In this document: positions 1 to 48,994 of the stretch, piece after piece | How the letters are laid out: each line of letters begins with the position of its first letter | Position numbering within the stretch: the first letter of the stretch is position 1 | From: Bryobacteraceae bacterium | Lineage (GTDB): Bacteria; Acidobacteriota; Terriglobia; Bryobacterales; Bryobacteraceae | Assembly: GCA_030039005.1 (NCBI GenBank) | Contig: JASHQT010000400.1 | Location: 1 to 48,994, forward strand | Length of the DNA: 48,994 bases | Direction: 5' to 3' | Translations under genes and position numbers: made by a program | The notes under the pieces: generated by a model | Database searches by the model: none | The model's input: the letters and a program-made list of their open reading frames with translations, nothing else | What the model was told of the DNA's origin: nothing

Positions 1-609
1 CTGTTGAACCTATCGGTCCAAGGGATCGATTGGTTGGTTCGCTCGAAGTGGCTGCGTGCGTTCGATCCGGCGGTCTTGGGCAGGCGGTTGCGAGGGCCCG
101 CGCGTAATCTGGCGTATATGTCGATTTGGGGCGTCATCTTCGCCGGAATGAGCGCCGCGCAAGGCGTGGGTGACAACCACCCCGGACAATGGCTGCCCTT
201 CTGGAGAAATGCTTGTCAGGAGGGCCGTGCGTACGCCTGTCCCTATCTCGCCGATGTAGAGTTGGGCTTCTGCAACCAGGGTTCGGGGTGGGCGTGCAAC
301 GATGCCGGGCTCATGGACATCGCGCTGGCGCGATCGGGCGAGGATCTTCGCCGGCTCAACCCTGCACAGGCCGCGACGCCATTCTCACGCGGATGTGAAC
401 AGGGATTTCAGGTGGCGTGCCAGAATCTGATCATGCTCAGCAGGGGCGGGCAGCGCTTCGCCTACGCGCCGCCAACGCTCAAGGACTATCCGATCATCCT
501 GCGAGGTTCCAAAGGTGAGATTCGCGACCGGAGGCCTGCTGCTTTGTATGCGCTCGCCTGCCGGGAGGGTTGGAAGGACGCCTGTACGATTAGCGCAGGA
601 GGCGAATAG
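1..609 (+). CDS. Cys-rich Sel1-like repeat protein, C-terminal part (truncated by window edge)
   Basis: The frame is open to the first base of the window, so this is the C-terminal part of a longer gene; the nominal start at base 4 (TTG) is probably internal. There is a short hydrophobic stretch around residues 38-52. Further on, Cys-containing pairs recur as ACxxGxxxACxxLA-like units (near residues 70-80, 87-98, 128-139 and 183-194), the pattern of Cys-rich Sel1-like/TPR-like helical repeats whose paired cysteines form disulfides. The hydrophobic stretch suggests membrane anchoring with an extracytoplasmic repeat region. It converges on and overlaps the next gene by about 20 bp. No catalytic motif is visible and the full-length function is unknown. 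Confidence 0.6.
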   Translation: MLNLSVQGIDWLVRSKWLRAFDPAVLGRRLRGPARNLAYMSIWGVIFAGMSAAQGVGDNHPGQWLPFWRNACQEGRAYACPYLADVELGFCNQGSGWACNDAGLMDIALARSGEDLRRLNPAQAATPFSRGCEQGFQVACQNLIMLSRGGQRFAYAPPTLKDYPIILRGSKGEIRDRRPAALYALACREGWKDACTISAGGE

Positions 610-2950
610 CGTCGCGTAATGAGTCCACTCTGCCTTCCGCGCTGACGAAGATATCGTCGGGAAAGCGCCGGTAGGCAAGCATGCCCGCATAGATCACCGC
701 CGCATCGTCACGATCCAGCCCCAAGCCCGCCAGATATTGCATCCGCAGGTTCGCATCATGATTGATCGCTGCGCCGCGCAGCCATGCTTTTAGATCGGAT
801 CCGCGGCCGGCGTAGGTCGCAAACAAATCCACGGGAGAGTTCATGCCGATTTCCGCCAGCGAAGTTGCGACCGGGCTGTTGCTGGGCCGATAGCCGATCC
901 GCTGCTCCATTTGGTCGAGATCGATTCTCAGCGGCTCGACTTTGGCCAGCAGGATCATATCGTGACCCTGTCCCTGGTATGGGTTGCCCCAGATGGTGCC
1001 GTTGGGAAAAACCTGGAAGAACGTTGCCACCGTGCTCTTGACGGCTTCTAAATCGGTCTCGAACAATTGGACGTACAGCGTCACCGTGGCGCCGGGGTTG
1101 AGACGGTGCTTTAACGTTTCGAGGAATTCCTCCGTGTAGAAACCCGCCGCGCCCTTGACCCACGGGTCGAGCGGATCGATCGTGATCCCGTCGAACCGTT
1201 CCTTCGTGGTCATCAGATAATGCCGTCCATCGTCAATATGCACCTGGACCTTGGGATTGTGGAGGACATCAAAATTCGACTCGCCGAAGTATTTTGCGGC
1301 GGCCTCGAAGACCAGCGGCTCGATCTCCACTACGGTCTCCTGCTCGACCCTGGGATCGATCGACACCGCGCCCGCCGTAACCCCGGCTCCGCAGCCGATT
1401 ACCAGGACCGAGCGCGGGTGGGCATTCGTCAGCGTGGTCAGGTGTCCCAGCATGCGCTGCAAACGCATGTCGCGCGGCACATTCGAAGCCTGGATCTTCC
1501 CGGCGACGTGGAATGTCTCTGCTCCGTTGGGAAAGCGCGAAACCGCCACCGAGGAGTTCATGCCTTCGGCGGCATAAACGATTTGTCCTTTGCCCACCCA
1601 ACTGGCCGCATAGCGGCCGTACGCAATCAGCACTGGGGGAACCCGTGGGACGCTGAAGACGGAGAACGCGGCCAGCACCGCCGCAACGGCGACGACGCTT
1701 GCGCGGGACAAGCGCGTGAACGAACTGATGGAAAGCGCCAGGCCCGCGATGAGGGACAGCGCCATGAGCACCTGCTCGGCATGTTGCGATCCGAGCCAGG
1801 CGATGAGCATCAGGCTCGCGGCGAGCGCCCCGGCAATCGCGCCCAATGTGTTGGCGGCATAGACCCGCGCCATCAGTTGTCCGGCATCTTGTTTGTTGCC
1901 GGCCACAGCTTGAAGCGCCAACGGGAAACTCGCGCCCCACAGGACCGTCGGTGGTAACAAGGCCCAAGTCGCGCGAGCCAGGTCCAGTTGAAAGTGAACC
2001 CAGACGTCGGAGGAGAGCGTCGGAATCATGTTCCAGTAAGGCAGCGATGCAGCCAGATTATAGGCTGTCCACGCCATGGCCGGTACTGCCAGAATTTGAC
2101 ACCAGCCTAATGCGACCCGCGGACGCAAGGCCGTTCGCGAAAGCCAAGCGCCGATGCCGCTGCCGAGCCCCAAGCCTGCGAGAAAAACCGCCAGGATAAT
2201 GGAAAACGCGTATACCGATGCGCCGAACAGCAGCGCCAGCAAACGCGTCCAGATCGCTTCCGCGCCTAAAGCGCAGAGGCCCGACAGTGCGATAGCGAGG
2301 TACACGATTCCGGATCCGGGCGCGGTAGCAAGTCCTTCCCGCGGGAACGCACGCTGGATCTTTCCTCCGAAGGTGGCGGACACCACAGCCATCGCTAAAT
2401 TGATTCCCGCTGCGGCGTACGTCGCCAGGGTGATGTCGTACAGGCGCAGCAAGTAAAAGCCGGCGAGCAGGCATCCGATTACGGCCCCCGCGATGTTTGC
2501 GCCATAATAAACGCCCAGCCACGGGATCCCGTTCTGTGCCGCGTGGGCCAGGCGCGACAATGCGGGCAATGTGGCGCCCATCAGCAAAGTGGGAGGCAGG
2601 AGACAGGCCGCCGCAACCACTCCACGGAGCAGAAATCCTGGCACGCCATATCCGCCCCAGGCGGTGTAAACACTGCCCGCCAGCGGAATCAGATGCAACG
2701 CCAGAATTCCCAGCACGCCGATCCCAAGCTCGATCAGCGCATACACGCGCAAGGGATGACGCCTGGCTGAAAAGGCTCGCGGGAATAACCAACTGCCGAG
2801 ACACATCCCGCCCATGAAGGTAGCGAGCAGGATTCCGAGCGATACGGCAGTGGAGCCGATGACCAGTTCCAGGATCTGAAACCAGACGACCTCGTAGATT
2901 AGCGCGGCAGCACCGCTCGCGAACGCAAGCAGGATTCCGAGTGGGAGCAA
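590..2950 (-). CDS. Membrane-fused spermidine synthase-like protein
   Basis: The 786-residue protein has two parts. Residues 1 to about 430 are a polytopic membrane region with many Gly/Ala/Leu-rich helices, of the kind fused to spermidine synthases in many bacteria. Residues from about 450 to 700 are a Rossmann methyltransferase-like domain with the glycine-rich motif VLVIGCGAG (near 515), an acidic end of strand 2 (VVEIEP), and IDPLDPW (near 585) where polyamine synthases place the catalytic acid. Known aminopropyltransferases move a propylamine group from decarboxylated SAM to putrescine, but membrane-fused members are mostly uncharacterised, so the substrate is open. The start is TTG at 2950. 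It lies 19 bp downstream of the preceding minus-strand gene and may be in the same operon. Confidence 0.82.
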   Translation of the reverse strand: MLPLGILLAFASGAAALIYEVVWFQILELVIGSTAVSLGILLATFMGGMCLGSWLFPRAFSARRHPLRVYALIELGIGVLGILALHLIPLAGSVYTAWGGYGVPGFLLRGVVAAACLLPPTLLMGATLPALSRLAHAAQNGIPWLGVYYGANIAGAVIGCLLAGFYLLRLYDITLATYAAAGINLAMAVVSATFGGKIQRAFPREGLATAPGSGIVYLAIALSGLCALGAEAIWTRLLALLFGASVYAFSIILAVFLAGLGLGSGIGAWLSRTALRPRVALGWCQILAVPAMAWTAYNLAASLPYWNMIPTLSSDVWVHFQLDLARATWALLPPTVLWGASFPLALQAVAGNKQDAGQLMARVYAANTLGAIAGALAASLMLIAWLGSQHAEQVLMALSLIAGLALSISSFTRLSRASVVAVAAVLAAFSVFSVPRVPPVLIAYGRYAASWVGKGQIVYAAEGMNSSVAVSRFPNGAETFHVAGKIQASNVPRDMRLQRMLGHLTTLTNAHPRSVLVIGCGAGVTAGAVSIDPRVEQETVVEIEPLVFEAAAKYFGESNFDVLHNPKVQVHIDDGRHYLMTTKERFDGITIDPLDPWVKGAAGFYTEEFLETLKHRLNPGATVTLYVQLFETDLEAVKSTVATFFQVFPNGTIWGNPYQGQGHDMILLAKVEPLRIDLDQMEQRIGYRPSNSPVATSLAEIGMNSPVDLFATYAGRGSDLKAWLRGAAINHDANLRMQYLAGLGLDRDDAAVIYAGMLAYRRFPDDIFVSAEGRVDSLRDAIRLLR

Positions 2951-2969
2951 TCCCGTATTCCGAGAAGTT

Positions 2970-4013
2970 TTACTTCTTCTCTTGCTGCCCTTCCTTGAGA
3001 TTCCCGTAGAGGATGCCGATGATTCCCTCGTTTCCCTCGTGACAGGCCGAATCGAAGATCATGTGCTTCCCGTCCGGAGCCCGTCCCATCTCGATGGTAA
3101 CGGTCCACGGCCTGGTCCAGGTTTGGGGGTCGATGAACGTAATATCGCGGCGCAAAGTGTGCGCATCGACGCGCGTGATGTGCTCAACCATCTTGTAGGT
3201 GTCGGGGTTGGAACCGCGGAAGCCCTGCAAGAAATTCGTGGTTTCCACAACGAGTGTGTTTCCCTCCCAATGGCCGCGCGAATCTCCGAGGAAAAACTTC
3301 GCTCTCGCGGGCGCATGCGGCCGGCCATCCATGTAGATGACCCGGTTGCCGCCGCCGGCGTGATCGTCTTCCATGTAGATGCCCATGGATTTCGGAGATT
3401 GCACGATTTGCATCACCGTGCCCTGTGCAAACAAGGTGTTCAGCGGGAGGAACGGCATCGGCACGCCGAGGCAGCGCGGATTCTGCGGAATGGTCTCCGG
3501 GTTATCGTTTACGCCCGGATCGGTCCCTAGACCAAGCCGGAATCCCTGGCCGAATTTGGCCGCCGGAGATCCGGGAACGATGGGAGGGATTTTCCCGTCC
3601 GGCGGATCGATGATCATCGACGTGCGCTTGCCAGTTTTCAAGACCGAATTGAATACCGCGTTGTAGGCGCCGCTGACGTCTTGTTGTGCGTTGGAAGAAC
3701 GGGCGTTCCGTCCGGGATTGAGTCCCTTCTTCTCGTCCGAGGCTTCGACTTCCGCATCCGTCAGGAATTCCTTGCCCGCGTTGGCCGCCGAACGCTCCAG
3801 AGGCACGTCGTACAGCACGAACCAGGTGCCTTGCAGGTCAGGGTCGCCCCACGGCAAGCGGGGCGGACTGCCTGCTTTCGCCGTTGCCGGCGCCTTCGCA
3901 CTGGTCGATTTGGCTGGCGAGGCCGGGGTCTGGCCACGCACGGAAACCGCTGCCACCACGAGCGCAGCGACACACGCCAGCGCGGCAGCGGCGATTGCAG
4001 ATCGATCGCTCAT
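2970..4013 (-). CDS. Secreted protein of the acidobacterial GHWEGDTLVV-type family
   Basis: The 347-residue protein starts with a hydrophobic signal or anchor (residues 5-27) and an Ala/Lys/Pro-rich linker. The conserved body follows: WGDPDLQGTW at 55-64, later GHWEGNTLVVETTNFL, and an ending region in which a DPQTWTRPWTV motif precedes the final strands. This architecture is seen repeatedly in Solibacter-like genomes and usually carries no functional name. It shares its layout with the protein at 4546-5523 and with parts of proteins at 33521-36130. The ATG at 4013 overlaps the stop of the upstream DUF6152 gene by 4 bp, so the two are translationally coupled. Function unknown; it is probably extracytoplasmic. 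Confidence 0.8.
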   Translation of the reverse strand: MSDRSAIAAAALACVAALVVAAVSVRGQTPASPAKSTSAKAPATAKAGSPPRLPWGDPDLQGTWFVLYDVPLERSAANAGKEFLTDAEVEASDEKKGLNPGRNARSSNAQQDVSGAYNAVFNSVLKTGKRTSMIIDPPDGKIPPIVPGSPAAKFGQGFRLGLGTDPGVNDNPETIPQNPRCLGVPMPFLPLNTLFAQGTVMQIVQSPKSMGIYMEDDHAGGGNRVIYMDGRPHAPARAKFFLGDSRGHWEGNTLVVETTNFLQGFRGSNPDTYKMVEHITRVDAHTLRRDITFIDPQTWTRPWTVTIEMGRAPDGKHMIFDSACHEGNEGIIGILYGNLKEGQQEKK

Positions 4014-4495
4014 TGCTCTTTCTTCTCTTGCGAATCTTTGTCCTGCGGGTTTTCTTTGGTGTCAATGCCGGGACGCTGCACTTCGTACGGAGCACCGGTA
4101 CCGGAAGACCCTAGGAACAGCTTCTGGCCGTTCGGCAACGTTAAATCCCGACCGTTGGCGCGCTGCAGCCCGTCTTTCGCCTGGTAGCCGGAAATATTGA
4201 TCTTGTCGCCGACCTTGAGCGTGAAGCGGGTGATGCCTCTTCGCATCAGGATGTTGGGACTCCCTGCCTCGATGGCCCAGTTCTCCACCGTCCCGTCCGG
4301 CATCTTCACATCCACGTGAATCCAGCAGTGGGGATTCACGAACTCCACTTTCGTGACGGTGGCATTCTCGAAATGCACTGGCTTATTCGCATCGAATTCC
4401 GCGGCGAACGCGTGATGGGCGCTCAGCGGGGGCGCGCATAACAACAAGGCGATACCAGTGGTGACAACTGCTGCAACGGTAAACTTGGCTTGCAT
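4010..4495 (-). CDS. DUF6152 family secreted protein
   Basis: The chosen start is the ATG at 4495, preceded by an AGGAGAG ribosome binding site about six bases away; the frame is open further upstream but without a comparable site. The 161-residue product has a signal peptide ending at SAHHAFAAEFD (His27-His28 just after the cleavage region). A compact beta-rich domain follows, with VEFVNPHCWIHVDV and a later KINISGYQAKDG segment. This matches DUF6152, a family of small secreted proteins often encoded beside the GHWEGD-type family in acidobacteria, as here on both sides. The conserved His/Cys residues could bind a ligand or metal, but no activity is known. The C-terminus is highly charged (Lys/Glu/Asp). 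Confidence 0.8.
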   Translation of the reverse strand: MQAKFTVAAVVTTGIALLLCAPPLSAHHAFAAEFDANKPVHFENATVTKVEFVNPHCWIHVDVKMPDGTVENWAIEAGSPNILMRRGITRFTLKVGDKINISGYQAKDGLQRANGRDLTLPNGQKLFLGSSGTGAPYEVQRPGIDTKENPQDKDSQEKKEQ

Positions 4496-4545
4496 AAAAG
4501 ACTCTCCTGATTCTTCCCTTCCAATTCCCTGGTTACTGCTTCTCT

Positions 4546-5523
4546 TTACTTCTTGGCCGGCGGATTGCCGGAAATATAAAGCTGGTCCACCTCGCCAGGA
4601 GGCGGAATCTTGCGAGTAATATCCACGTTCATCGTCTCGCCTTCCCAATGCTTGACAAGCTGGTGCTTGCGAAGGTGCCCATACATGGTCTCTTCCACCA
4701 TCTCCACACACCTGAAATCAGTCAACTGCGCATTCGGCTCCAGCCGGCGATAGAGCGGCATGCTGATCTTCCAGGCCCGAGTGAAAACCTGCGGGTCTTC
4801 AATCGTGGCTTCATAATGGATGACGTCTTTATCGGCCAGCGAGTAACGCTCCGTCACATGCAGCGCGTCGCTGTGGAAGTCTCCGGACCGGTCGAACCAC
4901 GTTGCATCCGTGAAATCGGAGACGTCCACCACCAGCGTGTCGCCCTCCCAATGGCCCACCGAGTATCCCATCCACAGCACGTTCGGATAGGGCTCCATCT
5001 TTGTGAGATGAATCGTACGCTGGGCATTCGCAAATTCGAAGATCATCTGGATTTTGGTGTTGCTCTGAATGATCTGGAAGGGATGCGGCATGTACATGCC
5101 GCGCGGGATACCGGGCTGGTAACATTTCAGTTCCGGATCGCGATCGATCCAGTGCTCCTCATTCTCCTTCTTTCTCGCGGCCGCCCACGGTTGGTACGGA
5201 ATCTCGTCGCCCTCTACCACGCCGAGACCTCCCGGAACCCATCCGAGCGATCCCAGTGCGAGCACCGGAGCCGCAAGAACGACAGTATTTGGGAGGTATC
5301 CGGGCTGAGCCACCATCGGACGCGCCTGATGGGTCAGAAGGTCCCAGTTGGCGGTGTTATTCGCCTCCCAGATTCCGTTGAAGTCCGGCTTTCCAGCGAT
5401 ACGGTCAACGCCTTCCGAGGTGGCGGCCGAGGCGGGCGTCGGACGTTGAGTTATCAAGTAGAAAAACACCGCCGCCACAGAGGCCGCCGATACCGCAAGA
5501 CAGATTTTGATCAAAAGTTTCAT
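4546..5523 (-). CDS. Secreted protein of the acidobacterial GHWEGDTLVV-type family
   Basis: The start is taken at ATG 5523, with GGAG four bases upstream, rather than at the longer in-frame start at 5571. The product begins MKLLIKICL and has a classic signal/anchor (residues 3-24). Family motifs are PDFNGIW near residue 47, YMPHPFQIIQ, VGHWEGDTLVVDVSDFTD, and ATIEDPQVFTRAWKI near the C-terminus. It is a distant paralogue of the protein at 2970-4013, and a DUF6152 gene lies between them 50 bp downstream, so the three probably form one transcription unit. The conserved His-Trp-Glu and Asp residues suggest a lipocalin/jelly-roll-type ligand-binding fold, but this is inference; no function is established. 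Confidence 0.8.
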   Translation of the reverse strand: MKLLIKICLAVSAASVAAVFFYLITQRPTPASAATSEGVDRIAGKPDFNGIWEANNTANWDLLTHQARPMVAQPGYLPNTVVLAAPVLALGSLGWVPGGLGVVEGDEIPYQPWAAARKKENEEHWIDRDPELKCYQPGIPRGMYMPHPFQIIQSNTKIQMIFEFANAQRTIHLTKMEPYPNVLWMGYSVGHWEGDTLVVDVSDFTDATWFDRSGDFHSDALHVTERYSLADKDVIHYEATIEDPQVFTRAWKISMPLYRRLEPNAQLTDFRCVEMVEETMYGHLRKHQLVKHWEGETMNVDITRKIPPPGEVDQLYISGNPPAKK

Positions 5524-5608
5524 AAACTCCGTGCTATCTCCGACAACTGCATCGCAGGCCCATCCTGGCATGCGATTGTATCAGGTCCCCGCGAAATAGT
5601 CACAGACG

Positions 5609-5634
5609 GGAATGCACAAGATTGGAATGCACAA
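5609..5634. repeat. Tandem 11-bp direct repeat upstream of secreted-protein operon
   Basis: GGAATGCACAA occurs at 5609-5619 and again at 5624-5634, a 15-bp period. It lies in the 207-bp gap between the end of the radical SAM gene (5731) and the start of the minus-strand secreted-protein operon (5523). Position and phasing fit a regulator half-site pair, but no promoter was confirmed. Confidence 0.4.
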
Positions 5635-5730
5635 CAGCCCCGGGGCCAGATCTTCGCGCAGCATTGGAATAGCAGCGCGGCGGATCGGAGTGGACGGAAG
5701 TTCTTATGTGCCGGGTCCAGGCTGTTGCGT

Positions 5731-7233
5731 TCAGGCGGAAGCGGCGGGGGCCAATTCACTCAGGAGCCGTTTGACATCGGCGATAACCGCCTTTCGGCGG
5801 CGGCTATCCTCGTCGTAGCGCCGCGCCGCGACCTGGACGTTGGCGCCGCAATGCGGACATGACGTCTCGCCAGGCCAGATATATGAATCGCAACCCCTAC
5901 ACAGTTCCAGGCTGGGTGGGATGTGCCCTTCCTGTGGCGATTCCCACTGCTCGCCTTTGTCCCCGAGCTTTACTAACTGGCGCTGTGAAGTAGAGTTGGA
6001 GACGACCGAGCCATCCGCAATCCGTTCGGTGATCAGCGCGAATTCGCCTACCGCAAACGGGGCTGGGGCCGCGTCGGAAACCTTCACGATCCGTTCTCGA
6101 AGCCCATCCTTTTGCAACTCTAAAGCGCGATAGTGGCAGTATGGATTATTGCCTGGCCGGCCCAGCAGCGAATGCGAAGTCCAGGTGCATCCGCCCCGGC
6201 AAATGTCCGCGTAGTAGCAAGTGCGGCAGAAGCCCCACAGATCGTCCACGGACCTCAGGCGTCCAAAATGAATTTCCTTACTGCTGTTCCAGATCTGTTC
6301 GAGAGTCAGATCTCGCACATTGCCGCCCGCGAACCCGACGGTGGCGAGAGACGGACAGCCCTTCACGGTACCATCGGCCTCCAGGGCAAGCCCGGTCTGG
6401 CCGGCCGGGCATCCCGACCAGTGCACACGTTCGTCGCCGAATCCCCGCCATATGTGCTCATAAGGTCCGAAGTATCCAATATTGTTTCCCGGCACCAGCA
6501 GCAGACCGCGATCAGCGCCTTCCTGATAAAGGCGCGCGAGCAAAGGCATCAACTCCACCAGGCGATACGGCTGCAGCAAAAGCTCCGGATGGTCGGCTGC
6601 GTTACCCATAGCCACCGTAATCTGTATCTGCCACTGTTTCGCCCCGCATTTGACGATCGTGTCCATCAACTCGGGAAGGTCCGGCATGACTTTCGCCCCG
6701 ATCTGGGTGTTCACGCTGATGTTCAAGCCTGCTTCCCGCGCGCGCTGGAGCGTGTCGAGCGCATGCGCGAAGGAACCAGGGACACCGCGGAGTTCGTCGT
6801 GTAGAGTCTCAAGTCCATCGAGCGAAACACCCAGGCCATTCAGTCCGGCCTGCACTGCTTCCGCCAGACGTCGCGGCGTAAAATTCCGGCCCCCGGTTTG
6901 GGTCGCGCAATAAATTCCGTGAGATCTGATGGCGCGGATGATCTCGGTCCAATCTTTTCGCAGATATGCTTCGCCGCCAATCAGCGTAATCTCTCGCGTT
7001 CCCAGGCGGGCCAGCGCTTCCACCACCTCCAGACACTCGGCCGTGGTCAACTCCGCGGGGCGCTTGCGGCCCGCGCGGGATCCGCAGTGCAGGCATTTCA
7101 GATCGCACGCCAGAGTAATCTCCCAGACCACGTGGACCGGGACAAACTTCGTGATATCGTCTTCCGAAAGTGAGCGTGGCGGCGTTTCCATGGTGACTAC
7201 AACGTTCCGGTTAAGCGCCCGGTTTGCTTCCAA
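5731..7233 (-). CDS. Radical SAM/SPASM peptide-modifying enzyme of the Y-X(10)-GDL type
   Basis: Residues 43, 47 and 50 form the CxxxCxxC [4Fe-4S] motif that binds S-adenosylmethionine, followed by GGEAY at 86-90. The C-terminal half has the SPASM-type cysteine set (C275, C293, C336, C339, C345, C349, C366) that would bind auxiliary clusters. An additional tail carries two CxxC pairs (C445/C448 and C459/C462), a zinc-ribbon-like module. Such enzymes install crosslinks or other changes on ribosomal peptides. The gene directly before it encodes a peptide with an exact Y-x10-GDL motif, the hallmark partner of a named radical SAM subgroup. The start is uncertain: TTG at 7233 (16 bp after the peptide stop) or ATG at 7191; neither has a strong ribosome site, suggesting coupling to the upstream gene. 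Confidence 0.88.
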   Translation of the reverse strand: MEANRALNRNVVVTMETPPRSLSEDDITKFVPVHVVWEITLACDLKCLHCGSRAGRKRPAELTTAECLEVVEALARLGTREITLIGGEAYLRKDWTEIIRAIRSHGIYCATQTGGRNFTPRRLAEAVQAGLNGLGVSLDGLETLHDELRGVPGSFAHALDTLQRAREAGLNISVNTQIGAKVMPDLPELMDTIVKCGAKQWQIQITVAMGNAADHPELLLQPYRLVELMPLLARLYQEGADRGLLLVPGNNIGYFGPYEHIWRGFGDERVHWSGCPAGQTGLALEADGTVKGCPSLATVGFAGGNVRDLTLEQIWNSSKEIHFGRLRSVDDLWGFCRTCYYADICRGGCTWTSHSLLGRPGNNPYCHYRALELQKDGLRERIVKVSDAAPAPFAVGEFALITERIADGSVVSNSTSQRQLVKLGDKGEQWESPQEGHIPPSLELCRGCDSYIWPGETSCPHCGANVQVAARRYDEDSRRRKAVIADVKRLLSELAPAASA

Positions 7234-7249
7234 ACGAGGCGCTTACGCG

Positions 7250-7444
7250 CTACCTCTTCTCTAATCTGGCAATCTCGCATTTCAATATTTCAAGAGCCGC
7301 CGAGAGATTCCCGTGTTCTTGGAGTTGTTCGGCCTCGGCCAGCAGCGCTTTCATCTCGCCCAGGTCGCCCTTCGCGCAACAACGGTGCACTGTTGCTGCA
7401 TATAACGGTCTATATATGGGTTTATGCTCCTTAGTTTCCGCCAT
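7250..7444 (-). CDS. DUF1843-like small peptide with Y-x10-GDL motif
   Basis: This 64-residue protein starts at ATG 7444 behind a very strong AAAGGAGG ribosome site. Tyr15, ten residues, then Gly26-Asp27-Leu28 gives an exact Y-x10-GDL motif, followed by GEMKALLAEAEQ and an amphipathic helix to the C-terminus. This matches the DUF1843 family as I recall it: small proteins encoded next to Y-X(10)-GDL radical SAM enzymes. The strong ribosome site implies high expression relative to the enzyme, which fits a substrate or carrier peptide. Two adjacent cysteines (22, 23) fall inside the ten-residue spacer. Whether it is the modified substrate or a recognition partner is not known. Confidence 0.82.
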   Translation of the reverse strand: MAETKEHKPIYRPLYAATVHRCCAKGDLGEMKALLAEAEQLQEHGNLSAALEILKCEIARLEKR

Positions 7445-7475
7445 TGGTTCCTCCTTTCTTTAGTAGTGTTGTGAT

Positions 7476-7808
7476 TTATGTGGCCTTTTTCGCGCCGGCA
7501 CCCCCTGTGGAGTCAATCGGCTCGATTTTTGGCGGGTGCATGATAATGATTCCCATGACGACGTGGCAGTGACAGGGCTCCGAACCGCCAAGTCCGAGGA
7601 TGCCGAATCGCTCGCAGGGGATGATGATGCCCAAGACCGTGTGCCCGTCGCCTATGGGCAGGTTTGCAGTGCCGCCCGCGGCACTCGCCAATTGCCGCTC
7701 GTCGAGAGCTCTGAGCGTGGCTCGTGCGATGGATTCCGTAAGATTTTCCAGAGCCACCGTGGAAGCGGCGCCCTGACTGGATGGTTGCGTGATATCGTTT
7801 TTTGCCAT
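7476..7808 (-). CDS. Candidate precursor peptide with double-Gly-like leader
   Basis: The 110-residue ORF starts at ATG 7808 with AAAGG six to seven bases upstream, and only three bases separate it from the stop of the preceding gene, so translation is coupled. The N-terminal half is polar and helical (ENLTESIARATLRALDERQL at 21-40) and runs into ASAAGG at 41-46, resembling a double-glycine leader end. The rest is Gly-rich and hydrophobic, with the segment GIII repeated (60-63 and 86-89) on either side of Cys65, Cys79 and Cys81 (CHCH). I do not recognise the family. Leader-plus-core layout and position between a Cys-rich protein and the radical SAM peptide pair make it a candidate modified peptide. 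No peptidase-transporter is encoded nearby. Confidence 0.7.
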   Translation of the reverse strand: MAKNDITQPSSQGAASTVALENLTESIARATLRALDERQLASAAGGTANLPIGDGHTVLGIIIPCERFGILGLGGSEPCHCHVVMGIIIMHPPKIEPIDSTGGAGAKKAT

Positions 7809-7811
7809 TGC

Positions 7812-8282
7812 TTACCTTTCTATGGATAACGAGGGTGGGGTGGGGGACAGTTCTCCGGTTACGGATTGTGAACCCGCAACCTTCCTGTGCACGTCGGTAA
7901 CGAACGATGGCGTGCGAACTATTTGGGGACAACGGAAGCAGGCCGATTTTCCCTCCTGCAACCACCATCGACAGACCGGTCGAAGCTTGCAAGCGGGAAT
8001 CTGCTCAACGGCGGCCGGGAGGATCTGGACGACACGCTGCGCGAGGGTGCAGTTTTCACGTTCAAAGTGAATGCACCGGTATCTTACGCAATGTGTTGCT
8101 ATTCTGAGTACTTCTGCGGGTGTCGCCGGCGAACATAGATCCCGGATCTCTTGCGTCAGCGGCTGTGGCGTTGTCAGGTACGCGACTTGCGGCCGTTCCG
8201 CGGTTCCCTCGACTACGCCAAATACGAGAGCGTCATCGTTTTCTTCCATCGCACTTGGACATTGAATTGTAAGATTGTTCAC
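7812..8282 (-). CDS. Cys-rich protein of unknown function in radical SAM locus
   Basis: GTG at 8282 is preceded by GAGGGTGA, a good ribosome site. The 156-residue product has nine cysteines at 8, 50, 65, 70, 78, 98, 104, 115 and 118, and a distinctive block C-x5-CRWWLQEGKSACFRCPQIV. A similar CRW...ACxRCPQ block occurs, from memory, in small cyanobacterial proteins of unclear role. The spacing suggests one or two metal or Fe-S sites. It is the first gene of the four-gene minus-strand unit ending with the radical SAM enzyme, so it may be a partner for the enzyme or for the small peptides. The last 25 residues are polar and look disordered. Confidence 0.72.
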   Translation of the reverse strand: MNNLTIQCPSAMEENDDALVFGVVEGTAERPQVAYLTTPQPLTQEIRDLCSPATPAEVLRIATHCVRYRCIHFERENCTLAQRVVQILPAAVEQIPACKLRPVCRWWLQEGKSACFRCPQIVRTPSFVTDVHRKVAGSQSVTGELSPTPPSLSIER

Positions 8283-8961
8283 TTCACCCTCTTAATTCCC
8301 CGCGAATCTGACTGAAAGTGGCGTGCGCCAGGGCCCGTTATAGGCCAGGATTTTCGTTTTGGCTTTCCGTACGGGACAGTATACACCGGACCGATTCTGC
8401 TAGTGCCGGCCTTTTTGTTAGTTTTTCATTTCACGATTCCGCTCACCGCCGTCTTCGGGTTCGCCTGCAGCGATTCGCGCAATTCATAGGAGTCAGGTAC
8501 TTGGCCGCCGTGAGCTTGATTCGGTCGCTCATCTCCTGGTCGAATAGTGAATTGGAAGGGCCCTTCGTTTCCGCTTCTCCGAAAAAAATGTGGTCCATGA
8601 AGCTTGGATTGAAACCTTGGCGACCCGGCAGAGACGATCAGACAAACGTGATCTCGCTGACTCCCACTCGGCTATCTGGGTCGGCAACTGGACTCGAGCC
8701 TACAGCCCCTCCAATGTTGCGAGCGCCTGTTCGCTGCCGATAGCGGTCGCTGTTTAACTTTGCGCTGCATGGTGGAGACGGTCGGGCCTGAGTCTAAAAG
8801 AGTTCACTTTGGAATTCACCGTTTTGGAACTGAAATGTTGGCTTCCCGCAGCGCATAAACCGTATAAACTGAGAGAGCGTTCTGGGTAGAGCCCGGTTCA
8901 CAAAGGGAGCAACATCTTCCTGAACACAGGCCGCTTACGCAATGCCTTCCTCATTGTCTGA
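8283..8961. other. Intergenic region between divergent operons, 679 bp
   Basis: No convincing gene is seen. The region separates the minus-strand radical SAM unit from the plus-strand methyltransferase and should hold both promoters; a TATACT-like -10 is present on the minus strand near 8378-8384, without a clear -35. On the minus strand, between about 8440 and 8740, two adjoining stretches in the same frame are interrupted by one stop and read like natural protein (for example VADPDSRVGVSEITF and FMDHIFFGEAETKG). They have no start codon and may be the remnant of a decayed gene. Confidence 0.5.
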
Positions 8962-9723
8962 TTGGATTACGCCATGACTCAAGCATGGCGGCAAGATCGT
9001 TACCGGGAAATTCTGCGATCTCCAGGCAAGACTCCACTTCTCAGCCAGATTTGGCGCGACGCGTATCGAGATGATTACCCCGAGGATGCCGATCCTTTTG
9101 GATTTGTCACGGTGACAGATCTCGAATGCCTAGCGGGCGAGCTAAAGCTCAGTGTGGGGTCTCATCTGCTGGACGTGGGCTGCGGAAGAGGCGGACCGGG
9201 TCTTTGGGTAGCGCGGAGAACCGGGGCCGTCCTCCGAGGCCTGGACATCTTGCCCGAAGCGATCGAGCAAGCGAATCACACTTGCTTGCGCATGGGGATG
9301 TCCGGTAGCGCCACGTTTGCCGTAGGCAGTTTTACCAGTACCGGCGCACCTGTTCGCTCGCAGAGAGCAGTCATGAGCGTGGACGCCTTCTGGATGGTGC
9401 TCGACAAAGTGGGTGCCCTGGAAGAGATAGGGCGCATCATCGAGAGCGGTGGCCGTCTCGCGATGACCACCTGGGTACCTTGCCTGGACGAAATGGAACA
9501 GATGCTGCTAAACGCCGGCTTTCGATTGCTCCGCGGCGCGGAGACGCCCCGCTGGAGGGAGCGTCAGATCGCCGTGTACCGCGGAATTCTAAGGAACCGC
9601 GAGCAACTGGAGCGGGAAATCGGCGTAGAGGCTGCCGAGGTATTGGTGGCAGAAGCTCGCGAGGCGCCAGCGAAGTTATCGGCAGCCCCGCGGAGGCTCA
9701 TCGTTGCGGAGCGGCAATGGTGA
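8962..9723 (+). CDS. SAM-dependent methyltransferase (class I)
   Basis: The product of about 250 residues has the class I motif LLDVGCGRGGPG at residues 69-80 (counting from TTG 8962), an acidic strand-2 end (LRGLDILPEAIEQA), and later strand motifs (MSVDAFWMVLDKV, SGGRLAMTTWVP). TTG 8962 and ATG 8974 are both possible starts and neither has a strong ribosome site. It overlaps the downstream thioesterase start by 7 bp (ATGGTGA), so the two are cotranslated, and the pair precedes the NRPS/PKS genes on the same strand. A tailoring O-, N- or C-methylation of the assembly-line product is likely; the acceptor cannot be read from sequence. Confidence 0.83.
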   Translation: MDYAMTQAWRQDRYREILRSPGKTPLLSQIWRDAYRDDYPEDADPFGFVTVTDLECLAGELKLSVGSHLLDVGCGRGGPGLWVARRTGAVLRGLDILPEAIEQANHTCLRMGMSGSATFAVGSFTSTGAPVRSQRAVMSVDAFWMVLDKVGALEEIGRIIESGGRLAMTTWVPCLDEMEQMLLNAGFRLLRGAETPRWRERQIAVYRGILRNREQLEREIGVEAAEVLVAEAREAPAKLSAAPRRLIVAERQW

Positions 9724-10457
9724 ATCCAGATTTTCCGCAATGGGTTACGCCTAGCCCAGCTACCGGCGCCAATCTCCGCATCGTCTGCCTACCGTTCGCG
9801 GGCGGGGGAGCTTCGATGTTCCATCCCTGGCGGTCAGCGAAGAACATCCAAATTTGCGCAGTCGAACTGCCGGGCCGGGAAGGGCGCGTCGCCGAAGAGC
9901 CACCGCGCCATCTGCGGACGCTGGCGCACGAACTGGCGTCTGCGCTGGAACCTTTGTTTCACTGTCCTTACGCGCTGTTCGGACACAGCCTCGGCGGACT
10001 TGTATCGTTTGAACTGGCACGCGAACTTCGAAGACGGGCTAAACCGGCGCCGATTCGGTTTTTTGCCTCGGCATGCCGCGCACCTCAATTGCCCAGCCGG
10101 AGGAAACCGATTTGCGGCCTGAACGATTCGCTCTTTCTCGAGCAAGTTACGCGCGCCGGAGGAATCCCCAAGGAAATTGCTGGCAACCCGGAGGTGATGA
10201 AGTTAATACTTCCCGCGTTGCGGGCGGACCACGAGATGTTCGAGAGCTACGAATACGCCCCCGAACCACCGTTCGCGTTTCCAATCACTTCGCTCGGCGG
10301 AAGTCAAGACGGCCAGGTGATTTCCGGAGATCTGGTCGCATGGTCGTCTCAGACCACAGGACAATTCCGCCTGCGCATGCTTCCGGGAGATCATTTCTTT
10401 CTGCGCTCGACGCCTGAGCGCGTCATCCAAATCGTGCAAGAAGAATTGGGGTATTAG
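9717..10457 (+). CDS. Type II thioesterase for NRPS/PKS line
   Basis: The start is ATG 9717, overlapping the methyltransferase stop. The 246-residue protein is an alpha/beta hydrolase of the GrsT/SrfAD type: LPFAGGGASMF near 25-35, VELPGREGR near 49-57, nucleophile Ser91 in FGHSLGG, and the late GDHFFL with the catalytic His. Type II thioesterases free mis-primed or stalled phosphopantetheine arms. Because none of the downstream synthetases ends in a thioesterase domain, this enzyme might also take part in product release, which would be unusual. The stop overlaps the stop of the convergent gene at 10454 by 4 bp. Confidence 0.9.
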   Translation: MVNPDFPQWVTPSPATGANLRIVCLPFAGGGASMFHPWRSAKNIQICAVELPGREGRVAEEPPRHLRTLAHELASALEPLFHCPYALFGHSLGGLVSFELARELRRRAKPAPIRFFASACRAPQLPSRRKPICGLNDSLFLEQVTRAGGIPKEIAGNPEVMKLILPALRADHEMFESYEYAPEPPFAFPITSLGGSQDGQVISGDLVAWSSQTTGQFRLRMLPGDHFFLRSTPERVIQIVQEELGY

Positions 10458-10939
10458 GGTACCAGCGACGCAACATCGAGAGAAGCCCAAACCTGCTGGA
10501 CCCTCTTGAGGTGATCCACGTACTGCATCCGGCTCTGTTTTCTCACCGACTCCTCGGCTTCCGTCCACTTGGTCACATGTTCGGTATACAAGTTCTGTAA
10601 CCGGCGGCAGGCCTCCGTCTGCAAACCTTCCAGAGTTTTGATGTAGTTCTGGTAGGCTTCCGCAAGAAGCTGCTGCGCGTTCTCTTTGCCGCTCGCCTGT
10701 TCGGCGGCCTTAGCATATTCCGTAGCCGCTTCGGCTGCGCGTTTGGCGGTGTCCTGATCCAATTCCTGCTTTGCGGCCGCAAATGCGGTGGCGACCGCAG
10801 CCAGCTGTTTTTGGCCCTCGACATTGGTCTCGTAGAGACGCTGGCTCAGCGTTACCTGCGCTTCGTTCAGTTGCGTTCCAACCTCGGACAGCCCTTGCTT
10901 CGAGGTTTCGACGGGGGTCGTTTCTGCAGTATTCTCCAT
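10454..10939 (-). CDS. Coiled-coil hypothetical protein
   Basis: ATG 10939 is chosen over the upstream in-frame start at 10987 because AAAGGAG lies nine bases before it. The 161-residue product is almost entirely helical and charged, rich in Ala, Glu, Gln and Lys, with heptad-like runs from about residue 20 to 150 and no membrane segment. The AAAEQA/KTLEGLQTEA type of composition resembles phasin-like or apolipoprotein-like helical proteins, but no named family is certain. It sits on the opposite strand inside the biosynthetic cluster, tail to tail with the thioesterase, and its promoter shares the A+T-rich intergenic region with the NRPS genes. A role in the cluster is not shown. Confidence 0.72.
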   Translation of the reverse strand: MENTAETTPVETSKQGLSEVGTQLNEAQVTLSQRLYETNVEGQKQLAAVATAFAAAKQELDQDTAKRAAEAATEYAKAAEQASGKENAQQLLAEAYQNYIKTLEGLQTEACRRLQNLYTEHVTKWTEAEESVRKQSRMQYVDHLKRVQQVWASLDVASLVP

Positions 10940-11201
10940 GGCGTCTGGTCTCCTTTGATTCCGCTTGGCTGGGCGGCGCTTAGGCATGGGCGCGATCCTT
11001 TTCTCATTGAAAAGGTGTCTTATCCTAACACAATCATCTGTTTCTTTTTAATTAATTATCGACGGATCTGTTTACTGAGATCACCTCATAGTGTATGCAG
11101 TCGTACGATTCATTAACCGAGTATTAAATGAAAGCGGATGTCTGGAATATAGAAAATCCAGGGTATCTGTGGTAAAGTCTTTTCACATCGGAGAGTGACC
11201 C
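10940..11201. promoter_or_regulatory. A+T-rich divergent promoter region upstream of NRPS genes
   Basis: This gap between the minus-strand coiled-coil gene and the plus-strand cluster genes is markedly richer in A and T than its surroundings between about 11015 and 11165 (for example TTTTTAATTAATTAT near 11044). It most likely holds the promoters for both directions. I could not fix a convincing -35/-10 pair. Confidence 0.45.
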
Positions 11202-11516
11202 GTGCCTCTACCAGGAAACCTTCATGAGCTCTTCCAATCTGGGGGAGTCCGTTTGAGAGCCGGTGAGCCAAGCCACACTCCGCTGGATTGCTTGCTCCGC
11301 GCTCCTCTTCCCGCAGAGGAGTATTTCGAGCGCTTCGCGCGGCAAGGCTCGCGCGAGGGAAGCGTCTTCCCTCTTGGGATCATCGGGCCGGCTGCCAACC
11401 GAGATGCATTAGCCGCGCTGCCATTTCGAAAACCGTTTGTCCCGGTTCGTGAAAGACCAGGCGTCGATGGTCTGGAACTAACGAACTCGACGACGATGTT
11501 AGCCGCCTGGATCTAA
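11202..11516 (+). CDS. Small ORF directly upstream of first NRPS
   Basis: A GTG at 11202 follows CGGAGAG by about six bases, a reasonable ribosome site, and opens a 104-residue frame ending 29 bp before the first NRPS. The product has no recognised domain, one Cys, no signal peptide, and a Pro/Arg-rich composition. Position and ribosome site argue for a translated gene; the absence of any known family and the possibility that this is only leader sequence argue against. It is not an MbtH-like protein, as the characteristic Trp-containing motifs of that family are absent. Confidence 0.4.
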   Translation: MPLPGNLHELFQSGGVRLRAGEPSHTPLDCLLRAPLPAEEYFERFARQGSREGSVFPLGIIGPAANRDALAALPFRKPFVPVRERPGVDGLELTNSTTMLAAWI

Positions 11517-11545
11517 CAAATCCCGGCGAGAAAAGGCCCCACTGA

Positions 11546-14500
11546 ATGAGCGATAACGTCGAGGTACAAGTGAATCGACTCCCGGCGTCCGATCAGCGCC
11601 GCCAGTTGCTTTCGCGCCTCATGCAAAGGCAAGCTGCGGCCAATCGGACGGCCCCGATGTCATTCGCTCAAGAGAGGCTGTGGTTTCTCGAACAGTTGAC
11701 CAACGTGCCCTCCATGTACACCATGGATAGCCCGCTGCGCCTCCGCTTCGCCGTGGATCATGGAATTTTGCAGCGCTGCCTGAATGAGATCGTGCGGCGC
11801 CATGAGGTGCTGCGTTCCACCTTCGTGGCCGCCAACGGGGTTCCCGTGCAGATCACCACGGCATCGGTGAACGTCGAACTGCCGTTGATCGACCTGGGTG
11901 AAAAACGACCGGAGATACAGGACGCCGAGGCCCAGAGGATCGCGGCGGAGGACTACAACACGCCCTTCGATCTTCGCACCGGTCCCCTGCTGCGGGTCAA
12001 GCTGTTGCGCCTGGAGGACAACGACCATATCTTGCTGCTTACGATGCATCACATCGTCTGCGACGGCTGGTCGTTGAGCGTATTCTTCCAGGAACTCAAC
12101 GCTCTATACGCCGCTTACTCCGCGGGGATGCCTTCCCCCTTGCCCGAACTGCCAATCCAATACGCCGATTTTTCCCGTTGGCAGCGCAAGTTTCTGGAAG
12201 GCGAAGTCCGTGGACTGCAGGTCGAGTACTGGAAACGGCAACTGGCCGGCATCCCTGCACTGGACCTCCCAGCCGACCGCTTGCGGCCTCCGCAACCCTC
12301 CTTCCGTGGATCTGGCGTGCCCGTGCGGCCACAGCCGAAGACGATCGCCCGCCTTCGAGCACTTTCCGACGAATGCAACGCGACGCTTTTCATGGTGCTG
12401 TTGGCAGCTTTCGAAACTCTGTTGTGCCGTTACTCCGGTCAGGAGGACATCGTGGTTGGTTCGCCCGTTGCGGGCCGGAACCACGGCGACACGGAAGGCC
12501 TGATCGGATTCTTCGTGAATTCCCTTGTCTTGCGGACCAGCTTAGCGGGGGACCCCACGTTCCGGGAGTTGGTGGATCGCGTCCGCGAGACAGCGATTGG
12601 CGCATATGCGCATCAGGACTTGCCATTTGAACTGCTCGTGGACGAACTGCATCCGGAGCGGGACGCCGGCCGCAATCCGCTGTTCCAAGTGATGTTCCAG
12701 TTGCTGCTTTATCCCGACGCCAGCGCCCCCGGGCCGGATGGCCGGCCGGAGACGCCGCCGGTGCTCACCGCGACTTCCAAATTTGACCTGGCGCTGACGC
12801 TCTACGATTCTGGCGGCGGAGTCTCGGGCGTCCTGGAATTCTCCCGGGATCTGTTCGATGAGCCCAGGATCGCGCGGATGGCAAACCACTACGAAACGCT
12901 CCTCGATTCGATTGCCGGCGATCCGGGCCGGCGCATCTCGGAGTTGAATCTGCTCACCGCGTCCGAACTACGACAGATGCTCGGCGATTGGCTGGTGACC
13001 GAGGCGCCCTTTCCCAGGGACGGCGGAGTACTCCAGGCGTTCGAGCAAAATGTCGCTGATCGTCCGGATGCGCCCGCGATTCGCGCCGCTGGCGATACGC
13101 TCTCCTATCGCCAGCTCAATCTACAGGCTGAACGGCTGGCGGGCGTCCTGCGGGATCGTGGCGTGACCTTGGACGCGGTGGTTGCAATCCAGCTCCCGCG
13201 GTCACCGGATATGATCGCTGCCGCGCTCGCCGCTCTCAAGACCGGAGCGGTGTATCTGCTCTTGGACCCGGAACTCCCCGACGAACGGCTGAGGGTGATT
13301 CTGGAGGACTCGAACGCGGCAGTCCTGGTGTGCGATCGGGATTTCGAATGCGCGTTTCCTTTAGTGAATCCCCTTGCGGAGGGGACGTGCGCAAGCGTAA
13401 AGGTTCCTTACCGCGAGGACGCGATTGCGTACCTGATCTACACCTCCGGCTCCACAGGTAAGCCCAAAGGAGTGGAGATCCCTCATCGTGGTCTCAGTAA
13501 TCTGATCGCCTGGCACAATCGCGCCTTCGCGGTTACACCGGAAAGCCGGGGCGCCCAATTCGCTAGTCCCGGATTCGACGCCGCCGCCTGGGAGATCTGG
13601 CCGTATCTGGCGGCCGGCGCGAGCGTCGAATTCGTTCCCGAGGATATCCGCTTCGCTCCGGCGCGGCTTCCGGAATGGCTCTGCGCCCGGAAGATCACGC
13701 ATAGTTTCGTTCCGACTCCCATTCTCGACGCCGTAACGCGTGAACCCTGGCCGCAAGAGTCCAGCTTGCGGTTCCTATTCACTGGCGGGGATAAGCTGCT
13801 GCGCGGCGCCCGGCCCGGGCTACCGTTCCGCGTCTTCAATCAATACGGGCCGACCGAGAATAGCGTGGTGACGACCTCCGGCCCGGTTCCCGAGGACGCG
13901 GGCGACGGTGCTCCGCCTTCCATCGGACGCGCCATCTCGAACGTGGAACTTTTTGTGATGGACCGCCATGGGCATCCGGCGCCCATCGGCATCCCGGGGG
14001 AGCTGTGGATCGGCGGCGCAGGCCTGGCGCGGGGATATCGGAATCGGCCGGAAGAAATCTCCGAACGGTTTACGCCGCATCCGATCCGAGCGGGCGAGAG
14101 GGTGTACCGCACCGGAGACTTGGTGCGCTACCGCACGGACGGGAATCTGGAATTCCTGGCCAGGATGGACCGGCAGGTGAAGATTCGCGGATTCCGCGTC
14201 GAGTTGGAAGAAATCGAGGCTGTGCTTTCGAGAATGCCGGAGGTGCGAGGGGCCTGTGTGATCGTGAGCGGTGAAGGGCCCGAGGCGCGCATGATCGCTT
14301 ACCTGGCCGCGCCCGCCGTAGACGACGCATGGCTGGCAGATCAGATACGGAAGCAATGCCGCGCCAAACTACCCCCCTATATGATCCCGTCCGACTTTGT
14401 GCGCTTGGACGCCTTTCTCTTAACTCCCAACGGCAAAGTGGATCGCGCAAGACTACCCCGGCCGAAGCGTTCTCCGGATCGAGTTTACGAGGCGCCACGG

Positions 14501-14785
14501 AGCGAGATCGAAGAGACCATCTTGGCGATTTGGCGGGAGGAGTTGCATCTCGAACGGGTCGGGATCGATGACAATTTTTTCGATGTGGGAGGAAACTCCC
14601 TGACGCTCGTCCGAATCCACCAGCGCCTGGAAGGCGAGGCGCGCAGAGCAGTTTCGGTGGTGGAATTGTTCCACTATCCGACCATTCGGAGTCTGGCCGC
14701 GTTCCTCGGTGAGCGCGAGAGCCAGCCGTCGGCTGTCGAAAAGGCGCGCGAGCGCGCGGCGCGGCGACGGGAGTTGGGGCGATGA
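11546..14785 (+). CDS. NRPS module, C-A-PCP, leucine-like code
   Basis: Residues 38 to about 470 are a condensation domain with HHIVCDG at 168-174. An adenylation domain follows, with YTSGSTGKPKG near 632-642, NQYGPTE near 765-771, YRTGDLVRY, the A8 motif KIRGFRVE, and PNGKVDR. The carrier domain has Ser1018 in DVGGNSL. My alignment to GrsA reads the ten-residue code as D-A-W-F-F-G-Q-V-V-K, eight of ten identical to the published Leu code DAWFLGNVVK. Starting with a C domain and no loading module, it must accept an acyl or aminoacyl group from elsewhere, as lipo-initiated synthetases do. The C-terminal Arg-rich helix may dock to the PKS. Its stop overlaps the PKS start (ATGA). Confidence 0.95.
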   Translation: MSDNVEVQVNRLPASDQRRQLLSRLMQRQAAANRTAPMSFAQERLWFLEQLTNVPSMYTMDSPLRLRFAVDHGILQRCLNEIVRRHEVLRSTFVAANGVPVQITTASVNVELPLIDLGEKRPEIQDAEAQRIAAEDYNTPFDLRTGPLLRVKLLRLEDNDHILLLTMHHIVCDGWSLSVFFQELNALYAAYSAGMPSPLPELPIQYADFSRWQRKFLEGEVRGLQVEYWKRQLAGIPALDLPADRLRPPQPSFRGSGVPVRPQPKTIARLRALSDECNATLFMVLLAAFETLLCRYSGQEDIVVGSPVAGRNHGDTEGLIGFFVNSLVLRTSLAGDPTFRELVDRVRETAIGAYAHQDLPFELLVDELHPERDAGRNPLFQVMFQLLLYPDASAPGPDGRPETPPVLTATSKFDLALTLYDSGGGVSGVLEFSRDLFDEPRIARMANHYETLLDSIAGDPGRRISELNLLTASELRQMLGDWLVTEAPFPRDGGVLQAFEQNVADRPDAPAIRAAGDTLSYRQLNLQAERLAGVLRDRGVTLDAVVAIQLPRSPDMIAAALAALKTGAVYLLLDPELPDERLRVILEDSNAAVLVCDRDFECAFPLVNPLAEGTCASVKVPYREDAIAYLIYTSGSTGKPKGVEIPHRGLSNLIAWHNRAFAVTPESRGAQFASPGFDAAAWEIWPYLAAGASVEFVPEDIRFAPARLPEWLCARKITHSFVPTPILDAVTREPWPQESSLRFLFTGGDKLLRGARPGLPFRVFNQYGPTENSVVTTSGPVPEDAGDGAPPSIGRAISNVELFVMDRHGHPAPIGIPGELWIGGAGLARGYRNRPEEISERFTPHPIRAGERVYRTGDLVRYRTDGNLEFLARMDRQVKIRGFRVELEEIEAVLSRMPEVRGACVIVSGEGPEARMIAYLAAPAVDDAWLADQIRKQCRAKLPPYMIPSDFVRLDAFLLTPNGKVDRARLPRPKRSPDRVYEAPRSEIEETILAIWREELHLERVGIDDNFFDVGGNSLTLVRIHQRLEGEARRAVSVVELFHYPTIRSLAAFLGERESQPSAVEKARERAARRRELGR

Positions 14786-17700
14786 CAGAGACGGCCAATT
14801 CCATCGCGATTATCGGGATGAGCGGACGCTGGCCTGGCGCGCGCGACATTGAGGAATTCTGGAATAACCTGTGCGGCGGCGTCGAGTCGGTGCGCGCTTT
14901 CACCGAAGAAGAGATGTTAGCCGACGGCGTCGACCCTGCCATACTCAATCAGCCTGGCTTCGTGAATGCGGGCGCGGCGCTGGCGGACGCGCTCTGGTTC
15001 GATGCGCCGTTCTTCGGCATTAGCCATCGCGAGGCCCAGGGCCTGGATCCACAACATCGCGTTTTCCTGGAATGCGCCTGGCATGCGCTGGAAGACGCAG
15101 GCTACGTTCCGGAAGCGGTGGACGGCCCGATCGGAATCTTCGCCGGGTCCAGCACCAGCTCCTACTTACACCGGGTTTGCGCCAGCCGGGAATTAGTGGC
15201 TGCCATCGGCGCTTACCAGGTGTCGATCGGCAACGACAAGGATCACCTCACTACCTACGCTGCTTACAAACTTAACCTGACCGGCCCTGCGGTGACCGTG
15301 CAGACGGCCTGTTCAACGTCTCTGGTGGCGGTAGCGATGGCCTGCCAGGCGCTGCTGAATCAGGAGTGCGACATGGCTCTGGCGGGAGGTGTATCCGTGC
15401 GCATCCCCCAGCATTGCGGCTACTTCTACGAAAAAGGCGGCATCCTCTCGCCCGATGGTCATTGCCGCGTATTCGATGCCGAAGCTCACGGTACGGTGGG
15501 TGGGAACGGAGCCGGCATCGTCGTCCTGAAGCGACTCGAAGATGCACTGCGGGATCGGGACCGCGTACGGGCAGTGATCCTGGGGTCGGCCATCAATAAC
15601 GACGGTTCGATGAAGGTAGGCTACACTGCACCCAGCGTCGAGGGGCAGGCGGCCGTTATCGCGACCGCTCTCGCGCTGGCGGGCGTCGATCCCGAGAGCG
15701 TCGGTTACCTGGAGGCCCACGGCACGGGTACGCCACTGGGAGATCCGATCGAGATTGCCAGTCTCACGCAGGCGTTTGGAACCAAGAAAGGCGGCTTCTG
15801 CGCGATCGGGTCCGTGAAGAGCAACATCGGACATCTCGACGCCGCGGCGGGAGTCACCGGCCTGATTAAAGCGGCACTCTGTGTGGAACGCGCTGTATTG
15901 CCTCCGTCGTTGCATTTTCATACGCCGAATCCTTCGATTGATTTCGCATCCACTCCATTTAAGGTGCAGGACCGCGTCTCGGCCTGGAACGCCAACCGCC
16001 GGCGGGCGGGGGTGAACGCGTTCGGTATCGGCGGCACCAACGCTCACACCGTTCTGGAGCAGGCGCCGGAGACTGAGCCCTCCGGCCTGTCGCGCCCGTA
16101 TCAATTGCTGCTGCTCTCGGCGCGCTGTCAGACGGCACTCGACCGGCTGACCGACAATTTCGCCGCGCATTGGCAGAACGATGTCTCAAACAGTTTGGCC
16201 GACTTGGCCTTCACTCTGGCAGTTGGACGTTGCGCTCATCCCTATCGCCGATTTCTGGTCTGCCGGGCCAGCGATGCCGAAGGGGCTGCGGGGGCGTTTT
16301 CCAGTTCCGTGCTGGCCTCGGAACAAAGAGCCGCGGTGTACTTGTTCCCCGGGCAGGGATCGCAGCACGCCGGCATGGGCCGCGGGCTATATGAGAGGGA
16401 GCCGGTCTTCCGCGCCGAGTTCGACCGCTGCGCTGATTTGCTGGAACCGATTATGGGGGCGGATCTTCGCCGGGCGATCATGGCGGGCGGCGCCACCGAC
16501 GACGAATTGCGCCAGACGTGGCTTGCACAGCCGGCTCTGTTCGCTGTTGAGTACTCACTGGCCCGTCTGTTGATGCATTGGGGCATTCAGCCGGCGGCCA
16601 TGATCGGCCACAGCCTGGGTGAATACGTGGCGGCTTGTCTGGCCGGCGTGATGTCGCTCGAGGATGCTCTCATCGTAGTGGCGGCGCGTGGCATGCTCAT
16701 GCAGGACACCGCTCCCGGCGCCATGTTGGCGACTTCCTTAGCGGAGGACGAAGTGCGCTCCCTGCTGCCGCAAGACTTGGAAATCGCCTCGGTGAATGGT
16801 CCCGCGCTGACCGTCGTGTCGGGTGAGGAATCCGCCATCGCCGAGTTCGAAGCGAGGCTTGCGTGGAAGGGAGCGGCGGGAATCCGGCTGCGCACCTCGC
16901 ACGCCTTCCACTCTTTCACGATGGACCCTGTACTGGAACAGTTCCGCACTGTGCTGGAATCCGTTCGTCTGAAAGCGCCGACGCTTCCCTACATCGAAAC
17001 CCGAAGCGGCGGATGGCAGTCCGCGGCTGCCGGGGAGTTCGCCTATTGGGTGGATCATCTGCGGAAACCGGTTCGTTTCGGTGACGGCTGCCGCACGCTC
17101 TGCGCGGCGGGGCACCGGGCATTTATTGAGGTTGGGCCCGGATCGGCGCTCTCCAAAATGCTCCAGCCCTACCTCCGCGAAGCTGGAGGTGGCATCGTGG
17201 CGCAAACCGGCACTGATCAGGAATCGCTTCTCGACGCGCTTGGACAGCTTTGGTCTCACGGCGTCTCCGTCGACTGGAATCAATACTATTCACGCGAGAA
17301 CCGCCGGAGGGTGTCCGCGCCTTTGTATCCCTTCGAGCGGCAACGCTACGACGTAGAGCTAATCGGGGAGACGGCGCCGCGTGGCGACTGGTTCGCGAAA
17401 ATTCCAGACTTCCACGCATGGTTTTACGAGCCTTCCTGGAAAGCGGTTGCCGGTGTGGGAGGGCAGCCCGGCGACATGGCTGGGCCTGCGCTCGTGTTTC
17501 TCGACGATGCCGGATTAGGCGCCGCTGTGGCGGCAAAACTGGCGGATGTGACAACGGTCGCGCGCGCCGCGCAATTCCGAAGGGTCGGCGAGCACGCCTT
17601 CGAGATTCGCCCCGAAGAACCAGCGGACTACGAAGCGCTCTTCAACGCTTTGGCCGCGGATGGAAAAATCCCTGGAGATATTTTGCACTTTTGGAATGTC

Positions 17701-19206
17701 GACCCCAGCCCCGGCGATCCCGGCGCCGTGTTTTATCCGCTGCTGCATCTGGCTCAAGCCCTGGCGTTCCACCTCGCTCCGGCTCGCGTGAACGTGATTT
17801 CCGCCGGCGCCTGGGCCGTCACGGGAGAGGAGGCCATCGAGCCGGCGAAGGCCTTGCTTGCCGGGCCGTGTCGTGTCGCGCCCGCCGAGAGGATTGACAC
17901 ACGCTGGCGCAACATCGATATCGCGCTGCACCATCGGGAAGTTGCCATCGCACAGATCCTTGCGGAATACCGCGCCGATTCCCTGGACCCGATCGTCGCC
18001 TACCGGGGACGGCGGCGCTGGATCGAGAGCGCGGAACCATTGCCGACGGCCCCCGCTCCGCCGGCGCCACTGCTCCACACTGAGGGAGTCTATCTGATTA
18101 CGGGTGGCCTGGGCGGCATCGGTTTTGCGCTCGCCGAGTTTCTGGCGCGAGATTACCGGGCGCGCCTGGTGTTGGTCAGCCGTTCCGGCCTTCGAGAAGG
18201 CTCGCCGATGGGCCCCGCGATCGCGGCCATGGAGCAAGCCGGCGCAACAGTCTTGGTCTGCCGCGCCGACGTCGCGTGCGCGGACCAGATGAGCGCCGTA
18301 TTAGCCCAAACCAGAGCGCGGTTCGGCCACCTGGATGGCGTGATCCACGCGGCGGGAGTTGCCGGCGGCGGTCTCATCCAATTGAAAACTCGCCAAGCTG
18401 CCGACGCGGTTCTCTTACCTAAGGTCCAGGGCACGATGACACTCCACGCGCTGCTCGAAGATTCCCCGCTCGATTTCTTTGTGAGCTTCTCCTCCCTCAC
18501 CTCACTGGCAGGAGGATTCGGACAAGTGGATTATTGTTCTGCCAATGCCTTCCAGGACGCCTTCGCCCAGCGGGAGTCGGCGCGGCGCAATCGCCTCACC
18601 ACCACCATCAACTGGGATGCGTGGTCCGAGGTCGGCATGGCGGTCAACACCGAGATCCCGGTCGAAATGGAAGCGCATCGGGCGGAGGTTCTGAAGAACG
18701 CAATCCTGCCCGCCGAAGGAGTGCAGGCTTTTCGCCGGGCGCTCGACTTGCGCCTGCCGCAGATTTGCATCTCCACCTACAGCCTGCCGCTACGGCTCGC
18801 GCACGCCCGCTCGATGGCCCACGTCGAGGCGCAACCCGCGGCGCCCTCCGCGCAACGTCATCCGCGCCCCGAAATGGAGACTCCATTCGTAGCCGCGGGC
18901 ACGGAGATGGAAAAGCTGGTGGAGAAGATCTGGCAAGACCTGTTCGGTCTGGAGCGAGTTGGGATAACGGATAACTTCTTCAGCCTGGGTGGGCACTCGC
19001 TGCTCGCCACCCGGATGGTCGCGCGAGTGCGCGCGGTGCTCGGTCTGGAGATCAGCGTCCGGACCGTCTTTGAGACACCGACGATTGAGCAACTCGCGAG
19101 CGTCCTGGAACGCATGGCCGATGAATCCCTCGAACTGTCGCACATGATCGCAATGGTCGAACAAATGAGCGACGAGCAGGTCAGAACGCAACTGGGGCAG
19201 AACTAG
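14782..19206 (+). CDS. Type I PKS module, KS-AT-KR-ACP, malonyl-type
   Basis: The ketosynthase starts at residue 7; active Cys177 lies in TACSTS, with the catalytic His in EAHGTGTPLGDPIE and KSNIGHLDAAAG. The acyltransferase runs from FPGQGSQ to about 830, with Ser611 in GHSLGE and HAFH at 707-710, the pattern of malonyl-CoA selective domains. A ketoreductase structural subdomain (about 870-1060) precedes the KR with TGGLGGIG from 1107 and catalytic Tyr1251 in VDYCSANAF. The KR has neither the LDD motif of B-type nor the Trp of A-type domains, so hydroxyl stereochemistry is open. The carrier Ser1406 is in LGGHSLL. There is no DH or ER, so the beta-hydroxyl should remain. The tail MSDEQVRTQL may be a docking element. 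Confidence 0.95.
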   Translation: MTETANSIAIIGMSGRWPGARDIEEFWNNLCGGVESVRAFTEEEMLADGVDPAILNQPGFVNAGAALADALWFDAPFFGISHREAQGLDPQHRVFLECAWHALEDAGYVPEAVDGPIGIFAGSSTSSYLHRVCASRELVAAIGAYQVSIGNDKDHLTTYAAYKLNLTGPAVTVQTACSTSLVAVAMACQALLNQECDMALAGGVSVRIPQHCGYFYEKGGILSPDGHCRVFDAEAHGTVGGNGAGIVVLKRLEDALRDRDRVRAVILGSAINNDGSMKVGYTAPSVEGQAAVIATALALAGVDPESVGYLEAHGTGTPLGDPIEIASLTQAFGTKKGGFCAIGSVKSNIGHLDAAAGVTGLIKAALCVERAVLPPSLHFHTPNPSIDFASTPFKVQDRVSAWNANRRRAGVNAFGIGGTNAHTVLEQAPETEPSGLSRPYQLLLLSARCQTALDRLTDNFAAHWQNDVSNSLADLAFTLAVGRCAHPYRRFLVCRASDAEGAAGAFSSSVLASEQRAAVYLFPGQGSQHAGMGRGLYEREPVFRAEFDRCADLLEPIMGADLRRAIMAGGATDDELRQTWLAQPALFAVEYSLARLLMHWGIQPAAMIGHSLGEYVAACLAGVMSLEDALIVVAARGMLMQDTAPGAMLATSLAEDEVRSLLPQDLEIASVNGPALTVVSGEESAIAEFEARLAWKGAAGIRLRTSHAFHSFTMDPVLEQFRTVLESVRLKAPTLPYIETRSGGWQSAAAGEFAYWVDHLRKPVRFGDGCRTLCAAGHRAFIEVGPGSALSKMLQPYLREAGGGIVAQTGTDQESLLDALGQLWSHGVSVDWNQYYSRENRRRVSAPLYPFERQRYDVELIGETAPRGDWFAKIPDFHAWFYEPSWKAVAGVGGQPGDMAGPALVFLDDAGLGAAVAAKLADVTTVARAAQFRRVGEHAFEIRPEEPADYEALFNALAADGKIPGDILHFWNVDPSPGDPGAVFYPLLHLAQALAFHLAPARVNVISAGAWAVTGEEAIEPAKALLAGPCRVAPAERIDTRWRNIDIALHHREVAIAQILAEYRADSLDPIVAYRGRRRWIESAEPLPTAPAPPAPLLHTEGVYLITGGLGGIGFALAEFLARDYRARLVLVSRSGLREGSPMGPAIAAMEQAGATVLVCRADVACADQMSAVLAQTRARFGHLDGVIHAAGVAGGGLIQLKTRQAADAVLLPKVQGTMTLHALLEDSPLDFFVSFSSLTSLAGGFGQVDYCSANAFQDAFAQRESARRNRLTTTINWDAWSEVGMAVNTEIPVEMEAHRAEVLKNAILPAEGVQAFRRALDLRLPQICISTYSLPLRLAHARSMAHVEAQPAAPSAQRHPRPEMETPFVAAGTEMEKLVEKIWQDLFGLERVGITDNFFSLGGHSLLATRMVARVRAVLGLEISVRTVFETPTIEQLASVLERMADESLELSHMIAMVEQMSDEQVRTQLGQN

Positions 19207-22200
19207 TGTCGCCAAAATCAATGGAATCGGCCACTCAGAGCGTAGAACAGAAGCGGGCGCTGTTAGCCAGGCTGCTGGAAACGAGCAGTTCGCAGCGGCC
19301 TGCCGTTCAGCGCCGCGGATCGGTTTTTCAGGCGCCCCTCTCTTTTGCGCAGCAAAGGCTTTGGTTCTTCGAGCAGTTGATGCCTGGCACCTCCGTTTAC
19401 AACATGATGATCCCGCTGCGCCTGGACATCGCGGTATCGGCGCACACCCTGCTCGATGCCATCAACGAGATTGTTGCGCGGCATGAAGCGCTCCGCACCA
19501 CATTTCGCGCGACCGACGGCAAACCGGCGCAATTCGTCGCGCCCGAACTCAAGATTGAGATGCCGCGTCACGATCTGCGATATCTGCCGCACGAAGAACA
19601 GCAAGCCGAAAGCACGCGGATCTTCCTCGCCGCCTCTCAGGCGCCCTACGATTTGACCACCGGGCCACTCTTCCGGGCGCACTTGCTGCAATACGGCGAT
19701 GAAGACTACTTGTTGATGCTGTGCATGCATCACATCGTCTCGGATGCATGGTCGACCACGGTGCTGATCGAGGAGCTGGACGCATTGTACGACGCTTTCT
19801 CGCTAGGACAACCCTCCCCGCTACCGCCGCTTCCGATCCAATATCCGGACTTCGCGGTGTGGCAGCGCGAATGGCTCAGCGGCGAGGTCCTCGACCGTCA
19901 ACTTAGCTACTGGAAGAAGCAACTGGACGGCATCGTGCCGATCGATCTGCCATGCGACTATTCTCGTCCGGCGAGCATGACCTTTCACGGAAAGTACGTC
20001 CCGATCGGCGCCGGCGCCGCCCTATTGACGCGCCTGCGCGCGCTGAGCGCCTTGCAGGACTGTACGCTCTTCATGACCTTGTTGGCCGCCTTCCAGGTCT
20101 TCCTGTTTCGCCATACCGGTCAAGCGGACGTGGTGGTGGGAACGCCGGTGGCGAATCGCAATCACGCCGACGTCGAGAAGCTGATCGGTTTCTTCGTCAA
20201 TTCTCTGGTGATGCGCACGAGCCTGGACGGAAATCCGACGTTCCGCGAGGTTCTCGCCCGAGTTCGTGAGACCGCTCTCGGGGCGTACGCCCACCTCGAC
20301 ATCCCTTTTGAAATGCTAGTGGAGAACCTGCAACCGGAACGCGACTTCACGCGCAATCCAATTTTCCAAGTCTTGTTTCAGGTCCAGACGATGAGGTCCA
20401 ATCGCGAGATGGATACTCCACCGGGAGGGCAGCTTCACAATGCCGTCTTCGATCTGAACGTCAATCTTTACGAGCAGCCGAACGCGCTGGTTGGCAGATT
20501 CGAGTTTAACGCCGCACTATTCGATGAACCCACCGCCCAGAGGATGGCGGCGCGCTTCGCCGCGCTGCTGGAGGCGATCGTCGAAGACCCGGACCGCCGC
20601 ATCGGCGAGTTGCCGATGGTTCCGGAACCCGAACGTTGTCAAATAGAGCAGTGGAACGCGGCAGCCGCGGCGGAAATCGACGCGACCCCTCGCACCATCC
20701 ACGAATGGTTTGAGCGGCAGGCATCCAGCACTCCGGACGCTCCCGCGGTCTCGGCCGGCGGAGCTTCGATCACTTATGCCGAGCTGAACCAGCGCGCGAA
20801 CGATCTGGCTCAACGCTTGCGAGAACTGGGCGTCACCCCAGGGGACCGTGTCGCCGTTCGCCTGCCGCGCTCCGCCAAAACGATTGTCGCGATCCTGGGC
20901 GCGTTGAAGGCGGGAGCAGCCTATGTCCCGCTGGATCCCGATTATCCCGCCGACCGTCTGCGATTCATGCTTGAAGATTGCGGCGCGCGCGTTGTGGTAA
21001 CCCCGGATGGAGTGAAAGTGCTGCGCGCGTCCGCCGATCCCGCTCCGGCTGAGACGGCCTACATTCTCTACACCTCCGGCTCAACCGGAACGCCAAAAGG
21101 AGTGTGCGTACCTCACCGTAGCCTCGTTTACTCGACTTGGGCGCGCCTACAATACTACGCCGACCCGGTGGAACGCTACTTGCTCCTTTCTCCATTCTCC
21201 TTCGACAGTTCGGTGGCCGGCATTTTCTGGACCCTGTGCAGCGGTGGATGTCTGGAAATCGCCACCAACGAGGAAATGGAAGATATTCCAGAGCTAGCCT
21301 TGCGGATCGAGCGCCAGAACATCACGCATCTTCTGGCCGTCCCTTCGCTTTATGCCCGTCTGCTGGACTGGTTTGAAGTCTCCGCACTGCGGCTCAAAAC
21401 CGCTATCGTCGCTGGTGAGCGGTGTCTCCCCACGCTGGTCGCTTATCACTTCGAACGTTTGCCGGACGTCCCTCTGTACAACGAGTACGGACCCACCGAG
21501 GCTACGGTCTGGTCTACAGTTCATCGTTGTGGTCCGGAAGATAAGACCATCGTTCCTATCGGACGCCCCATCCCTGGGGCGCGGATTTACATTGTGGATC
21601 GCCTCGGCCGGCCTGTTCCGATCGGAGTTCCAGGTGAAATGTGGATTGGCGGCCCGGGCGTAGCGCATGGATATTGGAATCGTCCGGATCTCACCGGGGA
21701 GCGCTTCATTCCGGATCCATTCCAGGAAGGGGCATCGAGGCTGTATCGCAGCGGCGATATGGCCAAATACCGCAACGACGGCAACATCGTCTTCCTCGGA
21801 AGAGCCGACAATCAGGTCAAGGTGCGCGGCTATCGCATCGAACTGGGAGAAATCGAAAGCGCGCTACTGGCTCACCCCTCGGTCGCCGAGTGCGCGGCGT
21901 TCACGTGGAACTTGGAGGACGATACGCGGCTGGCAGTTTGGGCCGTGGCCGGGGGCGAACGCGTGCCAAGCAGCGAATTGACCGCATTCTTGCGGCGCCG
22001 GCTGCCGAGCTACATGGCGCCTGCGTCGATCACCTGGGTGGACGCTCTGCCGCGCAATGCCAACGGAAAGCTGGATCGCGCGGCGTTGGCCGCCAATCCA
22101 CAGCGGCTGGATGAGGAGGTGTATGTCGCGCCGCGAACTCCGGTGGAGAAAACCCTAGCTGGTCTGTACCAAGAAGTGCTCGGGATCCCGGAGCCTGGGA

Positions 22201-22418
22201 TTTGGTCCGATTTCTTCCGCCTCGGCGGCCACTCTTTACTAGCCACCAAGTTGCTTTCGCGCGTCAACAAGACGTTTCAGATCGATTTGCCGCTGCCCTC
22301 TCTGTTTCGGGCATCGACCGTCGGGGAATTGGCGGCGGAGGTAGAGCGGGTCCTGGTGAATGAGATTGCCGGACTGGACGAACCCGAGGCTGAGAGCCTC
22401 GCTAAGGAAGGGCGCTAA
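19206..22418 (+). CDS. NRPS module, C-A-PCP, substrate code not recognised
   Basis: The start is GTG 19206, sharing one base with the PKS stop; ATG 19221 is an alternative. The N-terminal helix (KRALLARLLE) probably docks to the preceding protein. The condensation domain carries HHIVSDA at 175-181, with Ala replacing the last Gly of HHxxxDG. The adenylation domain has YTSGSTGTPKG near 622-632 and NEYGPTE. My alignment gives D-S-A-L-I-A-E-V-W-K, which I cannot match confidently to a published code. PCP Ser1010 is in LGGHSLL. The protein follows the ketoreducing PKS module, so its C domain would join an amino acid to a beta-hydroxy acyl chain. The downstream gene starts on the last base of its stop (TAATG). 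Confidence 0.95.
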   Translation: MSPKSMESATQSVEQKRALLARLLETSSSQRPAVQRRGSVFQAPLSFAQQRLWFFEQLMPGTSVYNMMIPLRLDIAVSAHTLLDAINEIVARHEALRTTFRATDGKPAQFVAPELKIEMPRHDLRYLPHEEQQAESTRIFLAASQAPYDLTTGPLFRAHLLQYGDEDYLLMLCMHHIVSDAWSTTVLIEELDALYDAFSLGQPSPLPPLPIQYPDFAVWQREWLSGEVLDRQLSYWKKQLDGIVPIDLPCDYSRPASMTFHGKYVPIGAGAALLTRLRALSALQDCTLFMTLLAAFQVFLFRHTGQADVVVGTPVANRNHADVEKLIGFFVNSLVMRTSLDGNPTFREVLARVRETALGAYAHLDIPFEMLVENLQPERDFTRNPIFQVLFQVQTMRSNREMDTPPGGQLHNAVFDLNVNLYEQPNALVGRFEFNAALFDEPTAQRMAARFAALLEAIVEDPDRRIGELPMVPEPERCQIEQWNAAAAAEIDATPRTIHEWFERQASSTPDAPAVSAGGASITYAELNQRANDLAQRLRELGVTPGDRVAVRLPRSAKTIVAILGALKAGAAYVPLDPDYPADRLRFMLEDCGARVVVTPDGVKVLRASADPAPAETAYILYTSGSTGTPKGVCVPHRSLVYSTWARLQYYADPVERYLLLSPFSFDSSVAGIFWTLCSGGCLEIATNEEMEDIPELALRIERQNITHLLAVPSLYARLLDWFEVSALRLKTAIVAGERCLPTLVAYHFERLPDVPLYNEYGPTEATVWSTVHRCGPEDKTIVPIGRPIPGARIYIVDRLGRPVPIGVPGEMWIGGPGVAHGYWNRPDLTGERFIPDPFQEGASRLYRSGDMAKYRNDGNIVFLGRADNQVKVRGYRIELGEIESALLAHPSVAECAAFTWNLEDDTRLAVWAVAGGERVPSSELTAFLRRRLPSYMAPASITWVDALPRNANGKLDRAALAANPQRLDEEVYVAPRTPVEKTLAGLYQEVLGIPEPGIWSDFFRLGGHSLLATKLLSRVNKTFQIDLPLPSLFRASTVGELAAEVERVLVNEIAGLDEPEAESLAKEGR

Positions 22419-25400
22419 TGAGCACCACAGCGAGCCGCATGGCGGCTCTTTCACCCGAGAAAAAGAAGCTGCTGGAGCAACGGCTCAAAGGACTGTCGAC
22501 CGCCCCGCCCAGCATTCCCAAGAGACCGGAAGGGGGCGCGCCCGAGCTTTCTTTCGCTCAACAACGACTCTGGTTTCTCGACCAGTTGGTGCCCGGCAAC
22601 CCGTTCTACAACATATTCTCGCCTCTGCCGATTCAATTCGCCGTGAACGTGGATATCTTGCGCCGCTGCTTGAACGAAATCGTCAGACGGCATGAGGCGC
22701 TGCGAACGACGTTTACCTCCCTGGAAGGCAAGCCGGTTCAGGTCATCGCGCCTGCTCTGGATTTGGCAATGCCGTTGATCGACCTGACGTCCATGCCCGC
22801 TGCGACCCGAGACGCCGAAGCACTTCGTCTGGCGACGGAAGAAGCGCGCAAGCCTTTCGATCTGGCAGCCGGACCGCTGATCCGCTGCAGTCTGCTGCGC
22901 CTGACCGCACAGTATCACCTGCTCCTGCTCTCGATGCATCATATCGTCTCCGACGGGTGGTCCATGGGAATCCTGTTACAGGAGTTGGGCGCACTTTACA
23001 TGAGCTTCGCGGCTGGGCAGCCGTCGACGTTGCCGGAATTACCCATTCAGTATGCGGACTTCGCGGTGTGGCAAAGGGGCTGGCTCAAGGGCGCCGTTCT
23101 CGAGAATCAATTGTCGTATTGGCGCCGCCAACTGAAGGATATTCCCAACCTGGACATCCACGCGGACCGGCCGCGTCCAGTGATGCCGACTTTTCGCGGA
23201 TCCTATTTTCCGCTGCAATTTCCGTCCAGCTTGATTGCCTCGCTCAAGCGGCTCTCCAGCGAGCATGACGCCACTCTGTTCATGACTATGCTCGCGGGCT
23301 TTCAATCGTTGTTGCACCATTACACGGGCCAGGACGACATCGTGGTCGGTTCTCCGGTCGCAAATCGCAACCGCAGCGAGATTGAAGGCTTGATCGGCTT
23401 CTTTGTCAACTCCCTGATCATGCGCGCCGATTTCCGCGGCGACCCGACGTTTGAGGCGCTCCTCGTTCGAGTACGGGAGACTGCGCTCGAAGCATACGCC
23501 AATCAGGATCTGCCCTTCGAGATTCTGGTGGAGGAGTTGCACTCCGATCGCGACCTGAGCCGGAATCCGCTATTCCAGGTGATTTTTCAACTCATGAGCG
23601 CTCCCACTGGGGCCAGTTCCAGTAGTTCTCCGGAAACCGCCTCCAAAGCGGCCTCCTCGGCGTCGAGCAGTGCGTCTTCGGGCGGCGGGGCGGTAAATAT
23701 CCAGACTGGCACCGCGAAGTTCGACCTCAATGTCACTCTCTGGGAGACCCCCGAGGGCGTCGCCGGGGGAATCGAATTCAATACCGACATCTTCGATTTA
23801 TCGACCGTCGCTCGCATGGCGACGCAATATACTTCGCTTTTGCATGGGATTGTCGCGCATCCGAACCATCATATTTCGGAACTGCCTGTCCTGACTCCGC
23901 GGGAACAGCGGCAGATCCTCGTGGACTGGAACGCCACCGAAACCGATTTCCCGCGCGATCGCGGGCTCGGGTCTATCTTCGAAGATCAAGTAGCCGCGCA
24001 CCCCAACGCTCCGGCTGTTGCCTACGGAGACACCACGTTGACTTACGCGGAGCTGAATCGGCGGGCGAACCGGGTCGCGAACCATCTACGCTCCGCGGGC
24101 ATAGGACGGGAAAACCGCGTCGGCATTTGCATGGAGCGTTGCCTGGACATGATCGTTGCGGTAGTGGGTGTGGTGAAATCTGGCGGCGCTTACGTTCCGC
24201 TGGACACCGACTATCCTCGCGATCGGCTGGCGTTCATGATCGCGGATACCGAATTGGGAGCCTTGATCACCCACCAGAAGGAATTGGAAAAGTTGGCCGA
24301 AAATTCCCTGCCTGTGCTCTGCATGGATCGCGATCAGGAGGCGCTGGAGAGGAGTCCGGACCACAATCCGGCGCTCGAGACCAGCGGCGACGATCTGGCA
24401 TACGTCATGTTTACCTCGGGTTCTACGGGCATTCCCAAAGGCGTCTGTGTATTGGGGAAGGGCATCAGCCGGCTGGTCATTAACACGGACTATGTTCGGC
24501 TGGGGTGTAACGATCGCATCGCACAGGTGTCGAGTTTCTCGTTTGACGCGGCGACTTTCGAGATCTGGGGCGCCCTGCTGAACGGCGGCCTGTTGATCGG
24601 CGTCGCCAAGGATGTTCTGCTTTCGCCCCCCGATTTCGCGGAAGCGATCGAAGGGAATCGGATCACGACGATGTTTCTGACCGGGGCCTTCTTTAACCAT
24701 ATGGCGCGAGAATTTCCCCAGGCGTTCCGGGGCCTGCGCAATTTGTTGGTGGGTGGTGAAGCCTTGGAACCGAAGTGGATCCGCCGCGTGTTGGATGCGG
24801 GACCGCCGCAGCGCTTGTTGAACGGCTACGGGCCTACGGAAACCACCACCTTCGCGCTGTGCCATTTGATCCACAACGTCCCAGCCGGCGCCAGCAACAT
24901 CCCCATCGGCCGGCCAATCGGCAACACCATCGCCTACATCCTGAACAAGTATGGCCAGCCCGCGCCGGTCGGCGTCCCGGGAGAACTCTACATCGGTGGG
25001 CCGGGAGTGGCTCGCGGTTACTGGAACCGTCCGGAATTGACCAAGGAACGCTTTGTTCCCAACCCGTTCCGGGGGGCCGGCGAGGAGACCCTTTACCGCA
25101 CTGGGGACCGCTGCCGCTATCTGCCCGATGGCAGCGTCCAATTCCTTTCGCGTCTCGATCAACAAGTGAAGATCCGCGGCTTCCGCATCGAGCTTGGCGA
25201 GATTGAAGCTTGCTTAGCCTTGCATCCAGCGGTGAAACACGCTGTGGTGATTGCTCGCGAGGATATTCCCGGCGATCGCCGTTTGGTCGCCTACATTGTG
25301 CAAAGCGGCCAGGCCGCGCCCGGCGAAAACACGCAACTCACGCAGTGGCAAAAGGTCTACGACGAGATGATTTACCAATCGCTCGATCAGCATACGTCGA

Positions 25401-27067
25401 CCTATCAAAACGCCCTATTCAACATCCAGGGATGGGTCAGCAGCTACACGCAGGAACCCATCGCGGCGGAGGCCATGCAGGAGCAAGTCGACCAGACAGT
25501 GAACCGCGTTCTGGCTCTCAAGCCGAAGCGTGTTCTGGAGATCGGATGCGGGACCGGCCTCCTGCTTTCGCGCATCGCGCCACATTGCGATTCTTACCTG
25601 GGGACCGATTTCTCTCCGGCCGCCTTGCAATACTTGCAGCGCGAGATTAGCAGCGGCGGACACGGCTACTCGAACGTGGCGCTGCTCGAACGCGGCGCCG
25701 ACGATTTCTCGGATTTCGAAGACGGATCGTTCGACGTCGTGATTCTCAATTCTGTCGTCCAGTATTTTCCCAGCCCGGAATACTTGGCCCAGACGCTGCG
25801 CGGCGCGGTACGGGTCATTTCTCCAGGTGGATCGATTTTCCTCGGCGACCTGCGAAACCATTCGCTGCTGGAGGTTTTTCACACCTCGTTGGCGTTGTAC
25901 GCCCGCGCTGCCGGCGCTCCCGACGACGACGTCCGGACCAAGGCCGCGCAAGGCGTGGATGAAGAGCAGGAGCTGGTGGTAGATCCGGCGTTCTTCCGGG
26001 CATTACAAGCGGAGCTGCCGGAGATTTCGCATGTCGAAGTGCGTCCTAAGCGCGGACGCCACCGGAACGAACTCACGCAGTTCCGCTATGATGCGCTCTT
26101 GCGGATCGGAGACCGGCGGGACCAGCCTGCGCCGGTAGAGTGGCTTCCGTGGGAAGCCATTTCGCGCGCCGCCGACGAAATCCGCTCCCGCCGGGAGCGC
26201 GGGGCTCCGGCGGTCTGCTTTGGCTATCGTGGAGTGCCTAACGAGCGGGTCGCGCGTGAAGTCCTCGCCGCCGCCAGGCTTCGCGGAGAATCCGCGGCGG
26301 TCGACGGTGCGGCCGATCCCGAAGATTTATACCTGCTCGGGGAGAGTCTGAATTGCAACGTGGATGTCCGTTGGGACAGCGGCAACGAAGAAGGCCGTTT
26401 CGACGTGGTCTTTCATTGGGGACCAGTATCTTATTCACTGGAACCGCTGCCCGCCGTTGCCAAGCCCCGGCACAAGCTGACCAACAATCCGGCGCAGGCG
26501 TTATTTCTCAAGAAGATCGTCCCGCAGCTCCGCGGATTTCTCGCGGGGCGTCTGCCGGACTACATGATGCCCTCGGCGTTCCTGTTGTTGGAAGAGCTGC
26601 CGCTCACATCCAACGGCAAAGTGGATCGAGCGGCGCTTCCCGCCGCCAGTCAAATGCGAGCGTTGTCAGAGACCGAATACCTGGCGCCGCGCAATGAGGT
26701 GGAGGAGAAACTCACCGCCATCTGGTCGGAGGTGTTGGGCATCTCGCACATCGGCATTCACGATAATTTCTTCACGCAGTTGGGCGGGCACTCTCTCACG
26801 GCCACGCAACTTGTCTCGCGAGTGCGCGAGAGGTTCGGCATCGAACTGCCCATTCGCACGCTGTTCGAAGGCCCGACCATCGCGCGCCTTGCCCAAGCGG
26901 TGGAGGCCTGCCTGAAAGATCCGGCTCAATCCGCGGGGCCCCGCATGACCAGAATCACCCGAATGGACGCTTCCATCGAGGAAACCGAAGTCGACGTCAG
27001 CCAACTGTCCGACGATCAGGTGGAAGCGATGCTGGCCAAGTTGTTGACGGCCGAGGCCGGTCAATGA
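22418..27067 (+). CDS. NRPS module, C-A(N-methyltransferase)-PCP, Val/Ile-like code
   Basis: The C domain has HHIVSDG at 174-180. The A domain has FTSGSTGIPKG and NGYGPTE. Between A8 (KIRGFRIELGE) and A10 (SNGKVDR) about 430 residues are inserted, containing a methyltransferase with VLEIGCGTG at 1039-1047; this is the standard position of N-methylating domains, so the activated amino acid should be N-methylated before condensation. The code I read is D-A-F-F-L-G-G-T-F-K, eight of ten identical both to the published Val code DAFWIGGTFK and to the Ile code DAFFYGITFK. PCP Ser1459 is in LGGHSLT. An acidic tail of about 60 residues with QLSDDQVEAMLAKLL looks like a C-terminal docking motif. A Ser/Ala-rich linker lies near residue 400. 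Confidence 0.95.
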   Translation: MSTTASRMAALSPEKKKLLEQRLKGLSTAPPSIPKRPEGGAPELSFAQQRLWFLDQLVPGNPFYNIFSPLPIQFAVNVDILRRCLNEIVRRHEALRTTFTSLEGKPVQVIAPALDLAMPLIDLTSMPAATRDAEALRLATEEARKPFDLAAGPLIRCSLLRLTAQYHLLLLSMHHIVSDGWSMGILLQELGALYMSFAAGQPSTLPELPIQYADFAVWQRGWLKGAVLENQLSYWRRQLKDIPNLDIHADRPRPVMPTFRGSYFPLQFPSSLIASLKRLSSEHDATLFMTMLAGFQSLLHHYTGQDDIVVGSPVANRNRSEIEGLIGFFVNSLIMRADFRGDPTFEALLVRVRETALEAYANQDLPFEILVEELHSDRDLSRNPLFQVIFQLMSAPTGASSSSSPETASKAASSASSSASSGGGAVNIQTGTAKFDLNVTLWETPEGVAGGIEFNTDIFDLSTVARMATQYTSLLHGIVAHPNHHISELPVLTPREQRQILVDWNATETDFPRDRGLGSIFEDQVAAHPNAPAVAYGDTTLTYAELNRRANRVANHLRSAGIGRENRVGICMERCLDMIVAVVGVVKSGGAYVPLDTDYPRDRLAFMIADTELGALITHQKELEKLAENSLPVLCMDRDQEALERSPDHNPALETSGDDLAYVMFTSGSTGIPKGVCVLGKGISRLVINTDYVRLGCNDRIAQVSSFSFDAATFEIWGALLNGGLLIGVAKDVLLSPPDFAEAIEGNRITTMFLTGAFFNHMAREFPQAFRGLRNLLVGGEALEPKWIRRVLDAGPPQRLLNGYGPTETTTFALCHLIHNVPAGASNIPIGRPIGNTIAYILNKYGQPAPVGVPGELYIGGPGVARGYWNRPELTKERFVPNPFRGAGEETLYRTGDRCRYLPDGSVQFLSRLDQQVKIRGFRIELGEIEACLALHPAVKHAVVIAREDIPGDRRLVAYIVQSGQAAPGENTQLTQWQKVYDEMIYQSLDQHTSTYQNALFNIQGWVSSYTQEPIAAEAMQEQVDQTVNRVLALKPKRVLEIGCGTGLLLSRIAPHCDSYLGTDFSPAALQYLQREISSGGHGYSNVALLERGADDFSDFEDGSFDVVILNSVVQYFPSPEYLAQTLRGAVRVISPGGSIFLGDLRNHSLLEVFHTSLALYARAAGAPDDDVRTKAAQGVDEEQELVVDPAFFRALQAELPEISHVEVRPKRGRHRNELTQFRYDALLRIGDRRDQPAPVEWLPWEAISRAADEIRSRRERGAPAVCFGYRGVPNERVAREVLAAARLRGESAAVDGAADPEDLYLLGESLNCNVDVRWDSGNEEGRFDVVFHWGPVSYSLEPLPAVAKPRHKLTNNPAQALFLKKIVPQLRGFLAGRLPDYMMPSAFLLLEELPLTSNGKVDRAALPAASQMRALSETEYLAPRNEVEEKLTAIWSEVLGISHIGIHDNFFTQLGGHSLTATQLVSRVRERFGIELPIRTLFEGPTIARLAQAVEACLKDPAQSAGPRMTRITRMDASIEETEVDVSQLSDDQVEAMLAKLLTAEAGQ

Positions 27068-30000
27068 GTTCGGCTCCGAGCAGCGTTGGCAGACTCTCGG
27101 CGGCCGAGAAGCGCGCGCTCCTCGGCGAGCTGCTCGATAAGAAGCGCGCCGCCCGGCAGCCAGTCGTCTCCGAACCCAAACTGCGCCCAGTCTCTTTCTC
27201 GCAACGCCGCTTGTGGTTTCTCGATCAGTTGTCGCCCGGCACATCGTTTTACAACGTCGACTGCGTGCTCCCTTTGCCCGACCTGGGGATGAACGAAGAG
27301 GCGTTCGAGCGGGCCGTCCAGGAAATCGTTCGCCGCCATGAATCGCTGCGCACCGTGTTTGAAGCGGTGGACGGCGAGCCGATGCAAGTGATTCAGCCTG
27401 CGTCGCGAATCACCATGGAACGAATCGATTTGCGCCACCTTTCTCAGGCCGACCAGGATGCGGCAACGTTGCGCTGTGCTAACGCCATGGCGTCGCGTCC
27501 GTTCGATCTAGCGGTCGGACCGCTCATGCGCATCGCACTGGTGCATCGCAGCGACGGTCACATGATGATTCTGATCATGCATCACATCATCTGCGACGGC
27601 TGGTCCATGGGCGTATTCTTCAGGGAGTTCGTGGAGATTTACGGGGCATACCTGTCGGGCCGAGAGTCGCCGCTCGGCGAATTGACGATCCAGTATTCGG
27701 ATTTCGCAGCCTGGCAAAGGCAGCTGTTGCAAGGAGCAGGCTTGGAGAAACTGCTCCACTATTGGAAAAACAAGCTGGATGGCATTCCCCTACTGTATCT
27801 TCCCTGCGACCACACCCGCCCTCCCGTGCAGACGTTTCGCGGCGCGTCCCGCAGGATCCAGATACCCAAGAGCGTTCTGGATCCACTCAAGGCAGTCGCC
27901 AAAAGTGGAGGCGCCACTCTTTTTATGGTCTTACTCACGGCCTTCAAGATCCTCTTAAGCCGGTATGCAGGACAAGACGACATCGCGGTGGGAACCTACA
28001 TCGCGAATCGTAATCGCGCCGAGGTCGAACAACTAATCGGCTTCTTTGTGAACAGCTTGATCATGCGCACCGACCTGAGCGGCAACCCGCCGTTCCGGGA
28101 AGCGTTAGCGCGCGTCAAGGAGACGGCGTTGGGCGCGTACGCTCACCAAGACATGCCTTTTGAAACCTTGGTCGAGGTGTTGCAGCCGGACCGCGATCTC
28201 AGCCGGAATCCTCTGTTCCAGGTAATCTTTCAGCTTTTCAATGCCCCGAATGTGGAAATGGGGTCGGAAGAGTCTCAGCCCAATGCACCCCGAGTCGAGA
28301 AACGCAGCTCGACTTTCGATCTGGGTTTCAACGTGTGGGAAACGCCGGATGGACTGCGAGGCGCGATCGAATATTCGACCGACCTGTTCGAGCCGGAGAC
28401 CATTGAACGAATGGCCGGCCACTATAACAACCTGCTGGAGAGCATTATTCTCGATCCCTGGACTCCGATCCAGCAGTTGCCCATGCTCTCGGAGCAGGAA
28501 ATGCATCGGGCAGTCCACGAATGGAACGCTACCAGCGCCGCGCTGGATACCGGGCTTTCGGTGGTAGATCAGTTTCGAGCTCGCGTCGCAGAGCACCCCG
28601 AGAAGGTCGCGCTCATCTCGCGGGAACACCGGATCACGTACCTGGAATTGGCCGCTCGAGCCGGCGAACTCGCACGAAGCTTAGAAAGTCGCGGCGCCGG
28701 ACCCGGCTGCTTGATCGGAATCTGCCTGGAGCGCTCGGTCGCGGCAGTGGTCGCGATGCTCGCCGTTTTTGAAACCGGCGCGGCCTACGTGCCGATGGAC
28801 CCGAGCCATCCTGAGACCCGCCGAAAGTACATGGTGGAGGACGCCGGAATCTTCGGCGTGATCGACTCCTCCGGTTTCAGTGTCTGCCCTCGGGAACCTG
28901 CTTCGCACGCCGGCCTAGCCTACGTGATCTACACCTCAGGATCAACTGGACCGCCGAAAGGCGTCGCGGTGGAGCACCGCCAAATTTTAAACCGCCTGCG
29001 ATGGATGTGGCGTGAGTATCCGTTCGCACCGGACGAAGTGGGATGCCTGAAAACATCCCTTACCTTCGTGGACTCGATTTGGGAGGCGCTTGGCGCGCTT
29101 TTGCAGGGAATCGCGACGGTGGTCGTCGATGAGCGCACCTCCGGGAATCCGCTGGAGTTGCTGCGAGTGCTGGCCGAACATCGGGTGACACGGTTGTGGC
29201 TGGTTCCGGCTTTGTTACGCGAGATGGTCCACGTTTTGGAGTCGGATGAGGAGTTACGCCGCAAACTGTTCGCATTGCGTTTTTGGGTCAGCAGCGGAGA
29301 AGCGCTCTCTCCACAACTGGGACGTCAGTTCGCCCGGCTGATGCCTGCTGCGACCCTCTACAATCTCTACGGGACTTCGGAAGTCTGGGACGCGACCTGG
29401 CAAGATCCGCGCCGCGACAAGACCTGGCCGGAACGCTGCTCTATTGGCCGGCCGATCGATGGCGTCGAGGCGTGGGTGCTGGATCGAGCCAACCGGCCCT
29501 CGCCGGTCGGAGCACCCGGCGAACTCGTGATCGGAGGCGCCGGCTTGGCGCGTGGATACCTGAACCGGCCGGAGTTAACGAACCAGAAATTCATGCCGCA
29601 TCCATTTAAGCGAGAAGGCTTAGTGTTTCGTACCGGAGACGCGGCGCGTTATCTTCCCGACGGGCAGATCGAATATCTCGGCCGTCTGGACCGCCAGGTG
29701 AAGATTCGTGGGTTCCGGATTGAGCCGCGTGAGATTGAGGACGCGGTCATGGAGCACCCCGCAGTCCAAGAAGCCGCCGTGATCCCAGTAATGGGACCTG
29801 CGGGCTTGGAACTGGCCGCTTATGTAGCGCTGCTGCCCGACGAAACTGTGTCCGAGCCGGAGTTGATCGATCATCTCAGTAGCCGCCTGCCCTCGCACAT
29901 GATTCCAGCAAGCTGGACATTCGTGGCGAAGATCCCGAAAACTACCAGCGGCAAGGTGAATCATTTGGCGTTGCCCGCGCCTGGACGCTCCCTAGGCGAG

Positions 30001-30288
30001 CGAGGTCGTCCGTTTCTGGCTCCGCGGACGCCCGCGGAAGAAACTGCCGTCGAACTTTACCAAGAACTCCTCGGACTAGAAACGGTCAGCGCCGACGCGC
30101 ATTTCTTCCGGGAACTCGGCGGACACTCGCTTCTGGCTACGCGGCTAGCCTCGCGAATACGAAATCGGCTGGGCATCGAAATTCCACTGCTAGCACTCTT
30201 CGAAGCCCCGACGCCAGCTCTCTTGGCGCAAGTGCTGGATACCTACCAGAAGCCCGCCGGCGACGAGGAAAGCGCTAGCGCCAGCTAA
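27064..30288 (+). CDS. NRPS module, C-A-PCP, beta-alanine-type code, no release domain
   Basis: The start overlaps the previous stop (ATGA). The C domain has HHIICDG at 173-179. The A domain has YTSGSTGPPKG and an atypical A4 region: FVDSIWEAL places Val669 where nearly all alpha-amino-acid domains have the Asp that binds the alpha-amino group, followed by Asp670. A5 reads NLYGTSEVWD. The code begins V-D-W-W-V-S-L, like published beta-alanine codes (VDxVISx). PCP Ser1022 is in LGGHSLL, and the protein ends about 50 residues later in a Ser/Ala-rich tail. As the last synthetase in the line it should carry a thioesterase, reductase or terminal condensation domain, and it has none. The region downstream on this strand holds no further module. 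Confidence 0.95.
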   Translation: MSSAPSSVGRLSAAEKRALLGELLDKKRAARQPVVSEPKLRPVSFSQRRLWFLDQLSPGTSFYNVDCVLPLPDLGMNEEAFERAVQEIVRRHESLRTVFEAVDGEPMQVIQPASRITMERIDLRHLSQADQDAATLRCANAMASRPFDLAVGPLMRIALVHRSDGHMMILIMHHIICDGWSMGVFFREFVEIYGAYLSGRESPLGELTIQYSDFAAWQRQLLQGAGLEKLLHYWKNKLDGIPLLYLPCDHTRPPVQTFRGASRRIQIPKSVLDPLKAVAKSGGATLFMVLLTAFKILLSRYAGQDDIAVGTYIANRNRAEVEQLIGFFVNSLIMRTDLSGNPPFREALARVKETALGAYAHQDMPFETLVEVLQPDRDLSRNPLFQVIFQLFNAPNVEMGSEESQPNAPRVEKRSSTFDLGFNVWETPDGLRGAIEYSTDLFEPETIERMAGHYNNLLESIILDPWTPIQQLPMLSEQEMHRAVHEWNATSAALDTGLSVVDQFRARVAEHPEKVALISREHRITYLELAARAGELARSLESRGAGPGCLIGICLERSVAAVVAMLAVFETGAAYVPMDPSHPETRRKYMVEDAGIFGVIDSSGFSVCPREPASHAGLAYVIYTSGSTGPPKGVAVEHRQILNRLRWMWREYPFAPDEVGCLKTSLTFVDSIWEALGALLQGIATVVVDERTSGNPLELLRVLAEHRVTRLWLVPALLREMVHVLESDEELRRKLFALRFWVSSGEALSPQLGRQFARLMPAATLYNLYGTSEVWDATWQDPRRDKTWPERCSIGRPIDGVEAWVLDRANRPSPVGAPGELVIGGAGLARGYLNRPELTNQKFMPHPFKREGLVFRTGDAARYLPDGQIEYLGRLDRQVKIRGFRIEPREIEDAVMEHPAVQEAAVIPVMGPAGLELAAYVALLPDETVSEPELIDHLSSRLPSHMIPASWTFVAKIPKTTSGKVNHLALPAPGRSLGERGRPFLAPRTPAEETAVELYQELLGLETVSADAHFFRELGGHSLLATRLASRIRNRLGIEIPLLALFEAPTPALLAQVLDTYQKPAGDEESASAS

Positions 30289-30372
30289 ACGCCGGTTCCG
30301 TGGAAGTTCACGTTGGCAGGACTGTCAGCTACAATGTTGCGTCCCTGCTCATCGCGATACCGCGCGCGAGAA

Positions 30373-30402
30373 CCTGAACCCATTTCAGTTTCAGTACGGG
30401 TT
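30373..30402. terminator. Weak inverted repeat after the NRPS genes
   Basis: TGAACCC at 30373-30379 pairs with GGGTTCA at 30396-30402 across a 16-base loop, in the 131-bp gap between the last NRPS stop and the convergent pobA stop. There is no T-run, so it is at best a weak bidirectional terminator. Confidence 0.3.
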
Positions 30403-30419
30403 CAAGCTACGCTTCTGAA

Positions 30420-31601
30420 CTAGAACTCCAGGTCTACCGGCAAGCCCACGTAATTCTCCGCCAGGCTGGTCAACGCAGCGCGCGAACTAACGATGTAATC
30501 CAGATCGGTCAATTGACGCTTATAGTCAAACGGATTTTCGTCCGGGAAACGATGCAGGCTCTGCGTCATCCACCAGGAGAAACGCTGCGCCCGCCAGACG
30601 CGTTTGAGCACCGTATCGGAGTATTGGTTCAGCAGATCCGTTTTGCCGGTGCTGTAGAACGCGGCGATCGCGCGTCCCAGATGAAGAACGTCGAAGGCGG
30701 CGAGATTGAGGCCCTTCGCTCCGGTGGGAGGCACGATGTGCGCGGCATCGCCTGCCAGATAGAGCCGGCCCGCCGACATCGGTTCGGTGACAAAGCTGCG
30801 CATGGCCGTGACGCCCTTGTTGAGAATCGGACCGACGTTGGGCTTCCAACCATCCTCTGTGGTCATCCGTTTGAGCATTTCGTCCCAGATCGCATCGTCT
30901 GGCCAGCGATCGATGTCCTCGTCAGGCGGCACCTGAAAATACAAGCGCGTGATCTTGGGCGAGCGCATGCTGAACAACGCAAAGCCGCACTCATGATACG
31001 TGTAAACCAGAGCTTCGGACGACGGCGCGGCTTCAGCGAGAATGCCCAGCCATCCGAAGGGATAGGTTTTGTCGTAGAACCTCACCGCTCTCTCCAGCGC
31101 GGGACGGCAGATGCCGTGGAAGCCATCGCAGCCGGCGATGAAGTCGCAGGTCAGCTCCTCTTGTTTGCCGTTCGATCGAAAGCGAATGGAGGGTCGCACG
31201 GAATCGATGTTGCGTATGGAAACATTCTCGACTTCGTAATAGAGCGGACGGCCGGTCGAGACACGGGCTTCGATCAAGTCCTTCACCACTTCGTTCTGCC
31301 CGTAGACGTAGATCGCCTTGCCGCCGGTAAGTTCGGCGAGCGGGACATAGTGGCGCCGGCCCGCGAAGCTCAAGAAAACGCCGTCGTGCCGCATGCCTTC
31401 GCGCGCGAGGCGTACGCCCACGCCGATCTCGGTCATTAAGTCGGCGGTGAACTGCTCGAGCACGCCCGCGCGCACGCGGTCAATCACATACTCCCGGCTG
31501 CGGCTTTCTAGAATGACGGAATCAATTCCCTTCAAGTGTAGGAGATGACCCAGCAATAGTCCCGCGGGCCCCGCGCCGATAATTCCAACTTGTGTATGCA
31601 T
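30420..31601 (-). CDS. pobA: 4-hydroxybenzoate 3-monooxygenase
   Basis: The 393-residue protein has the usual length for PobA, a class A flavoprotein monooxygenase that uses NAD(P)H and O2 to convert 4-hydroxybenzoate to protocatechuate in the cytoplasm. Visible motifs are the FAD-binding GAGPAG at 9-14, the RVRAGVLEQ block characteristic of PobA, the DG motif in IAGCDGFHG, and the second FAD motif GDAAHIVPPTGAKGLNLA near 285. The start is ATG 31601. It is divergent from a tannase/feruloyl-esterase gene across a 121-bp region, which suggests joint use in plant-phenolic breakdown. No pobR-type regulator or protocatechuate dioxygenase gene lies in the window. Confidence 0.93.
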   Translation of the reverse strand: MHTQVGIIGAGPAGLLLGHLLHLKGIDSVILESRSREYVIDRVRAGVLEQFTADLMTEIGVGVRLAREGMRHDGVFLSFAGRRHYVPLAELTGGKAIYVYGQNEVVKDLIEARVSTGRPLYYEVENVSIRNIDSVRPSIRFRSNGKQEELTCDFIAGCDGFHGICRPALERAVRFYDKTYPFGWLGILAEAAPSSEALVYTYHECGFALFSMRSPKITRLYFQVPPDEDIDRWPDDAIWDEMLKRMTTEDGWKPNVGPILNKGVTAMRSFVTEPMSAGRLYLAGDAAHIVPPTGAKGLNLAAFDVLHLGRAIAAFYSTGKTDLLNQYSDTVLKRVWRAQRFSWWMTQSLHRFPDENPFDYKRQLTDLDYIVSSRAALTSLAENYVGLPVDLEF

Positions 31602-31634
31602 TCGATTTCCCTATCTTTTCAGATCTAGCGACAG

Positions 31635-31646
31635 CCCGCGCGCGGG
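31635..31646. promoter_or_regulatory. 12-bp perfect palindrome between pobA and tannase
   Basis: CCCGCGCGCGGG is a perfect palindrome located between the two divergent starts (31601 and 31723). It could be an operator, but it is low-complexity GC sequence, so chance occurrence in this genome is quite possible. Confidence 0.25.
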
Positions 31647-31685
31647 AACAAGATCGAATTCTTCTGGAACGATACGGATTCCTTA

Positions 31686-31715
31686 TTGGAGTTTAGAGGA
31701 TGCTTCCTATACAAT
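31686..31715 (+). promoter_or_regulatory. Sigma70-like promoter just before tannase start
   Basis: TTGGAG at 31686-31691 and TATACA at 31708-31713 are 16 bp apart. The start codon is at 31723, so transcription from this promoter would begin at or within a few bases of the ATG, giving a nearly leaderless mRNA. No ribosome binding site precedes the ATG, which is consistent. Confidence 0.5.
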
Positions 31716-31722
31716 CTAGGCC

Positions 31723-33324
31723 ATGATCCAAAGGATGCCCCGAACTCTGCTAGTGGCCCTGTCGATCGCTGCCGCCGTGGCCTATGGCCAAGAGCAACGC
31801 GGTGGACCTCCACCAGGCCCGGGCGGCTTTGGCTTCCAGCCGCCGCTGGGAATAACGCCGAAGCCCGCGATTGCGAACGCCAAGCCGGTGCGCTCCTGCG
31901 AGAGTCTGGCGATGGTCGCTCTGCCGCACACGACCGTTGAGTCGGCCGCAGTGGATCCGGCCAATCCCGGTATCTGCCGCGTGACGGCGACCACCACGCA
32001 TCCGCCGGCAGGCGACAAGGTGACCATCTGGATCGCGATTCCGACATCCAATTGGAATGGCCGGTTTCTGGGCACCGGCGGCGGCGGATTTCTGGGTGGC
32101 ATGCCCGCGGGCGTGAACCAGCCCGTCGCGCTGGGCTACGCATCCGGCGCTACCGATACCGGACACGAAGGCGGCCGGGGCACTTTCGCCCTGGATGCGA
32201 ACGGTCATCTGAACTGGCAGGCCATCCGCGATAACGCGCACGTTGGGATTCACGAAATGACCGTGACGGGCAAGGCGCTCACCGAAGCCATGTACGGGGC
32301 GGCCCCGCGGTATTCCTATTTCTACGGTTGCTCCACCGGCGGACGGCAGGGGCTGATGGAGGCGCAACGCTATCCCGCGGATTACAACGGTATCGTCGCG
32401 GGAGCACCGGCAATCAACTGGCCCAAGCTGATGATGCAGTCGATCTGGGGAACACTAGCGATGGAAGTTGCGGGAGATGCGGTGCCCGCATGCAAGCTGG
32501 CCGCTGCGACCAAAGCCGCCGTGGAAGCCTGCGACGAGTTGGATGGCGTGAAGGACGGTGTGATCGGCGATCCGGATCGCTGCCATTTCGATCCCAAGGA
32601 ACTGGTCGGGACCTCGGCGGGAGAATGTGGCACGTTCACTGAGGCCGATGCAGAGGTGATCCGCAAGATATGGGACGGCCCGCGCAAGGAAGATGGAAGC
32701 TTCCTGTGGTACGGGCAAACTCGCGGGGCGGATATACGGGCGTTGGCCGCGACGCGAGGTGATCCTTTGAAGCCGCTTACGTTTGCATTCACGACGGACT
32801 GGCTAAGGTATTTCATCACCGAGAATCCGCAGTACGACGTGTCCGCGATTACGCCGGACGCTTACCACCGTTTCTGGGACCAGTCGCTCGAGGAGTACGG
32901 GCTCGTGATCGGAACCGATAACCCGGATCTGACCGCGTTCCGCGACCGCGGGGGCAAGGTGGTCATCTGGCACGGCGGGGCCGATCAGTTGATCACGCCG
33001 CAAGGAACCATCGATTACTACAAGCGAGTTGAGCAGCAAATGGGAGGAGCGAAAGAGATCTCGCAGTTTGCACGCTTGTTTTTGGCGCCGGGCGTGGCCC
33101 ATTGCGCCGGAGGGGCGGGGCCGAATCCCTATGGTCAGTTAGATGCGCTGCGCTCCTGGGTGGAGGACGGGAAAGCGCCCGCGACGTTGACGGCCGCTCG
33201 CCGTGATCGATCGGGGGCGATTACGTCCTCGCGGCCTTTGTGCCAGTATCCGCTGGTAGCCAAGTACAAGGGCAGCGGAAGCACCGACGACGCGGCCAAT
33301 TTTGTGTGCAGCAAGGCCTATTAG
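31723..33324 (+). CDS. Secreted tannase/feruloyl esterase family protein
   Basis: The 533-residue product has a signal peptide (residues 5-21, ending at AYGQ), a Pro/Gly-rich linker, then the tannase/feruloyl esterase alpha/beta-hydrolase domain. The nucleophile Ser204 sits in GCSTGGRQG, the family signature; HGGADQLITP supplies the catalytic Asp and VAHCAGG the His. Several cysteines, including one in the nucleophile motif, fit the family's disulfide beside the active site. Members cleave galloyl, feruloyl or related aryl esters, releasing phenolic acids outside the cell. Divergence from pobA supports a role in feeding phenolic acids into catabolism. The exact ester is not readable. ATG 31735 is an alternative start. 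Confidence 0.9.
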   Translation: MIQRMPRTLLVALSIAAAVAYGQEQRGGPPPGPGGFGFQPPLGITPKPAIANAKPVRSCESLAMVALPHTTVESAAVDPANPGICRVTATTTHPPAGDKVTIWIAIPTSNWNGRFLGTGGGGFLGGMPAGVNQPVALGYASGATDTGHEGGRGTFALDANGHLNWQAIRDNAHVGIHEMTVTGKALTEAMYGAAPRYSYFYGCSTGGRQGLMEAQRYPADYNGIVAGAPAINWPKLMMQSIWGTLAMEVAGDAVPACKLAAATKAAVEACDELDGVKDGVIGDPDRCHFDPKELVGTSAGECGTFTEADAEVIRKIWDGPRKEDGSFLWYGQTRGADIRALAATRGDPLKPLTFAFTTDWLRYFITENPQYDVSAITPDAYHRFWDQSLEEYGLVIGTDNPDLTAFRDRGGKVVIWHGGADQLITPQGTIDYYKRVEQQMGGAKEISQFARLFLAPGVAHCAGGAGPNPYGQLDALRSWVEDGKAPATLTAARRDRSGAITSSRPLCQYPLVAKYKGSGSTDDAANFVCSKAY

Positions 33325-33520
33325 GACAACTAGGAGACCCAGCCTCATCAATACGCTGTTATTTTTGCCGGTGGCATTTGTCTTCTTGCCGCCGGCGCCC
33401 GCGCAAGCTCCCGCGCCCGGCCAGTTCCAGCGGGCCGCGCGGGACGGCAAACAACGCGTCCAACGCGACGAGTAGATTTAGGTCCAAGCCGGCGAGGTCC
33501 ATAATCTTGTGCCGGAAGGG
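33325..33520. other. Short gap with possible secreted-peptide remnant
   Basis: Plus-strand frame 33354-33476 reads NTLLFLPVAFVFLPPAPAQ followed by a polar tail and a stop: a signal-peptide-like start of some 40 residues without an ATG (TTG or GTG near 33364-33371 would be needed). It may be a tiny secreted peptide or the truncated 5' end of a lost gene. Nothing else is visible. Confidence 0.3.
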
Positions 33521-35389
33521 TTACTTGCCACCGGCCCGCTGGGGCGGATTTTTCAAACTCGTATACACCGCTTCCACGAACTGGGTGGTTGTCCAGGGGC
33601 CGGACTCCGCTCCAAACCGGCCGTCGTAATCCGCCGTGACCCGCGCCGCCTGCACGCGATCAAGCGTGGCCCCGCTTCGAATTAAATCCTGGACGCGGTC
33701 ACGGATGATCACTAGCATATCGCGGTACTCGGCGACCTCCCATTCATCGCAAAGGCGGCCATGGCCGGGCACGACCAACGTACCGCCCTCCTCATCATGC
33801 TGATAGACAGTGCGATGGAGGATGAAATTCAGGGCCTCGATCTCGCCCTGGACGCTGCCGCCGTTCTTCACATCGATGTGCGGATAAGAAACCGTGCTGA
33901 AAATGTCGCCGGTGGCGATCACATCCGAGCGCCGGAAGTGAACGATACTGTCGGCATCGGTAACCGCATTCGGCAGATGGAAGATTTCGATCGCCTCACC
34001 GTTGTGGAACTTGCGGCGGCGGCCTTCGAGAAACGTGTCGCTGGGCCATCCATCCGCGGGCATTTTGAGCGCCTCCAAATGGTTCTGCACATTTTGCTGG
34101 CCAATGATGGTAGCACCCTTACCAGCGTCGGCAAATTGCCCGGAAAAGAAGGAACCGACCACGCTAGGATCGAAACCGGCCGCCCGCAGCTTCGCATTGC
34201 CGCCTGTCAGGTCAGCTTGGAATCCAGTGTTGACAATAAACTGAATCGGCTTGTCGCTGAGTTTTCGCACAGCCGCGATCACTTTATCGGATAACTTCCC
34301 GGCGCCCGAATTCACGAGCATGGGCCCTTGCTCGCCTACCTGCACGGCGATGTTCCCGCCGTCGCCGACCAACATGGAGATATTCCCTTGCACCGGCAGG
34401 ACGTGGATTTCGCCGTCGGGCGGCATCGTGTCGAAGGTGCGGCTGGCTGGTGACGGCGCTGAAGACGGCACCAACTCGGCCTCCGCCGCGGAGGCCGCAG
34501 CTTTGGGATCGCTCAACTGATCGAGTAGTTCCGGGTACATCGTTTCCGGGCCTCCCAGCGTACCCAAGAAAGGAATCTTGTTTTTGTCGGCGAATTCGCG
34601 AGCGAACGGATGCCGGCCCCAAAAATAACTCTCCACCTGGTCCTCACGCCGCCCAATGATCTGCTCGCCATCGTCACAAGCATACAGCCAGTCATCGGGT
34701 TCTTTGATGTTGCGGCCGAGCGTGTAAGTCCGGCTGAACGGCTCTGCCAAATACACGGGATCATTCACCACCGAAAGATAGGTAACCCGGTCGCCGTGCC
34801 GGACGAAATGCTCCACCACAGTGGCTTCGTCGCTCTGCGGGACGCCGTTGGCGCGAATCCATCCGCGCTTCAGGTGTGTGGTGTAGACGGTCAAAGCATT
34901 GCCTTCGTATTTGCCGGTCGAAAATCCCGCCCAAGTGTGTTGCGCGTAAGGGGGAGGATGCGGGCGATCGTCCATCCAGATGGTGCGTCTGCCTTCGCTG
35001 ATCTGCCAGTAGTGTTTGATCGCGACAAGGCGCTGGGTGTCAGGATCGCGTACCTCCCAGAAACGCAGATTTCCGGGCTGGTTATAAGTGTAAGGCGGCA
35101 CGTAGCCCATGCATTGATGCTGGCGCCCCTGGATTCGCGAGGAGTTCCACGCGAGCGCATAGAGCCGGCCCGCCTCATTTAGCGGAATCCCTCCGTATTC
35201 CACCAGCGCGCCCGCGGCGGTAATCAATCCGGAATCTTGCCCCGGCTGCGGATACCAGGTTCCGGAAATATCGATGCCCGCGGGCTGTCCAGTGCGTCCG
35301 GCGAAGTCCAATCCCTGGGCGAAGACCAGCGCAGTCCATAGCAACGCCAGCGACGTGATCAACGCGACCAATATGCCCATTTTCTTCAT
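33521..35389 (-). CDS. Two-domain secreted protein: GHWEGD-type domain plus degenerate MBL fold
   Basis: I take ATG 35389 as start because AGGTGG stands five bases before it; GTG 35398 is in frame nine bases upstream. The 622-residue protein has an N-terminal signal/anchor, then a domain (about 35-280) of the secreted family found elsewhere in this window (GTWYPQ, GKYEGNALTVYTTHL). The C-terminal half (about 330-600) is a metallo-beta-lactamase fold, but zinc ligands are lost: the HxHxDH position reads NTGFQADLTGGN, keeping only the Asp, and the AHTDGDS position reads AVTDADS. VVPGHG keeps its His. A hydrolase activity is therefore doubtful; it may be a binding or scaffold domain. It is the last gene of a three-gene minus-strand operon. 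Confidence 0.82.
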   Translation of the reverse strand: MKKMGILVALITSLALLWTALVFAQGLDFAGRTGQPAGIDISGTWYPQPGQDSGLITAAGALVEYGGIPLNEAGRLYALAWNSSRIQGRQHQCMGYVPPYTYNQPGNLRFWEVRDPDTQRLVAIKHYWQISEGRRTIWMDDRPHPPPYAQHTWAGFSTGKYEGNALTVYTTHLKRGWIRANGVPQSDEATVVEHFVRHGDRVTYLSVVNDPVYLAEPFSRTYTLGRNIKEPDDWLYACDDGEQIIGRREDQVESYFWGRHPFAREFADKNKIPFLGTLGGPETMYPELLDQLSDPKAAASAAEAELVPSSAPSPASRTFDTMPPDGEIHVLPVQGNISMLVGDGGNIAVQVGEQGPMLVNSGAGKLSDKVIAAVRKLSDKPIQFIVNTGFQADLTGGNAKLRAAGFDPSVVGSFFSGQFADAGKGATIIGQQNVQNHLEALKMPADGWPSDTFLEGRRRKFHNGEAIEIFHLPNAVTDADSIVHFRRSDVIATGDIFSTVSYPHIDVKNGGSVQGEIEALNFILHRTVYQHDEEGGTLVVPGHGRLCDEWEVAEYRDMLVIIRDRVQDLIRSGATLDRVQAARVTADYDGRFGAESGPWTTTQFVEAVYTSLKNPPQRAGGK

Positions 35390-35398
35390 TTCGTCCAC

Positions 35399-36130
35399 CT
35401 ATTTCACCGTGCAAGGGCGCGGCTTCCATCCGGCACTGTCCGGTTGTTTTCGATAGTGCGAAGCGGTCAGATAAGGTTGAAAAAGATACGCCGGATCTTC
35501 CACCGTGGTGGTGACTACCAGATAGGCGTTGCCATCGGGTTCGTTCACGCGGTCCAGGTATTCGATTAGCGTAGTGCTTGCGCTGTACGGCACTCCGTTC
35601 TTGCGCAGATAACCGGGACGCAGGCGCGTGGTCACAACCTTTAGCGATCCGACCGGCGCGATTCCCCTTCCCACCGGCACCAATTCCCACGATGCTTTCG
35701 AGTACCCCTGCCAATCGCCGCCGCCAGTTTCCGCCGAATTGAAGCGCAGCAGTCGTGTCTGCTCGCCATTATCGGCGTCGATGCGCAGAGTATTGTCATC
35801 CTGCCAGGTGATGCGCAGATGCCCGGGGACTCGCATGATGGCCGGCGCACCGTAGCTTTTGCATTGCTCGCCCGCGGCTTCATCCTTGGCCGGATCCCAC
35901 GCGTCGGCGATTTTCCGCCCGGCCGGATTGAGCAGGATGCCATTATAATCTCCCTTGAGCGGCGTCACCATGCGATAGCGCCAGTCCTCCGTGACAACCG
36001 ATACCCAGAATCCGGTGATGTCATAGAGCGAGGCTGCTTTTCCGGTTCGCGGCGCCGCAGAACCAGGGCCAAATTGTGCGTTAACGCTCAACGTGAGCAA
36101 CAACGCGACCGCAGCGAGACGCAGCGCCAT
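35399..36130 (-). CDS. Small secreted protein of the acidobacterial beta-rich family
   Basis: The 243-residue product has a signal peptide (1-19) and a single beta-rich domain: DITGFWVSVVTEDWRYRM near 38-55, a QCKSYGAPAIMR segment, ELVPVGRG, and a C-terminal YLVVTTTVEDPAYLFQPY. Its layout parallels the N-terminal domain of the next protein (33521-35389), so it may be a partner or paralogue. ATG 36130 overlaps the stop of the upstream MBL gene (ATGA), and its own stop lies in the ribosome site of the following gene, so the three are translationally coupled. No function is established. Confidence 0.75.
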   Translation of the reverse strand: MALRLAAVALLLTLSVNAQFGPGSAAPRTGKAASLYDITGFWVSVVTEDWRYRMVTPLKGDYNGILLNPAGRKIADAWDPAKDEAAGEQCKSYGAPAIMRVPGHLRITWQDDNTLRIDADNGEQTRLLRFNSAETGGGDWQGYSKASWELVPVGRGIAPVGSLKVVTTRLRPGYLRKNGVPYSASTTLIEYLDRVNEPDGNAYLVVTTTVEDPAYLFQPYLTASHYRKQPDSAGWKPRPCTVK

Positions 36131-37095
36131 CAGATGCCTTTTCGCCTCGCGATATTGACGTCCGTACAGGCGCCCATCACTCGAAGGAATTTCTGATAAT
36201 CGCTCCGGCCGATCACAAACGGATTCGGCTCGCCAGGTTTGCGCGCCTTCAATTGGTCCAGCTTCGCCTGAATGGGATCCATCAGCGGGTGATTCTGCAG
36301 CTCCACTTCCACCTTGGCCTTTCGTGTTTCCTCCTCGAAATGGACGACGGACTTTGCGTAGGTCTGCAGGCCCTCGTCGGAAACGATCCCGGGCGTGAGG
36401 ACGGTACCGGCGTACATCGCGGCCATGTACGTCTTTCCGGTATCTTTCACCGGAAAGATAAAGCCCATCGACCCCGGCGTATGCCCCGGAACGGCGAATG
36501 GAGTCAACTTGAAATCGCCCAGCACAACAGGTTGCCCCTCTACCAGCACCTGATCATGCTTCGGCAACGGCGCAGGAGGGCCTTTACCACCGCGTGCTGG
36601 AGCATGTTCCATCAACTGCCAGTCGGCTTCTGAGATATAGATCTTGGAGCCGAAATGCTCTTGAAAATAGGCGGTGCCTCCGAAATGATCGGCGTGCCCG
36701 TGGCCGACCACAATGATTTTCACCATCGCCGGGTCGAGACCGAGCTTCTGAAAGCCCGGGAGGAGCTGGGTTTCGGTTTGGTCCGGCGATAGCGAATCGA
36801 TCATCAGAAGCCCCGCGGACGTTTGGATTACATACACGACGGTGCCTTGGTTGCCGATCACGTACACATCGTCGAAGACTCTCGTTGGTTCAATTGGCGG
36901 ATCGGAGGGGCTGTTTGGACGAGGCGCCTCGCAGAAGAAGTGTTCTTCTCCGGCCCACCTTGGGCCTCCTACCTTCTTCGCCTTCGCGATGAGCGCTTTC
37001 ACTGCCTCTGAGTCCGGCTTCGCGGGTGCGGGGGGCGGCGACTGAGAATACAACAGCGCGGTGGTGACTACGGCAACGGCAATGGCGTTCTTCAT
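36130..37095 (-). CDS. Secreted MBL-fold hydrolase, subclass B3-like
   Basis: The 321-residue protein has an N-terminal signal peptide (3-17) and a complete MBL zinc site: H132, H134, D136 and H137 in GHGHADH, H205 in PGHTPGS, and H269 in LQNHP. The absence of the zinc-ligand Cys and the late NHP motif match subclass B3 beta-lactamases and their many environmental relatives. An extra N-terminal region with EEHFFCEAPRP is typical of acidobacterial members. It could hydrolyse beta-lactams, lactones or another ester; sequence alone does not decide. It is the first intact gene of the minus-strand operon ending at 33521. Confidence 0.87.
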   Translation of the reverse strand: MKNAIAVAVVTTALLYSQSPPPAPAKPDSEAVKALIAKAKKVGGPRWAGEEHFFCEAPRPNSPSDPPIEPTRVFDDVYVIGNQGTVVYVIQTSAGLLMIDSLSPDQTETQLLPGFQKLGLDPAMVKIIVVGHGHADHFGGTAYFQEHFGSKIYISEADWQLMEHAPARGGKGPPAPLPKHDQVLVEGQPVVLGDFKLTPFAVPGHTPGSMGFIFPVKDTGKTYMAAMYAGTVLTPGIVSDEGLQTYAKSVVHFEEETRKAKVEVELQNHPLMDPIQAKLDQLKARKPGEPNPFVIGRSDYQKFLRVMGACTDVNIARRKGI

Positions 37096-37120
37096 TTTGT
37101 CCTCGTTCGCGCGATCCCCG

Positions 37121-37321
37121 TTAGTGGATCACTCCGCTCGCGGGATCGCGAATTCGCTTATCAAATAAATCTACTTCATCCGGGGGTGCGCAGACATCCT
37201 GCAGCGGTCCGGTCCATCCCTCGACGGTCTTGATGGTGTCCTTCTCCAGCCTGCGAAACTTCTTCAAGTCGCTGGTCCACGGTGCAGTGTAGATCTTCGG
37301 ATCGTTGATTGTCATCGGCAA
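37121..37321 (-). pseudogene. C-terminal remnant of GHWEGD-type secreted protein
   Basis: This 66-residue frame (TTG 37321 or ATG 37315) begins INDPKIYTAPWTSDLKKF, which corresponds to the very C-terminal part of the secreted family (compare IDPQTWTRPWTV in the protein at 2970-4013), followed by a cysteine-containing tail. The 250 or more residues that normally precede it are missing, and no matching coding sequence is visible upstream, so this looks like the end of a deleted gene. It lies 25 bp before the MBL gene and on the same strand, so its old promoter region may now serve that operon. Confidence 0.6.
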
Positions 37322-37447
37322 TTCGAGTACGTCTCGGGAGTTCTGGGCTGAACCGCAGCAATACCCGCGCCTGCCATGGCTACAAAGAACAGCCGAGTGT
37401 GTGAATCTCTCAGGACCACGAGAACGAAGAAGTCAGCATAGGCCTGG

Positions 37448-37471
37448 CAATCGATTCGGCACAATCGATTG
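37448..37471. repeat. Repeated CAATCGATT in divergent region
   Basis: CAATCGATT occurs at 37448-37456 and 37462-37470 (14-bp period). The core AATCGATT is itself palindromic. It lies between the minus-strand MBL operon and the plus-strand MBL/esterase pair, so it may be a pair of regulator half-sites. Confidence 0.4.
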
Positions 37472-37482
37472 TTCCAATGATT

Positions 37483-37503
37483 TGTATCGGCTAGACCGAT
37501 ACA
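37483..37503. promoter_or_regulatory. Candidate operator: 8-bp arms, 5-bp spacer
   Basis: TGTATCGG at 37483-37490 and CCGATACA at 37496-37503 form a perfect inverted repeat around CTAGA. A second, weaker one (GTCAC 37507-37511, GTGAC 37521-37525) follows. It lies 65 bp before the GTG of the plus-strand MBL gene, where a dimeric repressor could act. No regulator gene is nearby. Confidence 0.5.
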
Positions 37504-37567
37504 TGTGTCACGCCGAGACTGTGACGCAGCTACCTTCTGCGAATGTTTTCTGAAAGAATAGATCACC

Positions 37568-38584
37568 GTGAAATGGACTCGTCGGCAATGCGTACGAATC
37601 GGCCGGACTGCAAAACCGTCCGCAATCATTTTGGTGACTTTTGGCGTGATCGCCACGGCGCAGACGCCCCCGCCGCCCCCTGTGCCGACTGTGGACGGCT
37701 ACATCGCTGCTGCTAAAGTTGCCGCCGGGACGGACTGGGCCGGAACGTTGGTCCGCATGTGTATTCCCCCGCCATCGGGCGCCGGCGGCCCTCCTGCCCT
37801 GGGCCGAAACGTCCCGGCACGCGAGACATGGTACGCGGAACCAGCCAAAGTCGCCGACAACTTCTATTTCCTCGGCACCAAGATTCACAGCGCGTGGGCT
37901 CTGGTCGGGGATCAAGGCATCATCATCATCGAGGCATTGTTCGACTACGCCGCGAACGACGAAGTCCTGGGTGGGCTCAAAAAGGTTGGGCTGGATAAGA
38001 ATAAGGTCAAGTACGTGATCCTTTCGCATGCTCACGGCGATCACGACGGCGGAGCCAGACTTCTGCAGGATTCGATACCGGGCGTGCACCTCATATACGG
38101 AGCCGAGGATTGGGACGCAGTCGAGAAGGCGCCCACGCACATGGGCGGCAAACCCAGGCGCGACATCACCGGTGACGATGGAATGGTTGTCTCGGTGGGC
38201 GACGCATCGCTGCGCATTGTAACCACGCCGGGGCACACACCGGGAACGCTTTCGTATTTGTTTGAAGTTCGTGACCACGGCCGGCCGCTGCGCGTGGCTT
38301 ATGTCGGTGGCACCGCGATCCCGTTTAACGCGGACGCACAATATTATGACCGCTATATGGCGTCATCGAAAAAAATGGCGAAAGCCGCCGCCGATTATGG
38401 CGCCACGGCGCTGATCAGCAACCACACGGAGTTCGACAATGCCTACTACAAGGCCCATACGGCCGCGGATCGCAAGGACGGCGAAGCAAATCCGTTCGAC
38501 GTCGGCGCCGATGCGGTAGCTCGTTATTTCGAAGTGGTCCAGGACTGTACGACGGCAGCTAAGCTACGGGCGACGGGCAAATAA
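37568..38584 (+). CDS. Secreted MBL-fold hydrolase, subclass B3-like
   Basis: The GTG start at 37568 gives 338 residues with a Tat-like or general signal region (RRQCVR then a hydrophobic stretch 17-31) and a Pro-rich linker. The zinc site is complete: H154, H156, D158, H159 in SHAHGDH, H223 in PGHTPGT, and H286 in SNHTEFD. The family has an added N-terminal segment with WAGTLVRMCIPP shared with the homologous MBL at 36130-37095 (WAGEEHFFCEAP), so the two divergent genes encode related enzymes. Substrate unknown; B3-type beta-lactamase activity is possible. Its stop is 9 bp from the next start and overlaps that gene's ribosome site region. Confidence 0.87.
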   Translation: MKWTRRQCVRIGRTAKPSAIILVTFGVIATAQTPPPPPVPTVDGYIAAAKVAAGTDWAGTLVRMCIPPPSGAGGPPALGRNVPARETWYAEPAKVADNFYFLGTKIHSAWALVGDQGIIIIEALFDYAANDEVLGGLKKVGLDKNKVKYVILSHAHGDHDGGARLLQDSIPGVHLIYGAEDWDAVEKAPTHMGGKPRRDITGDDGMVVSVGDASLRIVTTPGHTPGTLSYLFEVRDHGRPLRVAYVGGTAIPFNADAQYYDRYMASSKKMAKAAADYGATALISNHTEFDNAYYKAHTAADRKDGEANPFDVGADAVARYFEVVQDCTTAAKLRATGK

Positions 38585-38593
38585 GGAGGAAAC

Positions 38594-40462
38594 ATGAACC
38601 TCAGAGCGGTAGCGTTGATGGCCCTCACCGCCGCGCTGTTGCTTCTTCCCGCAAGCAGAGCACAGAACGCCAGCGGAACGAAAAAAGGCTCGTGGGAGAA
38701 GATCGAAGTTCACGGAAAGTCGCTCGAAGGGAATCTCGAAGGCGACTCTCCCGATCGCGACGTGTTTGTCTATCTGCCTCCGAGCTACGCGACGAGCCCG
38801 AACCGGCGCTATTCGGTGGTTTATTTTCTTCACGGCTACGCGGCGCACGCCGAAACGTATTGGAAATCATTGTCGGTTCCGGCTGCTGCTGACGCTGACA
38901 TCGCGAACGGGTCGTCGCGTGAAATGATCATCGTGCTTCCGGACGCTTTCACGATCTATAACGGCAGTATGTTCTCGAATTCGCCCACGACCGGTGATTG
39001 GGAGGCCTTCATCGCGCACGACCTGGTCGCTGATATCGACGGACATTATCGCACCATCGCTGAGCGCGCCGCGCGAGGGCTGGCTGGGCATTCGATGGGC
39101 GGATATGGAACGCTGCGCATCGGCATGAAACATCCGGAGGCGTTCTCGGCGCTTTATGCGATGAGTTCCTGCTGCCTGATGAACGATCCGCAGCGGCTCG
39201 TCCCCGGGGCAGGGGCGAATCAGCGCCCGACCGGCGTGCTGGCGAAGGCGCTCTCGGCGCAAGCCGCCGCATGGGCGCCGGATCCGCAAAATCCTCCCGA
39301 TTTTTTCGATCTTCCTACCAAGGATGACGAAATACTGCCTCTCATCGCCGCCAAATGGACCACGAACTCGCCGTTGGTGATGGTCGACCAGTATGTGCCT
39401 AATCTCAAGAAGTATCGCGCCATCGCCATTGACGTCGGAACGCAGGATCCGTTCCTCGCCACAAACTCGGAACTGGACCAGGCTCTCACGCGCCTGGGCG
39501 TTACTCACAGATTCGAAAGCTACGAAGGCACACATGATAACCGGATCACCGCCCGTTTTGTGGCGAAGGTGCTGCCGTTCTTTTCGGAAAGCCTCGGGCC
39601 AGAAACTTTCGCACCCGCCAGCGGACCGGTTGCGCGGATCGCGTTCGGCTCCGCCCTGAACGCCGATCAACAGATTTTGGAATCGCAACAGCTTGCCAAA
39701 GCTACCCGCGCGCCCGAGCCGCGCGCGAAGGGAGATCAGCACCGAACCTACAACTTTCCAGCGGCCAAAAAGGAAATGCCGTATCGCTTATACGTGCCCA
39801 CCAAGTGGGACGGCCAGTCAAATCTTCCTCTTATCGTGATGCTTCATGGCGCCGGCAGCGATGAGAATCGCTACATGGACATGAACGATCGCCAGCTCAT
39901 TCGCTTAGCCGAGCAGCACGGCTATGTTGTGGCCTCGCCGCTGGGCTACAGCCGGTTGGGAGCCTATGGCACTCCTCTCCGGCTGCCCGCGGTCTTTGGA
40001 CAGCTGGAGATCGCGGCCAAACAGAGAGCCGCTGTAACTCCGGAAGCGGAACACACTCTCGAACTCAGTGAGAAGGATGTGATCAATGTTCTCGAAATCG
40101 TCAGGAATGAATATCCGATCGACTCCTCCTCGGTATTCTTGAGGGGCCATTCCATGGGCGCTGGAGGCACGTGGTATCTGGGCGCGAAATACTCAAAATT
40201 GTGGCGCGCGATTGCCCCCATGTCGGGACCGTTCGTCGACCGGGCGAATTATCCCTGGGACCGAATTCGTTCCATGCCCATCATGATGAGCGAGGGCACA
40301 CTGGCCCTGCCATCGGTCGAAGGCAGCCGATTGATGCGCGACTGGATGTTTCAGCAAGGCTTTAACGTCGAATACTACGAAGTGAAGGCCGACCACCAGG
40401 GCATGGTGCCGTTGGTGCTGCCCGCGGTCTTTGACTTTTTCGACCGCTATCGCGAGCGCTAA
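38594..40462 (+). CDS. Secreted tandem esterase (two alpha/beta-hydrolase domains)
   Basis: ATG 38594 follows AAGGAGG, a strong ribosome site. The 622-residue product has a signal peptide (1-22) and two hydrolase domains. The first (about 35-335) is of the esterase D/feruloyl-esterase type, with YFLHGYAAH and nucleophile GHSMGGYG near 165-172. The second (about 385-620) resembles PHB depolymerase/phospholipase-type esterases, with VMLHGAGSDE and GHSMGAGG near 517-524. Each has a plausible Asp and His (first: EGTHDN; second: KADHQGM). The duplication of different esterase types in one chain suggests stepwise attack on a polymer or bifunctional ester. It is cotranscribed with the MBL gene. Confidence 0.86.
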   Translation: MNLRAVALMALTAALLLLPASRAQNASGTKKGSWEKIEVHGKSLEGNLEGDSPDRDVFVYLPPSYATSPNRRYSVVYFLHGYAAHAETYWKSLSVPAAADADIANGSSREMIIVLPDAFTIYNGSMFSNSPTTGDWEAFIAHDLVADIDGHYRTIAERAARGLAGHSMGGYGTLRIGMKHPEAFSALYAMSSCCLMNDPQRLVPGAGANQRPTGVLAKALSAQAAAWAPDPQNPPDFFDLPTKDDEILPLIAAKWTTNSPLVMVDQYVPNLKKYRAIAIDVGTQDPFLATNSELDQALTRLGVTHRFESYEGTHDNRITARFVAKVLPFFSESLGPETFAPASGPVARIAFGSALNADQQILESQQLAKATRAPEPRAKGDQHRTYNFPAAKKEMPYRLYVPTKWDGQSNLPLIVMLHGAGSDENRYMDMNDRQLIRLAEQHGYVVASPLGYSRLGAYGTPLRLPAVFGQLEIAAKQRAAVTPEAEHTLELSEKDVINVLEIVRNEYPIDSSSVFLRGHSMGAGGTWYLGAKYSKLWRAIAPMSGPFVDRANYPWDRIRSMPIMMSEGTLALPSVEGSRLMRDWMFQQGFNVEYYEVKADHQGMVPLVLPAVFDFFDRYRER

Positions 40463-40465
40463 CCG

Positions 40466-41218
40466 TCAGGGCGAGATTCGGACGGTGACGCGGCGATTCT
40501 CGTAATCGGCTTTTCCGTTGGCCGCGGCCGGTTCGGAGACCCACCGCACCGCTGAAGCCGGTGTTCCCAGCCCTTTTAATACTTCCGCGACGCGCTGCGC
40601 CCTCAATTGCGCTGCGCCGGGTTTTTCGGTCAGCACGCTTCCGTCCGACAATAGCGTGGCGCCCCGATAACCGGTGACCTCGATCGTATGCGCCTTGGAA
40701 ACACGCGCGTACTCGGCGATATCGGTCACTTGCCGGGTGTCTCGGGCAAACAGAAAATCACTATCGAAATCGTAGCGAATCGTAAACTGCCGCTCCACAA
40801 ATGGAGGCTCCGGTCGCTGGGGTGGCAGGGCAACTGTCGATACCGGGGCTTGGCGGGTGGATGGTCCGGCGGGACGCTTGGAGGGCGGCGCATCGATTCC
40901 AGGCTCGGCCGGCAGGATGGTGTTGCACGCGCGATCGAGTTCCGGCATCACGGAGACGTGCACCGGCTTCAAGGGAATCCCGCCGCAAACCCGCGGACCG
41001 GGCGCGACCGTTCCCTCAATCAGCGCTTGATGGAGCAATTGCGGCGGGTAGAAATCCGCGGTGATGTCCTGTTGAATGCCCAGGAAGTAAGTCTCTCCCT
41101 TGTAATCGGCAAGAAAGCATGGCACGGTTTTGGTATCACGCACCACTGGGCACGCCAAGAAATTCAGATGCTGAGCCAAGCACGGTAAAGCGATGCCGAG
41201 AAGGAGGACAATTCGCAT
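40466..41218 (-). CDS. OmpA-like domain secreted protein
   Basis: The 250-residue product has a signal peptide (1-15), a Cys-containing N-terminal part, a Pro-rich linker near 110-135, and a C-terminal domain of the OmpA/MotB type: FTIRYDFDSDFLF, HTIEVTGYRG, a LRAQRVAEVLKGLG helix and YENRRVTVRI. Such domains bind peptidoglycan; the protein probably sits in the periplasm or outer membrane. The ATG overlaps the stop of the upstream cytochrome gene (ATGA), so they are cotranslated. It converges on the esterase gene with a 3-bp gap. Confidence 0.75.
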   Translation of the reverse strand: MRIVLLLGIALPCLAQHLNFLACPVVRDTKTVPCFLADYKGETYFLGIQQDITADFYPPQLLHQALIEGTVAPGPRVCGGIPLKPVHVSVMPELDRACNTILPAEPGIDAPPSKRPAGPSTRQAPVSTVALPPQRPEPPFVERQFTIRYDFDSDFLFARDTRQVTDIAEYARVSKAHTIEVTGYRGATLLSDGSVLTEKPGAAQLRAQRVAEVLKGLGTPASAVRWVSEPAAANGKADYENRRVTVRISP

Positions 41219-42750
41219 CAGAGGACACCCAAAAAGTTCACCAGGTCTTGTTTCTCTTGCTCGGACAGCTTCATGTCGAAACGGCGATCATAAAAATCCA
41301 CCAGCTCCCGGAGCGATTGCGCGGAGCCATTAGAAAAATAGGGCGCGCGGGCGGCGAGTCCGCGGAACTGCTGCATTACGATGGACCCCACATCCACGCA
41401 GCGGCCCGAAATCAAAGCGCGCCCTGGATCGCTCGTGTAGATTACGCGCCCCAGGTAAGGATGCGGCGGAGCGTCCTGGTTGCAGACGATCTTGAACACC
41501 GGCAGTTCGCGCGAGTCGCTATAGAATGGCGGTTCCGTCCAAGTGGGGTAGTTGGTTGTCCCGACGTCCACCCAGCCCGCCGATAGGTCCTGCCCCGTCA
41601 TTTGCGCGTTGTGGCACGTCGCGCAGGTGCGCTTCAACGGATTTCCCAAACCGATGGAGTTGATGTGCGTAGCGTCGCGCAGCCAGAATTGGCGGAACAT
41701 GAAAATGTTGTTGCCGCGTGCCACCGATGCGCGGAACTGGGCTTGTGCCGATTGCGCCGGGTTTTTCCACACCTCGAAAAGCTGGAAAACCGGATCGTAG
41801 TCGTTATCGCCCAGAACGCCGGTGCGATGCTCCGCCATCGCACGCGGCCCGAGCGCCGGGGGCCCGCCGACCTCATCGAGCGGCCCGGCCTGACGGTCCC
41901 AGATTTGCGCGGCGTAGATCTGGCTTTCAAAATCCACAATGCGCTCGAGCATTGCCTCCGGCAAGGCAGCCCGTCTCTCCAGATGCTCCCGGGCTGCGGT
42001 TCGCGCTTGCGAACGCAGACTGGGCTCGCGCGCATCGGCCATGAAGTTCATGCTTACCGGCTGTCCGGTATCGGGGTCGACATCGGCCAATCCACCGAGC
42101 TTCAATGCGAACTGCGGATGCGGGTTAGTGACGTACTTCAAATTCGCGGCCATGCGCGGCCGGCGGAACACGGAGATCGCCGGGTGGATGCTATGCAGGC
42201 CGTATGTGGCGCTGGTATTGCATCCGGTCGGATCGCTCACCACTTCGATCGAAAATTCGGGCGTTCGTTTCGGCGGCGGCCAGGGGATCGCGATACGAAT
42301 CAGCCCGCGATTGAGCAATAGAGAATGCGAGCTCTCTTGGTCCTGCGGAAGATCGGGACAGTTGGAGCCGTCAATGGCAGCGAACAGCGGATCCTTACCT
42401 TGGGTTGCCTTCCATCGCTCGCGAATTCCGGAAGCCGACAGGCTCATCGCATAGGCGGGTTGATGACACGTGACGCAGGCGCGGCCGTTGGCGCCAAGCG
42501 GTGCGAAGAAGGGGTGGCCTTTGGTGTCCAACGGGCCGGAAGCGTTCACGAGGCCCAAACGCCCCAGCGGATCATCGAACTGGAATTGGACTGGGAGCGT
42601 GACGTCCTTGCCAGGTTCGATCCAGCCCAGTTGCGTCCCCGGAGTTGCAGCCTGTAGCCGCACAGTCGCTACCAAAGCCGTGCAGAGCAGGATGCCAACA
42701 ACGGTGGCAGCCCGCGGTTGATGCGCGCCGAGAGTGGAATTAGTTTCCAA
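41218..42750 (-). CDS. Di-heme cytochrome c, MauG/cytochrome c peroxidase-like
   Basis: The frame is open far upstream, but that part lies antisense to the MFS gene and reads as non-protein (His/Arg-rich). The most plausible start is TTG 42750, which gives a signal-anchor (TVVGILLCTALVATV at 16-30); no ribosome site is visible, so the start is uncertain. The 510-residue product has two heme c sites, CVTCH near 92-96 and CATCH near 374, and conserved C-terminal features of the bacterial di-heme peroxidase/MauG group (RAPYFSNGSAQSLRELVDFYDRRF). It is a periplasmic redox enzyme or electron carrier. It is coupled to the OmpA-like gene downstream. Confidence 0.8.
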   Translation of the reverse strand: METNSTLGAHQPRAATVVGILLCTALVATVRLQAATPGTQLGWIEPGKDVTLPVQFQFDDPLGRLGLVNASGPLDTKGHPFFAPLGANGRACVTCHQPAYAMSLSASGIRERWKATQGKDPLFAAIDGSNCPDLPQDQESSHSLLLNRGLIRIAIPWPPPKRTPEFSIEVVSDPTGCNTSATYGLHSIHPAISVFRRPRMAANLKYVTNPHPQFALKLGGLADVDPDTGQPVSMNFMADAREPSLRSQARTAAREHLERRAALPEAMLERIVDFESQIYAAQIWDRQAGPLDEVGGPPALGPRAMAEHRTGVLGDNDYDPVFQLFEVWKNPAQSAQAQFRASVARGNNIFMFRQFWLRDATHINSIGLGNPLKRTCATCHNAQMTGQDLSAGWVDVGTTNYPTWTEPPFYSDSRELPVFKIVCNQDAPPHPYLGRVIYTSDPGRALISGRCVDVGSIVMQQFRGLAARAPYFSNGSAQSLRELVDFYDRRFDMKLSEQEKQDLVNFLGVL

Positions 42751-42819
42751 CGCTGGAATACATAATAAATCGGGAAGGCAGGGGCGCGAAACCAGCCCCG
42801 GCAGTCTAGAATAAAGCCT

Positions 42820-44031
42820 GTGTCCGGCCAGACCGCAAAATGGGCGCCTTCCTTCGCCGCCGTCGTCATCGCCATGATGGCGATTCAAATGTCGAGCTTG
42901 GGCTTCTCGCCGTTGTTGCCCGCGATTCAGAAAGACTTCGCGTTGAGCTATTCCCAGATCGGGCTGTTCACAGGGCTCTACGGTTTGGTTGCGATGGTGG
43001 TGAGCGTTCCGGCGGGAATGCTGGCCAAGCGCGTGGGAGAAAAGCGTGCGCTCTCGGGCGGCCTGTTGGGAGTCGCGCTGGGGCTTTTGTTGCTCAGCCA
43101 GGTCAGTGGCTACGCCCCGGCTCTTGGCGCGCGCATCGTGTGGCTGATCGGATATCGCACGGCATTCGTCTGCGTGATGATCTCCGTCGCCCTGGTGTCG
43201 CCTGGTGAATTTCGAAGCAGCGCGATGGGAATTCTCGGGGCCATGGCGTCGCTGGCCTCCGTCATCGGCGCGCCGTTTGGGACCAAGATCGCGGAACCGT
43301 TCGGATGGCGCGGCGGAATCATCGGATTTGCCGTGATGGCGGTGTTCGGCGCCGTGGTGTTTTGGTTCGGCTATACGCCGCGGCCGAACGGGGTCGAGGC
43401 GCCACTGCGTGGCCATGGCCCAGTCATGCCATCCCGCAGCGCGTTCCGTTCGCCGGTGGTTTGGAGCATGGTACTTCTGGGCCTGATCAACATGGGCGGG
43501 TTCAGCGCAACGTTCTTTGTGCCGTCGGCCGTCAAGACCATGTTTCAGCTAGGCGCGATGGAGAGCGCGTACGTCATCAGCACCAGCTATGTCGTGGCGA
43601 TCTTCGTCAATATCCTCTTCGGCTATCTCTGCGATCGCTATAACCGCTGGGACATGATGATCGCGCTCGCCGTGCTGCTGGTTCCCTCCTGCTTCGCCAT
43701 GATGATTCCGAATCTGCTGGTGTTTCGCGTGGCCACGGCGCTGGTGATCTCGCTCGGCCTGTGCGCGACGAATCAGATTTTCGCGCTGGCCGGCGACGTG
43801 GCGGACCGCCGCGAGATGGGGCCGGTGATGGGCGTCGTGAGTCTGGGTGGAGGACTCTTCGGCTACGTCGGGCCGCAGGTCTTGGGCATTTTGCGCGATC
43901 GAACCGGAGGGTTCACGGCCGGCTGGTATTTCGTCGCGGCAGGTGTAATTCTCTCGCTGATCGAGATTGTCTTCCTGCGGCGCTACGCGCAATCGCGGCC
44001 GGTCTTGGAGCTGAGTCCTTCCAGAAACTGA
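42820..44031 (+). CDS. MFS transporter
   Basis: GTG 42820 starts a 403-residue protein with about twelve hydrophobic segments. The first pair of helices is followed by AGMLAKRVGEKRAL, the position of the MFS loop 2-3 signature, and the middle loop (residues 185-210) is polar. The second half repeats the pattern with GYLCDRYNRWD. Substrate cannot be assigned; organic acid or drug transport are both possible. It is divergent from the cytochrome gene (70-bp gap), and its 3' end overlaps the convergent dehydratase-subunit gene by 49 bp, a long overlap suggesting either mutual interference or a shorter true protein. Confidence 0.87.
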   Translation: MSGQTAKWAPSFAAVVIAMMAIQMSSLGFSPLLPAIQKDFALSYSQIGLFTGLYGLVAMVVSVPAGMLAKRVGEKRALSGGLLGVALGLLLLSQVSGYAPALGARIVWLIGYRTAFVCVMISVALVSPGEFRSSAMGILGAMASLASVIGAPFGTKIAEPFGWRGGIIGFAVMAVFGAVVFWFGYTPRPNGVEAPLRGHGPVMPSRSAFRSPVVWSMVLLGLINMGGFSATFFVPSAVKTMFQLGAMESAYVISTSYVVAIFVNILFGYLCDRYNRWDMMIALAVLLVPSCFAMMIPNLLVFRVATALVISLGLCATNQIFALAGDVADRREMGPVMGVVSLGGGLFGYVGPQVLGILRDRTGGFTAGWYFVAAGVILSLIEIVFLRRYAQSRPVLELSPSRN

Positions 44032-45266
44032 CCGACATGGCGCCGCATCGCCGCGCCGTCCCAACCGCGGGAATCCACCATGTCGGCGGCGATGGGGAGC
44101 ACCGGGATGCCGCTGGCCTGGAGCGCCCGTTCGATGAAACGATTGCCGGTGGCCGACGGGCGCGTCCCGAGCGGCTCGAGCACCAGCGCGGCGTCGATGC
44201 GATGCCGCTTGGCCTGATCCACGATCCACTCATTCGCCCACGGCGGATTGTGAAGCTGCTCGTTGAAGCTCACCGTTCGGCTGGCCAGCGCCCGCAAAGG
44301 ATCGTCCAGACCGTAGCGGATGTAGCCGTCCGGCCCGAATGCCAGGTACATCGACCAAACAAACACCGCGCCGTATGGTTCTTCGAAAGCAGTATAGAAA
44401 TCCGTGTCGTGCCACAATCCCGCGCCGACCCACATCAGCCGCAGGCGTTCATTGGGACACGCCGCGACGCCGGCATCGGCGCGCGCTTTGACTTCATCGC
44501 GAAACGCGCGAGCGTGCGTGATGGCCCAGTCGCTTCCCCGCACCCACTGCGTGGCCATCACGTTGCTGACTTGCTCGTGCATGCGGACGGGTGTTTTCGG
44601 CGCGCGACAGATCAGGTCGCGCACGTCCTCGAAATATTCTTCCTGGCGGTTGACACCTTCCATCAGGGTGCGCAGCCGCTGGGAAGCGAAGCGGTTGCCG
44701 CTGATGCGTTCCAACGCCGCGATGAGCGATTGAAACTGGGAGACCATAAAATCCAGGCGATGAGCCTCGAAAAGTTCGTTCCAATGGAAGCGGCTGAGTT
44801 CCCACCAGCGCGGCGGCAGTTCGCAGGCGCCGGGCACATCCAGCGGAAAGAACGGGCTGCCGAGCCGCTCGGCCCAAATCTCGAAAACCCGCTGGATGCA
44901 ATCGCACGTCAATCGCGCCGATACCAACGCGGGCTTTGGCAGACCTCCCCAGGGCGCTTGGGCCGGATCACCGGCGAGGGTGGAGGCCAGCGAGAGGCTG
45001 CAATAGCGGCACAAACCATCGTGATAGCCCAGGGCATTGAGGCCGTCGAGATAGGAGGGCGCCAGCCGCTTGGCCGCAACGACGGAAGCCCACCATTGGT
45101 TGCTGACCACCGGAATATCCAGCGCCTGGAAGAGCTCCAGCGGCATGTCGGCCTGAACCAAAGCATAAGGTTTCTGTTTTTCGAAAACGTCGCGCCGGAG
45201 ATCCGCAAACCAGCCCTTTTGATATTCCGCGGCCATTGCGCTCGATTGCAATTGCTTCTCAGCCAC
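43983..45266 (-). CDS. 2-hydroxyacyl-CoA dehydratase/benzoyl-CoA reductase family subunit
   Basis: I prefer GTG 45266, overlapping the upstream stop by eight bases with GGAGAGG upstream, over TTG 45293. The 427-residue product resembles HgdA/B, FldB/C or BcrB/C subunits: an N-terminal Rossmann-like half with DIPVVSNQWW, CRYCSLSLA and LTCDCIQRV, which hold candidate Fe-S cysteines, and a C-terminal half with MWVGAGLWHD and LEPLGTRPS. Such subunit pairs hold a [4Fe-4S] cluster and remove water from 2-hydroxyacyl-CoA or reduce aromatic CoA esters. Its partner is the next gene upstream. An ATP-dependent activator is needed in known systems and is not in the window. Confidence 0.75.
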   Translation of the reverse strand: MAEKQLQSSAMAAEYQKGWFADLRRDVFEKQKPYALVQADMPLELFQALDIPVVSNQWWASVVAAKRLAPSYLDGLNALGYHDGLCRYCSLSLASTLAGDPAQAPWGGLPKPALVSARLTCDCIQRVFEIWAERLGSPFFPLDVPGACELPPRWWELSRFHWNELFEAHRLDFMVSQFQSLIAALERISGNRFASQRLRTLMEGVNRQEEYFEDVRDLICRAPKTPVRMHEQVSNVMATQWVRGSDWAITHARAFRDEVKARADAGVAACPNERLRLMWVGAGLWHDTDFYTAFEEPYGAVFVWSMYLAFGPDGYIRYGLDDPLRALASRTVSFNEQLHNPPWANEWIVDQAKRHRIDAALVLEPLGTRPSATGNRFIERALQASGIPVLPIAADMVDSRGWDGAAMRRHVGQFLEGLSSKTGRDCA

Positions 45267-46320
45267 GAGCAAGCCTCTCCACGAAGGCACCAATCGTTTC
45301 CTCGCAAGCGCTCCGCACCATCAGGTGCGGAATGGCTCGCTGGTTCAGAAAGGCGCGCAGCCGCGGATAATCCCAGCCGAGCACGTCATCGTCGGGCGGG
45401 AGGTAAAAGATCACCCCATCTACCTCCTGCGCCTTCTGGTAAAACCATTCGTCCGCAATGGCCGCCGGAAAAACGCGGGGGCTGGGAGCGTCGAAGTAGT
45501 ATTTTTCGAAGACGGCTTGGAGCGGATCTTGGATAACTTCGATATCTCGACCGGCGGCCCGCGATCCCCACCAATCGTCTTCCGCGACGACGACGGCGCC
45601 ACAAGACTCTATTGCCGCGCAGCAATCCGGGTTGTCCTGGGGCGTGCCTTTGATCAGGATGCGCGGACCTGCGAGAGGCGCCCGAGCCTCGATTTCCCGC
45701 AGTGCTTCCCTTGCCAGGCGCGCGTATTCCGTGCGATCCATAAAATACCAGGCGCCGATCAGCGCGAGCGCTTCGGATCCCGAGAGCTTTGGGCTGCGAC
45801 CTTCGCGCATTTGCAATAGAGAGCGAATGGCAGCGCGCGCCCGGTTGCTTTCCTGAATCGCGGCCTGAAGAGCTTCATGCTCGATTGAGCGGCCGCTCAT
45901 CTGCTCCAGTTGGGTCTGTAACTCGTGCGTTCGTTCCAGGCCGTAATCCTGCGCTTCCGCGGATCGGGTGTGGAGCAAGTTGTACAGAATGGGCCGCGGG
46001 CAGCGCTCCGCGCCCTGACGGATCATCTCGCGCAGGTAGAGATAGAGCTTGTGCTCTTGCTCCGAGGTTCGAGGAAGCACTACCGCACTGAGCGCCCCGG
46101 CTTCGCCGGACAGCAGGAAATCGAAAACTGCCTTGATGCGCGAGCTGAACACGTCTTCCATGTAGCGGTCCGCCAACGGCGTCGTGGCCTTGCGCGGGCT
46201 AAGTAGGAAAGGTTGAAAGCCAGCGGCGCGGACGAGTTCCCAGGGAACGGTGTTGGAAGTGATCCCGACTACCGGCAAACCCGACGGCACGTCGCGACGC
46301 TCGTAGACTTCGCGCAGCAC
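45259..46320 (-). CDS. 2-hydroxyacyl-CoA dehydratase family second subunit
   Basis: GTG 46320 starts 353 residues. The N-terminal half has VVGITSNTVPWELVRAAGF, the family opening (GxxCxxxPxEL-like, here with Asn-Thr in place of the usual Cys), followed by LPRTSEQEHKLYLYLRE. The C-terminal half has ILIKGTPQDNPDCCAAIES, close to the GSxxxN motif of HgdB-type subunits, and DGVIFYLPPDDDVLGWDYP. The change of the usual first cysteine may alter cluster binding. It stands between a class III CoA-transferase and the second dehydratase subunit in one minus-strand operon, an order like fldA-fldB-fldC. Confidence 0.75.
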   Translation of the reverse strand: MLREVYERRDVPSGLPVVGITSNTVPWELVRAAGFQPFLLSPRKATTPLADRYMEDVFSSRIKAVFDFLLSGEAGALSAVVLPRTSEQEHKLYLYLREMIRQGAERCPRPILYNLLHTRSAEAQDYGLERTHELQTQLEQMSGRSIEHEALQAAIQESNRARAAIRSLLQMREGRSPKLSGSEALALIGAWYFMDRTEYARLAREALREIEARAPLAGPRILIKGTPQDNPDCCAAIESCGAVVVAEDDWWGSRAAGRDIEVIQDPLQAVFEKYYFDAPSPRVFPAAIADEWFYQKAQEVDGVIFYLPPDDDVLGWDYPRLRAFLNQRAIPHLMVRSACEETIGAFVERLARG

Positions 46321-46323
46321 GCT

Positions 46324-47580
46324 TCAAATCACCTGCCGCGCTCGGAGGTCTTCGATCCGCTCCGCGGAATAACCAAGCAGTCCGCCGTACACGGCGTCGT
46401 TGTGTTCGCCCAAGCCGGGCGGCGGCTGGTCAAATCCGGCTTCGGCGCGCGAGAACTTAATCGGCAGGCCCATTCCGTAAACGTCGTCCACCAGGCCGTA
46501 CTTGGGATGCGCTAACGGTACGGTCTCGCCGCGAGCAACGACACGCGGATCGCGAACCGCCTCCCGCGGATTTCGTACTTCAGCCGCGGGCACGCCGAAC
46601 TGGTCGAGAGCTGTGATCACTTCGGAGCTGGTCCTCGTACGGGTGAATGACTCGATGATAGCGTCTAGTTCGCTTACGTTGATGACCCGATCATCGCGGC
46701 GCGCGAACCGCGGGTCGGCGCTCAAATCTGGCCGGCCGATCGCGCGAAACAGCGCATGCGCGAAGGACTCCATGGGCGCGCAGATTGATACATAACCGTC
46801 CTCGGTGCGATACATCCCGAACGGAGCCAGCCGCGGCACTGTCAGGCCGGTTCTTTGCGGCACTCCGCAACGCTCCAACAAATCAAATGGTTCACCCGAC
46901 ACCATCATGGTCATCACCCCGAGCATAGAAATGTCGACGTGCTGGCCTTGTCCGGTGCGTTGCGCCTGATGAATGGCCGCGAGCACGCCGATCACGCCAA
47001 ATAGCGGCGCCGTGAGATCGGCGAAAGGAACGCCGATCCTGACCGGAGGATCGTTCGGGCCGCCGGAGGTCATCATGACGCCGCTCAATGCCTGAATGAT
47101 CGCGTCCATGGCTTTATTTGTTCCGGGCGCTTTGCCCGTTTCCGGATCCTCTTCACTCCCGTAGCCGGTGATGGAGCAGTAGACCACGCGCGGATTGATT
47201 TGTTGCGCAAAGCTGTAGCCGGCGCCGAGCCGCTCCAGCGTGCCTCGGCTGAAATTTTCGACGATGACGTCGGCTTGCCGCACCAGGTCGCCCAGAACGA
47301 CGCGCCCTTCCGGGTGCTTGAGGTTCAGCGTGATACCGAGCTTGTTGCGAAGCCGGTTCAGCGCCGAAACCGAAATGTCGTCGTCATGCTGCCGCGCGAG
47401 TGTCCCACCCTCCGAGCCTAAGTAAGGTGCGTTCGAGCGGCAGCTGTCGCCGCCGCCCACGGGATTCTCGATCTTGATCACCCGAGCACCCAAGCCTGCC
47501 AGCAGCAATGTGGCGAAAGGTCCGGCCAGAGCCGTTGTGAGATCGAGAACCGTAATGTCTGCGAGCGGAGTATTGTGCAT
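46324..47580 (-). CDS. Class III CoA-transferase (CaiB/BaiF family)
   Basis: The 418-residue protein starts at ATG 47580. It shows the family opening VLDLTTALAGPFATLLLAGLGARVIKIENP, DVIVENFSRGTLERLG, and AMDAIIQALSGVM, where the catalytic Asp forms the acyl-aspartyl intermediate. These enzymes transfer CoA between carboxylic acids. In phenyllactate, 2-hydroxyisocaproate and 2-hydroxyglutarate pathways a CoA-transferase works directly with a 2-hydroxyacyl-CoA dehydratase; the two following genes encode such subunits with only 3 bp between, so the CoA donor and acceptor are probably the dehydratase product and substrate. The residue set reading GGGDSCRS after IENP is a small insertion relative to typical members. 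Confidence 0.9.
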   Translation of the reverse strand: MHNTPLADITVLDLTTALAGPFATLLLAGLGARVIKIENPVGGGDSCRSNAPYLGSEGGTLARQHDDDISVSALNRLRNKLGITLNLKHPEGRVVLGDLVRQADVIVENFSRGTLERLGAGYSFAQQINPRVVYCSITGYGSEEDPETGKAPGTNKAMDAIIQALSGVMMTSGGPNDPPVRIGVPFADLTAPLFGVIGVLAAIHQAQRTGQGQHVDISMLGVMTMMVSGEPFDLLERCGVPQRTGLTVPRLAPFGMYRTEDGYVSICAPMESFAHALFRAIGRPDLSADPRFARRDDRVINVSELDAIIESFTRTRTSSEVITALDQFGVPAAEVRNPREAVRDPRVVARGETVPLAHPKYGLVDDVYGMGLPIKFSRAEAGFDQPPPGLGEHNDAVYGGLLGYSAERIEDLRARQVI

Positions 47581-47615
47581 TACTCGCGCTCAAACGCACC
47601 GCGATCTTTATTGAC

Positions 47616-47629
47616 AGGTAACATTACCT
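47616..47629. promoter_or_regulatory. Inverted repeat after a TTGACA box in divergent region
   Basis: AGGTAA and TTACCT form a perfect 6-bp-arm inverted repeat with a CA spacer. It directly follows TTGACA (47611-47616) in the 100-bp region between the CoA-transferase (minus) and the secreted hydrolase (plus) starts. A regulator bound here could control either side. I found no matching -10 at the right distance. Confidence 0.4.
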
Positions 47630-47680
47630 TGCATTCCTTCTTGCCTTCTAATAATCTCCCAAGGAGACGGAGCTCGCACG

Positions 47681-48604
47681 ATGAGACCAATTTTACTCAC
47701 AATGATTTTGGCCGGCGCCTGTGTGTGGGCGCAGTCCACTCCGGCCCCCGCGGTGTCTTCGCAAGGCTCTGGTCCGTACCCCGCGGTAATGGAACAGGAC
47801 AGCGGCCTTCCCACCCATACCATTTACCGCCCCCAGGACCTCTCGAAGCTGCAAGGCCAGAAGCTTCCCATTGTGGCCTGGGGGAATGGCGCTTGTGTGA
47901 ACAACGGCGCGATGTTTCGAAACTTCCTGACCGAGATCGCCTCCTACGGCTTTCTCGCCATCGCGATCGGTCCGCCGCAAGCGGTACAACTCCCTCCCCG
48001 AGTACCCGCGCCGGGCGCTGCCAACTCTCGTCCCAGTCCAGGCCCACCGGCGACGAAGTCGACACAGTTGATCGACGCCGTCAACTGGGCCATCGCCGAG
48101 AATGGCCGCCGAGACAGCAAATATTACGAGAAGCTGGATACCTCCAAGATCGCCGTCATGGGACAGTCCTGCGGTGGGATTCAAGCGCTGGCGGTGGCGG
48201 AAGATCCACGCATTACATTGATCGGCATCTGGAACAGCGGAATCCTGAACGCGCCCCTCAACGGAGCCGCCCCCATCATGGAGGACGTCCGCAAGGAGCA
48301 GTTGGCAAAGCTGCACTCGCCGATCTTTTACATCACGGGCGATAAATCGGACATCGCGTTTGAGAACGGCATGGACGACTTCCGCCGGATCACGAAAGTG
48401 CCCGCGTTGCATGCCTACAAGGATGGCGTGGGGCACGGCGGGACATACAACCAGCCCAATGGCGGCGAGTTCGGCAAGGTCGCTGTCGCGTTGTTGCAAT
48501 GGCAGTTCCAGGGAAATCAGGAAGCGGCCAAGATGTTCCTGGGCGCGAATTGCGGCTTGTGCCGCGATCCGCGCTGGCACGTGGAGAAGAAAGGGATCGA
48601 GTAG
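47681..48604 (+). CDS. Secreted alpha/beta hydrolase
   Basis: ATG 47681 follows AAGGAGACGGAG. The 307-residue product has a signal peptide (1-17, ending VWAQ), then an alpha/beta-hydrolase domain resembling dienelactone-hydrolase/cutinase-like esterases: VAWGNGACVN near 65-74, nucleophile Ser163 in GQSCGG, TGDKSDIAFENG for the acid, and DGVGHGG for the His. A Cys pair near the C-terminus (GANCGLCRDPRW) and others suggest disulfides in the periplasm or outside. Neighbours on the divergent strand handle CoA thioesters, but no direct link is evident. Substrate unknown. Confidence 0.85.
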   Translation: MRPILLTMILAGACVWAQSTPAPAVSSQGSGPYPAVMEQDSGLPTHTIYRPQDLSKLQGQKLPIVAWGNGACVNNGAMFRNFLTEIASYGFLAIAIGPPQAVQLPPRVPAPGAANSRPSPGPPATKSTQLIDAVNWAIAENGRRDSKYYEKLDTSKIAVMGQSCGGIQALAVAEDPRITLIGIWNSGILNAPLNGAAPIMEDVRKEQLAKLHSPIFYITGDKSDIAFENGMDDFRRITKVPALHAYKDGVGHGGTYNQPNGGEFGKVAVALLQWQFQGNQEAAKMFLGANCGLCRDPRWHVEKKGIE

Positions 48605-48720
48605 CCATGCAAGGCTCTCGATTCTGCCTGGCTCTCGTCGGCGGCTTCGTTCATCCCGCGCACACTTGCACAGCGACGATGTCGCCCCGGGTTTATTAAG
48701 CTCTCAAGGTTTGCACTGCT

Positions 48721-48994
48721 TCATGTGGTTGCCGGCCGCTTTCGTACGTTTTTCTTGGTCGCACCCGGCGCAAAGTGATTTAAGGCGGTGACAAGTGGAC
48801 GGGCGCCGCGCGGAAGGGCCGTGCGCTTCACCAGGATTTCGCGATTATCGATATCGCGCCCATAGAGTTTCCGATTTTCACCTTTATCCGGCCGTAAGGA
48901 GGCGCCTTCGAGGGACAGCCCAACAAACAAACCTTTCGATCGCGACCAGGAGATCATGGGGGCGCGCATAAAGACGTCGGTGTTCGCGCTCGTG
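48721..48994 (-). CDS. SYLF-domain lipid-binding protein, C-terminal part (truncated by window edge)
   Basis: The frame stays open to the last base of the window, so the N-terminal part is missing. The visible stretch has the SYLF (Ysc84-type) ending: APMISWSRSKGLFVGLSLEG followed by SLRPDKGENRKLYG and REILVK. SYLF proteins bind phosphoinositides or other lipids in eukaryotes; bacterial members are secreted and little studied. The nominal ATG at 48969 is internal, because family sequence continues before it. Confidence 0.75.
   Translation of the reverse strand, partial: TSANTDVFMRAPMISWSRSKGLFVGLSLEGASLRPDKGENRKLYGRDIDNREILVKRTALPRGARPLVTALNHFAPGATKKNVRKRPATT

What the first reader, a model, noticed from the sequence alone, without database searches (positions are those of the whole stretch)
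11546..30288. Hybrid assembly line predicted to make a statine-containing peptide
The first NRPS has a Leu-like code and feeds a PKS module with KS, malonyl-type AT and KR but no DH. Leu plus one reduced malonate unit gives 4-amino-3-hydroxy-6-methylheptanoic acid, statine, the transition-state mimic in pepstatin-type aspartic protease inhibitors. The remaining modules would add an unknown residue, an N-methyl Val/Ile and a beta-amino acid. Genes are collinear and overlap by 1-4 bp. Domain order is seen directly; the Leu call and the product are inference.
Basis: partly seen in the sequence, partly recalled or inferred. Interest (0 to 1): 0.8.

Follow-up and report, generated by a model that had tools for sequence, protein, structure and literature searches.

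The report
Soil-bacterium line for statine-like peptide
A soil bacterium, probably an acidobacterium, carries an intact, ordinary-looking five-gene assembly line that should build a small peptide from a statine-like unit, histidine, an N-methylated valine or isoleucine and a beta-amino acid; the product has not been seen and its protease-inhibitor role is a guess.

Summary
Five collinear genes overlapping by 1-4 bp encode C-A-T / KS-AT-KR-ACP / C-A-T / C-A-nMT-T / C-A-T. The PKS keeps its KS, malonyl-type AT, KR and ACP residues and has no DH. The first A domain reads DAWFFGQVVK, 8 of 10 letters of the common Leu code; all 8 single-module relatives listed match it at 7-9 of 10. A Leu-derived gamma-amino-beta-hydroxy acid (statine) is the best reading, by inference. 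Predicted core: statine-His-N-Me-Val/Ile-beta-amino acid. The pepstatin comparison fails in mechanism: pepstatin's statines come from an F420H2-dependent reductase after assembly. This line follows the KR route proposed for didemnin. Protease inhibition is unsupported: statine would come first, the N-cap is unknown, and no terminal TE exists. The contig is probably Bryobacteraceae; relatives named Candidatus Angelobacter exist. New member of a known kind.

The parts
11546..14785 (+). N1, NRPS module C-A-T (C about 11645-12979, A about 13040-14455, T about 14513-14707); A code DAWFFGQVVK, Leu-like
14782..19206 (+). PKS module: KS with its extension (about 14797-16260), AT (16336-17184, GHSLG and HAFH, malonyl type), KR prefix (17416-17652), KR (18085-18630), ACP (18919-19101); no DH
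19206..22418 (+). N2, C-A-T (C 19332-20645 with HHIVSDA, A about 20709-22088, T 22152-22340); A code DSALIAEVWK, a published His code
22418..27067 (+). N3, C-A-nMT-T (C 22544-23920, A from about 23978, MT about 25526-25861 inserted before the A10-like stretch, T 26705-26902); A code DAFFLGGTFK, Val/Ile-like
27064..30288 (+). N4, C-A-T (C 27187-28503, A about 28573-29973, T 30049-30234); A code begins VDW and lacks Asp235, beta-amino-acid type; no TE follows
9717..10457 (+). stand-alone thioesterase; closest solved structure RifR (154 bits), a type II enzyme. Probable start 9717, inside the longer open frame 9480-10457; overlaps the methyltransferase gene by 7 bp
8962..9723 (+). stand-alone class I SAM methyltransferase; best solved-structure match MitM (57 bits, weak); target unknown; membership of the cluster inferred from position only

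Best explanation
The five genes form one collinear NRPS-PKS line. N1 loads an aliphatic amino acid, most likely Leu. The PKS adds one malonyl unit and its KR reduces the ketone; with no DH the alcohol stays, giving a 4-amino-3-hydroxy acid, statine if the amino acid is Leu. N2 adds His, N3 adds Val or Ile and N-methylates it, N4 adds a beta-amino acid, most simply beta-alanine. The stand-alone TE probably edits misprimed carriers and may also release the product. Shown: genes, domains, catalytic residues, specificity codes. Inferred: substrates, order of use, stereochemistry, N-terminal cap, release, product. The unacylated linear core with Val and beta-Ala would be C23H40N6O6, [M+H]+ 497.308, and with Ile 511.324.
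For: Domain anatomy. KS Cys-His-His, AT GHSxG and KR Ser/Tyr/Asn kept in 20 of 20 relatives aligned (20 picked from the 119 non-self hits listed); HAFH in 19 of 20. N1 codes of all 8 single-module hits among the 120 listed: DAWFLGQVVK three times, DAYFVGQVVK, DAWFFGMVVK, DAWFLGAVVK, DALFLGAVVK, DAWFLGMVVK, that is 7-9 of 10 letters of DAWFLGNVVK, five at 9. PMC12283262 names DAWFLGNVVK among the most common codes of its Leu/Ile/Val set, and two further papers give it as Leu (passages). DSALIAEVWK is a His code in PMC12283262. Of 139 background A domains with nine readable letters, 0 have the His code and 1 is one letter off. N1 and PKS hits list the same longest-contig length in three cases (106252, 25865 and 249844 bases), so the pair probably travels together; the contigs were not read.
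Against: N1 itself differs from the common Leu code at two of ten positions, and one relative (P0243) at three; Leu, Ile and Val codes overlap. The His match rests on passages of one paper, whose tables were not available. C2, which must join the statine unit to His, has HHxxxDA. N1 starts with a C domain like C2-C4 (47-53% identical), which expects a donor that the window does not show. No TE on the last module. The codes of N2-N4 relatives were not checked. N3 matches the common Val and Ile codes at only 7 of 10 each, and N4 the recalled beta-Ala code at 6 of 10.
Confidence: 0.65

Rival explanations
1. Same line, but the PKS-extended residue is Ile- or Val-derived (isostatine or a homologue), not Leu-derived.
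For: N1 has F299 and Q322 where the common Leu code has L and N; PMC12283262 reports codes shared among Leu, Ile and Val (passages). Isoleucine is activated in the didemnin case.
Against: W239, F278, V330 and V331 match the Leu code, and five of eight relatives match it at 9 of 10 letters.
Confidence: 0.2
2. The line is N-acylated or extended: C1 takes a fatty acyl or aminoacyl donor made elsewhere, so statine is internal and the product is a lipopeptide or a longer peptide. (Compatible with the best explanation for the core.)
For: A C domain heads N1 in the window and in all 8 single-module relatives listed, and C1 resembles C2-C4 (47-53%).
Against: No acyl-AMP ligase or further NRPS gene among the 28 ORFs scanned with Pfam. 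The contig ends 11.5 kb upstream of N1 and 18.7 kb downstream of N4, and no genome is held, so other loci cannot be excluded. No C-domain subtype classifier was run.
Confidence: 0.5
3. It is a pepstatin-like aspartic protease inhibitor.
For: Statine is the key residue of pepstatin (PMC12081711, Introduction read).
Against: Pepstatin has Val-Val before its central statine and makes statine by PepI, not by a KR. KR-type pairs of this kind also occur in the didemnin, burkholdac, hapalosin, thalassospiramide and nosperin clusters, whose activities are not pepstatin-type (recalled).
Confidence: 0.1

Closest known systems
KR-type 3-OH-4-NH2 (statine-like) pairs: didemnin, thalassospiramide, hapalosin, burkholdac, nosperin
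   Same: NRPS module paired with a PKS module holding a KR, proposed to make the 3-OH-4-NH2 unit (PMC12081711 Introduction)
   Different: Acidobacterial source; His and beta-amino-acid modules here. Those clusters were not aligned here, so finer differences are not tested.
Pepstatin pathway
   Same: Leu plus malonate origin of statine
   Different: Pepstatin: discrete, trans-acting and iterative NRPS/PKS genes, ketones reduced by F420H2-dependent PepI after assembly. Here: modular genes with a cis KR; no F420-type family found in the 28 ORFs scanned.
Candidatus Angelobacter NRPS-PKS clusters (soil Acidobacteria)
   Same: N1 (56%) and PKS (60%) hits with this source name, both listed with a longest contig of 249844 bases
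   Different: The window's flanking gene points to Bryobacteraceae. The authors of PMC9723581 report that no Ca. Angelobacter cluster was linked to a characterised MIBiG cluster in their network (passage).
Bleomycin assembly line (recalled; the paper search returned nothing)
   Same: Uses beta-alanine, histidine and a PKS-extended gamma-amino-beta-hydroxy acid
   Different: Different order and additional modules; no homology test was made
Corramycin (PMC10099666)
   Same: His module, beta-alanine-derived unit, PKS extension
   Different: 12 modules, FAAL start, the beta-alanine unit is the extended one, His module with MT and E domains (outline and passages)

Membership tests
KR-type statine-forming NRPS-PKS pair | NRPS module for an aliphatic amino acid directly before a PKS module | tested here: met
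   gene order, domains, code
KR-type statine-forming NRPS-PKS pair | Malonyl-type AT, intact KR, no DH | tested here: met
   (motif meanings recalled)
KR-type statine-forming NRPS-PKS pair | Leu selected by the A domain (statine proper) | tested here: inconclusive
   8 of 10 letters of the common Leu code; relatives 7-9 of 10; no assay
KR-type statine-forming NRPS-PKS pair | Product contains a 3-OH-4-NH2 acid | not testable with these tools
   no compound
Pepstatin-type pathway | F420H2-dependent reductase (PepI) gene in the cluster | tested here: not met
   no such family in the Pfam tables of 28 window ORFs; the rest of the genome is not held
Pepstatin-type pathway | Discrete NRPS/PKS genes for Val-Val-Sta-Ala-Sta | tested here: not met
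   full C-A-T and KS-AT-KR-ACP modules with other codes; iterative use as such is not testable here
Aspartic protease inhibitors | Inhibition of an aspartic protease | not testable with these tools
   no compound

The most novel reading that the evidence does not exclude
A conserved acidobacterial peptide family combining a KR-made statine, histidine, N-methyl Val/Ile and a beta-amino acid, a combination not seen in the listed results of three paper searches, whose imidazole, hydroxyl and terminal groups could chelate a metal ion in the manner of bleomycin's metal-binding half rather than inhibit a protease.
Probability: 0.1. Interest if true: 0.65.

Novelty: new member of a known kind. Interest (0 to 1): 0.36.

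Why it matters
PMC12081711 (Introduction) states that the KR route to statine-like units has not been experimentally verified; a compact, intact Leu-type NRPS plus PKS(KR) pair with close relatives is a clean system for testing it in vitro, beside the F420 route shown for pepstatin. The family probably comes from soil Acidobacteriota, where the clusters of at least one rich genus were not linked to characterised ones (PMC9723581 passage). Calling the second residue histidine turns a vague prediction into a defined mass and a testable structure.

Tried and rejected
No whole genome is held for the window, so other loci (acyl starter, exporter, PPTase) could not be sought. A scan of species genomes with the PKS gave two Verrucomicrobiota loci at 43%. 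A sample of 387 genomes of that phylum gave 22 with hits at E <= 1e-200, identities 43-55% in the rows listed; those loci were not read. A flanking gene matched 2 of 96 of these genomes, at 33%, which gives no support for that phylum. In plasmid records the top-ranked PKS match has 45.8% and all 1566 records lie under 60%. Corramycin was considered because of His, beta-Ala and a PKS and dropped on module order. AFC-BC11 was looked at for a beta-Ala code and proved a different system without C domains (passages). No paper with the recalled beta-Ala code VDWVISLADK was found; its first nine letters do occur in one database hit, P0265, whose substrate is unknown to me. The letters of N4 at 330/331 depend on the alignment: DA, TW. 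KR stereochemistry cannot be called: the LDD motif is absent (its meaning recalled). No C-domain tree was built; only BLAST neighbours were listed. The background for the codes is biased, being hits of an N1 search: 226 A-domain rows were aligned, 82 with a gap at a code position were dropped (none of these near the His code by the count), leaving 144, of which 4 are the window's, 1 is its own copy and 139 are background. Of the 131 background rows outside the 8 relatives, 15 lie within two letters of the nine-letter Leu code, so the Leu call is less specific than the His call.

Full report
Observation. The five genes and their overlaps are as described. Pfam and NCBIfam scans of eight proteins show C-A-T, KS-AT-KR-ACP, C-A-T, C-A-nMT-T and C-A-T, with a stand-alone methyltransferase and thioesterase upstream and a 4-hydroxybenzoate 3-monooxygenase-like gene on the other strand downstream. 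A minus-strand ORF (10454-10987) without a Pfam or NCBIfam match lies between the thioesterase and N1, so N1-N4 look like an operon of their own.

The PKS. KS Cys-His-His, AT GHSxG and KR Ser/Tyr/Asn are kept in 20 of 20 aligned relatives; the malonyl-type HAFH is kept in 19 of 20, P0043 having RAFH. The 20 were picked from the 119 non-self hits listed: 14 at 54-81% identity and 6 at 47-51%. No dehydratase family was found. One reduced malonate unit is the expected result.

The amino acids. Codes were read by alignment. N1 DAWFFGQVVK agrees with DAWFLGNVVK at 8 of 10 positions. PMC12283262 names that code among the most common of its Leu/Ile/Val set, and PMC7524897 and PMC10744761 give it as Leu (passages). 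All 8 single-module relatives among the 120 hits listed match it at 7-9 of 10, five at 9. [quoted passage not shown] As a control, of 139 other A domains with nine readable letters 0 carry it and 1 differs by one letter; 82 rows with gaps were dropped. N3 DAFFLGGTFK matches the common Val and Ile codes of that paper at 7 of 10 each and holds an inserted methyltransferase with a SAM motif, so N-methylation of Val or Ile is likely. N4 lacks Asp235, which alpha-amino-acid domains conserve (passages), and matches the recalled beta-Ala code at 6 of 10.

Start and release. C1 is 47-53% identical to C2-C4, and a C domain heads all 8 relatives. Either an unseen donor exists or the domain is idle. The thioesterase is closest to RifR; no TE follows N4. 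These are the two weakest points of the product prediction.

What it is not. Pepstatin's statines arise from PepI, an F420H2-dependent reductase acting after the assembly line. The authors contrast this with the KR route proposed for didemnin, with similar pairs in burkholdac, hapalosin, thalassospiramide and nosperin, and say that route has not been experimentally verified (PMC12081711). This cluster belongs with the KR route.

Source and distribution. The flanking spermidine-synthase protein has three listed hits that bear an organism name, all Bryobacteraceae, at 80, 71 and 70%, so the contig is probably from that acidobacterial family; closer hits (up to 87%) are unnamed. PKS and N1 hits named Candidatus Angelobacter exist. 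Three longest-contig lengths are shared between the two hit lists, which suggests, without proving, that the pair is conserved.

Verdict. An intact, uncharacterised member of a known kind. The statine reading stands at about 0.65-0.7, His at about 0.75, protease inhibition at about 0.1 (my judgement).

Noticed in passing
5731-8282, minus strand: Radical SAM/SPASM enzyme matching TIGR03913, GDL-motif peptide-associated maturase (873 bits, cut-off 591.75), beside three small same-strand ORFs (7250-7444, 7476-7808, 7812-8282, the last with nine Cys); possibly a RiPP-type cluster next to the NRPS. The small ORFs match no NCBIfam family at E 0.01.
   Followed up: partly
36130-37095 (-) and 37568-38584 (+): Two metallo-beta-lactamase-fold proteins resembling subclass B3 but far below the family cut-off (126 and 101.5 bits against 240); not called as resistance genes.
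   Followed up: partly
33521-35398 (-): 625-aa protein with a weak match to quinoprotein relay system zinc metallohydrolase 2 (52.5 bits, cut-off 280) and no Pfam match.
   Followed up: no
43983-47580 (-): Two 2-hydroxyglutaryl-CoA dehydratase/benzoyl-CoA reductase-like frames, one of them weak (51 bits, cut-off 448.6), and a family III CoA transferase; perhaps an acyl-CoA degradation cluster.
   Followed up: no
N2 C domain, 19332-20645: HHxxxDA in place of HHxxxDG in the domain that would join the statine unit to His; the variant occurs in 16 of 207 C domains of database hits.
   Followed up: partly
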